Assembly (NCBI GenBank): GCA_021018995.1
Contig: CM037586.1
Location: 7,786,328-7,850,327 of the forward strand
From: Chloranthus sessilifolius
Lineage: Eukaryota > Streptophyta > Magnoliopsida > Chloranthales > Chloranthaceae
DNA: 64,000 bases
Direction: 5' to 3'
Shown here: in pieces, positions 1 through 64,000 of the stretch
Layout: each line of letters begins with the position of its first letter
Position numbering within the stretch: the stretch's first letter is position 1
Program-made: the position numbers and the translations under genes
Notes under the pieces: model-generated
Told to the model about the DNA's origin: nothing
Databases searched by the model: none
Seen by the model: only the letters and a program-made list of their open reading frames with translations

Positions 1-314
1 GCTCTCTGTGGATGAATTGAAAAGTAATAGAACCATCCTCTTGTGGTTGAGCAATTTATTATCCTCATAAATGTTGCCGTTAACGACCAAAGGGAAAGAT
101 TCGGGGGCTTGCCTGGGCCCACCAAGCGCTGTTGGCTGGGCCCTACTGGGTGGCAGCCCCTCCCCCCGAACCTAGATCCTTTTCATAGAAAAATCACTAG
201 CCCCTCTCTGATCTCCAGCGAGGTTCTGCCTCCTTTGCCTTCCAGTTAAACTTGCTAAATCCGCTTGCGATTGATAAACTGATTAACCCTCTTGAGCTGT
301 TTCCCCGCGATGTT

Positions 315-530
315 TCATCCATTACAAAGATCTCGTCGTTGAGGAGGTGAGATAATCGTCTGCTTGTCACCACGCATCCTCCCTCCGACGCTGGTGCTAA
401 ATCTCATGCTCCAGTGAGCATCACACCCTCTAGCATGGCAACACATCCTCCGTCTAAAATTTAGGTTGCCACAACCGTTGCACATCCAGTCCCCATTCTG
501 CACCACCACCAACGCACCACTCGCTGCCAT
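315..530 (-). pseudogene. RanBP2-type zinc-finger protein fragment
   Basis: The minus-strand frame begins MAASGALVVVQNGDW and contains one RanBP2-type zinc-finger pattern: Trp15, then Cys17-x2-Cys20, the conserved Asn24 four residues later, Cys31 and Cys36 (C-x2-C-x3-N-x6-C-x4-C). In plants such fingers occur, usually in two or three copies, in RNA-binding or Ran-binding nuclear proteins. Only one finger is visible. The rest of the 71-codon frame is low-similarity basic sequence, and no continuing exon was found on either side. It is therefore most likely a gene fragment or degraded copy. A real small exon of a gene to the left cannot be excluded. The zinc-finger match is directly visible; the pseudogene status is inferred. 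Confidence 0.45.
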
Positions 531-788
531 CCTTTTCTCCTTGGCTTTAATTCGGGCTGATCACAACTAGAAAGGTCGTTGTTGTAGCTCACTGTTGAAG
601 GCAACCTACGACTGCAAACCGTGAACCAATCGTGAATGCAACCCCTCAAGTCACGAATAATTCTTAAAATTCGAGATTTTTTGAAAAAGTCGCAAATAAT
701 TATAAATTATTAGTTTTTGAAAAAATCGATTATTCGCGAGTTTTTAAAAAAGTCGGAGAATTTGGTCAGTATGGGTATAGTGAAATTT
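531..788. other. AT-rich spacer, no gene seen
   Basis: Contains imperfect repeats of short AAAAATCG/TCGCAAATAA-like words between about 655 and 755. I see no coding or RNA gene here. Confidence 0.5.
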
Positions 789-1234
789 TCATGGCGACAT
801 CAATGGAATGCAAGCATCAAACTTCATTTTGATGGGAACAGTTGTGGATATCTTGGCCAATGGGTATAGTGGAATTTTCATGATGACATTGATGGAATGC
901 TACCAGTTTACGTGTTCCTTTTTGGAATACGAATCCAATATTCATGATGAAGTGGTTGTTGGACAAGGCTCAGTTGTTATTAGTTTCAAATGACCTCATT
1001 ATTTGTGTATAGTTCATGGTGACATCAATGGAATGCAAGCATCAAACTTCATTTTGATGGGAACAGTTGTGGATATCCTGGCCAATGGGTATAGTGGAAT
1101 TTTCATGATGACATTGATGGAATGCTGCCAGTTTACGTTGTTTCGTTTTGGAATACGAATCCAATATTCATGAAGTGGTTTTGGACAAGGCTCAGTTGTT
1201 ATTAGTTTCAAATGACCTCGTTATTTGTGTATAG
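789..1234. repeat. Tandem duplication, 225 bp period, two copies
   Basis: Unit 1 (789-1013) and unit 2 (1014-1234) are nearly identical, both running from TCATGG(C/T)GACATCAATGG to TTTGTGTATAG. Differences are a few substitutions and small deletions, such as a 'gatgaa' versus 'gaa' change near the end. A shorter internal repetition of the GGGTATAGTG-AATTTTCATG segment is also present just upstream and inside each unit. No coding content is recognised. Confidence 0.85.
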
Positions 1235-1242
1235 AAGGTGTT

Positions 1243-2320
1243 TGACGCAGGACAATGACCCTAAACTGAATATGAGATGATAATTGCTGAAATTAAACTA
1301 ATTAATTGAACAATTAGTCACAAATTTAAGCGATATCTTAGGGTTTCATGGAATTCTGCTTAGGGAACCATGCTTGGTTCTGCTAGGGTCCAATCCGGCG
1401 TGCAAGATCCGTTTAGATTTGCAAAAGGTGCGGTCCTAGAGATAGAACTCTAGCATCCTCTAGGCTGGGGTGCTCGCTCGCTGATCGATGTGGAATCGTT
1501 AGATCCTTGCTAGGGCTTTGAATTGAATTGATCAATCGGTCCCAAGTCAACCAATCTCGTGCCCAACAACGGTCATGGATCTACGGACTAAGGTAGGAGT
1601 CGATCCACAAGGATGTGCATCAAGGTTGCTATAGATCTAGGGTTTTAGAGATTTGAGCAAACAAATTATGAGGAATAATTGCAAGAAATAACAAGTGAAG
1701 AGAAGATCAAAGACAAACATGGGCATCACCCCCTTGGCCTCACACCAAACCCACATGGGGAAGAGGACTCACTCTCCATTAAGGCTTATCTCAAGCTCTA
1801 AAATGTATAGCACTTTTCATTAATCAACCAATAATTGCCTCAAATGACTTACAAAGAGATCTTTTATAGTAGGCACAAGAAGAATAAGACCCTAAAATGG
1901 GAAAGTACTAAAATGCCCAAAAGGAACACCCAAATGCTTTTGACAAAACAAAAGAAAAAGGACGAAAAGGCACGATAATTACGTCATAGAGCAGCAGGAA
2001 ACTCGCCTGGGCGAGAGTGAGAACTTAAGTGCTCTTGCTCGGGCGAGAGCCATTCTCGCTCGAGCGAAGAACATTAAGTCTCCTGGGCGACTTCCCTCTT
2101 TGCTTTAACCTCCCTCTGGTCACTTGGGCGACTTGTTCCCCTTGAATTTATTGGTTCTGGTTGCTTGGGTTACTCCACCCTCGCATGGGCGACCAAAATT
2201 GACTTTTAGCACTTCCTTCTAGCTTCTTGGCTCATTGGTTTTATTTTTCGCCGTTTCTTCATACCCCAAAAAATCCGTCGCGACCCTAATTCAATGCTCT
2301 TGATGATAGCATCCCCACCA
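1243..2320 (-). mobile_element. Solo LTR of a Ty3/gypsy family, minus orientation
   Basis: On the plus strand the element reads TGACGCAGG...GCATCCCCACCA, with TG/CA ends. It is flanked by a perfect 5 bp target duplication GTGTT (1238-1242 and 2321-2325). Its reverse complement matches the 5' LTR of the gypsy element at about 20368-26420. Shared landmarks are GGGGATGCT near the start, the CTCGAGCGAG-type GC-rich words, the GATGCTAGAGTTCTATCTC segment and the GGTTGTTGTCC-like end. No internal region is attached, so this is the product of LTR-LTR recombination. Confidence 0.82.
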
Positions 2321-2328
2321 GTGTTGTT

Positions 2329-2797
2329 TAGTGTTCTCTATGCACTTCTACTTTTGGGATTTTTCTGTGCCAACACTGGGTGGCACTTGGACACTCCTCA
2401 ACACAACACGATACTTCTAGACATGAATGAAAATATTACATAATGCCTTCAAAATTTTCCTCATTTTGACACGATAAAATGAACCGTCATTTTATATAAA
2501 AAAAATGATGTAAAGTTTAGTAACTTACAAATAAAAAGCTTGGGTCCTTGAAAACAATCTTTATGATGTAGTATACTTTTAGTTAGGTTCATGACATACA
2601 TTCTGTATCTTTTCATTACCTATCGCAATTAGCTTTGCAAAATTTCCCTTCATTTTTTTTAATATACGTTCTATTCTTTATTTTATTTTATTTTTCTTAA
2701 GGCCGTGCCGCCGTATTGGAATCTTTAGAAATTGGCGTGCCAAACATCTATGGCACCTTGACACTTGGCAACCATGCCACGTGTCTAGGTAACACTG
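2329..2797 (+). mobile_element. hAT-like MITE, copy 1 of a four-copy family
   Basis: A 469 bp non-coding element with imperfect terminal repeats, (C)AGTGTTCTCTATGCAC at the left and GTGTCTAGGTAACACTG at the right. It is flanked by an 8 bp duplication, GTGTTGTT (2321-2328) and ATGTTGTT (2798-2805). It shares the whole body with the copies at 4648, 14468 and 40443, including a GGCCGTGCCGCCGTATTGG segment near the right end. An 8 bp duplication with CAGTG termini indicates the hAT superfamily. Its left duplication overlaps the GTGTT duplication of the solo LTR. Confidence 0.85.
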
Positions 2798-2895
2798 ATG
2801 TTGTTTGTGCATGGAAGGTGCTTCTTTAATGTCAATCGATGGGCTAATATGAGTTCAGGATGAAATGGGGATTAGCCAACACAGTTCATGACCTT

Positions 2896-2920
2896 CACAC
2901 ACACACACACACACACACAC
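2896..2920. repeat. (CA)n microsatellite
   Basis: An uninterrupted CA run of about 25 bases, with shorter CA tracts again at about 2945-2961. Confidence 0.95.
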
Positions 2921-3654
2921 GTGGTGGTGGATTCTTCTCTGCGCCACACACACATGCACACAGTTGTATATGGTGTTTTTTTTTGGGTTTGGCTTTATAT
3001 AACTAGTGGGATGCTCGGGTAGTGTTATTTTTATCTTAAAACTAAACGATTGGAATTTTTGACATTTTGAAAAATTAATTGTTTCATCCGTCTATTCTCG
3101 GCCTTCTCGCCTTTTGATAGTTGAGATTTGCTCAGTCAGGATATGCCCCATATGTTTTAAAAACTCTAATTAAGTTTGTCAAAAGAGCTAGATTGATCAA
3201 GTTTTTTATGCCAATACATTTAAACATGTATCATTGAATTGTGGGAATATATTGGTTGAAGCATACAGTAACATTTGACCTTTTATATCGCTATAACGTG
3301 GCTATCTATAAGGAAACTTCTAGAGTTTATATTCTATTTTTCTTTTTGGTGGTGGTGGTCATTATAAGGGATGATGCAAAGGGATGAATTTAGGAGGTGA
3401 ATGGTATTTCTGATAGGAGGATTCTATTTTATATTGAAGAGGGTTATAGGTGGCTTCCTTTCACAATGGCCTCGGTATTCCTTTATTGCTTTTTCTTATT
3501 TATTATTTAGTTTCTTGGAATATCTGGTTCCCATATAATCTGTTGAGTTTTCTCCTATCCCTTAATATACATTTTCCCTTCTCTCTCTTATTAAATATGA
3601 TGCCTAAATATATGTACAATCTTACATGGCTACTTGCTAGACTATAAATTTTCA

Positions 3655-4088
3655 GGATAATGTCTCCTGACCGACATTTAAACCCCAAACTGGTGTTTAA
3701 ATGATCTTACACCACTAAATTAGAGCCTTCCATGTTCCATCGTTGAAGTGTGGTTGATCATAATGCCATGTGGTGCACATTTGTGATCAATTTAAATTGT
3801 ACAAGTGACAATCCGTCATGAGAACATGTTCTATCCAAAAAATCATGCCCATAAGTGAACGTGAACCATCCGATTGACGAACTTTAATATCAGCCATTAA
3901 AACTAAGAATAACTGTTAATATTAGACTCTACAGGATGATTCAAACCTCCTAAAAAATGTGATTTTTTGGCCCATTGTCCTTCTACTTATGATCTGTCAG
4001 TTTGACGGTGTGGATTACCCACATTATGAACCATTGATGGTGTATGATCACCTCTTGGTGTTTAAATGACAGTCCGGAGAGTCGGTCT
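3655..4088. mobile_element. Foldback MITE, family B copy 1
   Basis: The left end carries CTCCTGACCGACATTTAAAC and the right end carries GTTTAAATGACAGTCCGGAG, its imperfect reverse complement. Long inverted arms continue inward: the (A)TGGTGT... segments and the 'ATCATAATGCCATGTGG' neighbourhood. A second copy lies at 17232-17657. No coding capacity. It ends only about 75 bp before the acceptor of the first cyclase exon in the window. Confidence 0.7.
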
Positions 4089-4162
4089 CTAAATTTTATT
4101 TGACGGTCTTTCTGATTCTTTATTTCAAGCTTAAAAGTCAACAATTGAGTCTTACTTTGCAG

Positions 4163-4329
4163 GGAGGATGTGGTGTCACTGCCGGATGGTATATTTGCCG
4201 ATGTCTTATTTATATGGGAAGAGGTTTGTTGGTCCAATCACACCAACAATTTTATCATTGAGAAAGGAGCTCTACACTCTCCCCTACAACCAAGTAGATT
4301 GGAATCAAGCCCGCAATATGTGTGCAAAA
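4163..4329 (+). CDS. CAS1: Cyclase exon w1 (residues ~253-307)
   Basis: The acceptor is TTTGCAG and the donor is AAA|GTTCGT. The exon opens with the last two bases of a Gly codon and then reads [20 protein letters not shown], the block around His257. In triterpene (non-sterol) cyclases the corresponding motif is usually M-W/L-C-Y-C-R, so the His here points to sterol-type cyclisation. It ends with ...ARNMCAK, joining in phase 0 to EDLYYPHP of the next exon. Confidence 0.95.
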
Positions 4330-7300
4330 GTTCGTTAGATCATTTTTTCTTATCTTTTACTGGTATTTTATTTCTTGCATGTGGATACCTAGAACCATGA
4401 AACTTGATAACACTAAATTGATTTCATGATTAATTTATTCCTTGATTCTGCCTTTTGAGATCAATGACAACTTTACTTTTATGTGGTTCTCAAGTCATTT
4501 TCCGTGCATACTTGTATTATTGATGAATGCTTATTCTTTTGTAGGTTCGATTATTATGGTTGATGTAATGAGTTTGCTTTATGTAATGACTAATGAGTTT
4601 GCTTTATGTAATGAGTTCGCCAGCCTTTGTAATTAACTACTAGTTCTCAGTGTTCTTTAGGCACTTCTACTTTTGGGATTTTTGCCATGCCGACACTTGG
4701 TGGCACTTGTACACATGCCGACACTTGGACACTCCTCAACACATCACAATACTTTTAGATATGTATGAAATTATCACATAAAACCATCAAAATGTTCCTC
4801 ATTTTGACACGATGAAATGAACCGTTGGTTTATAATAAAAGATTGCGTTAAGTTTAGTTAACTTGTAAAGTAAGAATCTTCGTCCTCAAAACGATTTGTA
4901 TAATAGAGTATACTTTTAGTTAGATTCATCATAGGCATTATGTATATTTTCATTAAATATCTTAATTGACTCTCTAAAATATTCCTTCAATTTTTTTTCT
5001 ATATATGTTCTATTTTTTTAAATTTTATTTTCTTAAGGCCGTGCCGGTATTGGAATCTTTAGAAATTGGCGTGCGAAACATCTATAACATGTTGACACTT
5101 GGCACCAGTGCCACATGTCTCGGCACTGCTAGTTCTTTCTTTTCTAGAGGTAAGTTTCCTTTTACTGGTCTGTGCTAACCGGTAGGGGATGCAGGTGGCT
5201 GACCTTTGCTACTTTATTTTTTCAGACTTGAAATTAGGAAACTAGGTCTCCTTTATCTTACAGCTTCTAGTTCTTTTCTTTTTTTTTTCTATTATTATGT
5301 AGTTTAATGTTAAAGCAAGCTGAACTGCACTTAGAGAGTAAGTGATAATTCATGATAGTTAAGCACGTTAAGGATATTTTGAGGAATGATCCACTCACTG
5401 ATTGAGACCGGGAATGTACATGGTGTGGTGTTTTTGACAACACTCCTATATGGGAGTAGTGTATTCTTGTTATCCACACTATGGCATGTGTTTCATACGA
5501 CATTTCTTAGGAACCATTGTTTTTGTACTTGGTACACGATCGATCTCTATTCTTTTTACCTCGCGATGATCTAATCTTATAGGTCTCTTATGCCTCGTGT
5601 GCTAACCTTCCTTTGTCATGAGAAATGCTAAGGCTATTGATATTTTGCTGACAGTCTATAATGAAGTAGACTGATTGAAAATAGAATAATTTGGTAATAA
5701 TTAGTTGTAATAAGCTTGATGTTCCAATTGGTATGTGGATTGTCATAACCACAGTGGTATTTGGAAAAGTTATTTAATTTGTTCATTTGTTTGGTAGTTC
5801 CTTCATCTAAAAGAGAAGTTTACTGTTAGTATTCCTATGAGAATGTGATGTGGCTTCTGTAACTACTATTCTGTGTTGCTATTTTGATTCCATTTTCTTA
5901 TGTTTCATTTTTGCTATTTGTTCATTTTAAGACTGATTTTTTTTATTTTTTATTTTAAAAGAAGCAGAATGTCACTAATAGATATTTGTATGCATCCCTT
6001 TTGGAACAAATGTACTCTTGTGTTTTTTTTGTATCTTTCACAGTACCTTTTCCTGAACAAATATAAACATGTAAGGATTTGCTACACTCTTATTGCAGGA
6101 AGATCTGTACTACCCACATCCACTAGTACAAGACATCCTTTGGGTATCTCTTCACAAGATTGTTGAACCTATTTTAATGCATTGGCCAGCCAGCAAGTTG
6201 AGGGAAAAGTCTTTGAATCTCACAATGAAACATATACATTATGAAGATGAAAACACTCGTTACATTTGTATCGGGCCTGTAAACAAGGTAATCTTGAAAG
6301 TGTTTATTATATACATTACTAGTTAACACAAGTTGTGACCATTCTTTTTTGTCAAATGGGGTTGAAATGTTGATATACTAAAATTTGTTGATTGTGTTGG
6401 CACATAAAGAAATGTGTTTTCAATAAAGGTATTTAGTGTGTCACAGGTTGACAGCTTAAGGCATCAGAGCTTGAGTGGGCAACCAAGCTCATCGTGTGGC
6501 ATGAGAGGGCATGATTGAATTAGAGTTTGTAGGTGTTAGGGTTAGATGGCAAAGAAGGGAGAGGGTTATAAGACTTATCCCTCACACCCTTATTATACAA
6601 ACAGGATCCCATGCACGTTACAAACACTAGGCATTATATGCTATCAATGTAAACACCCAATTAATTTTAGAGACGCACCAACACTCCCTCTCACGTTGGC
6701 GCATCTATATCTATCATGATGCCCAACTTGGATACAAGATACGAAGTCTCGTCCTTCCTAGGAACTTGGTAAGACTATTAACAATTTGTTCCTGTGAGCT
6801 AGCTTGAGTTACAAGATTAACTTGACTCTATTTTATCATGGATGAAATGTCAGTCAACTTCAATATGCTTGGTCTGTTCGTGATAGATTGGATTTTCTGC
6901 TGTGTTTGGCAACTTCATTATCTCCAATGAGATTCATAGGGAACTTCACACTTATTTCCAAATCATATAGAATAAACCAAATCCGTATACCTTCACGAGC
7001 CCCTTGAAAGATGACTCTATATTGTATTTCAACATTGAATTTGCCACCACATACTGTATTTTGCTTCTCCAAGTGACCAAATTGCCTCCAACCACGGCAT
7101 GATATCCCGTGGTAGATCTCCTATCACTAGAAGTTAAAATTTATATGCGATGGATCAAGGGTTCTAGAGTTAGATTTGATGGAGGATAGAGGAAGAATAA
7201 GAAGAGGAAAGAGTGAGAGAAAGAAATTAGGTTATGGGATTTAATCTCATTCCCTTCCATTATTAATAGATATGCTTCATACAATATGATAAAGACACAT

Positions 7301-10300
7301 CTACTATTGCTAAGACACCCACTAACATTTAGTGACCTATACACACCAACTTAATATGAAATCTACATACATACCAACACTCCCTCAAGTTGGTTCATAG
7401 ATATCTATCATGCCCAACGTGGAGGTAATGTCATACAACCATTTTCCTCCAGCAGTCTTAGTAAGAATACGTGCCAACAGATCTTCTATGCTCACTTGAG
7501 GTATACAAAATTTTTGTGATTCAATTTTCTCTTTTATGAAGTGGCAGTCCACTTCAATATGCTTTGTTCTTTGGGCATACACAGGATTTTCTGCGACGTG
7601 GAGAGCAATCAGCAAGGACAAACCATAGCCACATACCTTCTCGCGCACCTTGTGACAGCACGATTCCCACCTTCTGCTTTAGAACTTGAAGCAGCATATT
7701 GTTTCTTACTTTTCCACGTGACTAGATTTTCCTAGAGAGAGTACATTATCCTATAGTGGACCTCCGACCACTAAGTGATCCAACCCAATCTGCATTCGTA
7801 AATACCTCTACGTCAAAGTGGCCACTGTTATTCAAAAGTAGTCCTCTACCTGGCTTCCTTTCAAGTACTTTATATCTGATACATAACATCCAAATGTATT
7901 GTTATGGGTGAATGCATATGTTGTCTAACTACACTGACTGCATAGGCAATATTTGGATGCGTCATTGTTAGACATATCATATCAACTTTTGTACCGATCG
8001 TTGATACATTCGAGGGTTTTTGAGAGAAGCAACCCCTTCCCTAGTAATCCAATGGTTCTGTTCTATAAGGGTAGCGGAAGGTCTACGCCCTAACATCCCA
8101 GTTTGTTTCAGTATATCTAGAGTTTCTTTTCGTTGGGATAGAGTTATCCCTTTCTTAGATCTTGCCACCTCAATACCCAGCAAATATTGAGGAGGTCCTA
8201 AATCTTTGATGTCAAACACTCTACGTAGATAATGTTTGTCTCATATTCTCCTCACTGTCATCTCCCGTCACAATAATATCATCAACATAGACAAGAACTG
8301 CAGTGGGATGAGACCCATTCTTGACAAAAAAATGTGTGATCATAGTGGCTTCGTCTATATCCAAATTTCATCACGCCGTCACTGAACTTTCTAAACCAAG
8401 CCCGAGGGGACTGCTTTAACCCATAAATAGCCTTCTTCAGCCTACAAACCTTGCCTTTCTTCCCCTCAAGTGTAATGCCAGGGGGAGGTGCCATGTAGAA
8501 CGTCTTCTGTTAAGTTACCATGTAAAAAAGCATTCTTGACATCTAGCTGATATAGCGAGCAATCTGTGTATGCAACCAGGGAGAAAGTATTCTGATAGTA
8601 TTTGACTTTGTAACCAGAGCAAAAGTCTTTTGGTAATCAATCCCTTGGGTTTGAGTAAACTCTCTTTCATGACTTTAAGTCATTCTATGGATCCATCTCA
8701 CCCTATAAACGCACTTGCACCCAACCAATTTCTTTCCTTTTGGAAGTTCCACAACCTCCCAATTATTATGGTATTTTAGAGCTTTCTTCTCTTGCACCAT
8801 CTCCTCTTTCCACTGTGGCTGGTTCAAAGCATCAGGAATGGTAACATAGTCTAGAGTAGATATAAGATACAAATGAGATGAGGAAAGAGCTTGATAAGAT
8901 ACAAATTTACCAAAGGGATGACGTATGCATGATCTAGGAGGTTTACGCTGAGCAATATGATGGTCCAAATCACTTTGTTGAAGGGGATCACAATTTTGTG
9001 GACTTGCTTCAGGACAGAGAGCCTTGTTAGTGGTCTGAGAGGACGTCTTCTCATTCTTCTTCTTGAAGCTTTCACCCCAAATAAAATACTTTTCTTTACC
9101 AAATCTGTCAAAGGCGATTCCTTTTCTGTAGTAACAACCTCACTTGGCATCCTTAGGATCCCTTAGCTTTCTTCCTCAACTTCATCTTTCTGCTGCCTGC
9201 TTGGCGCACTTAATATCTCTTGACCTTCCGCTTCAATTTCATCACTGGTTTCATTCAAGAGGTTCGACAATACATGTATGGTGGATATAGTGTTCTCTTT
9301 CCAACACTCGATCCCTAAAGAGGGCACTAGGGGGTAGCATAGTACAATGTAGGCTAAAAAAAGGTGACATCTATAGCAACCCTGACTTTCCCAGACATAG
9401 GATCATAACACTTACATCTCCTTTGAGTAGGAGGATAATCAATGACGACACATTTTGTGGCCCTTCGAGATAGCTTATCACGAAATGACTAAGAAACATG
9501 GAAAAAGCAAACCGAACCAAACACAATGGGTGGAACTAGAAATAGACGCCTCTGGGGAGATAACAATTATTGGAGACTCACCCTCAAGAATATGAGTAGA
9601 CATTCTATTAATGAGAAAGTTAGCAGTAATAATGGCATTCCCCCCACTCCATAGACGTTTAGGAACATGCATACCAATTAATAGAGCACGGGCTACTTCA
9701 AGTAAGTGCCTATTTTTTTCTCTTAGCCAATCCATTTTGTTACAGAGTGTCAAGACAAGTGGTTTTCCACTCAATTCCATGAATGCAAAGATAAGACCGA
9801 AGATGATGAGAGGAATACTCTCCACCATTATCATACCTCAAAACTTTCATAGGATCTTGGGATTGAGTTTGCACTAACTTGTGGAAGACAGGTTAAACAA
9901 AAGCAACTTCATCCTTGAATTTCAACAAGTTCGACACAATATTACGAGTACAATCATCAATGAATGACACAAAATATTGATAACTACAAAGAGCAACAAT
10001 GAGAGATGGTTCCCAGACATCCGAATTGGAAAGGAATATTACTTCTATTACCACTAGGAGGATATGAAGTTTTATGATGCTTGGTCATCTGGCACACATC
10101 ACAATGAAACTTGGAGACATTGACGAAGCTAAGTTGTTGAGAGAACAAGTACGCAGACGCTGTAGGGGAAGCTGACCAAGGCGAGTATGCCATAAGAAAA
10201 CATCCTCGGTGGACATGGCTGCAACAACAATAGCAACTGGTTTCTGGATGTGATGGTTCTTGAAGATATAATCCATTTTCCTCATGACCACGACCAAGCT

Positions 10301-12378
10301 CCACTCCTGTAGACAAGTTCTGAAATACACAATAAGAAGGGAAAAAGGTTACCCTACAATTGAGTTTTATAGTGAGACTACCAACAAAAACAAGGCTGAT
10401 TGACATTTTAGGAACATGTAGAGTGGACTCCACAGGGATATGACCAACTTTTGCAGTCCCCTTCCCAATAACGGGAACATGGGATCCATAAGCCACCAGA
10501 ACATTACATGGTGCCGTCATAGGGGATAGAGAGTGGAATAACGCTGCCATACCGGACATATGAACCGTTGCTATGTCAAAATCCTACGATTTACGATTTG
10601 AATCCTACGATTTAAGTTGAATCCCAAGCCGAACGATTCAATTTTGACATAAAATCGTTTTTGGGCATGAATCTTATGATCCAACTTGTGAATCTTACAA
10701 TTTGACTTGAATCGCAGGTGAATCGTATGATTCACAAACCCACTTACATGATTTAACGTTTCACAGTGCATAAAACATAAAGCTTAAGAATTTTTTTAAC
10801 TTTTTTGCTCCTTATAAATTTAAAAAAAACATCTTTATAATGTAGGAAACCTCTCTTATAATACTGTTACCGATCGTGTGGGGTTAAAAATTTGGGTTTC
10901 TTTCTCATCTTTTGGTATGGGATCAGAATTTAATTCCGTTTGTTGCAAATGACTGCTAAGATGAAATGGATATTAAATGCACATGAAGATTTCAATTAAA
11001 ATTTTGAGGATTTGTTTTTGCTTTTTAAGATTCATTTCAGGTAATCATTCATGAATTGATGATGTTCAATTAGACGTATTTAGCTTATATCTTTATACTA
11101 TTTATGAAAGAAGTATAATGTTATAAAATTTATTGTGGACGTACTTGAATGCATTTCAATTTTATAGATTTATTGGATTTTTTTTTCAGTGGTTTTTCTT
11201 ATTTTAAAAAATGATTGTAAATAGTACGATTTAAATATTTAGCGATTCGATTAAAAAATTCCAAAATGATTTTACGATCCATTCGATTTCTACAACATTG
11301 CTCCAAAATCAATAATCCAAGGAGAACAATGTGACATGGTCACATGAGAAGATCTAAATATACTTGTCTTAGTCAAGTCGGGCAAACCATTTTATTCACG
11401 GATCATCACAGACGCGATGCACATTATCCGTAAATCCAGCCCCACGTGAAGAACACCTTGCAGAATCATCTTTCAAAATCATCTTGACCACTCATTTATG
11501 AGACTTTTTCCAAACACTGCAATGCACAATGACAAATAGGCAAAAACTTGTTTTACACAACATATAAAGCCATAACCACAAAGAGACTTGAACATTGCTA
11601 GGAACAGTGCTGTCTAATCTGCAATATGTCGGCACACTCCGTCTCATGATATCAATTCCAACAGTTGCACTGCAAGGTCACCAATCAGTACCAACAACAC
11701 TGTTGGAGCAAGGTCACTCCTACACAAAAATTTCCGCTAAAATCAACAGAAATCCGTCAATACATAACGGGAACACAAAGAGACTTGAACATTGCTAGGA
11801 ACTGTGTTGGTTTAATCTGCAATATGTCGGCACACTCCGTCTCACGACATCAATTCCAACAGTTGCACTGCAAGGTCACCGATCAGTACCAACAACACTG
11901 TTGGAATCTGCCAGATACAAAAACTGAACCGCAAGGTCACTCCTACACAAAGATTTCCACTAAAATCAACAGAAATCTGTCAATACTTAACAGGAACACA
12001 CAAAATCTGTTTTAAATCATCACTAGTAGAGATACACATCATCTCCAACCAAATTTACTGATCAATCTGCAATACAGGTTCTCAAAGTCCCGTATTTTTG
12101 AGAATCAACCGGGATACAAGAGATTCATGGGATCTGAAAGAATACCCTTCAAACTTCAACAAAACAGGATTCCATCACACCTAGAAGACTCCCAGTAGTA
12201 TTCCAATCAAAACCCAAAAGTGGCTGACCCTACAAAGCTTTCGTGAACCTCTTTGAAACTCCAAGGGCCTAAAAGACTCTGAATGAGATCCCACACACGA
12301 ACCTCTTCGAAACTCACACAGACTCTTCAAATGAAGATGTCATAGAAGAAAAATACTCACCTTGGAATTTGATTCCTT

Positions 12379-12418
<40 letters not shown>

Positions 12419-15400
12419 TGGGTCAACTGGTTGACCATGCTGAGGTCAACATGACGTCATGCTGACATCGGCATCGTGGCGATGATTTCCGCACCAGAAA
12501 CGCCATAGCCTGCTCTAATATCAAGTTAAAATTTATATGCGATGGATCAATGATTCTAGAGTTAGGGTTTGATGGTAGAGGATAGAGGAAGAAGACAGGG
12601 AAGGAAATTAGGGTTATGAAAGTTAATCTCATTCCCTAATATTAATCATATATAACTTCTTACAATATGATAATGACACACCCACTAACATTTAATGACC
12701 GATATACACACTAACTTAATATGAAATCTACATACACACCAACAAGATACCCATCCCAATCTATATCGGTGCATATCTCCATGTTGAAGTGGCCATGGTC
12801 ATTATATGACAACTAGGGCTGGCAATGGGCAGGGCTCAAGCTTGAAAAACCTTTTATAAACGGGTAGGACTTAGGTTGGAACTATTGAAAAATTATAAAA
12901 TGTAATCCAAGCTCGCCCATTGCCACCCCCTAATATAACTCTTTCCCTGGACTGGATTTTACGTATTTGGGAATTCGGTAAATCACATCAAGGTGTATTG
13001 TTCGTGGAGCATGCATATACTAATTTACAACACTTACTGTGTTAGCAATGTTTGGTCGAGTAATTATACAGTACAGTAGCTTCCCAACAAGCCTTTGATA
13101 CATTTAAATATTTGAAGTCAGGAAGTGTGTCTCCAAATTTTGATCCGTAGGGATATCTGAGAGCTTACACCCCAACATGTCAGTTTGGATGAGTAAATCA
13201 ACGGGGTACTTTCTGTAGGTGATATATATACCCCTCTTTGATCTTGCAACTTGAATTCAAAGAAAGTATTTTGAGGGACCCGTATCTTTAATATCTAACA
13301 CTTGGATGAGTTACTCACCCGTGACAACAATGTCATCTACATAAAAAATTAGTGCAGTGAGTCGAACACCCCTTTTTTACAAAAAGAGTGACCCTAATGA
13401 CTTATGTGATAGCCAAACTTGACAATTGCATTGCTAAACTTTTTGACTTATGCCCTTGGGGACTGTTTTAACTGATATATTGTCTTTCCGAGTGACATAC
13501 TTGTCCCTTCCCCCTCACGAGTGGAACCAGGAGGAATACCTCCATAGAGGAATGCATTCTTAACATCAAATTGATGAAGTGACCATCTCTTATGAGCAAC
13601 AAGAGATAAGAGGACTTGCATAAAATTTAACTTAACAACAAGACGACAAGAGTAATCAACACCATAACTATGTGCAAATATCCCTTGGCCACCAACCAGA
13701 ATTTATGTCTTTCAACAGTGCCATCTGGTCGATATTTCAAAGTGCAGACCCATTTACACCCAACAACCTTTTTCCCTCTGGCAACGTTGTAACTTCTCAA
13801 GTGTTGTTCTGTGTAAAAGCCTTAATTTCCTGATCATAACATCCTTCCACTGTGGCTTGGACAAAGCATCAAACACAAGAAGGGATCAAGACAGAATCCA
13901 ACATCAAAATAAATGAGTAATGTAAAGCACAAAGAGCACTATAATACACAAATTTACTGATAGGACGGAAAGTGCAAGATCGAGAACCCTTACGTAATGC
14001 AATGGTCAAGTCCGTCTTAGATAACCAGAGGAGTTTCACTTTCTTACAAACTAGCTTTTGGGGTTGAAGTTTAGTCCATGATTTTAGAGAGAGTGGGCTT
14101 GTTCTTTTTCCATCTCTCTCTAGTAAACACTTGACGGAAATTTTCTTTCCCTTGTATTCTTTTATTCTGTCCATCCATTGGTACACCTGCTTGAACATTT
14201 TCTTTCACGTCTCTTTGTCCATTGGTTGGGCACACTTGTTGCATCTTCTTTTTCAATCTCAGGTGATGCTTCATGAATAGGATCTGGTAGGAGCAAAGTT
14301 CTCTCTTCTTTTGTACGCTCCTCTTGAAAAGGGGACTGGATACTTGTGGAAGGATAATACGCTGTAGACTCAAAGAATATAACATCCATGGACACAAAAC
14401 TGTTTATCAATTAGGGAATCATATAGCACTTTTATCCCTTTTGAGATGGTGGGTATCTAATAAAAACCAATGATACCTAGGCACTTCTACGTTTGGGATT
14501 TTTGGCGTGCCGACACTTGGATACTCCTCACCACAATACAATACTTCTAGACATGTATGAAAACACCACATAATGCCATAAAAATATTCCCTGTTTTGAC
14601 ACTATAAAATGAATCGTCGCTTTATAAAAAAATTATGGGAAGTTTAGCAACTTATTAAATAAAAAGCTTGGGTCCTTGAAAACGATTTGTATAATATAGT
14701 AAACTTTTAGTTAGGTTCATGAGATACATTAGGTATCTTTTCATTACATATTTCAGTTGGCTCTCTACGATTTCCCTTCAGTTTTTTTTTTTTCTATATC
14801 CTTTCTATTTGTTTTTTTTTTTTAAATTTTTTTTCTAAAGGCTGTGCCATCATATTATAATCTTTAGAAATTGGCATGCTAACCATCGGACACCTTGACA
14901 CTTGGCACCTGTGCCACGTGTCTAGGTAACATTGATAGAAACACACCGAACTGATTTGGCATCCACCTTGTCATGACTAGTAGCTGACACCTGAGTAAAA
15001 CATAAACAACCGAAATACAAGGAGGAACATGAAAGAGAGGAGAAGAGGGACACCGCATACGAAAGGGAGATTTCCCAGCGTCATGGTCGAGAAACATCCA
15101 TGTCAGATTGGGTGACCACCATCACATAAAACAACCATAGTTAAAAGTTTCCCTGACTCGTCCCTAGTTGTCGACATTTACGTCTACATGAAATCCAGTA
15201 GTCGGTCCTCGCTTGATATTTTGAAATGATCATCCATCCCGACTACCCACTCATGTTAAGTGATAAAATGCAACTCCAGTTATTAAATGATAAAATTGTG
15301 TTTTCAGGGCACATATTCCAACAAATCCCGAGCCTGCTTTTTCCAACTTCCGACCTTTCCAACTCTTCTAGATCGAATTGTGCAATTGGCATGTCTAAAC

Positions 15401-18400
15401 ATTTCACCTGCTTTATAATTTATTCTTACGTATGGTAAAAAATTTCTATTTCCTTTGCTTCGACTGTTGGGCATGCTTGCAAGGTTTTCTAAATTTCTTC
15501 TTAAATTTTTGTTTAACATGTAGGTTTTAAATATGCTTTGCTGTTGGGTGGAAGATTCAAATTCAGAGGCTTTCAAGTTGCACCTGCCCAGAATATTCGA
15601 TTATTTGTGGATTGCTGAAGATGGAATGAAAATGCAGGTTCAGAAAATACATTATCCATCTTTACATTAATATACGGGTGGTTTATTTTTTTAGGTGCCT
15701 CTATTCGCGCCTACCAGATTACCGGTGGGCGCCTACACTGAAAACTATTGACTGCGTTGAATCAGATAATGGTGATCATTTTTCATTCCAATCTTCCACA
15801 ATGGATCTTGAGACCATGGGAGTGCCATCAGAGAGTCAAGTTTTTTATTTCATGTGGCACAAATCCCAAAAATTTGCCCTAAAATCATGTTGGAGCGTGA
15901 TGTGTGCCATGTGATTTAAGGGTCATTTTTTGGGATATGTGCTACCTGCAATAAAAAACAGACCGTCTGGTAGTAGCCCATGGTGTCAAGATCCCTTGTA
16001 TGGAAGATTGGAATGAAAATTGATCATCGTACGATTCAACGCGGTCTAGGTTTTCAGTGTAGGCGTGAATAGAGGTTCCCTGGTCTTTTTTGTTAGAACA
16101 CATTCTGTTTGACTTCTGTGTTTGATCTTTTTCTCCAATGTAAACTCTATGATTATTTGGTGTTATGGAAGTCATCCATGTGACCCTTTTTCTCACACCA
16201 TGGTCATTTGGATACTTAGTTTTGTGTATAAATCCCTAGTCATTAATTGCAGGGATATAATGGCAGTCAGTTATGGGATACTGCCTTCACTGTTCAAGCA
16301 ATTATCTCAACTAACCTATATGAAGAATATGGTCCAACTCTTAAGAAAGCACATGAGTACATAAAAAATTCTCAGGTTTGAATCTCAATTTTTTTGTGTT
16401 TATTTCTTATATTTTCTCCTTTTTCTGTACTTGAGCCATTCCACTTTGTTGTGAAGGTTTTAGAAAACTGCCCTGGTGATCTTAGCTCTTGGTATCGTCA
16501 CATCTCTAAAGGTGCATGGCCTTTCTCCACCGCAGATCATGGATGGCCCATTTCTGATTGCACCGCAGAAGGATTAAAAGTAATTTTTCAACCCACTCGA
16601 GTATGGTACCTCTATTCTCCCCAACAGATTTTCTGAAAGCGCCAACATCAGAAACCCATTGAAGGCTTGAAATCAGACGATGGAGATCGTTTTTTCACTC
16701 CGATCTTCCACACAATTGATCTTGAGACCATGATATTACCATCATATGGCCAGTTTTTTATTTCACGTGTCACAGATCCCAAAAAAATAGCCCTAACTTC
16801 ATGTTAGAGTGTGTGCCATATGATTTTTAAGGCCACTTTTTGGGTATCTGTGACAAGTGAAATAAAAACTGACCGTCTGATAGTATGCTCATGGTCTCAA
16901 GAACCTTTGTGTGGAAGATCAAGGTGAAAAACGATCTTCGTCATCTGATTTCAAGCAGTCGATGGTCGATGAGTTTCAAGGTGTTTCAGACGTTGGGGCT
17001 TTCAGAAAAATGGTTGGTGCGAATAGGTACCCGTAGATTTCATTATTTTTAATTCCTTCACTTCTTGCAAACTCTTCTCTTTCCTTGTGCAGGCTGCACT
17101 CTTGTTATCACAGATTACCGAAACTGCGGGCAAACCATTAGATGCAGCACAGTTGTCTGATGCTGTTAACGTTATTCTTTCCCTGCAGGTAACATGGTCT
17201 CAATTATGTGGAGAAAACCTTTATTTTTTTAGGACCCGACTCTCCTGACCGTCATGTAAACACTTACACCATTAACAGTTAAAGATGTGATTAATCCACA
17301 CCGTCAATGTGATAGATCATACGCTGAAAGGAAATTAGCCAAAAAATAAACTTTTTGAGACATTTGAACCATCCGATCTGTTGACTATAATATCAACCGT
17401 TGGTTTTACTTTTAATGGCTGTTGTTAACATTCATCGATGGGATGGTGTACGTCCACTTATTGGAATGTTTCTTTGGGCTGAGATATGTTTCAGTGATGG
17501 ATTGCCACTTGGACAATTTAGATTGATCAAGATGTGTGCCACATGGCATAATGAGAAATCACACTTCGATGGTGTGAGATAAAAAGTATAATTTTAATGG
17601 TATGAGATCATTTAAACACCCATTTGGTGTTTAAATGTCAGTCAGGAGCCATTATCCATAGTTTTTAGCATCATGCAATATGCACAAACAATTATTTTTT
17701 AATCAGTAAAAGCAATATATTCGACAGGAAAACAGAGATTACAACCTCGGCTTAGCGAGAAGCTAAGAACCACAGGCAGCAGGCCGCAGCCCGGAAAAGA
17801 AAGAGAAAATAAAAATACCATGGCCCAAAAAAACATCCCACCCACCCTAATCCCATGGGGATGCCCTAAGGCCCAAGGAAAACTAAAGGACACCAAAGCT
17901 ACATGAGAGTGAGATCTTCCCACACACCCCCTAAACCCCTATCACCCTCCCCCATGGAGGCCTCGTCTCAACGAATCCCAATCAAAACCAAGTCCCTGAT
18001 ATTATGAATAATAATATCCACCAGTTTCCAGACCTTGCAGAACACTTATCATATCTCTCAAGCCACACAACTCAAAGGATTGCAAACAAAGATTCCCTCC
18101 AAAAGGACCTTCACCCCATTGAAAACACCATAACCCAAACGGCAATTAGCTCCCACAGTAATTTGAAACCACCCAGTCAGCCCCAAAAGTTTTAAGCAAC
18201 GTCCACCATTTTCTCCAGCGACCCAACAATGAGTAAATAAATGAGAAGCCAACATAAATAAATAATTTGATGCATCGATTAAACTCCCTTTTAACCAAAC
18301 AAATGACCCTCCCACTAAGCAGAAGCTCTACTCTTTTTACTATAAATGCCCCAACCATTATTGACATGCCATACTAAGCCACATGTCCCCCAAATCCACA

Positions 18401-20162
18401 AACCTCCCCCGTCCACCAGAATGCTCCACAACCACTTTCCCATCAAAACCTTGTAAATCTCACAAAGCCTCCGGACGCTCAAATCACCCTCTCGCCTAGA
18501 AAAATGGCAAACCTCCCACTTAATCAAGTTATACCTCTTCTCCTTACCCTTCCCTCTCAAAGGAAATTTCTTTCAATCTGCACTAATCGGACAATGATTG
18601 CCATCAGACATCTAAAAATAGATATGAAATAGATAGGAAAATTTGCGGAAGTGTCTGACTGATTCTCTGAGATGCTTTTTTATGTTGTCCTGCAGAATAA
18701 GGATGGAGGTTTCGCAACATATGAACTTACAAGATCCTACCCCTGGTTGGAGGTAACCTTCACCAATTTCATGAGGCCTCGGCTGTTACTAATATGTATT
18801 GGCGATACGTATCGATTTCGTCGAAAACCAATACCAATACTACCCCTATACAAATATTGGTATTAATATCAGTATCGGGCTGATACGGGTTGGTATCGAC
18901 CGATACTGTCTTGGTATCAACAAATGCTGACCGATACAAATTTTTTTTTCCTTCTAGTTTGTCTTTTTTCAAAATAAAAATAAAAATTAGCCGATACGGT
19001 ATCAGTCCAAGATGGATTAATACCCGATGCCGAGTTTGATACCTTGCTTATACCCTTGGGATTTTTTAGACCAACTAGGAAGATCTGTTGTTCCATTATG
19101 GATCGTCAAGTTTGCCTGCTTCTTTGGGGGGATTTGGGAATTTTCCAAACCCTGTATCCTTGCTGGAACTATTGGTTCAGATTTAATAATATATGTTATA
19201 TATAATAATTCATGGATGGCTCGGTACATGGTACTTCTGGATTTTATGGTTAAGTGGAATGGTAATATTGCGCCAAAATTCTACCTATGAAGTGATCACA
19301 CCTTTTACTTTACAAGGTTGAGTTCAGTAACGATTTTCTTAAGAGTTGACATCCCTTATTTAATTTGGTTTAATTAAATATAAAAAAATTAAAATGAATT
19401 TTTATAATTCAAAATTATTCCATCTCCATTAATATAGGGATGAAAATAAATATTTTTTAAACTCTTTTTTGTGACTTGCAAATTATGGATGATCAATCGG
19501 ATGCATGCAAAGGCTTATAAGTTGTAACGACACTACTAGTTGCCAACGACGTTACTTAAGTAGACCTACTGCACCCTTAGTATGATGGCTAATATGGGAT
19601 AGCACTACTTAGGGTTAGATGAGACATGAGGTTGGGGACGGTCCAACTATGTTTCATAAAGCATATTAGCTACACATGAGGCCAAACCTGTACCTTTTGG
19701 AATTTTCAAATCCTATTAGGTTTCTAAATCCTATGGGGTAAGGAGTTATCTCTGTAGAAACTCGGATACTCCTTAAGAGACACGGTCCTTCACACTTTTG
19801 CATAGACAAACTGTTAGTAGTATACATATGTAATATATGTTGTATATGTCTAAGAAAGGATATATAACTTAAGTGGAGATGGATTAGAGATAAGAGTCTT
19901 TTGGTCTTGTAATTTTTTAAGTTACTAAAAACGGTTCTAGCCGTATTAAGGACTAAGTTTATCTCTCTGAATTTCTCTTATTACATTAATACTATATCTA
20001 TATGGTATCAGAGTGATCAGACGATCAAGGATTGCACGCAAGTCGATCATTGTCGCATGCTATAGTTCATGGTTGTTGTTCATGTGTACTATTCATCGTC
20101 TATGCTTGTAATATTGAGGGTGAAAATGTGGTTTCATTTTGAAGGGCTGTACCAATAGATCG

Positions 20163-20250
<88 letters not shown>

Positions 20251-23200
20251 GTAATGATCACCTGACTCGAGCGGGTGACCGTCAGATTGCAGTCAAACGT
20301 TGACCACAACATCGAATCATGTGTGACTCAAGTTATATATATATAGTTTAATCATTTGGTTAAGTTTTTTACGGGGATGCTGACATAATGGATATAGGCT
20401 TTGGGCCATATCGCGTATACCAACGTCAGAAAAAATGAAGAGGGAACCAGAACCAAAGTACATTAACTTCAAAAAGAGCTTAAAGGAATACACACTGCCC
20501 AAACTCGCTCAAGCGATCCCACTTTCTGTTCGAGCGAGAAGGCTTTAGAAATAAGGTCAAATTTTCGGCCAAAACTCGCGCGAGCGAGTTTGGTTATCAC
20601 TCAAGCGAGCTATCGAAGAGCGCAGAAGATTTCTCTTAGGAACAAATTGCTCGAGCCAGCATCGGTTGTCGCTCGAGCAAGTCAACGTCGAATTTTGACG
20701 TTTTTAGTCTTTTTCCCAAGTTTGTAATTAGTTTAGGGCAGTTTAGTAATTTTTCTGTTTTAGGGTTTGTTTTGTTTATGCTTACTATAAAATATCTTTT
20801 GTAAGCCTTGTGGAGGCAGTTGATTATGAATGAAAAGAGCTATTTGCTTTAAGCTTGAGATGAGCTTTCAAGGAGAGTGATTCTTCTTTTCTAGGAGGGT
20901 TTGGTGTGAGGTTAAGGGTGCGATGCCCATACTTTTCTAACCTTTTCTATCTCTATATTTTTCTAATTTTCTGCTTTCTTTCCAATCCCTTAAGCCTATT
21001 TCACCCAATTGCTAGCTAAATATTCCACAATTCCAAAACCCTAGTTTTCATCTGAATCATTGGATTGATCCATTTCAACAAGCCCTAGAAAGATCTAGTG
21101 ATCTCACTTTATATCTATATGATCGGACACCCTAATCTAGAAGATGCTAGAGTTCTATCTCTAGGATCACCCCTTACGCGAAACTAACGAGACTCGCACA
21201 TCGAACTTGACCCTAGCCGAGTCAAACGGAAATCTATGAAACCGTAAGGTATCGCAATAATTGTGAAATTCTGTTTAAATTTAGCAAACTGGCATTTCAT
21301 AACCATGGATCAAAATACCGGTTTTCCGGTACGTATCGTCCTGACCTCCAAGACGATACGTACCGGGTATCGGCCGATACATTCAATGTATCGGTGATAC
21401 ATTGAATGTATCGGTTTGATACATTGAATTTTTTTTTTCTAAAAAATCCCAAAAAATATATAAAAAATCAAGAAAAACAAATTTAATGATTTTCTATTTA
21501 TTTTAACTTTTTTTAAAAAAAAATTAAGGTTTATTTGATGCATATTTCATAATTTTATCAATGCATAACCTAAATTTCATTGTATATGACTCACGATCAA
21601 AATTAAAAGGTATATTGTACATAAAAACTTACTTTAAAACCACATTGATTTTCGTGGTGGTTCTTGGCCCTCGTGATCATCATCAGTGCGCGAGCTTTCC
21701 CTATAATGTTGGCTATATTGATACCCATGATCATATGTGCCCCCTTGAAATTGAGGCATTAGCGACGAATATGGCTCAGTGTAATAGGTAAAGGTTGGTC
21801 CTCCAAAAATTTGACCAACGAAGTCATATGGCCTGGGATAGGTTGGTTGAGGCCGATAGTATGGGTTACCAGTTGCTGAATCTTCGGTATTTTGCAAACT
21901 AAATTCCCCGAAGCTAGAAGTCATATAACCCACATCATCTTATGAACCTTGTGGTGGTGGTGGTGGTGGTGGTAGTGGTGTTTGGTAAGATTCTGACGCT
22001 CCTCTTCTTTCAATCCCCCTCCACCTCTAAATGTAGGAGTGTCATACACTGTTACCGGCTCATCATCTCATGAGGCAATACCTCCATAAGAATAAGGATC
22101 AACATCATCCACTCCACCACTAGCGCCAACCTGGGTTTCATCGCCTCCATCATCACCCCCATCATCGTCATTATGACTACCGCATTGCGTTTCGTCATCA
22201 AATCCAACCACTGAATGACGATTCAATCTTCTTTTCCGCCGCGGTGGTTGGGAAGCTTGTTCCTCCGCTACTCTTTCAGCATTATCCAACCATGCGGTGC
22301 CCTCAGTATCCAATACTGACTCTTCTCTCTCTTTGATCCACTAATTCAAAGGGTCATCCTCCGTGAATATATAAATCCAACTGGATGGGATCAAAATATT
22401 CACTATCTGTAAAGTAGAATATGATAAATGAATTAGTATATGCCTTATCAATTAGATCAAATAAAAATTGTATGAACTAAGACCTCATATAATTGCTTAC
22501 CACGATTTGTCCTCTAAATATTTCTGACCCTTAATCGCATGTTGTATTGGCAGTAGACTAACTTTTCCAATCGTTCCATAGTTAGCCTATTCCTTGTCTT
22601 CATGTCAATGAGAGAGAAGGTGCTCCAATTCCGCTCACAGTTGAACGAGGAACATGTTTGCGATAAAACCCTCATTGCAACTCGCCTCAGTATCAGGTCA
22701 TCACCTCCATAATGCATCCACCAATTAGCGGGTTTATCATACTTGATTTGGGATTACGCCAACGGGGTCCCAAATGACCCATGTCTCTTAAGAAACATGT
22801 CAATCTACAAAGATGGAATACAATAACCCACATATCAATATAATGTTCATATGACATTTGGCTTATTAGTCATAAGGTATGATTACTCACATCTCTGATG
22901 GCTTGACCTTAGTCGGCCAACTCAGGGAGCATTCGTTGGATCACATTAAGCAAACCGTTGTACACTTCATTGACCTCACTCAACTCGAAGCGTCGCGTAT
23001 ATTGGAAGGCCGGATCAAGTAGTGTATTATATATCAAATATGAACAATCTCATCAATATATGAAAACAATGAATAATATGAAAAATAATAAATAAATAAA
23101 TAAAATCACTACATAAATAGTTTAGCATGTTATACCTACGACATGCAAGTACTGATGGAATTGTGCATCTCACCTCTTGTCGATGATCTCCCAATATCGT

Positions 23201-26200
23201 TTATATTTTGTAAAGCATTTGGTTTTAATAGCTAATTTTGTTTTATCCATCGACTTGTAAACATACCCCATCATTGGTTTCTCATCACCATTTATCAACC
23301 TCAACACTTGAACCAACAGGGTATTGATGACAATCTAGTGGTCAAAATCTGCCCAAAACTGAGGGCTGTAGATCAGGTCTGCAACTTCATTGCAAGCAGG
23401 TCTCTTTGCTCGTGGGAATTCTAACTCATGTTTTCTCCATTCTTCGGAGTTGACCATGCTTTTCAGCTCACGCCTATATCTAGTCAAGCTCTGTAGGGCT
23501 AAAAATTATGTCGCAAATCCTGTAATTGCAGGCCGGAGCAGCTAGTTCTTGGTGAAGTTTCATGAAATTCACAAACTTGTCACTGTTGTATAGGTAGGAA
23601 GTAATCGTTCTTCCCTTCTGAATAGTTGTCTGTGCCTTGCTTCTCTTTCGCAAGTTCTCAAGAATAAGGTCCACGCAATGAGCGGCACACGGAGTCCAGT
23701 ACAAGTGACATCTCTTCAATATTAATTGTTTTCCTGCGGCTTTGTAATTGGCGGCATTGTCTATTGCTACTTGCACAACTCGGTGCTCTCCAACATCTTC
23801 AACTACCTTATCCATTAGTTGGAAGAGGTAATTAGCCATCTTCGCGTGTTTAGAAGCATCAACTGATTTTAAAAATACTGTCCCGGCATCGCTGTAGACT
23901 AAAAAGTTGATTAAACTCTTTCTTGTGGGACCGGTCCATCCATCACACATAATTGTGCAACCCCTCTCATCCCATACTTCCTCAAAACTCTTCACATAAG
24001 TTCCTATCTCCTTGTGCGCATCATCTAATAAGGGCCCAGATACCTCGTATGCAGAAGACTTTGACTCCTGGACCAGCTTCTGCACTTGTATCAATCATAC
24101 TTTTGAAGTACAGCGACTCCACAACTTGACTCGAAATGTGATTGTATATCACGAACTTTGCAATCGATTTTCCAAGCCTCTTCCCTCATTTTTCAGTGAA
24201 ATTGTACTCAATTTACTTTGTTTGGAGCTTTCTGTCCGATACATGAACAGATCCATGGAACCTATAAATCACGACTTTGGTAGGCGGTCTCTCCTCAATC
24301 GATCTTGACTCCACGCAACCCATGAAAAATTCTCATCATCATCAACATGTGTCCTATGACTAGATCCACCACCAGGAGCAAGCATGGATGGGTCCCTCAA
24401 ACTGGACCGAAACCGATAATTTGGCTTCTTCCTAATCTCATCGTTGTCGTATTTCTCTAGCACTCTCCCTCATGGCTCTCGCTGTCTGTTCATCCTCATC
24501 ATCCTCAGGTCCAGCTACAGCAAACTCTGGATCTCCCCTCTTTATTCTCATATATTTTTCTATCTCAGTCGGCTTCTGCTTTTTTTCTTTCCCTTAGCCA
24601 CCTGTAAATTGGCTCTGACATCTTTCACCTCTCTTGGTACATTGGGACACCCTTTTGTCTCTTCCTTAACGTGAGTCAAATGCTCCTTCAACCCTGTGAT
24701 ACCTCCTCCCAGCAATTTTTTCTCACAAAGTTTGCATTTTATTCGGACTCTATCACCATCTATTATTGTGCCGTATTGTCAAGCTGGATCTGATGATCGT
24801 ACCATATTTATTTATTTCACCTGCATGAATGACCAAACAATTGGATTAAATTAAAAAAATTAGATTACACTTGAAAATAAAATTTATTTGATATTATTCT
24901 AATTTTTTAAAATTTTATATTACATTTGAAAATTTATTTCATATTATTATTATTTTTAAAATATTAGATTATATTTTATCAAATTTATTTGATATTATTC
25001 TAATTTTTAAAAAATTTATATTACATTTGAAAATTTATTTGATATTATTCTTATCTTTAAAATATTAGATTATATTTTACCAAATTTATTTGATATTAAT
25101 CTAATTTTTAAAAATTTATTTGATGTTATTCTTATTTTTAATATATTAGTTTCTTTTTTACCAAATTTATTTGATATTATTCTAATTTTTAAAATTTTAT
25201 TTGATATTATTCTTATTTGTAAAATATTAGATTATATTTTACCATATTTATTTCATATTATTTTAATTTTTGAAATTTTATTTAATATTATTCTTATTTT
25301 TAAAATATTAGATTATATTTTACCATATTTATTTCATATTATTCTAAAATTTTGAAAATTTTAGATTATATTTGAAAATAGTATTTAGTTGATATTATTC
25401 TAATTTTGAAAATATTAGAAAATCATATTTATTTGAAATTGATGTGTCACATGTGGCATGGGGTATGTGTAACATGTGTCACATGCCCCATGCCACATGT
25501 GACACATGTGACATAGATAACACATCAATTACATGTGTCACATACCCCATGCCACATGCGACACATATGTAGTTGTCTAATTGATGTGTCATAGGGTATG
25601 CGTCACATGTGTCGCAACACATGTCCCATGTCCCATTTTAAATTAATTTTTATATACACATGTGTATATATATATATATATATATACACACACGTGTCAC
25701 ACATGGCCCATGTCCCATGTCCCATTTTAAATAAATTTTTATAAAAACTTTAAGGGTAGATCTTGAAATTTAAGGGTTGATCTTGAAATTTTAGGGTAGA
25801 TCTTGAAATTTAAGAGTAGATCTACCATATTTAAGGGTAGATCTTGAAATTTTAAGGGTAGATTTTGAAATTTTAACCCCTAAAATGTAAGAAAATGAGG
25901 GGAAAATGATTAAAAATCGTAGAACACGTACTTTCTCTATGTTCTTCGGCGATTTGGCGGCAATCCCGCACTTTTCGGGCATCGATTCGGTGTCAAAACG
26001 GGAACTATGTGTTTTCCGGTGGAAACACAACACCAAAATAACAAAAGAAAGGGGTTGTTGACTTTAAAACCCGGAGAAAGAGGGTTTTAAAGCTTTATCA
26101 AAACTGAAGTGGGGACCCCACGTGCAAAATATCAAATTATCGGCTGAGATGGTCAAATTATCGTCCGTATCGGACGATAATCTGATATTTTGGAATTGCT

Positions 26201-29200
26201 TCAGGAAACATCAAATTATCAGCCAATAATTTGAATTTATCGTCCGATACGGGCGATAAATTGCTCATATTGGACGATAAATACTATATTTTTAAGGGGG
26301 TACAATACAAAGGCATTGTATTGTACCGCCGAGGTCCAAAACCGATACGTATCGGTATCGAACGATATTTTGACCCCTGATCATAACCATGCATGCGTTT
26401 TAGGGTTGTTGTCCCGCGGTAGTTTTGGTATCAAAGCTTAGGTTCTAGGTTAGGGCATATTTGTATGTCATTTCAATTTCATTGAATTTTATTTCATGTG
26501 TTTGTTCGTAGTGTGCATGCCTAGTGTTTGACAAAAGTCCTCATTCATTGGTGGATCATAGTTGCATGTCATTTAGAACCCGTGTTAGCAAGTTGTGATC
26601 ACTATGGATACAAGTGGGGTTGTCGTTGCTCTTAGGGGCATCAGAGTCGAAAAATTAGAGAATGACTGCCATGGAGCAAGCCCAAACGAACATATGGGTT
26701 TCTAATGGTAGGCACATGACCGAGTAAATCGGTTGGAAGGAGTTGATGAGCGACAAGACCGACGCCATGAGTGTACCGGTCCGCGCTTTGAACATAGTGG
26801 TCAACAAAATGATCGGAATCAGGACCATAGGGAAGTAGATCATTGCGGAGATGACTATGTTCTGGATGGGAAGCTCCTCAAGAATGTTCGAGTTGAGTTT
26901 CTAATCTTTGATGGGAGAATGGACCCTAAAGTCTTCCTCGATTGGACCTCTGATATGGATCATCATTTTAAATGGTATAACATGAACGATGAGCAATGTG
27001 TTAGGCTTGCTAAGATGACGCTCATCAGTCAAGCTCGGCTCTTTTGGGTCAATGTCGAGCGCATGTCGTTGGGTGGATATGAAGGAACAACTTACGGAGA
27101 AGTACGTCCCTTTGTCATGCTACAATCGCTTACTTGACCAATGACAAAATTTATGCCAAGTTAATATGCCAGTAACTGAATACATTGGCAAGTTTGAAGA
27201 GTTCATGATGAGAGCCAATGTGTCGAAAGATCATCAAGCCACACTCTCTTGATTCCTCACAGGGTTGCAGATGAATTTGCAAAAAGAGTTTATCTTTCAC
27301 GCCGTTCAAACTCTTGAGGAGTGTTATGCCGTTGTGCAAGACCTTAAGTGATACTTAAAAACGACGGTGGTGAGGCGATTTGAACCACATATCGGTGGCC
27401 ATCGCACCAGAGATATGAGGCCTAGTGCCGGAAACCCACCTCCTAGGCCTACTCAACCCACTCCTACCAAGGTGGTGTGGTCGAAGAATCCTCGAAAGGT
27501 GGTTCTCAAGTTAAGTGTTATAAGTGTCATGGGTTAGGACACGTTGCCGCCTAATGCCCTACCAGAGACCCCTAAAGGAATCTCTTGATTGAGGGAGAGG
27601 AAGACGAGGATGATGGAGGTGTTGAGAAAGAAGTGTATGAGTCGGAAGTCACACCTATTGATGAGGAATGTAATGATAGTGGTATGCCTTAGTTGCGAGG
27701 TGTGCCCTTGCACAGCCTCAATGGGATGAAAAAGAGGATTGACGTAGGGGGAACATCTTCTACACCTTCGCTAAATGTGGAGAGAAGAGTTGTAGGGTAA
27801 TCATGGATAGCAGGAGTTGCACCAATGTGGTGTCGACTCACACCATCGGCCGCTTAGGGCTTACACTCGAAGCTCACCCGAGACCATACAAAATCGCTTG
27901 GGTCGATTCTTCATCCATTCTCGTATCCCAAAGGTGTCGTGTGCCGATACAGTTACCGTCATATTCGGACACCTTGTGGTGCGATGTGGTGCTGATGGAT
28001 GTGGGTCACATCATTTTGGGAAGGTCGTGGCTCTATGACATGGGCGTGACCCTTCTTGGTCGATCTAACGTATGCACGCTCATGTATAAGGGCAAGAAGA
28101 TCAAGTTACACCCCTTGCCTCCCAAGACACCATCGACCAACAAAGTTGAGAATAAGGGCGGTCAATCTAAGACTCTCAATATTGTGAGCCCTTCGAAATT
28201 TGAAAAGGGTTTTTTAATGAGAAGGTGGTATATGTGGCCATCACCATCGAGTGTGCTCTCGAATCTATGGGCGAACACCCTAAGAAGGTTGAGCCAATTT
28301 TGAAAGAATTTGCGGATATCCCTCCAATGCGTGATATTCAACACGCCATAGATTTAGTTCCTGGATCCACTCTACCAAACCTGCCCCATTATAGGCTGAA
28401 TCCGGTTGAACATGCTGAGTTAACGCGGCAAGTCGATGAGCTCCTTCGGAAGGGGTTCATCCAAGAGAGCTTGAGCCCTTGTGTCGTACCCGCACTACTC
28501 ACACCCAAGAAAGATGGTACTTGGCGAATGTGTGTGGATAGTCAGGCCATCAACAAGATTATAGTCAAGTATCCGTTCCCTATACCGAGGCTCGACGACA
28601 TGTTGGATATGTTGGTTGGTGCCACTATCTTCTCCAACATAGACCTTAAGAGTAGCTACTATCAAGTCTGTATTCACCAAAGTGATGAGTGGAAAACCGC
28701 CTTCAAGACCAAAGATGGTCTTTATGAGTGGATGGTCATGCCTATTGGGCTTTCTAATGCCCCGAGCACTTTCATGAGGCTCATAACCCAAGTGTTGAGA
28801 CTGTTTCTAGGTAAATTCCTTGTGTATTTTGATGACATTTTGATTTATAGTTATGACAAAGCACAACACTTGACCCACCTTAGGTTGGTTTGCGAGACCT
28901 TGAATGTATGCGAATTTCAAGAAGTGCACATTCATGCAACGATCTGTCATCTTCTTGGGATTCATTGTCTCAGCCGATGGGATGGTCGCGGACCTCGAAA
29001 AGCTTAAGGCTATTGTGGAATGGCCCAAACCTAAAAATATTCGCGATGTCCATAGCTTCCATGGTTTAACTACTTTCTATCATCGATTCATCAAAGGCTT
29101 TAGTACCATCATGGCCCCATTCACCAATTGCATGAAAATGAAGGATTTTCGATGGAGTAAAGCCGCGATGAAAGTCTTTGCCGAGATCAAAGAGAGAATG

Positions 29201-32200
29201 ACTAGTGCACGCGTCATGCGTTTGCCAGACTTTTTCGAAGTCTTTAAAGTTGCATGTGATGCATCGGTTGTAGGCATAGGAGTGCTTAGCCAAAAAGGTC
29301 ATCCGGTGGCCTACTTTAGCGAAAAGCTCAATGAAGCGATTTAGAAATACTCCACCTATGACAAGGAGTTTTATGTGATCGTCCGATCGCTTTGGTATTG
29401 GAAATACTACCTTAGATTGCAAGAGTTTGTGTTATTTTCCGATCACGAAACTTTGCGCTTCCTTGCTTCCCAAAAGATGTTGAACCTGAGGCACGCGACA
29501 TGGGTCGAATACCTCCAAGGGTTCACATCCGTGTTAAAGCACAAAGCCGGTGTCGAAAACAAAACGACAAATGCGCTTGGTCGTCGGGTGGCGACTTTGC
29601 AAGCCATGAGCACCGAGGTTGTCGGATTCGAACGGTTGAGGGAAGAGTATCCCGAGTGCCCAGATTTCAGGATGGAGTACAATGCTTTCCTTAGTAATCC
29701 GACCAATAGCAACTCCAAATATACCCTACAGGACGGGTATTTGTTCAAAGGCAGTTGCTTATGCGTCCCTCGCACTTCATTGCGTGACTCTCTCATTTGG
29801 GAGTTACATGTCGGAGGGATTGCCGGACATTTCGGGCATCATAAGACCGTTACGCTCGTCGAGGATAGGTTTTATTGGCCTAGCCTAATGAGAGATGTTG
29901 CTCGGGTTGTGAAACAATGTCGTACATGCCAAGTGTCCAAACAGAGTAAGCAAACTACAGGCCTGTACACCCCTTTACCATACCACACACACCGTGGCAA
30001 GACATATTGATGGATTTCGTGCTCGGACTCCCCAAGACTCCGTGAAAACACAATTTGATTTTTATGGTAATGGGCCGCTTCTCCAAAATGGCCCACTTTA
30101 TACCGTGCTCTAAAACCTGTCATGCAGCTCATATTGCAAAATTATTTTTTGGGGAGGTAGTGCGTCTTTATGGGTTGCCTAAGACCACCGTGCCAGATAG
30201 GGACATTAAATTCACTAGTTACTTTTGGAAGACCCTGTGACACATGATGGGTACCATGTTGCAGTTCTCTTCGGCATGTCACCCTCAAACCGATGGCCAA
30301 ACTGAAGCTACAAATAGGAGTTTAGGCAATCTCCTTCGATGCCTTGTCAGTGATCACATTAGAACTTGAGATTCTATCTTGCCAATGGCCGAATTCGCAT
30401 ATAACAATTCAGTTAATGGGTCCATAGGAATGAATCCATTTGAGGTCGTACAGGGTCATAGGCCTAGAACACCATGAGATTTGATCCCCATGTCTGCATC
30501 ACATCGAGTATCCGAGTCTGCAGATGCATTTGCACAGCATATTCCTAACTTGCATGCCAAAATTAGACAAAATGTTAATTCAAGCAATGATCAATATAAG
30601 TTATCGGCGGATTCGCATAAATGTTTCAAAGAGTTTTTGATTGGTGATCAAGTGTTGATTCGGATTAGGCCTAAACGATTCCCAACGGGAGTCGCGAAGA
30701 AGCTCCAAGCCCACAACACTGGACCTTTTAGAATTGTGGCAAGGCGTGGTCCTAATGCATATGTTCTTGAGCTTCATCCGGATACGAGAGTTTGTTCAAC
30801 GTTCAATGTGGAAGACCTAGTTCTTTATCTAGGCTCAACCCCACCTCCTACCAACCCATTCCACACCTTTTATAATCTTGATCCCAACCCAACCTTGCAG
30901 CCGTTACCCAAAAAGTGTGAATATGTGGTCTTGGTTTCGTGACACATGTTTTACAATATCTTTTTTGGGTTATTTGAATTATTTTTTGTAATTGATGGGA
31001 AATGGTGTTTTAACATCATTTTTGTTCAATTTGATTGATGAGAAGTAGATGCGATCATTGTTAATTGTTGTGTTTAGTGTGTGGTTGAGTTCCAATGTCC
31101 TCAGGTAACACCTCCAAAGTTGGTAGTGGTAGTATGAGCTCAAATTTATCACCATTTGGACAACTTGGCCATCAGAGCATTGTGAAGTTTCATAAGAGTG
31201 AAGTGGTAATAACTATTTGTTGTGGCCTAAGGATGAGAAGCTTTATCTAACAGGTCAAAAGGTACAATGCCAACATCTAGTGCCAAGGATTAATAGTACA
31301 TGAAGAAAATAACTTATTAGAAGGGTGACAACTATCAAGTCATGTCTTCGATTCTATTGCTACGGGAAAGTTATTTTTGTCCTCGTGTGATATTGGATCT
31401 CCTCTGTCTTATACTCTCATGGAAATATGGCAAATGTTTATCGATTCTAGATGAACATCATGCAACAAGGGGATCTGTTAGTATCTAATTGCTTCAACAA
31501 GCTAAAACATCTATGGGGTAAGATGCAATATTATTCCCCTATGATTGTAATTGTCCTTATGTATGTGGCATGCGCAAGTCGTTGTGTTTAAGTCTAATAC
31601 AGTGTCTGCTGGCCGTGGCTATGGTAATGAAGGATGTGGTCGAGGTGCGCGTTCAGTTATTTTCCTAAGATTTTGTGATCATTGAGAAAATTTCTCACAC
31701 TTAGGATTACCATTAGCAAAGTGACAAAATACGGGTATGGGTTTAATACGATGAGCAAAAAAGTCGGAAAAAATGGTAAATAACTATTAAAAAATCCGGA
31801 AAAATGAGATATATTAAAAAACTATTAAAATGATAAATAACTATTAAAAAATCGGGAAAATTTGGGGGGGGGGAAGGGGGGTTATGGAGAGCGGCAATGT
31901 TCGCCGTTTTGTGGAGCTTATGGCGGGAGAGAAACTGCAGAATTTTCGACTGGAAATCCAAACCTGTTAGAATGGTTATTAGGGCGGTCTCGGAGTTGGT
32001 TCAGTTCTGGGTCGCGCGTGGCGGGGATGGGGTGAGCTGCTGCAATTTCCTTTGGGACCCGGGCTAAGGGGGCTTTGTTCACGGTGTGTTGGGGGCTGTT
32101 GTGTTCGCTGTCTATCATGTTTTGTTTTTTGGTTTCTGTGCGTCGAGATTGTATTGGGTTTCAGCGCTTTGCTGGCTATTAATATAATCTTTATTATTGA

Positions 32201-35200
32201 TAAAAAAAATATTAAATTTTTTATTATTATTTTTTTTAATATGGTAAAGTATAGAAAAAAAAACGTTTAATACGCGAAAACACGTTTAATATGCGAAAAT
32301 ATACATTTTATTAAAAAAATATGGGTATTATACATGTTTAATACGTTGTATAAAAAAGATGCGTATTATAAGTGTATTTTTAAAAAAAGCCATATTTTTC
32401 ACAATGGTTAGCACAGTAACCATCCCATTGAGTGATTTGTTTCATACCAGGCATTTTCTACGTCTTACTATACCTTCATCTCCTCTATCATCTATCAAGA
32501 CTCCATCACGTGTGAACCTAGAGGATCGTAACTAGAGAAAATGCAATGGGAGATGAGATGATCGCTTCACATAAAAATGGCACTCAGGAACTGATCACTC
32601 TTGCAGGATGTAAACTAGTGGGACGCAAGTGGGCATACATTACGAAGACGAGGCCGACTAGTACGGTTGAAATATACAAGGCATGGTTGATGGTAAAGGG
32701 GTTCACTCAAACCAAGGGAGTTAGACTGTGAAGAAGCATTTGCACTTGTGGCTAGCGTGAAATCTGTATAATATCCACTTGTCTTTGTTGCCAATAAGGA
32801 TTGAGATCTACATCAGTTAAGTATGGTTGATATCTTTGCTCCACCTTGAGGGGGAGTGTTAGTAGTATAGTTGTGTAAGAAATGGTGTATTTATCTAACA
32901 CATAGCAACTTTAAGTCGAAATAGGTTAGAGACAAGGGTATTTTAGTCTTGTGATGTTTTAGGCTGCAACATTACCAAGCAGCACCCAGACCCGAGAGAA
33001 TGTTTGGTAAACAAGGTGGGGAGCACGTGTCACGGAGTCACTTTTTTCGACGTGTACTCGCGTGCAGCACCTAACTTTTCAAGCTTAGGTTAGCCTATCT
33101 CAGATACCAGTTGTCACGAGGCCCAGCCTGACACTGGTTATCACCCTCGTGCAACGCCTCGCTATCGCGTACAGCGAGACCAGCCTATCCAACCATCACT
33201 CTGATACCACCCATCTAGAGGACGGAAACTCCCGTTCATGGTTTCCTTCACCCGAGGTAAACCACCTCAACGCATCGTGTCTACTCGCGACACGCATGCC
33301 AACACCTAGGTGCCTCACTTGGCCTGCCCAGCTTCACCCTGTGCACTGCACTAGTCCCTCGCCCATGATAGTAGCATGCAGCTCCTCATGCTATCCTTTC
33401 CCATGCATGTCTTGCCGACATGATGAACCAAGCCCACGATTGTGTGTAGCCCACGCGACCAGCACATGCCCGCATCCGGCCCTTAAGTGCCCTCGTGAGG
33501 GTGCCGACCCATATACACCGCGACCCGTGGTTCGGGTCATAAGACAACCACACCTTGGGTGACACATGACATCGCCGCAGCGACATCCTAAGCCCACCCC
33601 ATAGCCTAGGAAACCCATGCGCCCTCCAGCAACGCAGGGCCCCATGTGTAGGAGAATAGCTCCACAGCTCCCTTCCCCCAAGTATGGTCTAAACACCACC
33701 TTGGGTCATCCAGCAAAAGAACCTCAAACCTATTGGTTTGACATACCACCATGGCACACGGCCCTCTGCCCGTGACACACACCTTCAAAGGTAGTGGTTT
33801 GGCATAAATCGTGACACACGAACCTCTGTCCGTGGCACACAGTGCCCTCCACAATTGCAACACACCCCTTGAGGTTCCGCATCCTCATACCATGCATCTG
33901 TTTCGCGTCCGTGTCGCAAGGCCCTCATGTCGCGTGCCCTCTTGGCACCACATCGCATGCCGTCATGGCACCGCCTCACGTGCCTCATTGCACTAGGATG
34001 TTGTGTGTCCTCTTGACACCACATCGTGTGTCCTCGTGGCACCGCATTACGTGCCTCATGGCACCCAGAGGTCGCGTGTCCTCTTGACACCACATCGCGT
34101 GCCGTCTTGGCACCGCATCATGTGCCTTATGGCACCCAGATGTCGCGTGTCCTCTTGACACCACATTGCGTGCCATCTTGGCACCGCATCATGTGCCTTC
34201 ATAGCAGCAGGATGTCGCGTGCCCTCTTGGCACCACATCAAGTGCCTCATAGCAGCAGGATGTCGTGACCCCTCTTGGCACCACATCACGTGCCACACAG
34301 CACCACAACATCGCGTGCCCTCTTAGCACCACGTCGCGTGCCCCTACGCGGAGCACCAAGTTATTTAACCACGCGCGTCTAGTCGCCACACTAGACCTTC
34401 ACTTAGGTTGAATCACCGTCGCAGCATACATATGGGGAACACGCACATGCCGCAAGGCAACGTGCTTACGCACTTTCGCCCCATACAGTTAGCTTCAAGG
34501 TCTACTCGCCTTTATGCTAGCCACCCACCCTAGTTCCAAGGCGGTCGTGTCGTCCTGCTAGCACGTAGAGTAATGACGCCATCACACACGGCTTAGTTAT
34601 TCTCATAGAAAACCCATCCCTTGCGAGGAGCAGGTTAAGACCGTCTCTCGCAGGAAGCAAGCAGGGAGCGGTTAGGCGTAGGTGCCCTTCCACACGGGAG
34701 CGTTGCCAAACACAGGTTTAAACTCCATAAAAATAATTCCATACCTAGTAAGAGATAAGACTCTCTCTCTCTCTCCCTCTCCTACTTCCAGACTTCTCTT
34801 CTTTCATCAATGCCAACCCTTCTTGAGCCATTGAAAGAAAGAAGAAAATAAAAGCTTTTCAATAACATTCATCACCATCATACAAAGGTTTGTTTCCGAA
34901 AATTAAAAGGCATATGATTTATGCGACAACCAATTACTGTTATAACTATGTTTCCAAATAGATGGGACAACCAATTACTGTTATAACTATGTCTCCAAAT
35001 AGATAGGATGCGTGAATGAACACTATTAATAGCACATTGGCATTATGCTTTATTTGATCTCTTTTGACTGTTTTTTACATTTTTTGTTGTACCTTTATTT
35101 TCAACTCAAGATTCTTCCTTCGCAACCCAAGTTTCATGTGCTTAAACCCTTGACTGCTTTGAATCAGACGTTGGAGCATAACTGTCATCATCAAGCACCA

Positions 35201-36720
35201 ATAGTGTTCTGTTATCACTTACAATAACATTGATTGCCGCTTAGATATGAACATGTGATTAAAAGAACAAATACCTGTCACTTAAGATCTGAACAGGAGA
35301 GAGCCTGTGGGGATCCGAATCTTCGATACAACAGATCTTTAGATATGGTCCTACCATCAGACGGTCAAATTTTGATTCCATGTGGCACACATTCTGAAAA
35401 GTGATCTGAGATATGCCATAATCATGTTCATTTTTTGGGATGTGTGCCACATGGAATCAAAATCTGACCTTGTGAAGGTAGACCCATGATTTCAAGATCT
35501 ATTGTGTAGAAGATTGGGATGAAAAATGATCTTCATCGACTGATTCAAAGCAGTCGACAGTTTAAGCACGTGAAGCCCAGGTTGAGAAGGAAGAATCTTG
35601 GATTGGAAATAAATGTACCCTTTTTTTCATTTCTGAATTTGCACATATTCAAGTTGCTGGAAGTACCATTGTACAATCCTATCAAAAAAAAAAGTAGCAC
35701 TGTACAAACAAATATATCAGCCGAACTCATACAGACTTATGCAAATCTAATTGGAGAATTTATTTGCCTTTTTAAAGCTGTTGTTATAATTATTTAAATT
35801 GCTTCTGTATTATTCCTAAATGATCAGGTATTGCACATGCTGCTGCATTTTTATAGATTGATATTTTTCAGGAAAATGTAAATCAATTTTGTTATGGCAG
35901 TCTTGATATCAAAGCAATTCTTTCTTATTTCTACTAGCGTTCATGTCTGCGAAGTGTATTATTCTGGTATTTAATATTGGTGGTCTTCTTCAATTATTCA
36001 TTCTTTTTGTTTTGGTCAAATTATTCTATATTTAGTTTGACTATTGCCTTTTTTTATATTTCAGCTAATAAATCCTGCTGAAACCTTTGGGGACATTGTT
36101 ATTGATTATCCGTAAGATTTAAATACCCTAGTTTCTGTTTTTTTTTTTTGGGGTTCATAGATGTATTTGCATTGATTCTTATTGGACACTGACTAGAATG
36201 GTATTCTAGATATGTGGAGTGTACCTCAGCAGCAATTCAGGCATTGGCATCATTTAAGAAATCATATCCCGGACATAGGAAGGAAGATATCGAAAACTGT
36301 ATTACGAAAGCAGTAAATTTCATTGAAAAGATACAAGAACCTGACGGTTCATGGTTTGTGTTTCTTTTTACTATTTTGCAGGTCCCGCATAATATAGTTA
36401 CACTCTTAGGCTATGTTTGGATAGGGGGAAAGGAAAAGAAATGGGCGGAAAGGAAACTGAAGTCCGGCCATTTCTCGCATTTGTATAAAACTTAGGCTAT
36501 ATTTGGATAGGGAGAAAGGAAAAGAGATGGGCGGAAATGAAACTGAATTCCGGCCATTTCTCGCTCTTGGATAGAACTTAGATCATCGGAAACCAGATCC
36601 ACTTTCCGTGCCTGTGGAAATGAGCCCTGCCCGACTGACTCTCTCCCCCGCCCCCTAATATCTTGGGATTGATTCTACCAAACATCTCTCTCCCAATCTC
36701 GCCCTAATATATTGGGACCA

Positions 36721-36774
<54 letters not shown>

Positions 36775-39010
36775 GCACAAACACTCTCCTTCGATCTGTC
36801 TCTCTCTCCACTCCTTGGAGAAGATAATGTTTTTTGGGTTCGTGTATGTCATGTACACCAACGATTGTGCTCCCATTCTATTTTCCACATGTTATTACAC
36901 AATCCAAACACCAAAAAATGATTAATTCCTATTGATTCCAAAAAGGGTTGGAATCCATGGGATCCTTAAATCTATTTCCACCTTTTTCCTTGAAAACATC
37001 CAAACAGAGCCTTACTGGATCACTATTCTAGTGTGCTATGTGTGTGTGTGTATTTTTACTCACACACATATACTACCACAGCTCAAATTGCTATTTTTCT
37101 TCCCTTAAAAGACTGTTGAAATGTATGGTTTGTGCTTGCAATTAAATTATACATTTATATGAGGAATCTTTGGATAGGTATGGCTCTTGGGCAGTCTGCT
37201 TCACCTATGGCACATGGTTTGGAATTAAGGGGCTGGTGGCTGGTGGAAAAACCTACCAGAATTGCTTAAGCATTCGTAAAGCTTGTGATTTTCTTTTGTC
37301 GAAACAATTGGCTTCAGGGGGTTGGGGAGAGAGTTATCTTTCTTGCCAGGACAAGGTGAAGTTTTTCAATGGTTGACATCAAAGTTATATTTTATTTTAT
37401 TTGGTTTTCTTTCCTAATTTGTATGATTAACATTATAGACTGTTCCCTTTTCAATTTAGAATTAGATATTTAACTCTTTGTAGCTCTTTCTTCTTTTACA
37501 GCACAAAGATATTTTCATTTAGAAAAACAAAGCAGGAGTATTGCAACTTAAATCATGAGAAATTGGCTCTGAAATCACAACTAGATTGACACTCTTGGTT
37601 GATCACTCTAGAAACAACTGTTCTCTTATGAATTAACAAACCACTTCTATTTTTTTCTAGTCTTCTCATGGAACATCAGATTAGAGGCAGTATGAATTGT
37701 TGCTTGATTGTCACAAAACAGTTTTTGGATGAGAATATTCATTGATGGGTCTGGTCCTTCACTTTGATTATGAGTTGGAAAGCTGACCTATTACCAAACA
37801 CATTTCGATTTCGCTTCCAACATCCATGAACTCATTTACTCAATCCGAACCTATTTCCAGTTGAACTATTGATCTACACAAACCTCTTCACACCCATGTT
37901 CATAACCCAACTCGCCTAAACCTGTACCCATCCCACCCATTAATGACAGAACCCACCCTTACTACAACCAGATGTACTACATGTCCCGACTCTGACTCAG
38001 GTTCTCCCCGTCAGAGCCGGCCCTGGGCATAGGCCAAAGAGGCGGTCACCTAGGGCCCAAATTTTACTTAAACAATAGGGGCCCCGCTCCCTCCCCAAAG
38101 GTGTAACCCAGTTCAGTAGTTCAGGGCCCCATTTTAGGAACTCGCCTAGGGCCCCCCAAAATCTCAGAGCTGGCCCAGCCTCTGTCTTACGTGAAGAGAT
38201 CCGTGTTAATTTGCAACCTGATCAAATTTTGAAGGCGTCCGTAGAGTCATATGCACATCGAACATTGATGCCGGAACGAGAACAGTGTACTATGGATCTA
38301 ATCTAGAGTAGAGTTGCATTTTATGGAGCCACATTGATTTCAGAAACAAGAACAGTGTAGGAATTATACTCTCATACTGGGTCTAGCAAAAATGTTTTCT
38401 CAAACAGAACCTACGCACCTTTGAAATTCTACTCAAGGTCCAACATGCTGCATAAGGTTGAATTGCTAATTTTTGCATACCTTTTGGACATCACACTTGT
38501 TATGATGCACATGATAAAGAGATCATGGCTGCTGTGTTGCCATTTTGCGTATCTTATGGACATTACTCTGGTTATGATGTACACTATAAAGAGACTTCAT
38601 TGAGTATTCTCATACGGATCTCAATCATTGATCATTGCAACAGTACCTGTACTGTTGATTTTGTTATGTTCCCTGTCTATTATATATATATATATATATA
38701 TATACATGGGAATGCTAACCTCACCCTCATCATTATGAGGTTATCATCGTGCCCGGACAATAATGCCCTTATTAAAGAGCATTTTCATACAATTATAAGG
38801 GACATTTTAGTCAAATTAAATTAGAAAATAAATTAGGTGTTTCAATAAATGAGGACACCTCCTTTATTGCAACTACATGCACCTCATTTATTATTTAATT
38901 CAAATTTACTAAAATGACCCTTATAATTTTACGAAAAATGCCCTTTAATAAGGGTATTATTGTCTAGGGACGATGCTAACCTCACAATGAAAACGGTGAG
39001 GTTAGCATTC

Positions 39011-39080
<70 letters not shown>

Positions 39081-40059
39081 ATCTGAGCCATGTGAAATTA
39101 TTTTTTTCAAGATAATAAGAATATGGCTATTTAAGCTACCAGATAGGCATGAAAGAATTTAAAAGCACGAATGCTCTTTTCTCATGTTGTTCTGTACGAG
39201 TAACTTTTGTTGAAACTTGAAACAGGTGTATACAAATCTTGAGGGCAACCGACCACACGTAGTAAATACTGGATGGGCTATGTTGTCTCTCATCGATGCT
39301 AATCAGGTTTGTTTTAAATAAATTGCATTGCTTCTGTTGGTAACTTGGTATTTACTATTTGGCTAACGATAATGAAGTTTAGTGAGGGCCAAGTTTTCTA
39401 TTCTCCTATTGGTATTATATCTGATTCTTCTTATTATCACTCCTACTTTGTGCTTTTGGTGAGCTGGTAACAAGATTTTTGCTATTGGCTTGAAGGCACT
39501 GAACTAGCAATCATGTAATTCTTTAGGCACTCAACATAGCAATCATGTACACACATTCTTGCAAAATTCGGTATTTTTGTACGTTCTACGACTTATTTTA
39601 TTTTGCGCTTGATATATATAATTATATATATATATATATATATATATGGAAAATGGCCCCCTGGGACGTGGTTGTAGGGTTTGAACCCTACTACATGGTC
39701 CATTTGGGCTGCCATGTGGCGCCCAAATAAAAAATGACACCCGTTTCCCCTTGGGTTCACCCGTCCCCTTAGGGTTATAGAAAAAATGAAAAAAATGGAC
39801 TTTTTTATCCCTCAAATCATAGGTCAAATATTGGGGTTTGCCCAACAAACATGGTGTATTGAATTTTTTCCTACTTTGACTCAATATTCAATGACGAAAA
39901 TTTATCCTTTTTTAAAAGTTATTTTTTAGATGGTATGTGATTGACCTTGGACCAGTTGTCATGGCACCTGATCGTTGGATTGGATGCCACATGGTATCCC
40001 ACTCGCCACGTTGTAGGGTTCAACCCTACAACCTCGTCCTAGGGAACCGGCTTCCTATA

Positions 40060-40119
<60 letters not shown>

Positions 40120-41481
40120 GACCTTGCACTCCTTCCCCAGCGATCTTGACTGGGGGAGGGGCTTAAATGTTGGCATGTGGCCCTATAAAACATGGTTTTG
40201 GCAGCGACATGGAGCATGGGCCATGCTATAGATCATAAAAAAACACACCAAAAAAAAAAACTGCACCATGTGTTAGAGAGCCTAAAAGCGCCAAAAAATG
40301 AAAGTAAAATGACACTTTTAGGGCATTTAATCATATGGTAAAGAGCATCTTATTTATCATTATTTTAATGTAATTCGTAGAATTTCCCCTTGCTCAACAT
40401 GACACCAAACCCATGCTTTATGGTGCCATGTAGACCTCATTGCATTGTTACCTAGGTACTTCTACTTTTAAGATTTTCACCGTGCCAACACTCGGTGGCA
40501 TTTGGACACTCCTCACACAGAACGATACTTCTAGACATGTATGAATAGATCGCATAATACCATCAAAATATTCCTCGTTTTGACACGATAAAATGAATCG
40601 TCATTTTTTAATATAATGAAAAGTTTAGTAACTTATAAAATAAAAACTTGGGTCCTTGAAAACGATATGTATAATATAGAATACATTTAGTTAGGTTCCT
40701 AACATACATTATGCATTTTTTCATTACATATCTCAATTGGCTGTCTAAGATTTCCCTTCAATTTTTTTATTTATACGTTCTATTTATTTTTTATTTTATT
40801 TTCCTTAAGGTCGTGCCGCCGTATTGGAATTTTTTGAGATTCCAAACATTTATGACACCGTGACACTTGGCACCCGTGCGACGTGTCTAGGTAGCACTGC
40901 ATCATTGCCTAGACCACAAAGGGGCACAAGAATCTCTCACAAGAAGATAAATGTACAACTCTATTCTTTAGTGATGTGTGCTTCATCTCGTACAAGCAGA
41001 TTGACTCTTTTGGCAAATGAGCGATTATACCTTTATTTGGTATTTCTCACAATTTTGCACCCAATTTGTGCACACAATCCCAGCCATTCAAGTTTAAGTG
41101 GGAGTCGATCCATGTCTTTGATTCAATATGCAGGTTGTGACATGCTATGTGCATCAGTCACCTATTTTGTGTAGCAGGGAAATGTTATCAGTATTATAAT
41201 CAGAGCATCATAGGGCACACGATATGTACCATATTGAGTAGAAAATAATATCTATTGATGATAAGTATCATTTTCTAACCTATCATCTGATGCAGTATAA
41301 TGTATCGTACGATACTCTGCGTATGATACATGTGATTTTAAGAAAATTTTAGTTTTAATTTTTTTTTTTTAAACTGTACATTTCTTCTTATTTACCCCCA
41401 ATCCTAAACCCCCCGATTTCATCTCAGTAAAATGAAATGAAAAGAAAAGAGCGAACGAAGGGAAGAGAACAAAGAAGGAAG

Positions 41482-41518
<37 letters not shown>

Positions 41519-44500
41519 TTTTATTTCATTTTATTATATTTTTGGGAGGGGGGAGAGGTTACAAACTTACAATGTCAAGAGGTGTATGGATATATAAATA
41601 TACTGGTACAACTACAGAATATCTTTTGATAATAGAAATTAACTTTTTCTTTTAATAACATAGGATATCCCAGGAAGGGTTGATCCCTACGGATGCATGC
41701 AATATCCTATAAACCATGTACTTCGGGTATGCCCGGGGGGATTTGAACTCAAGACCATGGAGAGCAAACCCACGTAGAAATCGGAACTTTAAAAACACAA
41801 TATACAAATATATAGTACAAGCATATATTATATACTTACACTACACCGGTACAACTATTAGGCTTTTTTTTTAATAATGGAAAAATTCATTAACTTTATG
41901 TGACTATGGATTTTTTGTTTACTATTAATGAATTAATCTAATGAATGTCTTGTTTTATTCAATTTATTTGATCTAAATTCTAATTTCCAACGTTGCATAT
42001 GATGGAAAGGATATCTTTAATACTTAATAATTCTTGGAAATGATCATAGGCTGTTATATTTTACTTTTTAATTTTTAAATTTTTTGTATATTTTTTTTTC
42101 TATTGTATCCTGTTTATTTATAAAAATATAAGTGGTGAGAGAGGCCACTGCTTGGCACAATGGTTAAAGGCTTGGGCTGTGAGGTTCCAGAGAGTAGCCA
42201 TTTGTGTGTAAAAAGCTTAAGGTTAGGTCTATATCCTGTCCACCCCTCCTAGTGCCCTGTATGTATGGGATCCACTCTGCATAATGGGCTTTTTTTTTAA
42301 GTGTATCTTACCCTACACGATACGTTACATAGTGACAAATTTCTCCGGAATTCACTAAAACAGGGATCAGACAAAACTTCTGGTGATTTTTCTGAATCGC
42401 CGAAATTTCATTAATTTTGGTGAAATTTTGCCAAAATAAATGGTTTTTCTTTTAATTTCAATCATTTTTAAATAATAAATATTAAAATAATTGATATGTA
42501 CTTACCCGAAACGTTTTTGAATTTTTCCCAAAATTTATCCGAAATGACCCCCAACTGAGATATTGCGAAAACAAAATTTGTCACTATGGTTAAAGGAGCA
42601 TGGTTACCAGGATTTGACAACCTTGGTTATCGAGATTTGGCTTACCCCTACACACCAGTACCAATACATACTAGTAACAATACAAAACATTACAGAAACG
42701 TCCTTGAAAGGGCATACTAATATGCGCTCGAAACTTGTTTACTACTTTTGAAAAATGATTTCCTTATGTTTGGAACATGTTTCCTACTATATAACTTATT
42801 ATGGGATAATAAATTATGTGTGTGTGTGTGTGTGTGTGTTTAAGTTAACACTTGTTACTTATATATATAATATGTTCTAGACCTCTAGTACTTGCTTCAC
42901 ACCAGAACATATCTCTCTTTCTCACCCTTGTATAAAGCATGAAAGAAAAGAAACATGGAGTTTTTAATGTGAGGTTATGGATCTTTTAGATTGGGTCTTC
43001 AAGTTGAGGATGGATGTAAGTATTTTGCTCATAAAGTTTATCATGTGGAGCAGGATGTGAGTATTTTGGTTTTTTGCACTTCTTTAATGGTAACTTTGTT
43101 ATGTTTTATTTAAATGAGACTTGAGTGCATATTTGTCATCTCTATTTATTCACTGACTTCGTAATGTTCTTAGTATGAATGAAACTATAAATTATGAACT
43201 TCATGTGCATACAATTGTCCGAAATTATATATAGAAGATGACTACGTAGGACGTGGTCGTAGGGTTCGAACCCTACGGCGTGGTTCATTTGGGCTGCCAC
43301 GTGGCACCCAAATCCTAAAATGACACCCGCCCCCCTAGAGTATTAGAAAAAAAAATTCCGAACTTTTTAATCCTTCAAATCTTAAGTCAAATATTTTGAT
43401 TCGCCCAACAAACTTGGTAAATTGAATTTTTTTCCAAATTTGACCCAACATTCAACGATGGAAAATACTCTATTTGTTTAGAGATGGTACATGATCAACC
43501 TTGGGCAAGTTGCAGCAGCACCCGATCCTTGGGTTGGTTGCCACATCGCGCCCAACAAGCAACATTGTAGCGTTCAACCCTACTGACCACGTCCTAGGGA
43601 ACCAGCTTCCATATATATATATATATATATGGTTTTCAAGATTGCTATGTATGATAGGTACGTTTCTATTTATATAAAAAACATATGCAGAAAATGCACA
43701 ATTAGAGGAACTATGCATATTTTTGTTTATAATTAAGAAACATGGATTATATACTGAATTTACCTTTCTTCCCCCTATCGTCTTAACTTTCGAAACATAT
43801 TCTTTGGAGAAGGCTGAGAGAGATCCAACCCCTTTGCATCGTGCCTCAAGGGTGTTGATTAACTCGCAAATGGAGAATGGCGATTTCCCGCAACAGGTAT
43901 CTCTACCGCATTTAGCATGTTAGGATGGTTACTACAATACCGTAGATTGGTAGTTGTTGTTTGGTATATGCGATCCTTTGATACGATGGATATTCAAATT
44001 CGTCAATCGTTGAACATAATGATTATATGTTGAAGTTTTATTTAAAAAACATAATATTTTGAGGGGAGGAAATGAAGTAATGCCAATAATCGAGAAAAAG
44101 TTAGCACAATATTTCAATTTACTAATTAATCTAAAATAATTGTTAATAATATCAGTAAGGGTAGCTCTATTTGCACCCTCCAAATATTTAAGGGCACCAA
44201 CGCTGATAATCATTGATTGCTTTGAATAAGATGATGGATATCGTTTTTCGTCCCGTTCTTCCACTAAGTGGGGCCATGGGCGTACCATCAAATGGTTAGA
44301 TTTCCATGTGGCACACATCCCAAAAAGCAATTCAAGAACCCATTTGATCAAACAGTTATTCTTGGATCACTTTTTGGGATGTGTGCCACATCGAATCAAA
44401 ATCTGACGGTTTGATGGTACGCCCATGGTCATTGTCTGGAAGATTGGAACAAAAAATGATCTCTATTGTCTGATTCAAAGCGGTCAATGGTTTTCAACAT

Positions 44501-45563
44501 TGGTGCCCTTAGAGATTTGGTAGGTGCAAATAGAGCTACCCTATATAGCAGTGTTGTGCATGGTGTCTCTAGTTTTCGCACTCATTGCATCAAACACAAA
44601 ACATGTTATGCATTAATAGATATTTTGAAACGTGCATCAAACACAAAACATGTTACACATTAATAGAGATTTTGAAATGTTTCTTGAGTGCCTTTATTGG
44701 CACCTATGGAATCTTTTAGGGCACCTATTGGCCACGTGCGAGCCAAAAAGTGCATCCTTTGTGGATGCACTTCAAGATTCATTATAGGCTCCGTTCTAGA
44801 AAACCATCTTCTTCCATCTCCTCCTTCGGCAGATATTATAGCTCCGTCCACCTAAAAAACTACTCTTCTTCTGCTCCGGTGAATATTACAGCATCGGCGA
44901 ACCTACTTCCTCTTCTTCTTCGGCTTCAGCGAATATTTCAGCTCCGTCCACCTAAAAAACTCTTCTTCTCCGGCGAATATTACAGCTCCGGGGAACCTCC
45001 TCCTTTTCCTTCTACTCCTTCGTCGCCGGCATCTTCATCGACGTTGTTGCCAGCATCATGCAACTGAGAAGAAGGAGAGATGTTTAAAAAATATTTAAAT
45101 GGGTGCCTTTCAAGATTGTACCTTCATAAGTAAAGCACCCACAACACACACTTATGTTGGTGTTTTTCAAGAGTTGGTAGGTGGTGTTTCTTATTTCCTC
45201 TTAAAACTGAGGCCTACGTTTTGATGATTTCGACAACTAAAATCTTCCAAATAATTTTTTTTTTATTTTGGCGCCTGCCGGAAAAATATAAAGATGACTA
45301 ATGCTGAAGAAGCTATGGAACAAATGAAAAGCAAACCTTCAAAATTCTAAATATAAGCTTTAAAAGTTGCTAATATTATTCTACCTTTGTTCTTAATCAT
45401 AGATGATTTTATTTTGGTTGTTTCTGTATTATTAAAACAGGAGATTATGGGAGTCTTCAACAAGAACTGTATGATTAGTTATTCTGCATACAGAAACATT
45501 TTTCCGATATGGGCTCTCGGAGAATATCGCTCTCGAGTGCTGTACGCCTCTGTGAAACATTGA
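4163..45563 (+). CDS. CAS1: Cycloartenol synthase-like oxidosqualene cyclase (13 exons, 5' part outside window)
   Basis: The enzyme cyclises 2,3-oxidosqualene to cycloartenol, the first committed step of plant sterol synthesis, on the ER membrane. Exons: 4163-4329, 6099-6287, 15524-15637, 16253-16375, 16457-16579, 17093-17188, 18696-18752, 36065-36111, 36210-36353, 37178-37355, 39226-39306, 43813-43896, 45441-45563. They encode about 508 residues without a stop, and every intron is GT-AG with matching phase. Using Arabidopsis CAS1 numbering by collinearity, MWCHCR places His257, GYNG places Tyr410, and [11 protein letters not shown] places His477, Ile481 and the catalytic acid Asp483. All five are the cycloartenol-type residues, whereas lupeol and beta-amyrin synthases differ at the MWCHCR and GYNG positions. 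QW motifs are QNKDGGF, QEPDGSW, QLASGGW and QMENGDF. The first exon opens in phase 1 in the middle of a Gly codon, so about 250 N-terminal residues must lie upstream. Cucurbitadienol synthase is a close alternative that cannot be excluded without the N-terminus. Confidence 0.93.
4330..6098 (+). other. Intron w1 (1.77 kb)
   Basis: Contains hAT-like MITE copy 2 (4648-5128). The remaining sequence, 4330-4639 and 5137-6098, is AT-rich and shows no gene, RNA or further mobile element that I can recognise. Confidence 0.85.
4648..5128 (+). mobile_element. hAT-like MITE, copy 2
   Basis: A 481 bp element beginning CAGTGTTCTTTAGGCAC and ending GTCTCGGCACTG. It is flanked by a perfect 8 bp duplication, CTAGTTCT (4640-4647 and 5129-5136). 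This is the cleanest copy for defining the family ends. It carries a small internal duplication of the CATGCCGACACTTGG segment near the left end. Confidence 0.9.
6099..6287 (+). CDS. CAS1: Cyclase exon w2 (residues ~308-370)
   Basis: A 63-codon exon, acceptor TATTGCAG and donor AAG|GTAATC, both ends phase 0. It encodes the block from [15 protein letters not shown] to [17 protein letters not shown], which is strongly conserved across plant oxidosqualene cyclases. No substitutions break the conserved core. Confidence 0.95.
7385..10559 (-). pseudogene. Inner copia polyprotein remnant
   Basis: Read right to left: protease / gag-pre-integrase region (10559-9984, with [15 protein letters not shown]), integrase (9834-9478, with [13 protein letters not shown] and ANFLINRM), the linker, then reverse transcriptase. 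In the latter, [16 protein letters not shown] lies at about 8760, [17 protein letters not shown] at about 8420 and [19 protein letters not shown] at about 8190. RNase H is at 7648-7385, with [15 protein letters not shown]. The domain order is that of Ty1/copia. The frame changes several times and stops interrupt every domain, so no functional protein can be made. Confidence 0.85.
10573..11294. mobile_element. hAT-like non-autonomous element inside the inner copia
   Basis: It splits the copia protease/gag frame: WIIDFGA is encoded right of the insertion and VHMSGMA left of it. The putative 8 bp duplication is CCGTTGCT (10565-10572) versus ACATTGCT (11295-11302), six of eight matching. The ends are ATGTCAAAATC and (reverse complement) TGTAGAAATC. 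Subterminal copies of GAATC(C/G)TACGATTT-like words lie at 10575-10735 and again near 11220-11290, as is usual for hAT elements. The body is AT-rich and non-coding. Confidence 0.68.
11583..12005. repeat. Tandem duplication of about 180-195 bp within the inner copia leader
   Basis: The segment containing TGCAATATGTCGGCACACTC, CAACAGTTGCACTGCAAGG and CACTGTTGGA occurs twice, at about 11583-11770 and 11775-12005, with a 30 bp extra stretch in the second copy. It lies between the recognisable gag end and the 5' LTR of the inner copia. The remainder of 11303-12510 holds only the (AT)n tract at 12381-12413. Confidence 0.75.
12381..12413. repeat. (AT)n microsatellite
   Basis: An uninterrupted AT run of about 33 bases in the leader of the inner copia. 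Confidence 0.95.
14468..14934 (+). mobile_element. hAT-like MITE, copy 3, inside copia integrase
   Basis: A 467 bp copy with ends CAATGATACCTAGGCAC and GTGTCTAGGTAACATTG. The flanking duplication is ATAAAAAC (14460-14467) and ATAGAAAC (14935-14942), seven of eight. The copia integrase frame is readable on both sides, KSVRCVS to the right and the D-S-L-I-D-K block to the left. The MITE therefore inserted into the copia element and is younger than it. Confidence 0.88.
15524..15637 (+). CDS. CAS1: Cyclase exon w3 (residues ~371-408)
   Basis: A 38-codon exon, acceptor ACATGTAG and donor CAG|GTTCAG, phase 0 at both ends. It begins [11 protein letters not shown] and ends AEDGMKMQ, the hallmark block that precedes the Tyr410 region. 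Confidence 0.95.
15694..16080. mobile_element. Foldback MITE, family A copy 1
   Basis: The long imperfect inverted arms read GGTGCCTCTATTCGCGCC on the left and the complement of GGAACCTCTATTCACGCC on the right. They continue through TTGAATCAGA...GATCATTTTTCATTCCAATCTTCC and CATGGTCTCAAGATC. The central words GTGGCACA...TCCCAAAAA are shared by all copies (16605, 35129, 44159 and about 49330). It lies in the 615 bp intron between exons w3 and w4 and can fold into one hairpin. A MULE-type origin is likely but no clean 9 bp duplication was seen. Confidence 0.75.
16253..16375 (+). CDS. CAS1: Cyclase exon w4 (residues ~409-449, Tyr410)
   Basis: A 41-codon exon, acceptor AATTGCAG and donor CAG|GTTTGA. 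It starts [17 protein letters not shown]. The Tyr in second position corresponds to Tyr410 of Arabidopsis CAS1, where lanosterol synthases of fungi carry Thr and pentacyclic triterpene synthases have a different motif. The exon ends ...[11 protein letters not shown]. Confidence 0.95.
16457..16579 (+). CDS. CAS1: Cyclase exon w5 with DCTAE catalytic motif (residues ~450-490)
   Basis: A 41-codon exon following an intron of only 81 nt (16376-16456). The acceptor is the less common GTGAAG and the donor AAA|GTAATT. It encodes [20 protein letters not shown] followed by TAEGLK. The DCTAE Asp protonates the epoxide to start cyclisation. His477 and Ile481 immediately before it are the residues that favour cycloartenol over lanosterol. 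Confidence 0.96.
16605..17032. mobile_element. Foldback MITE, family A copy 2
   Basis: It occupies nearly the whole 513 bp intron between exons w5 and w6, starting 26 bp after the w5 donor and ending 61 bp before the w6 exon. The left arm begins GGTACCTCTATTCTCCCC and the right arm ends with the complement of GGGTACCTATTCGCACC. The arms pair over roughly 150 bp, including CTGAAAGC, GAAATCAGACGATG and ATCTTGAGACCATGA. The body is related to the copy at 15694. Confidence 0.75.
17093..17188 (+). CDS. CAS1: Cyclase exon w6
   Basis: A 32-codon exon, acceptor TTGTGCAG and donor CAG|GTAACA. It reads [20 protein letters not shown] and then [12 protein letters not shown]. This is the variable segment of the family; it is one residue shorter than in Arabidopsis CAS1 and still in frame. 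The closing Gln starts a QW motif completed in the next exon. Confidence 0.93.
17232..17657. mobile_element. Foldback MITE, family B copy 2
   Basis: The left end GGACCCGACTCTCCTGACCG and the right end (reverse complement GGATAATGGCTCCTGACTG) form inverted arms with TTTAAACACC inward. They match the copy at 3655-4088. It lies in the 1.5 kb intron between exons w6 and w7. Confidence 0.7.
17697..18560 (-). mobile_element. 5'-truncated LINE (L1-type) fragment, minus strand
   Basis: The minus-strand frames encode the C-terminal part of LINE ORF2: [15 protein letters not shown]...[19 protein letters not shown] at about 18530-18430, then the zf-RVT-like region to about 18060. The sequence ends on the minus strand with TTTTACTGATTAAAAAATAA, the usual L1-type 3' end with a short A-rich tail. 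Frames are shifted and interrupted. Only the last ~0.9 kb of a LINE is present, typical of 5' truncation during target-primed insertion. Confidence 0.75.
18696..18752 (+). CDS. CAS1: Cyclase exon w7 (19 codons)
   Basis: A small exon, acceptor TCCTGCAG and donor GAG|GTAACC, encoding [19 protein letters not shown]. The preceding Gln plus NKDGGF forms a QW-type repeat. It precedes the 17.3 kb intron. Confidence 0.94.
18770..19044. mobile_element. Probable small hAT-like element with GATACG/CGTATC subterminal words
   Basis: Dense repeats of GATACG, GGTATCG and CCGATAC run through the segment. The right end reads GAGTTTGATACCTTG, resembling the CAAGG-type hAT terminus seen at 52547. The left end (CATGAGG...CTCGGC) matches only partly and no 8 bp duplication was found, so the boundaries are uncertain. 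Confidence 0.4.
20164..20248. repeat. (AT)n microsatellite, about 85 bp
   Basis: An uninterrupted AT run at the left junction between the copia leader and the gypsy LTR. The gap 20249-20367 holds a short unclassified segment with GGGTAATGATCACC. Confidence 0.95.
21634..24830 (-). pseudogene. hAT transposase, degenerate
   Basis: Read right to left on the minus strand. A BED-type zinc finger comes first (about 24810-24620: [20 protein letters not shown]), with an in-frame TGA at 24779-24781. A linker rich in charged residues follows (24463-24269). The DUF659-type catalytic-core block is at 24094-23480, with [20 protein letters not shown] and the [13 protein letters not shown] segment. The hAT C-terminal dimerisation domain is at 22717-22514, with [16 protein letters not shown] and [16 protein letters not shown] basic and Asp-rich tail lies at 22313-22068 and a Tyr/Gly/Pro-rich tail at 21933-21634. 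Stops and frame changes separate the blocks; some could be introns, but the BED stop argues that the copy is dead. Confidence 0.82.
24850..25425. repeat. AT-rich tandem repeat array inside the hAT element
   Basis: Degenerate units of about 45-60 bp built from TTTATTTGATATTATTCTAA and TTTTTAAAATATTAGATTAT are repeated roughly ten times with length variation. No coding content. Confidence 0.75.
25430..25715. repeat. Inverted repeats TGTCACATGTGGCATGGGG
   Basis: Several direct and inverted copies of the word TGTCACATGTGGCATGGGG and its complement alternate with ATTGATGTGTCA, giving strong hairpin potential. They are followed by a short (TA)n tract at about 25665-25686. The array is non-coding and internal to the hAT element, upstream of its transposase. 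Confidence 0.7.
25745..25875. repeat. About 20 bp tandem repeats
   Basis: Six near copies of GGGTAGATCTTGAAATTTAA, in the hAT element upstream of the transposase frames. Confidence 0.8.
26426..26437 (+). other. Gypsy primer-binding site
   Basis: TGGTATCAAAGC differs by one base from the common Met-initiator tRNA complement TGGTATCAGAGC. It lies a few bases after the end of the 5' LTR. Confidence 0.75.
26733..30942 (+). pseudogene. Ty3/gypsy gag-pol remnant
   Basis: Gag is at 26733-27137 ([19 protein letters not shown]). A zinc knuckle, [12 protein letters not shown] and then a stop, lies at about 27515-27555. The protease is at 27803-28120, where the active-site Asp-Ser is followed by Arg instead of Gly. 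Reverse transcriptase spans 28225-28905, with [15 protein letters not shown] and the catalytic YFDD at about 28824-28835. After a frame change near 28905, RNase H continues to about 29600 ([15 protein letters not shown]). The integrase zinc-binding HHCC block is at about 29800-29960 and the core at about 30005-30470. The C-terminal [20 protein letters not shown] segment lies at about 30719-30780. There are at least four frame changes, plus in-frame stops (for example at 29341 and 30238). No chromodomain is seen. Confidence 0.88.
31870..32230 (+). mobile_element. LINE (L1-type) 3' end, 5'-truncated
   Basis: The frame [20 protein letters not shown] at about 31927-31986, followed by [12 protein letters not shown], matches the C-terminal end of plant L1 ORF2. 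The 3' end TTAATATAATCTTTATTATTGATAAAAAAAAT at 32180-32212 is the standard short-tail signature. It sits in the copia shell between the gag and RT remnants. The flanks 31740-31870 and 32213-32400 are AT-rich simple sequence with repeated AACTATTAAAAAATC and TTTAATACGCGAAAA words. Confidence 0.65.
33001..34711 (-). mobile_element. GC-rich LTR-like segment, possibly minus-strand
   Basis: The segment runs from TGTTTGGTAAAC to GTTGCCAAACA, so it has TG/CA ends and short inverted termini. On the minus strand TGGTATCAGAGTGATGG at about 33195-33211 resembles a primer-binding site, which would put an LTR at about 33212-34711 and only about 200 bp of internal sequence. No polyprotein is visible and no flanking duplication was found. 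Its base composition is much more GC-rich than its surroundings. Confidence 0.35.
33905..34345. repeat. About 70 bp GC-rich tandem repeat with GTGCC/GGCAC palindromes
   Basis: Units begin GTCGCGTGTCCTCTTGACAC or a variant, at about 34071, 34141 and 34212, with shorter and more divergent units on both sides. Each unit is itself built of about 23 bp modules of the form CGTGCC-TCTTGGCACC-CAT. GTGCC paired with GGCAC makes a small hairpin in each module. Confidence 0.75.
34712..35128. repeat. 41 bp tandem duplication in otherwise empty intron sequence
   Basis: 34923-34963 and 34964-35004 repeat GACAACCAATTACTGTTATA...CCAAATAGAT. A short (TC)n tract lies at about 34761-34782. Nothing else recognised in this stretch. 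Confidence 0.75.
35129..35577. mobile_element. Foldback MITE, family A copy 3
   Basis: The outer arms CATGTGCTTAAAC...TGACTGCTTTGAATCAGACG and the matching right end (complement CACGTGCTTAAAC...CGACTGCTTTGAATCAG) pair. The core carries GTGGCACACATTCTGAAAA and TTTTGGGATGTGTGCCACAT. A stretch of about 130 bp at 35180-35300 interrupts the left arm. Confidence 0.7.
36065..36111 (+). CDS. CAS1: Cyclase exon w8 (47 bp)
   Basis: The smallest exon, acceptor TTTCAG and donor CC|GTAAGA, reading [15 protein letters not shown] plus two bases of a Pro codon completed by the next exon. The sequence is fully conserved with the family, which confirms correct joining across the 17.3 kb intron. Confidence 0.95.
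36210..36353 (+). CDS. CAS1: Cyclase exon w9
   Basis: Follows a 98 nt intron. The acceptor is ATTCTAG and the donor ATG|GTTTGT. It completes the Pro codon, then reads [20 protein letters not shown] and ends IQEPDGS plus the first two bases of Trp. QEPDGSW is a QW motif, a structural repeat of the alpha-barrel in all cyclases of this superfamily. Confidence 0.95.
36409..37011. mobile_element. Tourist-like (PIF/Harbinger) MITE
   Basis: The ends are GGCTATGTTTGGATAGG and the complement of GGCTCTGTTTGGATG, flanked by the 3 bp duplication TTA (36406-36408 and 37012-37014) typical of PIF/Harbinger. The first ~80 bp are tandemly duplicated (36409 and 36493). A long (TC)n tract lies at 36722-36772. 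It fills most of the 824 bp intron between exons w9 and w10. Confidence 0.8.
36722..36772. repeat. (TC)n microsatellite
   Basis: An uninterrupted TC run of about 50 bases inside the Tourist-like MITE. Confidence 0.95.
37178..37355 (+). CDS. CAS1: Cyclase exon w10
   Basis: The acceptor is TGGATAG and the donor AAG|GTGAAG. The first base completes the Trp codon of the QW motif. It then reads [20 protein letters not shown] and ends [19 protein letters not shown], holding another QW motif. All are highly conserved positions. Confidence 0.95.
38708..39012. mobile_element. Foldback MITE, family C, with perfect 18 bp termini
   Basis: GGGAATGCTAACCTCACC at the left and its exact reverse complement at the right. 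The inverted arms extend inward through AATAATGCCCTTATTAAAG and CCTTTAATAAGGGTATTATTG. It is flanked on both sides by (TA)n tracts (38682-38704 and 39014-39075), so a TA target duplication is possible but not demonstrable. Confidence 0.8.
39014..39075. repeat. (TA)n microsatellite
   Basis: About 62 bases of TA directly at the right end of the foldback element. Confidence 0.95.
39226..39306 (+). CDS. CAS1: Cyclase exon w11 (27 codons)
   Basis: The acceptor is GAAACAG and the donor CAG|GTTTGT, phase 0 at both ends. It reads [20 protein letters not shown] followed by SLIDANQ. It aligns without gaps to the family block around HVVNT. Confidence 0.94.
39648..40055. mobile_element. MITE family D copy 1, flanked by TA/TG microsatellites
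   Basis: The left arm includes GGGACGTGG and GTAGGGTTTGAACCCTAC. The right arm includes GTAGGGTTCAACCCTAC and GTCCTAGGGAACCGGCTTCC. A second copy at 43233 shares the whole body (for example GCCCAACAAAC and GCTGCCA(T/C)GTGGC). The two copies have the same orientation. Confidence 0.7.
40062..40114. repeat. (TG)n(GA)n compound microsatellite
   Basis: About 20 bases of TG followed by about 33 bases of GA, immediately right of the family D element. Confidence 0.95.
40443..40899 (+). mobile_element. hAT-like MITE, copy 4
   Basis: A 457 bp copy with ends CATTGTTACCTAGGTAC and GTGTCTAGGTAGCACTG. The flanking duplication is CCTCATTG (40435-40442) and CATCATTG (40900-40907), seven of eight. Same orientation as the other three copies. 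Confidence 0.88.
42150..42298 (+). mobile_element. tRNA-derived SINE, Au-like
   Basis: A Pol III A-box-like TGGCACAATGGTTAAAGGC near the start, a middle part ending GGGATCCACTCTGCATAATG, then GGGC and a T run (42290-42298). This layout, with a GGGATC-CAnTG-GCA-GGGC-Tn end, is that of the Au SINE family found across angiosperms. The B box is degenerate. Confidence 0.6.
42328..42588. mobile_element. Small hAT-like MITE, 261 bp
   Basis: Perfect 15 bp inverted termini, CATAGTGACAAATTT and its complement. The interior has repeated AAATTT(C/T)GG-like words. The flanking 8 bp do not match, so the target duplication is eroded. Confidence 0.68.
43233..43610. mobile_element. MITE family D copy 2
   Basis: Same body as 39648-40055. 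The left part has ACGTGGTCGTAGGGTTC and the right end has GTCCTAGGGAACCAGCTTCC, followed by a (TA)n tract (43611-43630). Confidence 0.7.
43813..43896 (+). CDS. CAS1: Cyclase exon w12 (28 codons)
   Basis: The acceptor is the less usual GGAGAAG and the donor CAG|GTATCT. It encodes [20 protein letters not shown] followed by [15 protein letters not shown] is the last QW motif. Preserved frame and length support function. Confidence 0.94.
43897..45440 (+). other. Intron w12 (1.54 kb)
   Basis: Contains foldback MITE A copy 4 (44159-44541), a 50 bp tandem duplication of GCATCAAACACAAAACATG (about 44586-44683) and a degenerate tandem repeat of about 105 bp (44830-45000) with CTCCGTCCACCTAAAAAACT and GAATATTACAGC. 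The rest shows nothing recognisable. Confidence 0.75.
44159..44541. mobile_element. Foldback MITE, family A copy 4
   Basis: The best-preserved family A copy: GGGTAGCTCTATTTGCACC at the left and its exact reverse complement at the right. The inverted arms continue through TTGATTGCTTTGAAT/TCTGATTCAAAGCGGTCAA, CATGGGCGTACCATCAAA and TGTGGCACACATCCCAAAAA. The two halves face each other over nearly the whole 383 bp. Confidence 0.82.
45441..45563 (+). CDS. CAS1: Cyclase last exon w13 with stop
   Basis: The acceptor is TAAAACAG. It encodes [20 protein letters not shown], then [20 protein letters not shown] and TGA at 45561-45563. The block up to LGEYR is strongly conserved and the final ten residues are family-variable. 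The sequence after the stop (45564-45700) is T-rich, as in plant 3' untranslated regions; no confident poly(A) signal was picked. Confidence 0.95.
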
Positions 45564-46510
45564 TATCGTCTAATCTGCGTTTGAGTCTTTGTTACTGTTC
45601 GAAAGGGCCTGAAGTTTTTTTGTTTTGATAATTTATCTTTGTTACTGTTCTAAACAGTGTTAACTTTATTTTTTTTCCTTTAGTTCCTGAAATATTTGTT
45701 CACTTTGGTTACAATTTGAAACTAAAAATAGTACTGTAAATCCTAGTAAGAAAGTATTCTGGTGATATAGATGGTGTTCGAGGTTGCGATTATGAAAAGA
45801 TCGCGACATCTATGACTGCTATTAAACATATTGTGCTATGATGGCCAATTTTTGTGCCACGTGGGGCAAATGTTTGATCAGTCAAAGTAGTCAACTAGCA
45901 GCCCATCATCAGCATATTTCTCAGCCCTAAACTCAGAGTCTTTTGGAGGATTCGAACAATTTGATTAGTGCACTTTAATTTTGACTCTTAAACAAAGACA
46001 AATTACCTTCCATGTTAGAGTGCATAGGTCAGGAGGGTTCAGCTGATTTCTTGTTCCTTTAGTTCAATATATGAATTATGATCCTGATGACTTTGGATTG
46101 CTAACAAATGCATGTCATGTGCAAAAATATGTGCTACACTGCGTCTACTTCACTTGTTCCTCATCTCCATTGCATTATTGTTGTTATTATTATTTTTTAT
46201 TATTATTATTATTATCATCATTCAATTTTGAATTGGAATCATTTCAAATAAAAGCTTCTCTTTTAAGTAAGAGCTAATATAGATTGGCTGACCAAATCGA
46301 TGGCGCTGCATGGCCTCCGGGGGCAAATGGCATAGCTCTTCTGGGCCTAAGAGCCACTAAGGCCTCAGAAGGTGGCCCAGGAGCGCCTTTTGGTATACCA
46401 GCTCCCCACCTTAATAGGGCTGGCCGCCTATAAAATATCAAGTCTTTTAAATTATGTGTGAGGGGCAACTATTCGTGGGCACGAAATGCTTCACTGTTAA
46501 TTAACAGTTT
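45564..46510. other. 3' flank of the cyclase gene, no gene seen
   Basis: Presumably includes the 3' untranslated region. It contains a TTATTATTATTATTATT-type (TTA)n tract at about 46180-46215. No further coding or RNA gene recognised. Confidence 0.6.
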
Positions 46511-46712
46511 GTCAAGCATTCATACAGCATAGAACAGCCCAGATGTAGTGCCTATGCATACTAAGAGGATAACCTCTTGGAGATGAATTTTACGTAACAA
46601 ATCAGTTACCTTTGTTAATGTAAAGGGAGAAAGCAAACGTGCAATGTTGAACCCACGACTGCATCCCCCACAAAGTGGGGAGAATACCAACTGAGCTATC
46701 AGACAAGCATCC
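46511..46712 (-). mobile_element. tRNA-derived SINE, copy 1
   Basis: On the minus strand the head reads GGATGCTTGTCTGATAGCTC, then AGTTGGTA (A-box) and GTGGGTTCAACATTGC (B-box), at 46712-46641, so it is clearly tRNA-like. The tail has GCACTACATCTGGGCTG, shared with the copy next to it. The internal stem text differs from any intact tRNA, which is why it is called a SINE rather than a tRNA gene. Confidence 0.65.
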
Positions 46713-46718
46713 AAATCT

Positions 46719-46934
46719 TTTTTGCAATTTTTTTTAGGATGTCATACGGCATAGGCAGCCCAAATGTAGTGTTTGTGCAAATTTGCATGCATAGAGGAAG
46801 CACTTTTGGTGTAACACATTGAGGGGGAACCCACATAAAGGACAGGGGCAGGCGTGGAGATTAAAATCCACAAAATGTGCTTCCACAAGGGAAGAGGATA
46901 CCAGTTGAGCTATGGCTCAACCGATCAAGCATCC
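46719..46934 (-). mobile_element. tRNA-derived SINE, copy 2
   Basis: The head on the minus strand begins GGATGCTTGATCGG, with A-box TAGCTCAACTGGTATCC and a degenerate B-box. The tail ends CACTACATTTGGGCTGCC...GTATGACATCC, followed by an A-rich tail (plus-strand T run 46719-46735). Same orientation as copy 1 and directly next to it. Confidence 0.65.
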
Positions 46935-46966
46935 AAATCAATAGGACATTTTGGATGTAAACCTTA

Positions 46967-47171
46967 GGCTACGTTTGGGTTAGCTCTTTCAAGGCAAAGA
47001 GCAGCTCTTATGTTATTTAGCTCCGGCAGATAACTACTTTAATGTTTGATAACACAGCTTCTCGTCCCAATTGCTCTAATGGGGAACTAGTTTAAGTGAT
47101 AAAAATTTACTCTGACAGAGAGCAAATAAAGAGCTGCTTCTGCTCTTATAAGAGCTAACCCAAACGCAATC
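46967..47171. mobile_element. Tourist-like MITE, 205 bp
   Basis: The termini are GGCTACGTTTGGGTTAGCTC and the complement of GATTGCGTTTGGGTTAGCTC, with TTA target duplications (46964-46966 and 47172-47174). The arms pair through AGAGCAGCTCTT and GAGCTGCTTCTGCTCTT. Its right half is part of the 135 bp duplication that follows. Confidence 0.78.
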
Positions 47172-47390
47172 TTAGCATCTTACTTGGATATTTATTTGGT
47201 AATCTTTCTAAGTTAAGATAAAGAGACCGGCATAATCAATTGCAATCTCACAGAGAGCAATCAAAGAGCTACTTCTCCTCTTATAAGAGCTAACCCATAC
47301 ACAGCCTTAGCATCTTCCCTCGATATTTATTTGGTAATCTTTCTAAGTTCAAGATAAAGAGACCTTCATATAATTAATTACAATCAAGTT
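47115..47390. repeat. 135 bp tandem duplication spanning a MITE end and its flank
   Basis: Unit 1 (47115-47249) and unit 2 (47250 to about 47390) each contain ACAGAGAGCAA, CTCTTATAAGAGCTAACCC, TTAGCATCTT and TATTTATTTGGTAATCTTTC. The unit covers the right half of the Tourist-like MITE plus its host flank, so the duplication happened after the insertion. Confidence 0.8.
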
Positions 47391-47507
47391 TTTATTAGTT
47401 ACACGTCCTCAGCAGTTCTTGGTACTCGAGTCAATGCCCATCATGCCTTGTAACATCAGTGTTCTGTGTAATTTAAAGTCCACGATCTGAACATTTGATA
47501 AATTCAG

Positions 47508-47689
47508 TTTTTTTTTTTTTTTTTTTTTTTTTCTTTCACGACTTGAGCTCTCATTAGTTGCATGTTAGTATATAAAATATGACTTGAGCTTTCATTGGTT
47601 GCATCTCATTTCAGCTGCCTTTGAAAGGACGAGTGAAATAGCACGCAACAGTGAGAGCTCGAGTCATGAGTTTATGTTACTAGATGATC

Positions 47690-47744
<55 letters not shown>
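47508..47744. repeat. Poly(T) run and (AT)n tract
   Basis: T run at 47508-47532 and (AT)n at about 47692-47744. The segments around them contain ACTTGAGCT(C/T)TCATT(A/G)GTTGCAT twice. The stretch 47745-48238 has repeated TCCACGTGG(C/A)/CCTCCAAG words suggesting another decayed foldback element. Confidence 0.7.
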
Positions 47745-47748
<4 letters not shown>

Positions 47749-48238
47749 ATGATTATATGATTTGAGTCATGAGATTACATTTCATTACTCGAGTAAGAGG
47801 ATCATTACCCATAACATTATTTGGGCACGGTCCTCCAAGGTCCACGTGACACCCAAAACATTATTTAGGAGTCACATGGAGCACGGGTGGATGGTTTAAA
47901 TCAATTTTAACAAAATAAATTTCAAAAAATAATAAAATTAAAAAACACGAGTCAAAGTTTGATTGGTTTCAATGGTCCACATTTCATGATTCAAAAAACA
48001 AATGGTTGAGATGAGTTTTTGTTTTATTTTTTTAAAGGTGATCTGAGCAGTGCCTCCAAGCTCCACGTGGCATCGAAACAATATTCTAGGTGCCCCGTGG
48101 AGCTCCACATGGAACCTTGGAAGATGAAAACCTTTTCATATATATATATATATAGTAACCCTACCATGGAGGACCAAAACCTTATTCAAAAGTTGACCAA
48201 AACTCATTTGAAGGGCAGAAAGAAGTGGGAATTCCTTT

Positions 48239-48429
48239 CATGGTTCAAAATTTTGGCCGAAATTTTCAAATTTCGGTCGAAATGTTTCGGTCCCCACTAA
48301 AACCAAAACGAAAATTATAAATTTCGAGTTCTTAAAGTATTGGGGGAAGATTTCGGCCGAAATTTCGGTTCAAAATTTCGGTTTCGATGGGGACCAAAAC
48401 CGAAATGAAATCCAATTTTTTGAACCTTG
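48239..48429. mobile_element. Small hAT MITE with TTTCGGCCGAAA subterminal palindromes
   Basis: The termini are CATGGTTCAAAATTTTGG and the complement of CAAGGTTCAAAAAATTGG. The 8 bp duplication is ATTCCTTT (48231-48238) and ATGCCTTT (48430-48437), seven of eight. The interior is packed with GGCCGAAATTT and AAATTTCGG words. 191 bp, non-coding. Confidence 0.78.
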
Positions 48430-48437
48430 ATGCCTTT

Positions 48438-49972
48438 GCAGGCATTACAATTTTTGGCAACTACAATTGCACTTTTTATATTTGGGGGCCTTGAAATCCA
48501 TAAAAATTAGCGTTTGCTAGGATTCTACAGGGTATAAGGGGATTCAAAATTTCATGCCAATAAGGAGTCAAAAGTAAAGAGATTAGTACATTTTATGTCG
48601 TGTTTCGCATCTCCTCTAAAAAATATTTTTCATTTGAAAAATGTTAGATAAAAAGCACTTTTTATCTAAAGATCTGACCACCTCTAACTGAAAATAGTAT
48701 TATGTTAAGAAGTTGCCTCATGCTATTTCTCACACAACACCATTTTCAGCAATGTGAAATCCTTTTGAGAAGTATAATTGGAGAAGTAGCATGTACTACA
48801 CCTCTTTACCACCTCTTTACTGCACTCAAAAAGTGCTTATTAGAAAAGGTTCGCCAAACATGGACTTATTCATCCCCATCAATTTGTTTTTTGATAACAT
48901 AAGATATCCGAAAACTCTTTGTTGCACTTGGAGTAATCCATACATGTTACAGTGCCCCCACCTCTCCTCCGGTAAACGGACCTCCCGAAACCCATTTTCC
49001 GGAGGAGACAGACATTGGAGAGCGAGCTCAAGTTGCCAACCATTACGAGTTTACAACAAACCCATCATAAGGGTCATAACTTTTAGCCACTCAAGCATAT
49101 AAAAAAGCTTATTGCCCTAGGTTTTTGGGTTCATAAACTTCATGGAAATCGGTTTTTGGAGGATTGCTGGTGTTGTAAGGTTAAAATGTTACGAAGAACT
49201 CTTAAATCATTGAATCCGGCACTAAAATTTGAGGAAATCGGCTTCAGAAAAAACATCTTGCATGGATGTAAGGAAATTCAAACCACTTAATGGATGCTCG
49301 TCTTAGGCCTAAGATAAAATCTTCATCGTCCCACCATTCTATTAGAGAAGTTTAATATAGGCATAAGGGTCGATGGTATAGGTCCTCTACCATGCATATC
49401 CATAAGCCTGCTACGTGACTTGGACAACTTGATTGCATGCGTGCATACCATCAAACGTGATTCACATTCACTTTTGAGGATGTGTCACGTGGAATCAATA
49501 TCTAATCGCACGATACTAAACTTATGATCTGAAGATTTTTTTTGTTAAAGGTTAGGATGAAAAAAGATCTCGTATGATTCAATAGACTCAAAAAGTTTTA
49601 GCATGTAAATTACAAACTATGAAGAAGGGATCTGGGTTTGTAATTAAAGGTTCATTTTATAAATAAAGGTAGCTACTTGAAAAAGGGTATGAATAAGATG
49701 AAGGAGATTGTTTTTTGTTTCAATCTTTCCTGCGTTAGATCTTAAGATCTTGGCGCCCTTATCAGACGAGAGATGTTGATTCCACAAAAAAAATTGTGTG
49801 GTGTTTGCTTACCTCGAAAACAGGTGAGAATAGAGGCGTACCCCTTGAGAAAATTGTGTGCCTGACGATTCAAAAATGAAAAACTTTTATCTTTAGGCCT
49901 AAAGTGAGAGAAGACAAATAACAAATACTTTGCATATACTTTTCCCTGGTTTGAAGAAAAACCAAAAATAAA
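48438..49972. other. Intergenic, no gene seen
   Basis: Contains a decayed family A foldback copy at about 49330-49620 (ACCATCAAACGTGATTCAC, TGTCACGTGGAATCAATATC and GATGAAAAAAGATC). No open frame with recognisable similarity. Confidence 0.55.
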
Positions 49973-50046
49973 TGTCTGAGCCCGGGTTCGAACCGGGGAC
50001 CTCTAGTGTGTGAGACTAGCGTGATAACCAACTACACCACCCAGAC
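49973..50046 (-). tRNA. tRNA-Val (CAC)
   Basis: On the minus strand the 74 nt sequence begins GTCTGGGTGGTGTAGTTGGT and ends GGTTCGAACCCGGGCTCAGACA. The acceptor stem GTCTGGG/CTCAGAC pairs with one G-T wobble, with A as discriminator base. The anticodon loop is TCTCACACA, with anticodon CAC, closed by a CTAGT/ACTAG stem. The T loop is GGTTCGAACC. No intron. A T-rich Pol III terminator (TTTTTGGTTTTT) follows within 20 nt, and an upstream CAA-type motif (CAAGCAAAATT) precedes the start. It carries no CCA, as expected for a nuclear tRNA gene. Structure is intact. Confidence 0.95.
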
Positions 50047-50862
50047 AATTTTGCTTGAAAATGGTTTTTTTAATTAATATTTAATGTTTAATATAGGAAC
50101 AGAACCACAGAAGATCAGAAAGGCAAACTTTGACAGATTTTGCAACCCCCAAATGTCATAACAGTCAACATTTCGTGAGATTTTCAGTGGTCATGATTAC
50201 ATTAAGCGACTAAGATACTATAGGATTGCTTCCATGGAATTACGTGTTTGCCTCCTCTTTGCCTTATCTCAAATCCAAACTGTTCAGTCTCTCGGTCAAT
50301 TTTGACAGCCATGGCTGACAGGTACAATAATAAGATTGAGTTGGTGCTAGGTACTTGACCCGAGTGCGAAGAGTTGGTCCACGAGTCACTTTTGGATACA
50401 GTGTGTAATTTGAAAATCATGAACTAAAGATCTACGGTGGCAGAGATAGGAAAGAGGATATCTTATCATGTGATTCTAAGTAGTCCAACACTTTCGAATG
50501 AATGGATAAATTAGTTTGGAGATTTATCATTTTATTTTGTAGCCGGTAATTTTCAAATCGTTTAAGTGCTTTGAAGTTTGAATCACATAATAGAGATGTC
50601 ACCATACTTTTTCGTGGCGTACACCGGATTTTACGTGTAATGTGGCTGTTTATTGGCAACGAACGATTTTATTATGAAGGTAAGTCGTTCATTTCAGCGC
50701 ATTCCTTATGTGTAATTCACTGTTTACTTTGCAGGTAATATTTTTGACTTACGAACCACTAGCCTCGTAATGCTCTTTTATTACATGCGTTATTTCCAAC
50801 GTCTTAAAAACTGCTAGTTTTATTACAGCTTATCTTCCTTTTTCTTGCAACAAATAAATGGA
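50047..50862. other. Intergenic, no gene seen
   Basis: AT-rich sequence between the tRNA and a short tandem duplication. Nothing recognised. Confidence 0.5.
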
Positions 50863-51034
50863 TTTAACCAACGCCACATCTTCTTCATTGGAATAGTCAT
50901 AGAAACACTCTCCTCCTTCAACACCCTTGCGTCTACCACCAAAACCTCCATTAATAGCGAATGAAAGGACTTTAACCAACGTCTCATCTTCTTCATTAGA
51001 ATAGCCGTAGAAACACTCTCTCCAAAACCTTCCA

Positions 51035-51091
<57 letters not shown>
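50863..51091. repeat. Tandem duplication (about 100 bp period) plus (TC)n tract
   Basis: TTTAACCAACG(C/T)C(A/T)CATCTTCTTCATT and TAGAAACACTCTC occur at about 50873-50915 and 50970-51020. A (TC)n run of about 55 bases follows at 51036-51091, directly upstream of the stress-protein fragment. Confidence 0.8.
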
Positions 51092-51092
<1 letters not shown>

Positions 51093-51143
51093 AAATCCCA
51101 ATAATAATTCTAAAAGAACACTTTTTCCTCGAATTTCTCCAAC

Positions 51144-51366
51144 ATGCAACCCCAACACCTCCTGCCGAAACCCGATCATTTGGCTTCGATCTCCGTACAA
51201 CCCTCCTCCCCTCGTTTCCCCCTCAACACCCACACTCCGACCGCTGGCGCCCACCGCAGAATCGCCATTGTCGTTGATCTCAGCGACGAGTGCGCGTACG
51301 CCATCAAATGGGCCGTCCATACCTCCGGCCCGGCAATGTCGTGATCCTCCTCCATTAATGGTGATA
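51144..51366 (+). pseudogene. Universal stress protein (UspA-like) first-exon fragment, frameshifted
   Basis: The frame starts at ATG 51144, reads MQPQHLLPKPDHLASISVQP, and reaches RRIAIVVDLSDECAYAIKWA followed by VH. This is the start of the UspA nucleotide-binding fold (beta1 followed by the D-x-S-x-x motif) of the plant stress-protein group with an N-terminal SPRFP...TPTAG extension. Just after VH the similarity moves to another frame (YLRPGNVVILLH) and then meets TAA. A single-base shift has therefore broken it, and the rest of the roughly 160-residue domain is absent. A pyrimidine-rich 5' untranslated-like stretch precedes it. It may be a truncated duplicate or a fragment carried by a transposon. 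Confidence 0.6.
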
Positions 51367-51499
51367 CTCCCTCTTCTCCTCCTCCATCTCTCCCTCCACT
51401 TCTCCAAAATCCCTAAATCCCTCTCCTTCAGAATAAGAATCCCCGTGCATTTCCTAACCATTCATTAATCATCACCAATTTTTGGCAGATAGATTTCGA

Positions 51500-51705
51500 A
51501 GAACAATATTAAGATCAACGAATCTACCATCTATGACGGCGGGTCTCTGATTATTAAAGGGATGGAGCCGCTCCTTGATCCTTCATTCCAAATCTTGCGC
51601 ATCACTTCTCCAGCTGAAAGTCCTATCTTTGATCCCCGCTAAACCGATCTCGGTTTTGTCGATTCCCCTGGTTTGGGTATCAATTCTCTCACAGGTGCTT
51701 GCTTA
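51500..51705 (+). pseudogene. Unidentified coding-like fragment with one stop
   Basis: A frame KINESTIYDGGSLIIKGMEP continues through LLDPSFQILRITSPAESPIF, then DPR, a stop, and TDLGFVDSPGLGINSLTG. The composition is protein-like and GC content is higher than in the flanks, but I do not recognise the family. Its closeness to the stress-protein fragment suggests a shared origin, for example one captured or duplicated gene-rich segment. Confidence 0.3.
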
Positions 51706-52060
51706 GTCATTGCTTCATTTCTTGATCTGCAATTCTTAGGGCTTACTAATGACTAGTGTGCCATTATTTTTAAATATTTTACAGCTCTTATTCTTTTCAG
51801 TGTAATTTGAAAAAGCCATTTTTATAAGCAAATTTTACATTGAAAAGAACACACATTTTACACCACTAAATTACATGCAAAGCTTATTTTGAAGATAATC
51901 GAGTCAGCTAAAAAACACATGTAATATGTGTTTTGTAGGCAAGTTATCATGCCCAAACGAGCATGCCCCTAGTGTCTCCAAAAAAAAGTGACTTGTAAAA
52001 CAAATTAGTTGGAGTTCGGATCTTCTCTAATACCAATTCAATAAAAATTTCTCAAATATC

Positions 52061-52098
<38 letters not shown>

Positions 52099-52125
52099 GT
52101 AATAACAATAATAAATTTTTAGGAT
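51706..52125. repeat. AT-rich intergenic with (AAT)n microsatellite
   Basis: The (AAT)n tract spans about 52062-52096 and continues as imperfect repeats to about 52112. Nothing else recognised. Confidence 0.75.
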
Positions 52126-52543
52126 ATAGGTAGTTTGCTCTTAAAGTCTAACTAATTTACATGGACCTATACTAATTGATTGTCATGTGGCACTCATTTA
52201 TATGATCGTGGGCCATGTGCATGAGCAGGTCAATGACCAAGACCATTTAAAAAAAAATCTTAAAACAATTATAAATATTTTCATATGGTTAATAGTGTCC
52301 ATCATGAGAAAAAAAGAATGATAAAACTAGATTTTGTTTCATCGTTCATCTTTTGCATAGTTGACTCCATCGGTTGGGTGATTTTATGTTTATTTTTAAA
52401 AGTTTATTTATTTATCCTTGTCAATGGCCCACTCATTCACGTGGTACATTATCTGGTCATATAACATGTAATGATCATATAATCAAACAACGAACGAGCA
52501 TGAGTAAGATACCTAAACTTTGAGAGCAAACTACCTTTATCTA
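52126..52543. mobile_element. Foldback MITE, family E
   Basis: The left end AGGTAGTTTGCTCTTAAAG and the right end (complement AGGTAGTTTGCTCTCAAAG) form inverted termini. The inner arms pair loosely through GTGGCACTCATT/AATGAGTGGGCC-like words and GATCATATAA. A single copy in the window. Confidence 0.65.
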
Positions 52544-52546
52544 TAG

Positions 52547-52678
52547 CAAGGAGTCAAATCGGGTATCGGTCCGTGGATGATCGATACGAATTTTCCTATA
52601 CATATCGGTTGACAATCAACTTGATACGTATGGCTATTCGCCGATACATATCGGTATCAGCCGATATTTAATACCATG
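52547..52678. mobile_element. Small hAT MITE, 132 bp, perfect 8 bp target duplication
   Basis: The ends are CAAGGAGTCAAATCGGG and the complement of CATGGTATTAAATATCGG, with ATCTATAG at 52539-52546 and 52679-52686. The interior consists almost only of CGATACGTATCGG-type words, the same subterminal vocabulary as the transposase-bearing element at 21304-26379. It inserted next to the family E foldback element. Confidence 0.85.
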
Positions 52679-52686
52679 ATCTATAG

Positions 52687-54044
52687 TTTTACAAGTTGTT
52701 GGTTTGTTGTCCCCACTTTTCTAATTCTATCCAAATAAAGAAAATTGGTTGAGTGGCACCATGGAAGCTCCAATCCATGCTATTTATTCTTTCAATTGCT
52801 CTCCAATTAGTCATTAGATGTTTTTAAGGTGTAATTAAAGTAATGAAAGTATTGATATAAGCTTCCATGGTGCCTCATAATAATTATGTTAATAGAATAA
52901 AAGAGTCAAATATTAATTTGGTCAAATATTATGATTAAGTGTCAGCCATTACACCATTAAAAGGACTTGTTTCTCCTTAAGTTTTAATTGTCAAATGATA
53001 ACCGTATACATAATGGAGTTAATGAATCCATTTCTATATATGATAAAATATTATAAATAATATGACAATCAAAAAACACACACAACAAGCAAAATGCAAA
53101 TAAGGAATTGACCTGATTCAGCAATTTGCCTAAGTCCACGGGTAATGCTAAGTCATTTCACCAATCTGTAAAAACTAGGATTACAAATCTCTCAGAGCTC
53201 ACCTCACTCCATAGATAAATCGAGTTTTCTTCAATATAATTATAATCTATAATTAGAGTTTATATCTAATACAAAGACCCGCATAGTTGTAGTTAGGTGT
53301 GTAGTCCAACCTGTTGATCAGTACCATCAACGTAATTCAAGACACAATCTCAACAAATATAATTGTACACAATGATCCAATAGTGAAAAATCATGGACAA
53401 AAGATAAAGCAAACGAGAGAATCATTGGCCCAATCATATGCTAGCCTTGGATTGCCTCAACAACCAAGTGACAATAGGAGATCAATTGATCATCGATCAA
53501 CAATCTAAAAACTTCAACAACAAAAATTGTTGAGCTCCCATTTTTATTGCTTCTTGAGGTGTTAGTCAATTTTAAGACCATAGTTGTGGACTGTGGATTG
53601 TGTTTCTTGTTTTGTCCTAATAGAAAATGTTTATGATTAATAAGAGATACACATCCTGAAATGTGTATCTTATTAGGAAAGATTTTGAATGGTTGAAGAT
53701 CTCTTGAGATCTTAACTGATTTTATTCACCTCATACTTAAAAGAGGTTGTTCTTCTTAATGAAACACAAAAGAAGAAAAGCTATTGTCAATAGATCAAGG
53801 TTTGGCGGCACCTCATCAGCAAGTTGTAGATCATTGAGTGTCTTCATGGTATCAATGGCCGGCTCCGATCTCACGATCAGGCTGACCCTGGTCCTGGGTT
53901 GTGCTTCCTCCACTCACATATTAATTTACTTGAATTTTTATTTTCAATAAAGTTGTTTCCTTTTTTTATATAAGGTAAGTTGGGCTTGAACCTATGACGT
54001 TGAGGTTGCGATATTGTCATTTGTCATCCTTCCATTGTGTTCTA
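52687..54044. other. Intergenic, no gene seen
   Basis: AT-rich. I see no recognised coding region, only short frames without similarity to a known family. The last five bases (TTCTA) are the left target duplication of the copia element. Confidence 0.5.
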
Positions 54045-54514
54045 TGTTAGAAGTTCCTATTTTGGTGGCCATCACTATGGTCAAACCCGTTGACCGGTGA
54101 ATGGTATAAGATCAACCTTAAGATGTACAATTGTTATTCTTGTGAGTTTGAAGATAATAGGCAACTGATTGTTGAGTCTTTCAGTTAAGGTATGATTGTG
54201 ATTTCTAATCACACTATAATTAGTAATTTCAGTCCTTAATGGGATAGGACTCTTTGGCTATAAATATAAGGGGTGCCTGGTCCCAACGATTGCTCGACAT
54301 AATTCAATCCTCCCTATTGGCGAGAGCATCCCCATTGTGCTAGGAGATATTGAACGCGAGAAGATCGTTGAAGATCGGCAACCATTAATGGCTAACGCTC
54401 AAGGTGCGCACATATTTATAGATTATAAATTTATTATTTTTTATTGATCGTGCGCCTAGATCTTTAAGCTTAATTTTGGATGGTCGGATCGTTAGATCCT
54501 TTTAGATTCCATCA
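54045..54514 (+). repeat. 5' LTR of the complete copia
   Basis: 470 bp, TGTTAGAAGTTCC to GATTCCATCA. It contains a TATA-like CTATAAATATAAGG at about 54259-54272 followed by the probable transcription start region. Identical in length to the 3' LTR. Confidence 0.95.
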
Positions 54515-54516
54515 AT

Positions 54517-54529
54517 TGGTATCAGAGCC
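54517..54529 (+). other. Copia primer-binding site
   Basis: TGGTATCAGAGCC, the exact Met-initiator tRNA complement, two bases after the LTR end. Confidence 0.92.
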
Positions 54530-56089
54530 ATGATTGGCGTTATGATCGGTCAAAGCTTTAAAATGAAGTTTTTTTTTTTTAATGGCTGTTTTATAAAAAA
54601 AATTGGTCCGGCACCGATCGCTGGCTGTTTTTTAATGGCTGTTTTATAATATATAAAAAAAAAACCGGTCCTAAGATCGATCGGCGTACTAGGGACCAGA
54701 CAGGTACCAGATGGCGTCACCGGCGATGAAGGGGAGGGCTTTGTGCAAGCTCCCCAAATTCAAAAAAAAAAATTTAGTTTCACTTTCTTGACGGTCCGGC
54801 CGGTGGATGTTTTCTACCCCAAGACGCGCGATCCGGCCACATCCCGGCCGGGCCGACTGCCGACCGTCGGCCGTCATCGGTGGGGGGCGCGGGTACACTT
54901 AGGGGGGTGACAGTGCATCATGGCACTGTTTCAAAAAAAAAAAAAAAAAAAAAAACCAACTGAAGAAGATGAACAGTGCTTGGGGGTTAGGGTTTTCTCT
55001 TGACGGATCGGGTCTGTCCCTTACCCGACCCGACTGGCCCTGTTGGCCCTTGACCCGACCCGACATGACTATTTGGCCCACCCGACCCGCCTGGGCTGGT
55101 CTGACCCGCCTGAGCCTTTTTGGCCCACGAGACCCGTCTGGCCCTTCTGACCCGACCCGCCTGGCCCTTTGGCCCCGCTTGACCCAACTGGCCCATTTGG
55201 ACCATGGCCCGACCCACAACTCGATACCCGGCCCACTGGCTGAGGCTTTCTCCGCCACTCAGGCCCATGGTCCGAGCTCAACCCGCTGGGCACGTGGCCC
55301 CCTTCGGCCCCTGGCCCGGCCCGGTACTTGGCCCATTATGCCCTTTGTATTTCTTAATCTTCTCGGGCAATTTCTGGGCTATTTATAGGTCCGATTTTCG
55401 GACATTATATATGAATTTTGACTATCTCAGACATTCTGGATCTATTTTAAGTCTATTTTTGACAATGAGCTCTCTATTATGATATTTTCATGACCTGATG
55501 TTATTTTTTTCATTTTTTAATTGTGTAATCAATTTTTTTTTAGTATCATTCATTAGAATTGGGTAGTGGGGGTTGTGCTCCACCACCATGGCTGGTACTT
55601 ACACATTATAATGCTCGTTTATTATCAATTTTGACACCTTCTCATAACACGTTTTGTGATCTTCTAAAATATTATCAAACCTAATTTGAAAATATGGCTT
55701 GGAAAGATTCTTCTGCCCAACGGTGATGATCCTTCCTAGTGTCGTGGTTTTCATAGTGAGGTTTAATTTTATCCAAGACCGTGTTATAAATTCCATGATA
55801 GTGTGTAGTGAACGTTGACGTCACAACATAGCGGTTCTTCTGCCCAACGATGATGAATCCCTTAATGTTATATGATGGCTGTATTTCACTATTCATTATT
55901 TTGTGTGTGTGGGTACTGCTAGCGTGTTGTGGCTCGACCCAACGGAGGATCATAACGACGCAATTAGTACCACAATCATTAATAAAGATTGAGGAAGCGG
56001 CTAGTGTGTTATAACTCGACCCAACGGAGGGTTATAATGACACAAATCGTTTCTCAATAAAACCACATTGGTTTTAATTTTTATATTCC
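54530..56089 (+). other. Copia leader with GC-rich minisatellite
   Basis: An untranslated leader of about 1.5 kb. 54932-54954 is a poly(A) run. 55010-55330 is a degenerate repeat of GACCCGACC and TGGCCC words (about 18-22 bp units). 55700-56060 contains two copies of TTCTGCCCAACG(G/A)TGATGA and two of the GACCCAACGGAGG segment. The long frames in the GC-rich part are composition artefacts. Confidence 0.75.
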
Positions 56090-59000
56090 TTGACATATTT
56101 TAACTTTTGCGTCACATACTATAATTATAATCTTGTGGAATTGATAGTTACTTCGATTGTATATGAACATAATAAAGCCCTTAATTATTGTGCAGCATTG
56201 AACCCGTCTATCATAACCAGTATGATTGGTGGAATTAAACTTTTGAGTAGATCAAATTATAAGAAATGGAAGGAACAAGTTGAAATTGTTCTAGGCTGCA
56301 TGGATCTTGACTATGCTATACGATCTGATAAGCCCAAGGTGCTCACCGCTGATGCCTCGGCTGAGGATCTGGCAGTGAACCATACGGATTTAGAAAATTG
56401 GGATAGATCAAATCGTATGAGCCTCATGATCATAAAGAGTTTCATTGCTGATGCGATTCGGGGAGGTATTCCTAACTCGCACACTACAAAGGAATACATG
56501 CAAGTCATTAAAGAACAATCTCAAGGGACTTCTAAAGCCCTTGCCAGTAATCTAATTGTTAAAATGGGAACCATGAAATATGATGGTCATAACGGCGTCC
56601 GGGAGCACATTATGAAAATGAGTGGCATGACAACTCAATTGAAAGAACTAGACATGGGTTTTTCTGAGGGTTATCTTGTTCACTTCATTATGACTTCTCT
56701 TCCTGCACAATTTGGCCCGTTCAAGATCAATTATAACACGCAGAAAGAGAAGTGGAAGATGAACGAGCTAATCGCTCACTGTGTCCAAGAAGAAGAACGA
56801 CTTCAGGCTGAAAAACCTGAAAGTGCCCATTACGCCGCTCTTGGCCCATCAAAACGAAATTTCAAGCGAAAATCAGGACAATATAAAGGAAAGAACGTGA
56901 AAGCTCCTCCACCGAAAACCAAACAAGGAGAAGCTAGCACATCTACTTCTGACATCAAGTGTCACTTCTGTAAGAAGAAGGGACACATTAAGAAGAATTG
57001 TTAGAAATACAGAGATTAGCTAGTTAAGAAAGGTAATGACCTTGCTTTTGTGTGTTTTGAATCACTTTATGTTGATGCTCCACGCAATACTTGGTGGATA
57101 GTTTCTGGTGCAACTATTCACATAAGTAATTCAATGCAGAGATTTCGATCCAGCAGGAAGCTAAATAAAGGCGAACGTACCATCAAACTCGGAAATAGAG
57201 TAGAAGCAGACGTGGAGGCCATTGGGACTCTCCGTCTCATTTTAGATAGTAGTTTCATTTTGGATTTAGTTGATACTATTTATGTTTCCAGTATCACTAG
57301 AAACCTTATCTCAATTTCTAAATTGGATTCATTAGGTTTTGAATTTAAATTTGGACATAATATGTTTACTCTATTATTTAATTCCAATATTGTGGGTGGT
57401 GGCTCATTAGCGGGCAATCTTTATCAGTTGAACTTGGATTCATCTTAAGCACAATCTTTAGTTTCTATGCATGTGAATGATAAAATAAGTAAGAAACGAA
57501 AACGAGCAATCGATAACTCCTCCATTTTATGGCATAAACGTTTAGGCCATATATCTAAGGGTAGAATGGAGAGGTTAATTAAAGATGATATAATCGATGC
57601 ACCTGATTTCTCTGATTTCAATACTTGTGTTGATTGCGTTAAAGGGAAACTCACAAAGACTAATAAGAAAGGGGCTCTCAGAAGCACGTGTTTACTGGAA
57701 ATAGTCCACACTGATATTTGTTGACCGTTTCCAATTCCCGCTATTGGTGGTCAAAAGTATTTTATTACCTTTACTGATGATTATTCTCGTTTTGGTTATA
57801 TATTTCTCATTCACGAGAAATTTGAGGCCCTGGATATGTTTAAAATCTATAAAGCCGAAGTTCAGTTACAACTCCATTCGAAGATTAAAATTGTGCGATC
57901 TGATAGAGGCGGAAAGTACTATGGTAGATACTCTGAAACAAGTCACAATCCAGGACCCTTCGCCCTGTATCTACAAGAGCATGGCATTGTCGCTCAATAC
58001 ACCATGCCGGGAACACCTGAACAAAACGGTGTAGCTGAGCGACGAAATCGTACTCTTATGGATATGGTGAGAAGCATGTTATGCAACTCTACGTTGCCTA
58101 TGTTCTTGTGGGGAGAAGCCTTGAAAACATCGGTGCATATCCTAAATCGAGTTCCTAGTAAGGCAGTTCCCAAAACTCCTTATGAGCTATGGGTAGGAAG
58201 AAACCCGACTTTAGGATATTTACACATTTGGGGCTGTTTGGCTGAAGCAAAGGTGTATAACCCACAATTAGGAAAATTGGACCCTAAAACTATAAGTTGT
58301 CATTTCATTGGTTACCCTGATAGATCAAAAGGCTACAGATTTTATTGCCCCACTCATAGTACCCGTATTGTTGAGACTAGATATGCAAAATTCTTTGAGG
58401 ATTGTGAGATCAGTGGGAGTGTTGAGCTTAGGAAAATCACTTTTGAGGAAAAACGGGTTATAATTCCTATCCCTTTTATCCAAGAAAAAGTGGCACCAAC
58501 ACGTGTTATTCAAGCCAGTGTTGATGCACCTGTGGCTGTACCTATTGAAACATCCCACATTGATGAGGCTCTTGCTCCCATGGAAAATCCCAATGATCTA
58601 CCATTGCGTAGATCAGAGAGAGCAAAGAAGCCTGCCATTTCTGATGACTATATAGTTTACCTCAATGAGAGTGAGTTTAATTTTGGAAAGGAATCAGATC
58701 CTGTTTCCTTTAGCCAAGCCATGAAAAGCGACAAATCCACTCAATGGCTCGACGCCATGAAAGATGAGTTGGAATAAATGAAACATAACTCGGTCTGGGA
58801 TCTTTGTGAGTTACCTAATGGAGTTAAGCCTGTAAGCTGTAAATGGGTATTTAAAACTAAGCAAGACTCCAAAGATAATATAGAAAGATACAAGGTCAGG
58901 TTAGTCGCTAAAGGTTTCACTCAAAAAGAGGGAATAGACTATAAAGAGACATTTTCTCCTATCTCTAGAAAAGAATCTTTTCGGATAATCATGGCATTAG

Positions 59001-60277
59001 TAGCTCATTTTGACTTAGAATTGCATCAAATGGATGTTAAAACTGCTTTTCTGAATGGTGACTTGCATGAAGATGTCTTTATGACACAACCTGAAGGTTT
59101 TCAGGTTGAGGGGGAGAGTCATTTAGTTTGTAGACTCAAAAGGTCTATATATGGTTTAAAGCAGGCATCTCGACAATGGTACTTAAAATTTTACGAAGTC
59201 ATTTCAAATTTTGGTTTTAAATAAAATACTGTGGATCAATGCATATATCTTAAAATCAGTGGGAGTAAGTTTATCATCCTTGTTTTGTACGTTGATGATA
59301 TCTTACTTGCGAGTAGTAATTTGCGCATGTTACATGAGACAAAGAACTTTTTATCAAAGAGTTTTGATATGAAAGATCTTGGTAAAGCTTCCTACGTGAT
59401 AGGAATTGAGATTCATCGAGATAGAGCCCGTGGAATATTGGGATTGTCTCAAAGAGCTTATATTGATAAAGTTCTTAAAAGGTTTAACATGCACAATTGT
59501 TCCACCACTGTTGCCCCTATCATTAAGAGTGACAAATTTAGTCTACTTCAGAGTCCCAGGATCGATCTGGAGAGAAAACAGATGGAGACAATTCCCTATG
59601 CATCGGCAGTTGGGAGTCTCATGTATGCACAAGTCTGTACTCGTCCAGATATAGCGTATATAGTTGGCATGCTTGACAGGTACCAATGTAATCCTGGTTT
59701 GAATCATTGGAAAGCAGCTAAGAAGGTTTTTCGCTATTTACAAGGGACTAAAGGACACATGCTTACATACAAAAAGTCGAATAACTTTGAAGTTATTGGT
59801 TATTCAGATGCTGACTATGCTGGGTGTCAAGACACTCGTAGGTCCACATCGGGTTATATTTTTATGATTGCAGGTGGACCTATATCTTGGAAGAGCGTTA
59901 AACAAACGCTGACTACTTCGTCCACTATGGAAGCAGAATTCGTTGCATGTTTTGAGGCAACATGTGAGGCGATATGGTTGAGGAATTTTATCTCAGGGCT
60001 TCGAGTTGTTGATATTATTTCAAAGCCACTGAGAATCTTTTGTGACAATTCTGCTGCGATTGCTATCTCTAATAACAACAAGATTAGTGGGGGTTTCAAA
60101 TATATTGATATAAAATATCTTGTTGTAAGGGAGAAAGTTCAGAATCAATTTGTATCTGTTGAAAAGATCAGTACGACACTCATGTTGGCTGACCCTCTCA
60201 CAAAAGGTTTACCTCCCAAGCTCTTTTTGGAGCATGTTGCGCGCATGGAGTTAAAGGATAATTTTGATAGCCTTTGA
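56090..60277 (+). pseudogene. Copia gag-pol, one frame with six nonsense codons
   Basis: A single frame of about 1,395 codons; the likely gag start is ATG 56222. Gag has the zinc knuckle CHFCKKKGHIKKNC (about 56961-57002). The protease region has WWIVSGATIHISNS (about 57091), where an Asp-Ser-Gly would be usual and Val-Ser-Gly is found. The integrase zinc-binding segment is at about 57530-57710 and its core at 57740-58200 (RSDRGGKYYG, TPEQNGVAERRNRTL). Reverse transcriptase runs from about 58790 to 59500, with the catalytic YVDD at about 59290. RNase H covers about 59790-60180 (YSDADYAGCQDTRRS). Stops interrupt at 57002, 57017, 57446, 57722, 58775 and 59222. No frameshift occurs. The element cannot make a full polyprotein. 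Confidence 0.93.
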
Positions 60278-60700
60278 GAGTGGATATATGCGAGTGAATA
60301 CATTTGTTTAATTGATTCAGAAATAAAACTTATTTATTTGCTTTTCCATTTTTATGCAAATAATTCCTTGGAGCATATGGTGCCAGTAGATGGCAATAAA
60401 GTAGGACCAATATTAGATTGAGTTTACATGTAATCACCATTCAATTTGTAAATTTGCAATCTATGTGAAATCATACTAGTTGGAATCCATGTCGGTGATG
60501 ACTTCCAATACAGTAACTAATGAGCGGTCATATATCGATGATATGATATATTGACTACATTGATTCTGTGTTGAAATTCTCACTGGACCGAATTGATAAT
60601 AAAGACTTTGATTGAGATTGATTGTGACTTACCATTAAAAGAAAGTTAGCTAACATTGGGTAATCGGAGTTTATTGGCATAGTTTGGCCAAGTGGGAGAC

Positions 60701-61170
60701 TGTTAGAAGTTCCTATTTTGGTGGCCATCACTATGGTCAAACCCGTTGACCGGTGAATGGTATAAGATCAACCTTAAGATGTACAATTGTTATTCTTGTG
60801 AGTTTGAAGATAATAGGCAACTGATTGTTGAGTCTTTCAGTTAAGGTATGATTGTGATTTCTAATCACACTATAATTAGTAATTTCAGTCCTTAATGGGA
60901 TAGGACTCTTTGGCTATAAATATAAGGGGTGCCTGGTCCCAACGATTGCTCGACATAATTCAATCCTCCCTATTGGCGAGAGCATCCCCATTGTGCTAGG
61001 AGATATTGAACACGAGAAGATCGTTGAAAATCGGCAACCATTAATGGCTAATGCTCAAGGTGCGCACATATTTATAGATTATAAATTTATTGTTTTTGAT
61101 TGATCGTGCGCCTAGATCTTTAGGCTTAATTTTGGATGGTCGGATCGTTAGATCCTTTTAGATTCCATCA
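60701..61170 (+). repeat. 3' LTR of the complete copia
   Basis: 470 bp, differing from the 5' LTR by about six substitutions clustered in its last third. Confidence 0.95.
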
Positions 61171-61175
61171 TTCTA

Positions 61176-61668
61176 GGCCCATGCCCAATTCGTTCCATAC
61201 CTTTTTTATCCCTATAATCATGATCTAAACGGCTGAACCTTCATGCCACACAATCATGAGACACATGCAAGCTTAAAAGTGACTGTGTGGCACATTACTG
61301 CATAGAACCTTAATTAAACTCAAATAATCCGTAATTAATGCATAGAACCTTAAATTCGGGAATTATTCGGAGAATTTGATGACTATGCTTACGACTAAGT
61401 TTATCACTCTATGTTATGCCTTTTGCATTATACTTGGACTTAGCATACTTCCACCCCTACTGACAGTTGAGAAAATTTAAGAAAGTTTATCGTTAAAAAT
61501 TTGGCAACGAATAGAAGACCAAGCTTTAATGGCTAAAGTCTGTCAAGCAATAAAAGCTCGTAGGTGAAGGCCAAAAAGTTCATAGCGACTAAAGGTTGGC
61601 TGAAGTTAAAAGTTCGCAATAAAAAGAAGCTTGTGATTAAACTCTCATGGCTCGTCGGAGAAGGAGAA
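61176..61668. other. Spacer between two copia elements
   Basis: No gene, RNA or mobile element recognised. It contains a partial repeat of TGCATAGAACCTTAA(T/A)T (about 61301 and 61340). Confidence 0.5.
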
Positions 61669-64000
61669 TGTTGGATAATTTTAAAAAATACTTTGTTTGT
61701 TATATGCTTTTTCCTTTGTGGTAATAGTCCCACATCATGTGGAAGTTTTTTGGGCTTTGGGTTATATTTTCTTGCCTTGACTCAAGGCTTGTAGCCTTCA
61801 CCCAGGGGGTTTCGAATTTTGTAGCCTCCACCACTATGCATTCCATCAGTCACACACACGCGCACAGAGCCGAGACGAGCACGAGCACCTGTACGTAGAG
61901 TGGCAGTGCATTTAGTTAAATTTTTTAGATAAAACTATAATCGTTATTTTTCAGTTTTATTTAAATTTTGATTTGTAACAGATGCGTTCAGTTATTTGTG
62001 TCTGTTCAGTAACTTTCAACATATATGTTCGTTCAATTATTGCTTGAAATAGTGTGTGATTTCTATAAAAGGGTCCCGAGACCCTTGTTTTTTCATACTA
62101 AATTTTCTATCTTCTTCTCTCGCTTAAAACATTTTTTTAAGAGTTCCACCCATATTTTTGGTGTTCTAGTAGCGTGATCAGATTCACCAAATCTAATCAC
62201 ATGAACACACTTCTGGTTCGTTGTATCCTGAAACTATTTTGTCGGTAACCCGTTGGTGACCACTTGAGTGAAGTGGTGGGGGCAAAATTTTGTTCAAAGA
62301 CAGCGAAATCTCTCGTGCCTCGAACTAGATCCATGTGTCGCTTTCTGCTTCCTGTACCAATTTTCTAACAATTTTAAACCAATTTTATGGCCCTGATTAC
62401 TGACGCAACAAAATTGCATCCCGCACTGCCCAACAACATCCACAAGTTAAAAAGTTTTGATGGATCAAATTTCAAACAGTGGCAACATAAATTACATTTT
62501 CTGTTGACCACGTTCAAAGTTGTGTACGTTATCACAACTCCGTATCCAACCGTTACCAAATCATCCACCCTCAATGAAGGCCGTAAAAAGTAGAAATGGG
62601 ATGACAACGACTACACTTGCAAAGGCTACATTTTGAACGCTTTGTAGGATTCTTTGTTCAACGTCTACTGCACCTATAATACTTTGAAGGAACTCTGAGA
62701 CGCACTTGAAAAGAAATACAAAACTGAAAACACAGGGTATAATTCTTATATTATCAGTCAATTTTTCAATTTTAAGATGGTCAATGAGAAACCTATTCTT
62801 AGCCAAGTGCATGATTTTCAAGTTATTATTAATTATATAATTGCTAATGGTTCTTATTTCGATGAAGATTTTTTTGTTGGTGCGATAATTATCAAATTGC
62901 CTCCATCTTGAAAAGATTACCGAAAAATCCTTAAACGTAATAACGAAAAGACTTCTATGAAATATCTTCTCCTTCAATTACGTATTGAGGAAGAATCCCT
63001 AATTAGGGATAAAACTAAAGATCACATTGATATGACATCAAAGGCACAATTGGTTAAGTCTAAGGTCATAAGTAGACCGTCAAAGAAGAGGAAGAGGGGA
63101 TATTCTTATTCCAAGGAGAATAAGACCATGGTACCGAAGAATGGTGGATGCTAGTACTATGGGAAACCCAGACATTTCAAACGAGATTGTTGTATTTTCA
63201 AGAAATTGAAGAATCAAACAAATGCAGTGGAAGAGAAAAATAACTTTGTAGTCATTCTCTCGGAAGTCAACATGATTGGTGACATCAATGAATGGTAGAT
63301 CGACACGGGTGCCACAAAACATGTGTGTAATAATCGTAACATGTTTGTGACGTATGAACAAGCTGACAATGATCAAGATATCTTTATGGGAAACTCATCT
63401 ATGGCTAAGATCATAGGGCGTGGATAAGTGAAATTGAATTTCACAACCGAAAAAGTCGTGACACTTACTAATATACTTCATGTACCCGATATTCGCAAGA
63501 ATCTCGTTTCGGGTGGTTTACTAATCAAGAATGGTTTCAAACTTGTATTTGAATCAAATAAGTTTATCTTACCCAAGAATAACGAATTTATTGAAAAAGG
63601 ATATGTCATGGGAGATATATTCAAACTGAATGTAACTGATTCAATTAATAAAATCTCTCATTCTTCTTACTTGATCTTTCTTTCTAATTTATGACATGAT
63701 AGATTATGACATGTTAATTATAGATTTACGAAATATATAGCTAACTTAGATTTAATATCTAAACATGCATTTATTAGTGGTGCTTGTAGTATATGTGCTA
63801 AGACTAAAATTACTAGAAAGTCATTTTCTAGTGTGGTTAAAAATTCATGTTTATTAGATCTAATACATAGTGATATTTGTTATTTAAATAATATTTCTAT
63901 TAGAGGAGGAAAAAAATATTTTATTACTTTTATAGATGATTTTTTGAAATATGCTCAAATCTATTTATTAAATACTAAAAGTGGGGCTTTTAAAAATTTT
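61669..64000 (+). mobile_element. Ty1/copia element running off the right edge
   Basis: A probable 5' LTR and leader start at TGTTGGATAATT (61669) and extend into the 62.3 kb region. A TATA-like TTCTATAAAAGGG lies at about 62062-62074. The LTR end and primer-binding site could not be fixed. Coding sequence begins at ATG 62387. The 3' LTR is outside the window, so length and target duplication cannot be checked. Confidence 0.7.
62387..64000 (+). pseudogene. Copia gag and pre-integrase region, nonsense-riddled, incomplete
   Basis: It begins MALITDATKLHPALP and shows KSFDGSNFKQWQHKLHFLL, typical of copia gag. The zinc knuckle (CxYYGKPRHFKRDC) lies at about 63149-63192, with a stop between its first residues. 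The protease-like IDTGATKHVCNN is at about 63299, and the gag-pre-integrase and integrase start (YFITFIDDF) at about 63912-63945. The frame is kept throughout but broken by about eight nonsense codons, for example near 62591, 62645, 62696, 62909, 63152, 63296 and 63425. It continues past 64000. Confidence 0.85.

Follow-up and report, generated by a model that had tools for sequence, protein, structure and literature searches.

A gene that runs through the 64,000-bp stretch of DNA analysed here (‘the window’; C3:7786328-7850327 in a 2.17-Gb assembly of 32 contigs) is very probably an ordinary housekeeping cycloartenol synthase (CAS) gene, its exon set complete and its introns inflated by transposable elements (TEs). 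The whole gene comprises 18 exons with 2,280 nt of coding sequence, encodes 759 amino acids and occupies 87,222 bp, from C3:7744669 to C3:7831890. Its frame is single, open and correctly phased, 759 codons followed by a stop, with zero internal stops or frameshifts in the spliced alignment.

The gene was located by tblastn with an Arabidopsis CAS1 query, which recovered the exons of an initial annotation made from the window, and was modelled by spliced alignment with free GT/GC-AG introns, which placed exons 6–18 at 4163..45542; the frame was then extended to the stop, at 45563. Flanks of 80 kb upstream and 20 kb downstream of the window were taken. The exons are listed below, exons 1–5 in contig coordinates and exons 6–18 in window positions, all from the spliced alignment and the last also from the extension to the stop.

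Exon 1: C3:7744669-7744866, left of window
Exon 2: C3:7777002-7777187, left of window
Exon 3: C3:7778236-7778325, left of window
Exon 4: C3:7778496-7778690, left of window
Exon 5: C3:7779136-7779220, left of window
Exon 6: 4163..4329, plus strand, H257 region
Exon 7: 6099..6287, plus strand
Exon 8: 15524..15637, plus strand
Exon 9: 16253..16375, plus strand, Y410
Exon 10: 16457..16579, plus strand, H477, I481 and DCTAE
Exon 11: 17093..17188, plus strand
Exon 12: 18696..18752, plus strand
Exon 13: 36065..36111, plus strand
Exon 14: 36210..36353, plus strand
Exon 15: 37178..37355, plus strand
Exon 16: 39226..39306, plus strand
Exon 17: 43813..43896, plus strand
Exon 18: 45441..45563, plus strand, TGA stop

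The 13 exons that the initial annotation had proposed at 4163-45563 are real: spliced alignment and stop extension gave identical limits, with 1,526 nt of coding sequence in 41,401 bp (about 1.5 kb in 41.4 kb had been claimed), 9,236 and 17,312 bp for introns put at 9.2 and 17.3 kb, and, as had been read, no disabling change. It had also held that the full gene is larger, with 5′ exons outside the window, and that the locus would be a truncated pseudogene were there none upstream. Five N-terminal exons lie at C3:7744669-7779220, 7–42 kb left of the window, which rules out the truncated pseudogene and brings the gene to 87.2 kb, about twice the figure first given. The perfect GT-AG borders described at the outset hold for the 12 introns between window exons but not gene-wide, as 16/17 introns are GT-AG and upstream intron 3 is GC-AG. 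Introns 1–17 measure 32,135, 1,048, 170, 445, 11,269, 1,769, 9,236, 615, 81, 513, 1,507, 17,312, 98, 824, 1,870, 4,506 and 1,544 bp; they make up 97% of the 87-kb locus, and introns 1, 5, 7, 12 and 16 together hold 88% of the 84,942 intronic bases.

The encoded protein scored 786.7 bits against TIGR01787 (squalene/oxidosqualene cyclases; cut-off 322.7), matched PF13243 and PF13249 above cut-off, and scored 1038.5 bits against PDB chain 8j5z_A, listed as a terpene cyclase/mutase and presumably of plant origin, and 682.6 bits against lanosterol synthase 1w6j, which we take to be the human enzyme. On the TIGR01787 and 8j5z_A scores, chance can be excluded as the source of the cyclase match. With a profile score over the cut-off and a DCTAE motif at 483–487, the protein bears both marks of the oxidosqualene cyclase family. 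Y118, H257, Y410, H477, I481, D483 and Y532 (CAS1 numbering) all match the AtCAS1 state, and thus include the five CAS-type residues noted originally (H257, Y410, H477, I481 and D483); Y410, H477 and I481 are those expected of a cycloartenol synthase, as is Y118. Arabidopsis CAS1 and Nicotiana tabacum CAS1 (EC 5.4.99.8) have the same diagnostic residues and a similar length (759 amino acids both here and in AtCAS1). In the plant lanosterol synthase (LAS) signature N477 goes with V481, whereas the window gene has H477/I481. In the available parts of the papers concerned, CAS1 is reported to depend strictly on His477 and Ile481, and plant LAS1 to carry V481 (PMC4208727); Tyr410, His477 and Ile481 are given as key residues of CAS (PMC7060231).

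A genome search with the full protein returned 63 matches (60/68 candidates scored), and exons 6–7 formed a separate query (13/13 candidates scored). Four other loci, assembled from search matches and fetched pieces, are relevant.

C5a copy: C5:111611544-111651094, exons 1, 2, 3, 4 and 7
C5b copy: C5:109951320-110010916, part of exon 6, exon 7, part of exon 9, exons 10, 11, 13, 14 and 15
C11 copy: C11:115686870-115722362, minus strand, exons 8–16 and 18, some partial
C6 relative: C6:62723377-62761199, 17/18 exons matched, exon 16 not recovered in fetched pieces

The C6 relative has N477/V481, and DCTSE in place of DCTAE, over matches spanning ~38 kb, those to exons 1 and 2 being only ~0.2 kb apart; because of N477/V481 it is classed as LAS-type, a LAS1-like paralogue of the same family that differs from the window gene (H477/I481) in these residues. 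With the exon 6–7 query, exon 6 was found whole at just two loci, C3 and this C6 gene, so that C3 is the single complete CAS-type gene found in the 2.17-Gb assembly; neither that query (13/13 scored) nor the full-protein search (60/68 scored) recovered a further complete CAS-type locus.

The remaining three copies are known from pieces, in which 13/18 (C5a), 10/18 (C5b) and 8/18 (C11) exons lacked a match. Alignment gaps reveal the loss of exons 5–6 from C5a; in C5b they remove exon 8 entirely, exon 6 at its 5′ end and exon 9 at its start. In C11, exon 10 is frameshifted and exons 1–7 and 17 have no match. For further small exons (C5b exon 12, C11 exon 17) a loss is less sure, the genome search having missed small exons that are present in these copies (C5b exon 13, for example). 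A second functional CAS on C5, joining C5:111.61-111.65 M to C5:109.95-110.01 M, was considered and rejected: both pieces contain exon 7 and each is without some exons, and they are therefore two truncated copies rather than halves of one gene. The GC donor of intron 3 (C3:7778326-7778495), which we counted against a working gene at C3, is also present in the C5a copy; C6 has GT there. Decayed LAS-like cyclase fragments also occur at C5:10075871-10091058 and C5:16019828-16025187, two of the C5 LAS-like fragments (L049 and L051) having S477/V481 and in-frame stops.

Relative to C3, dN/dS was 0.71 for C5a (286 codons), 0.53 for C5b (309 codons) and 0.12 for C11 (340 codons); between C3 and C6, dN was 0.155 and dS saturated (703 codons). 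Changes were polarised with C6 as outgroup and counted as synonymous/nonsynonymous. Against C5a, the C3 lineage had 3/1 and C5a 0/9; against C5b, C3 had 2/2 and C5b 6/13. Summed, C3 had 5/3 and the two C5 copies 6/22 (Fisher p=0.040), although these counts are small and 63 exon 7 codons enter them twice. The contrast with C11 was weak (C3 18/8, C11 14/10). This pattern is consistent with a constrained C3 and with relaxed decay of the C5 copies.

It is very unlikely that the gene is a recent or silent pseudogene, its exons intact and transcription through its TE-filled introns gone, with another CAS, lacking in the assembly or overlooked there, being the active one. The TE pieces in the 32-kb and 17-kb introns and the truncation of the three other copies lend that account some weight, and two published statements were counted against a working gene: expression in Chloranthus falls once intron length exceeds 40 kb (PMC8626473, in part), and an intron of more than 20 kb with a T-DNA in Arabidopsis is suggested possibly to exceed the machinery (PMC5364540, in part), intron 1 here being 32 kb. 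Yet none of the 759 codons carries a disabling change, no other complete CAS-type exon 6 was found (13/13 candidates scored), and the nonsynonymous share of changes is lower in the C3 lineage than in the C5 copies; moreover, sterol synthesis in Nicotiana benthamiana depends strictly on CAS1 (available part of PMC4208727), so that one working copy is to be expected. The 87-kb transcript of a working housekeeping gene is probably both made and spliced.

That the locus encodes instead a CAS-like cyclase with some other product (parkeol, cucurbitadienol or a specialised triterpene, for example) is highly improbable. Identity to the AtCAS1 sequence is 77% (587/758 aligned residues), and a product is not proven by residues alone. 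Against this, H477, I481, Y410 and Y118 are as in CAS, position 118 being L in cucurbitadienol synthase, and the assembly yielded no further complete CAS-type gene that could supply sterols (60/68 and 13/13 candidates scored). Moreover, NtCAS1 is likewise 78% identical to AtCAS1 (PMC4208727, in part). Cycloartenol is the probable product of the housekeeping enzyme.

The long introns are rich in TE remains. Pfam matches were obtained for 6/9 intron frames tested, with RVT_2, rve, RVT_1 and DUF659 distributed across introns 1, 5 and 12. Intron 1 contains Copia rve and RVT_2 frames, an RVT_1 frame read as Gypsy, and a repeat pair of 523 bp, regarded as LTRs, 7.8 kb apart and 92.7% alike; intron 5 contains a minus-strand RVT_1 frame read as LINE-type. 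The long introns within the window are as follows.

Intron 7: 6288..15523, 9,236 bp, Copia-like fragments at ~7.6-10.6 kb, minus strand
Intron 12: 18753..36064, 17,312 bp, DUF659 frame at 23483-24094, minus strand, and Ty3/Gypsy-like pieces at ~26.4-31 kb, plus strand, with RVT_1
Intron 16: 39307..43812, 4,506 bp

The DUF659 frame of intron 12 is one we take to be hAT-type. The Copia label in intron 7 derives from 66–68% inverted similarity to the intron 1 Copia (-20341..-18997 with 7627-8944, and -21292..-20870 with 9572-9998), frame 8678-9139 of this intron giving no Pfam match. Dispersal was tested on one 10-kb segment each of introns 1 and 12. The intron 1 query aligned with intron 1 of C5a, 94% alike, as two collinear blocks (query 1-3468 and 3452-10000), C5a having ~1.3 kb extra, and partially matched elements on other contigs (28/20,468 candidates scored); the intron 12 query was dispersed (32/17,627 candidates scored), one of its matches, at 94%, lying between C5b exons 11 and 13. 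In the parts tested, the long introns thus contain TEs found elsewhere in the genome and, since C5a and C5b share intron 1 and intron 12 sequence, these parts of the expansion predate the C3/C5 duplications. The growth could not be dated by a 1.69-kb stretch of intron 1 missing from C5a: its junction shows only short runs of shared bases, without a clear target-site duplication, which leaves C3 insertion and C5a deletion indistinguishable, and a 0.3-kb difference in intron 14 was set aside on the same ground.

Several further repeats were seen in and around the gene. One of ~460 bp occurs in introns 5, 6, 7 and 16 (2332-2797, 4649-5123, 14477-14936 and 40446-40899), always in one orientation, its copies 76–83% alike, and introns 8 and 10 have ~340 bp in common at 76% (15694-16030 and 16605-16941). 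Downstream of the gene lies a Copia element (54045-61170; RVT_2) whose 470-bp ends, 98.7% alike, form the top long repeat pair by similarity. Upstream, at C3 ~7728950-7738350, are minus-strand frames, one of which was tested and has a Cauli_VI domain; the region is pararetrovirus-like.

An assembly artefact, in which mis-scaffolding or collapsed repeats spread the exons of a compact gene, is barely credible, for although the large introns are highly repetitive, there are zero N bases in the window and ten 10-kb flanking pieces, C5a has exons 1–4 in the same order with an exon 1–exon 2 distance of ~36.3 kb and 10 kb of collinear intron 1 at 94%, and extended intron sequence flanking the exons is 92–98% alike between C3 and the C5 copies.

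As a housekeeping gene with TE-inflated introns, the C3 locus would be the plant's working cycloartenol synthase, turning 2,3-oxidosqualene into the committed sterol precursor. Repeated TE insertion would have stretched its introns to 84.9 kb in total, 88% of it in five introns, with purifying selection preserving exons and splice signals, while its segmental copies, on C5 and C11, would have decayed. Arabidopsis requires IBM2 and EDM2 for introns with heterochromatic T-DNA (PMC5364540, in part). By analogy, one might guess that such factors matter to the CAS gene; that sterol supply through a single complete CAS gene is hostage to IBM2/EDM2-type processing of heterochromatic introns (those of 32 and 17 kb), with possible rate control, is rather unlikely.

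The size of the gene was compared with those of two other families. For chaperonins (PF00118; 69 matches, 87/146 candidates scored), matches were grouped by hand with at least three in profile order per locus; 49 matches fell into 13 groups of varying profile coverage and 20 were set aside. These groups span 54.5, 54.2, 53.6, 52.5, 41.0, 34.6, 27.8, 26.4, 16.6, 12.7, 3.9, 3.7 and 3.1 kb, upwards of 25 kb in 8/13 (26–54 kb). For MCM (224-position domain; 49/49 candidates scored), 29/33 matches formed seven groups with domain spans of 11.5, 9.3, 4.2, 2.4, 1.1, 1.0 and 1.0 kb, below 2.5 kb in 4/7. Long genes are therefore common in this genome, though not universal; as MCM-domain loci are mostly compact, expansion is uneven, with the CAS gene, which at 87 kb exceeds every chaperonin and MCM span, in the upper tail.

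The view that plant cyclase genes are usually shorter is borne out by potato, where five CAS1 entries span 4.4–17.4 kb by table coordinates (available part of PMC10936075), the gene described here being ~5 times the largest, and no CAS gene of this size was met in the portions available of the literature on cycloartenol synthase and introns (including PMC12293385 and PMC10936075). The initial annotation's ‘extreme case’ of intron expansion survives as a heavily expanded, intact, CAS-type gene; ‘extreme’, however, needs context, other multi-exon genes here spanning tens of kb, and is unsupported as worded, since long-intron genes are described by the hundreds or thousands in Chloranthus and grapevine. 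In Chloranthus spicatus, 876/2,184 orthologs exceed 20 kb, whereas rice has 2 of that length and Arabidopsis 0, LTR elements being the main contributor (PMC8626473, in part). The likeness to these and to magnoliid long-intron genes lies in conserved coding length, LTR-inflated introns and many genes above 20 kb, although the accessible part of that study gives whole-genome statistics and we treat one locus and two control families. Grapevine has 2,697 introns of 3–100 kb, TE-rich and biased to introns 1 and 2 (PMC3058033, in part); here too the introns are TE-filled and intron 1 is the largest, but the grapevine introns were defined by ESTs and those of the CAS gene by genomic sequence alone. 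Long introns of gymnosperms are treated in PMC9364684.

The anatomy of the CAS locus is striking but of a known kind, and the system itself is not new in kind. An essential gene here stayed intact despite intron growth, which makes a clean case, and the dead sister copies elsewhere in the genome act as an internal control. Genes of this sort may be split or overlooked by default annotation, so that ‘missing’ sterol genes of long-intron plants merit re-examination. The chaperonin matches set aside include a full-length, intronless Cpn60 frame at C1:31763845-31765329, the other Cpn60/TCP-1 genes spanning tens of kb; it may be a retrocopy, organelle-like or foreign sequence.
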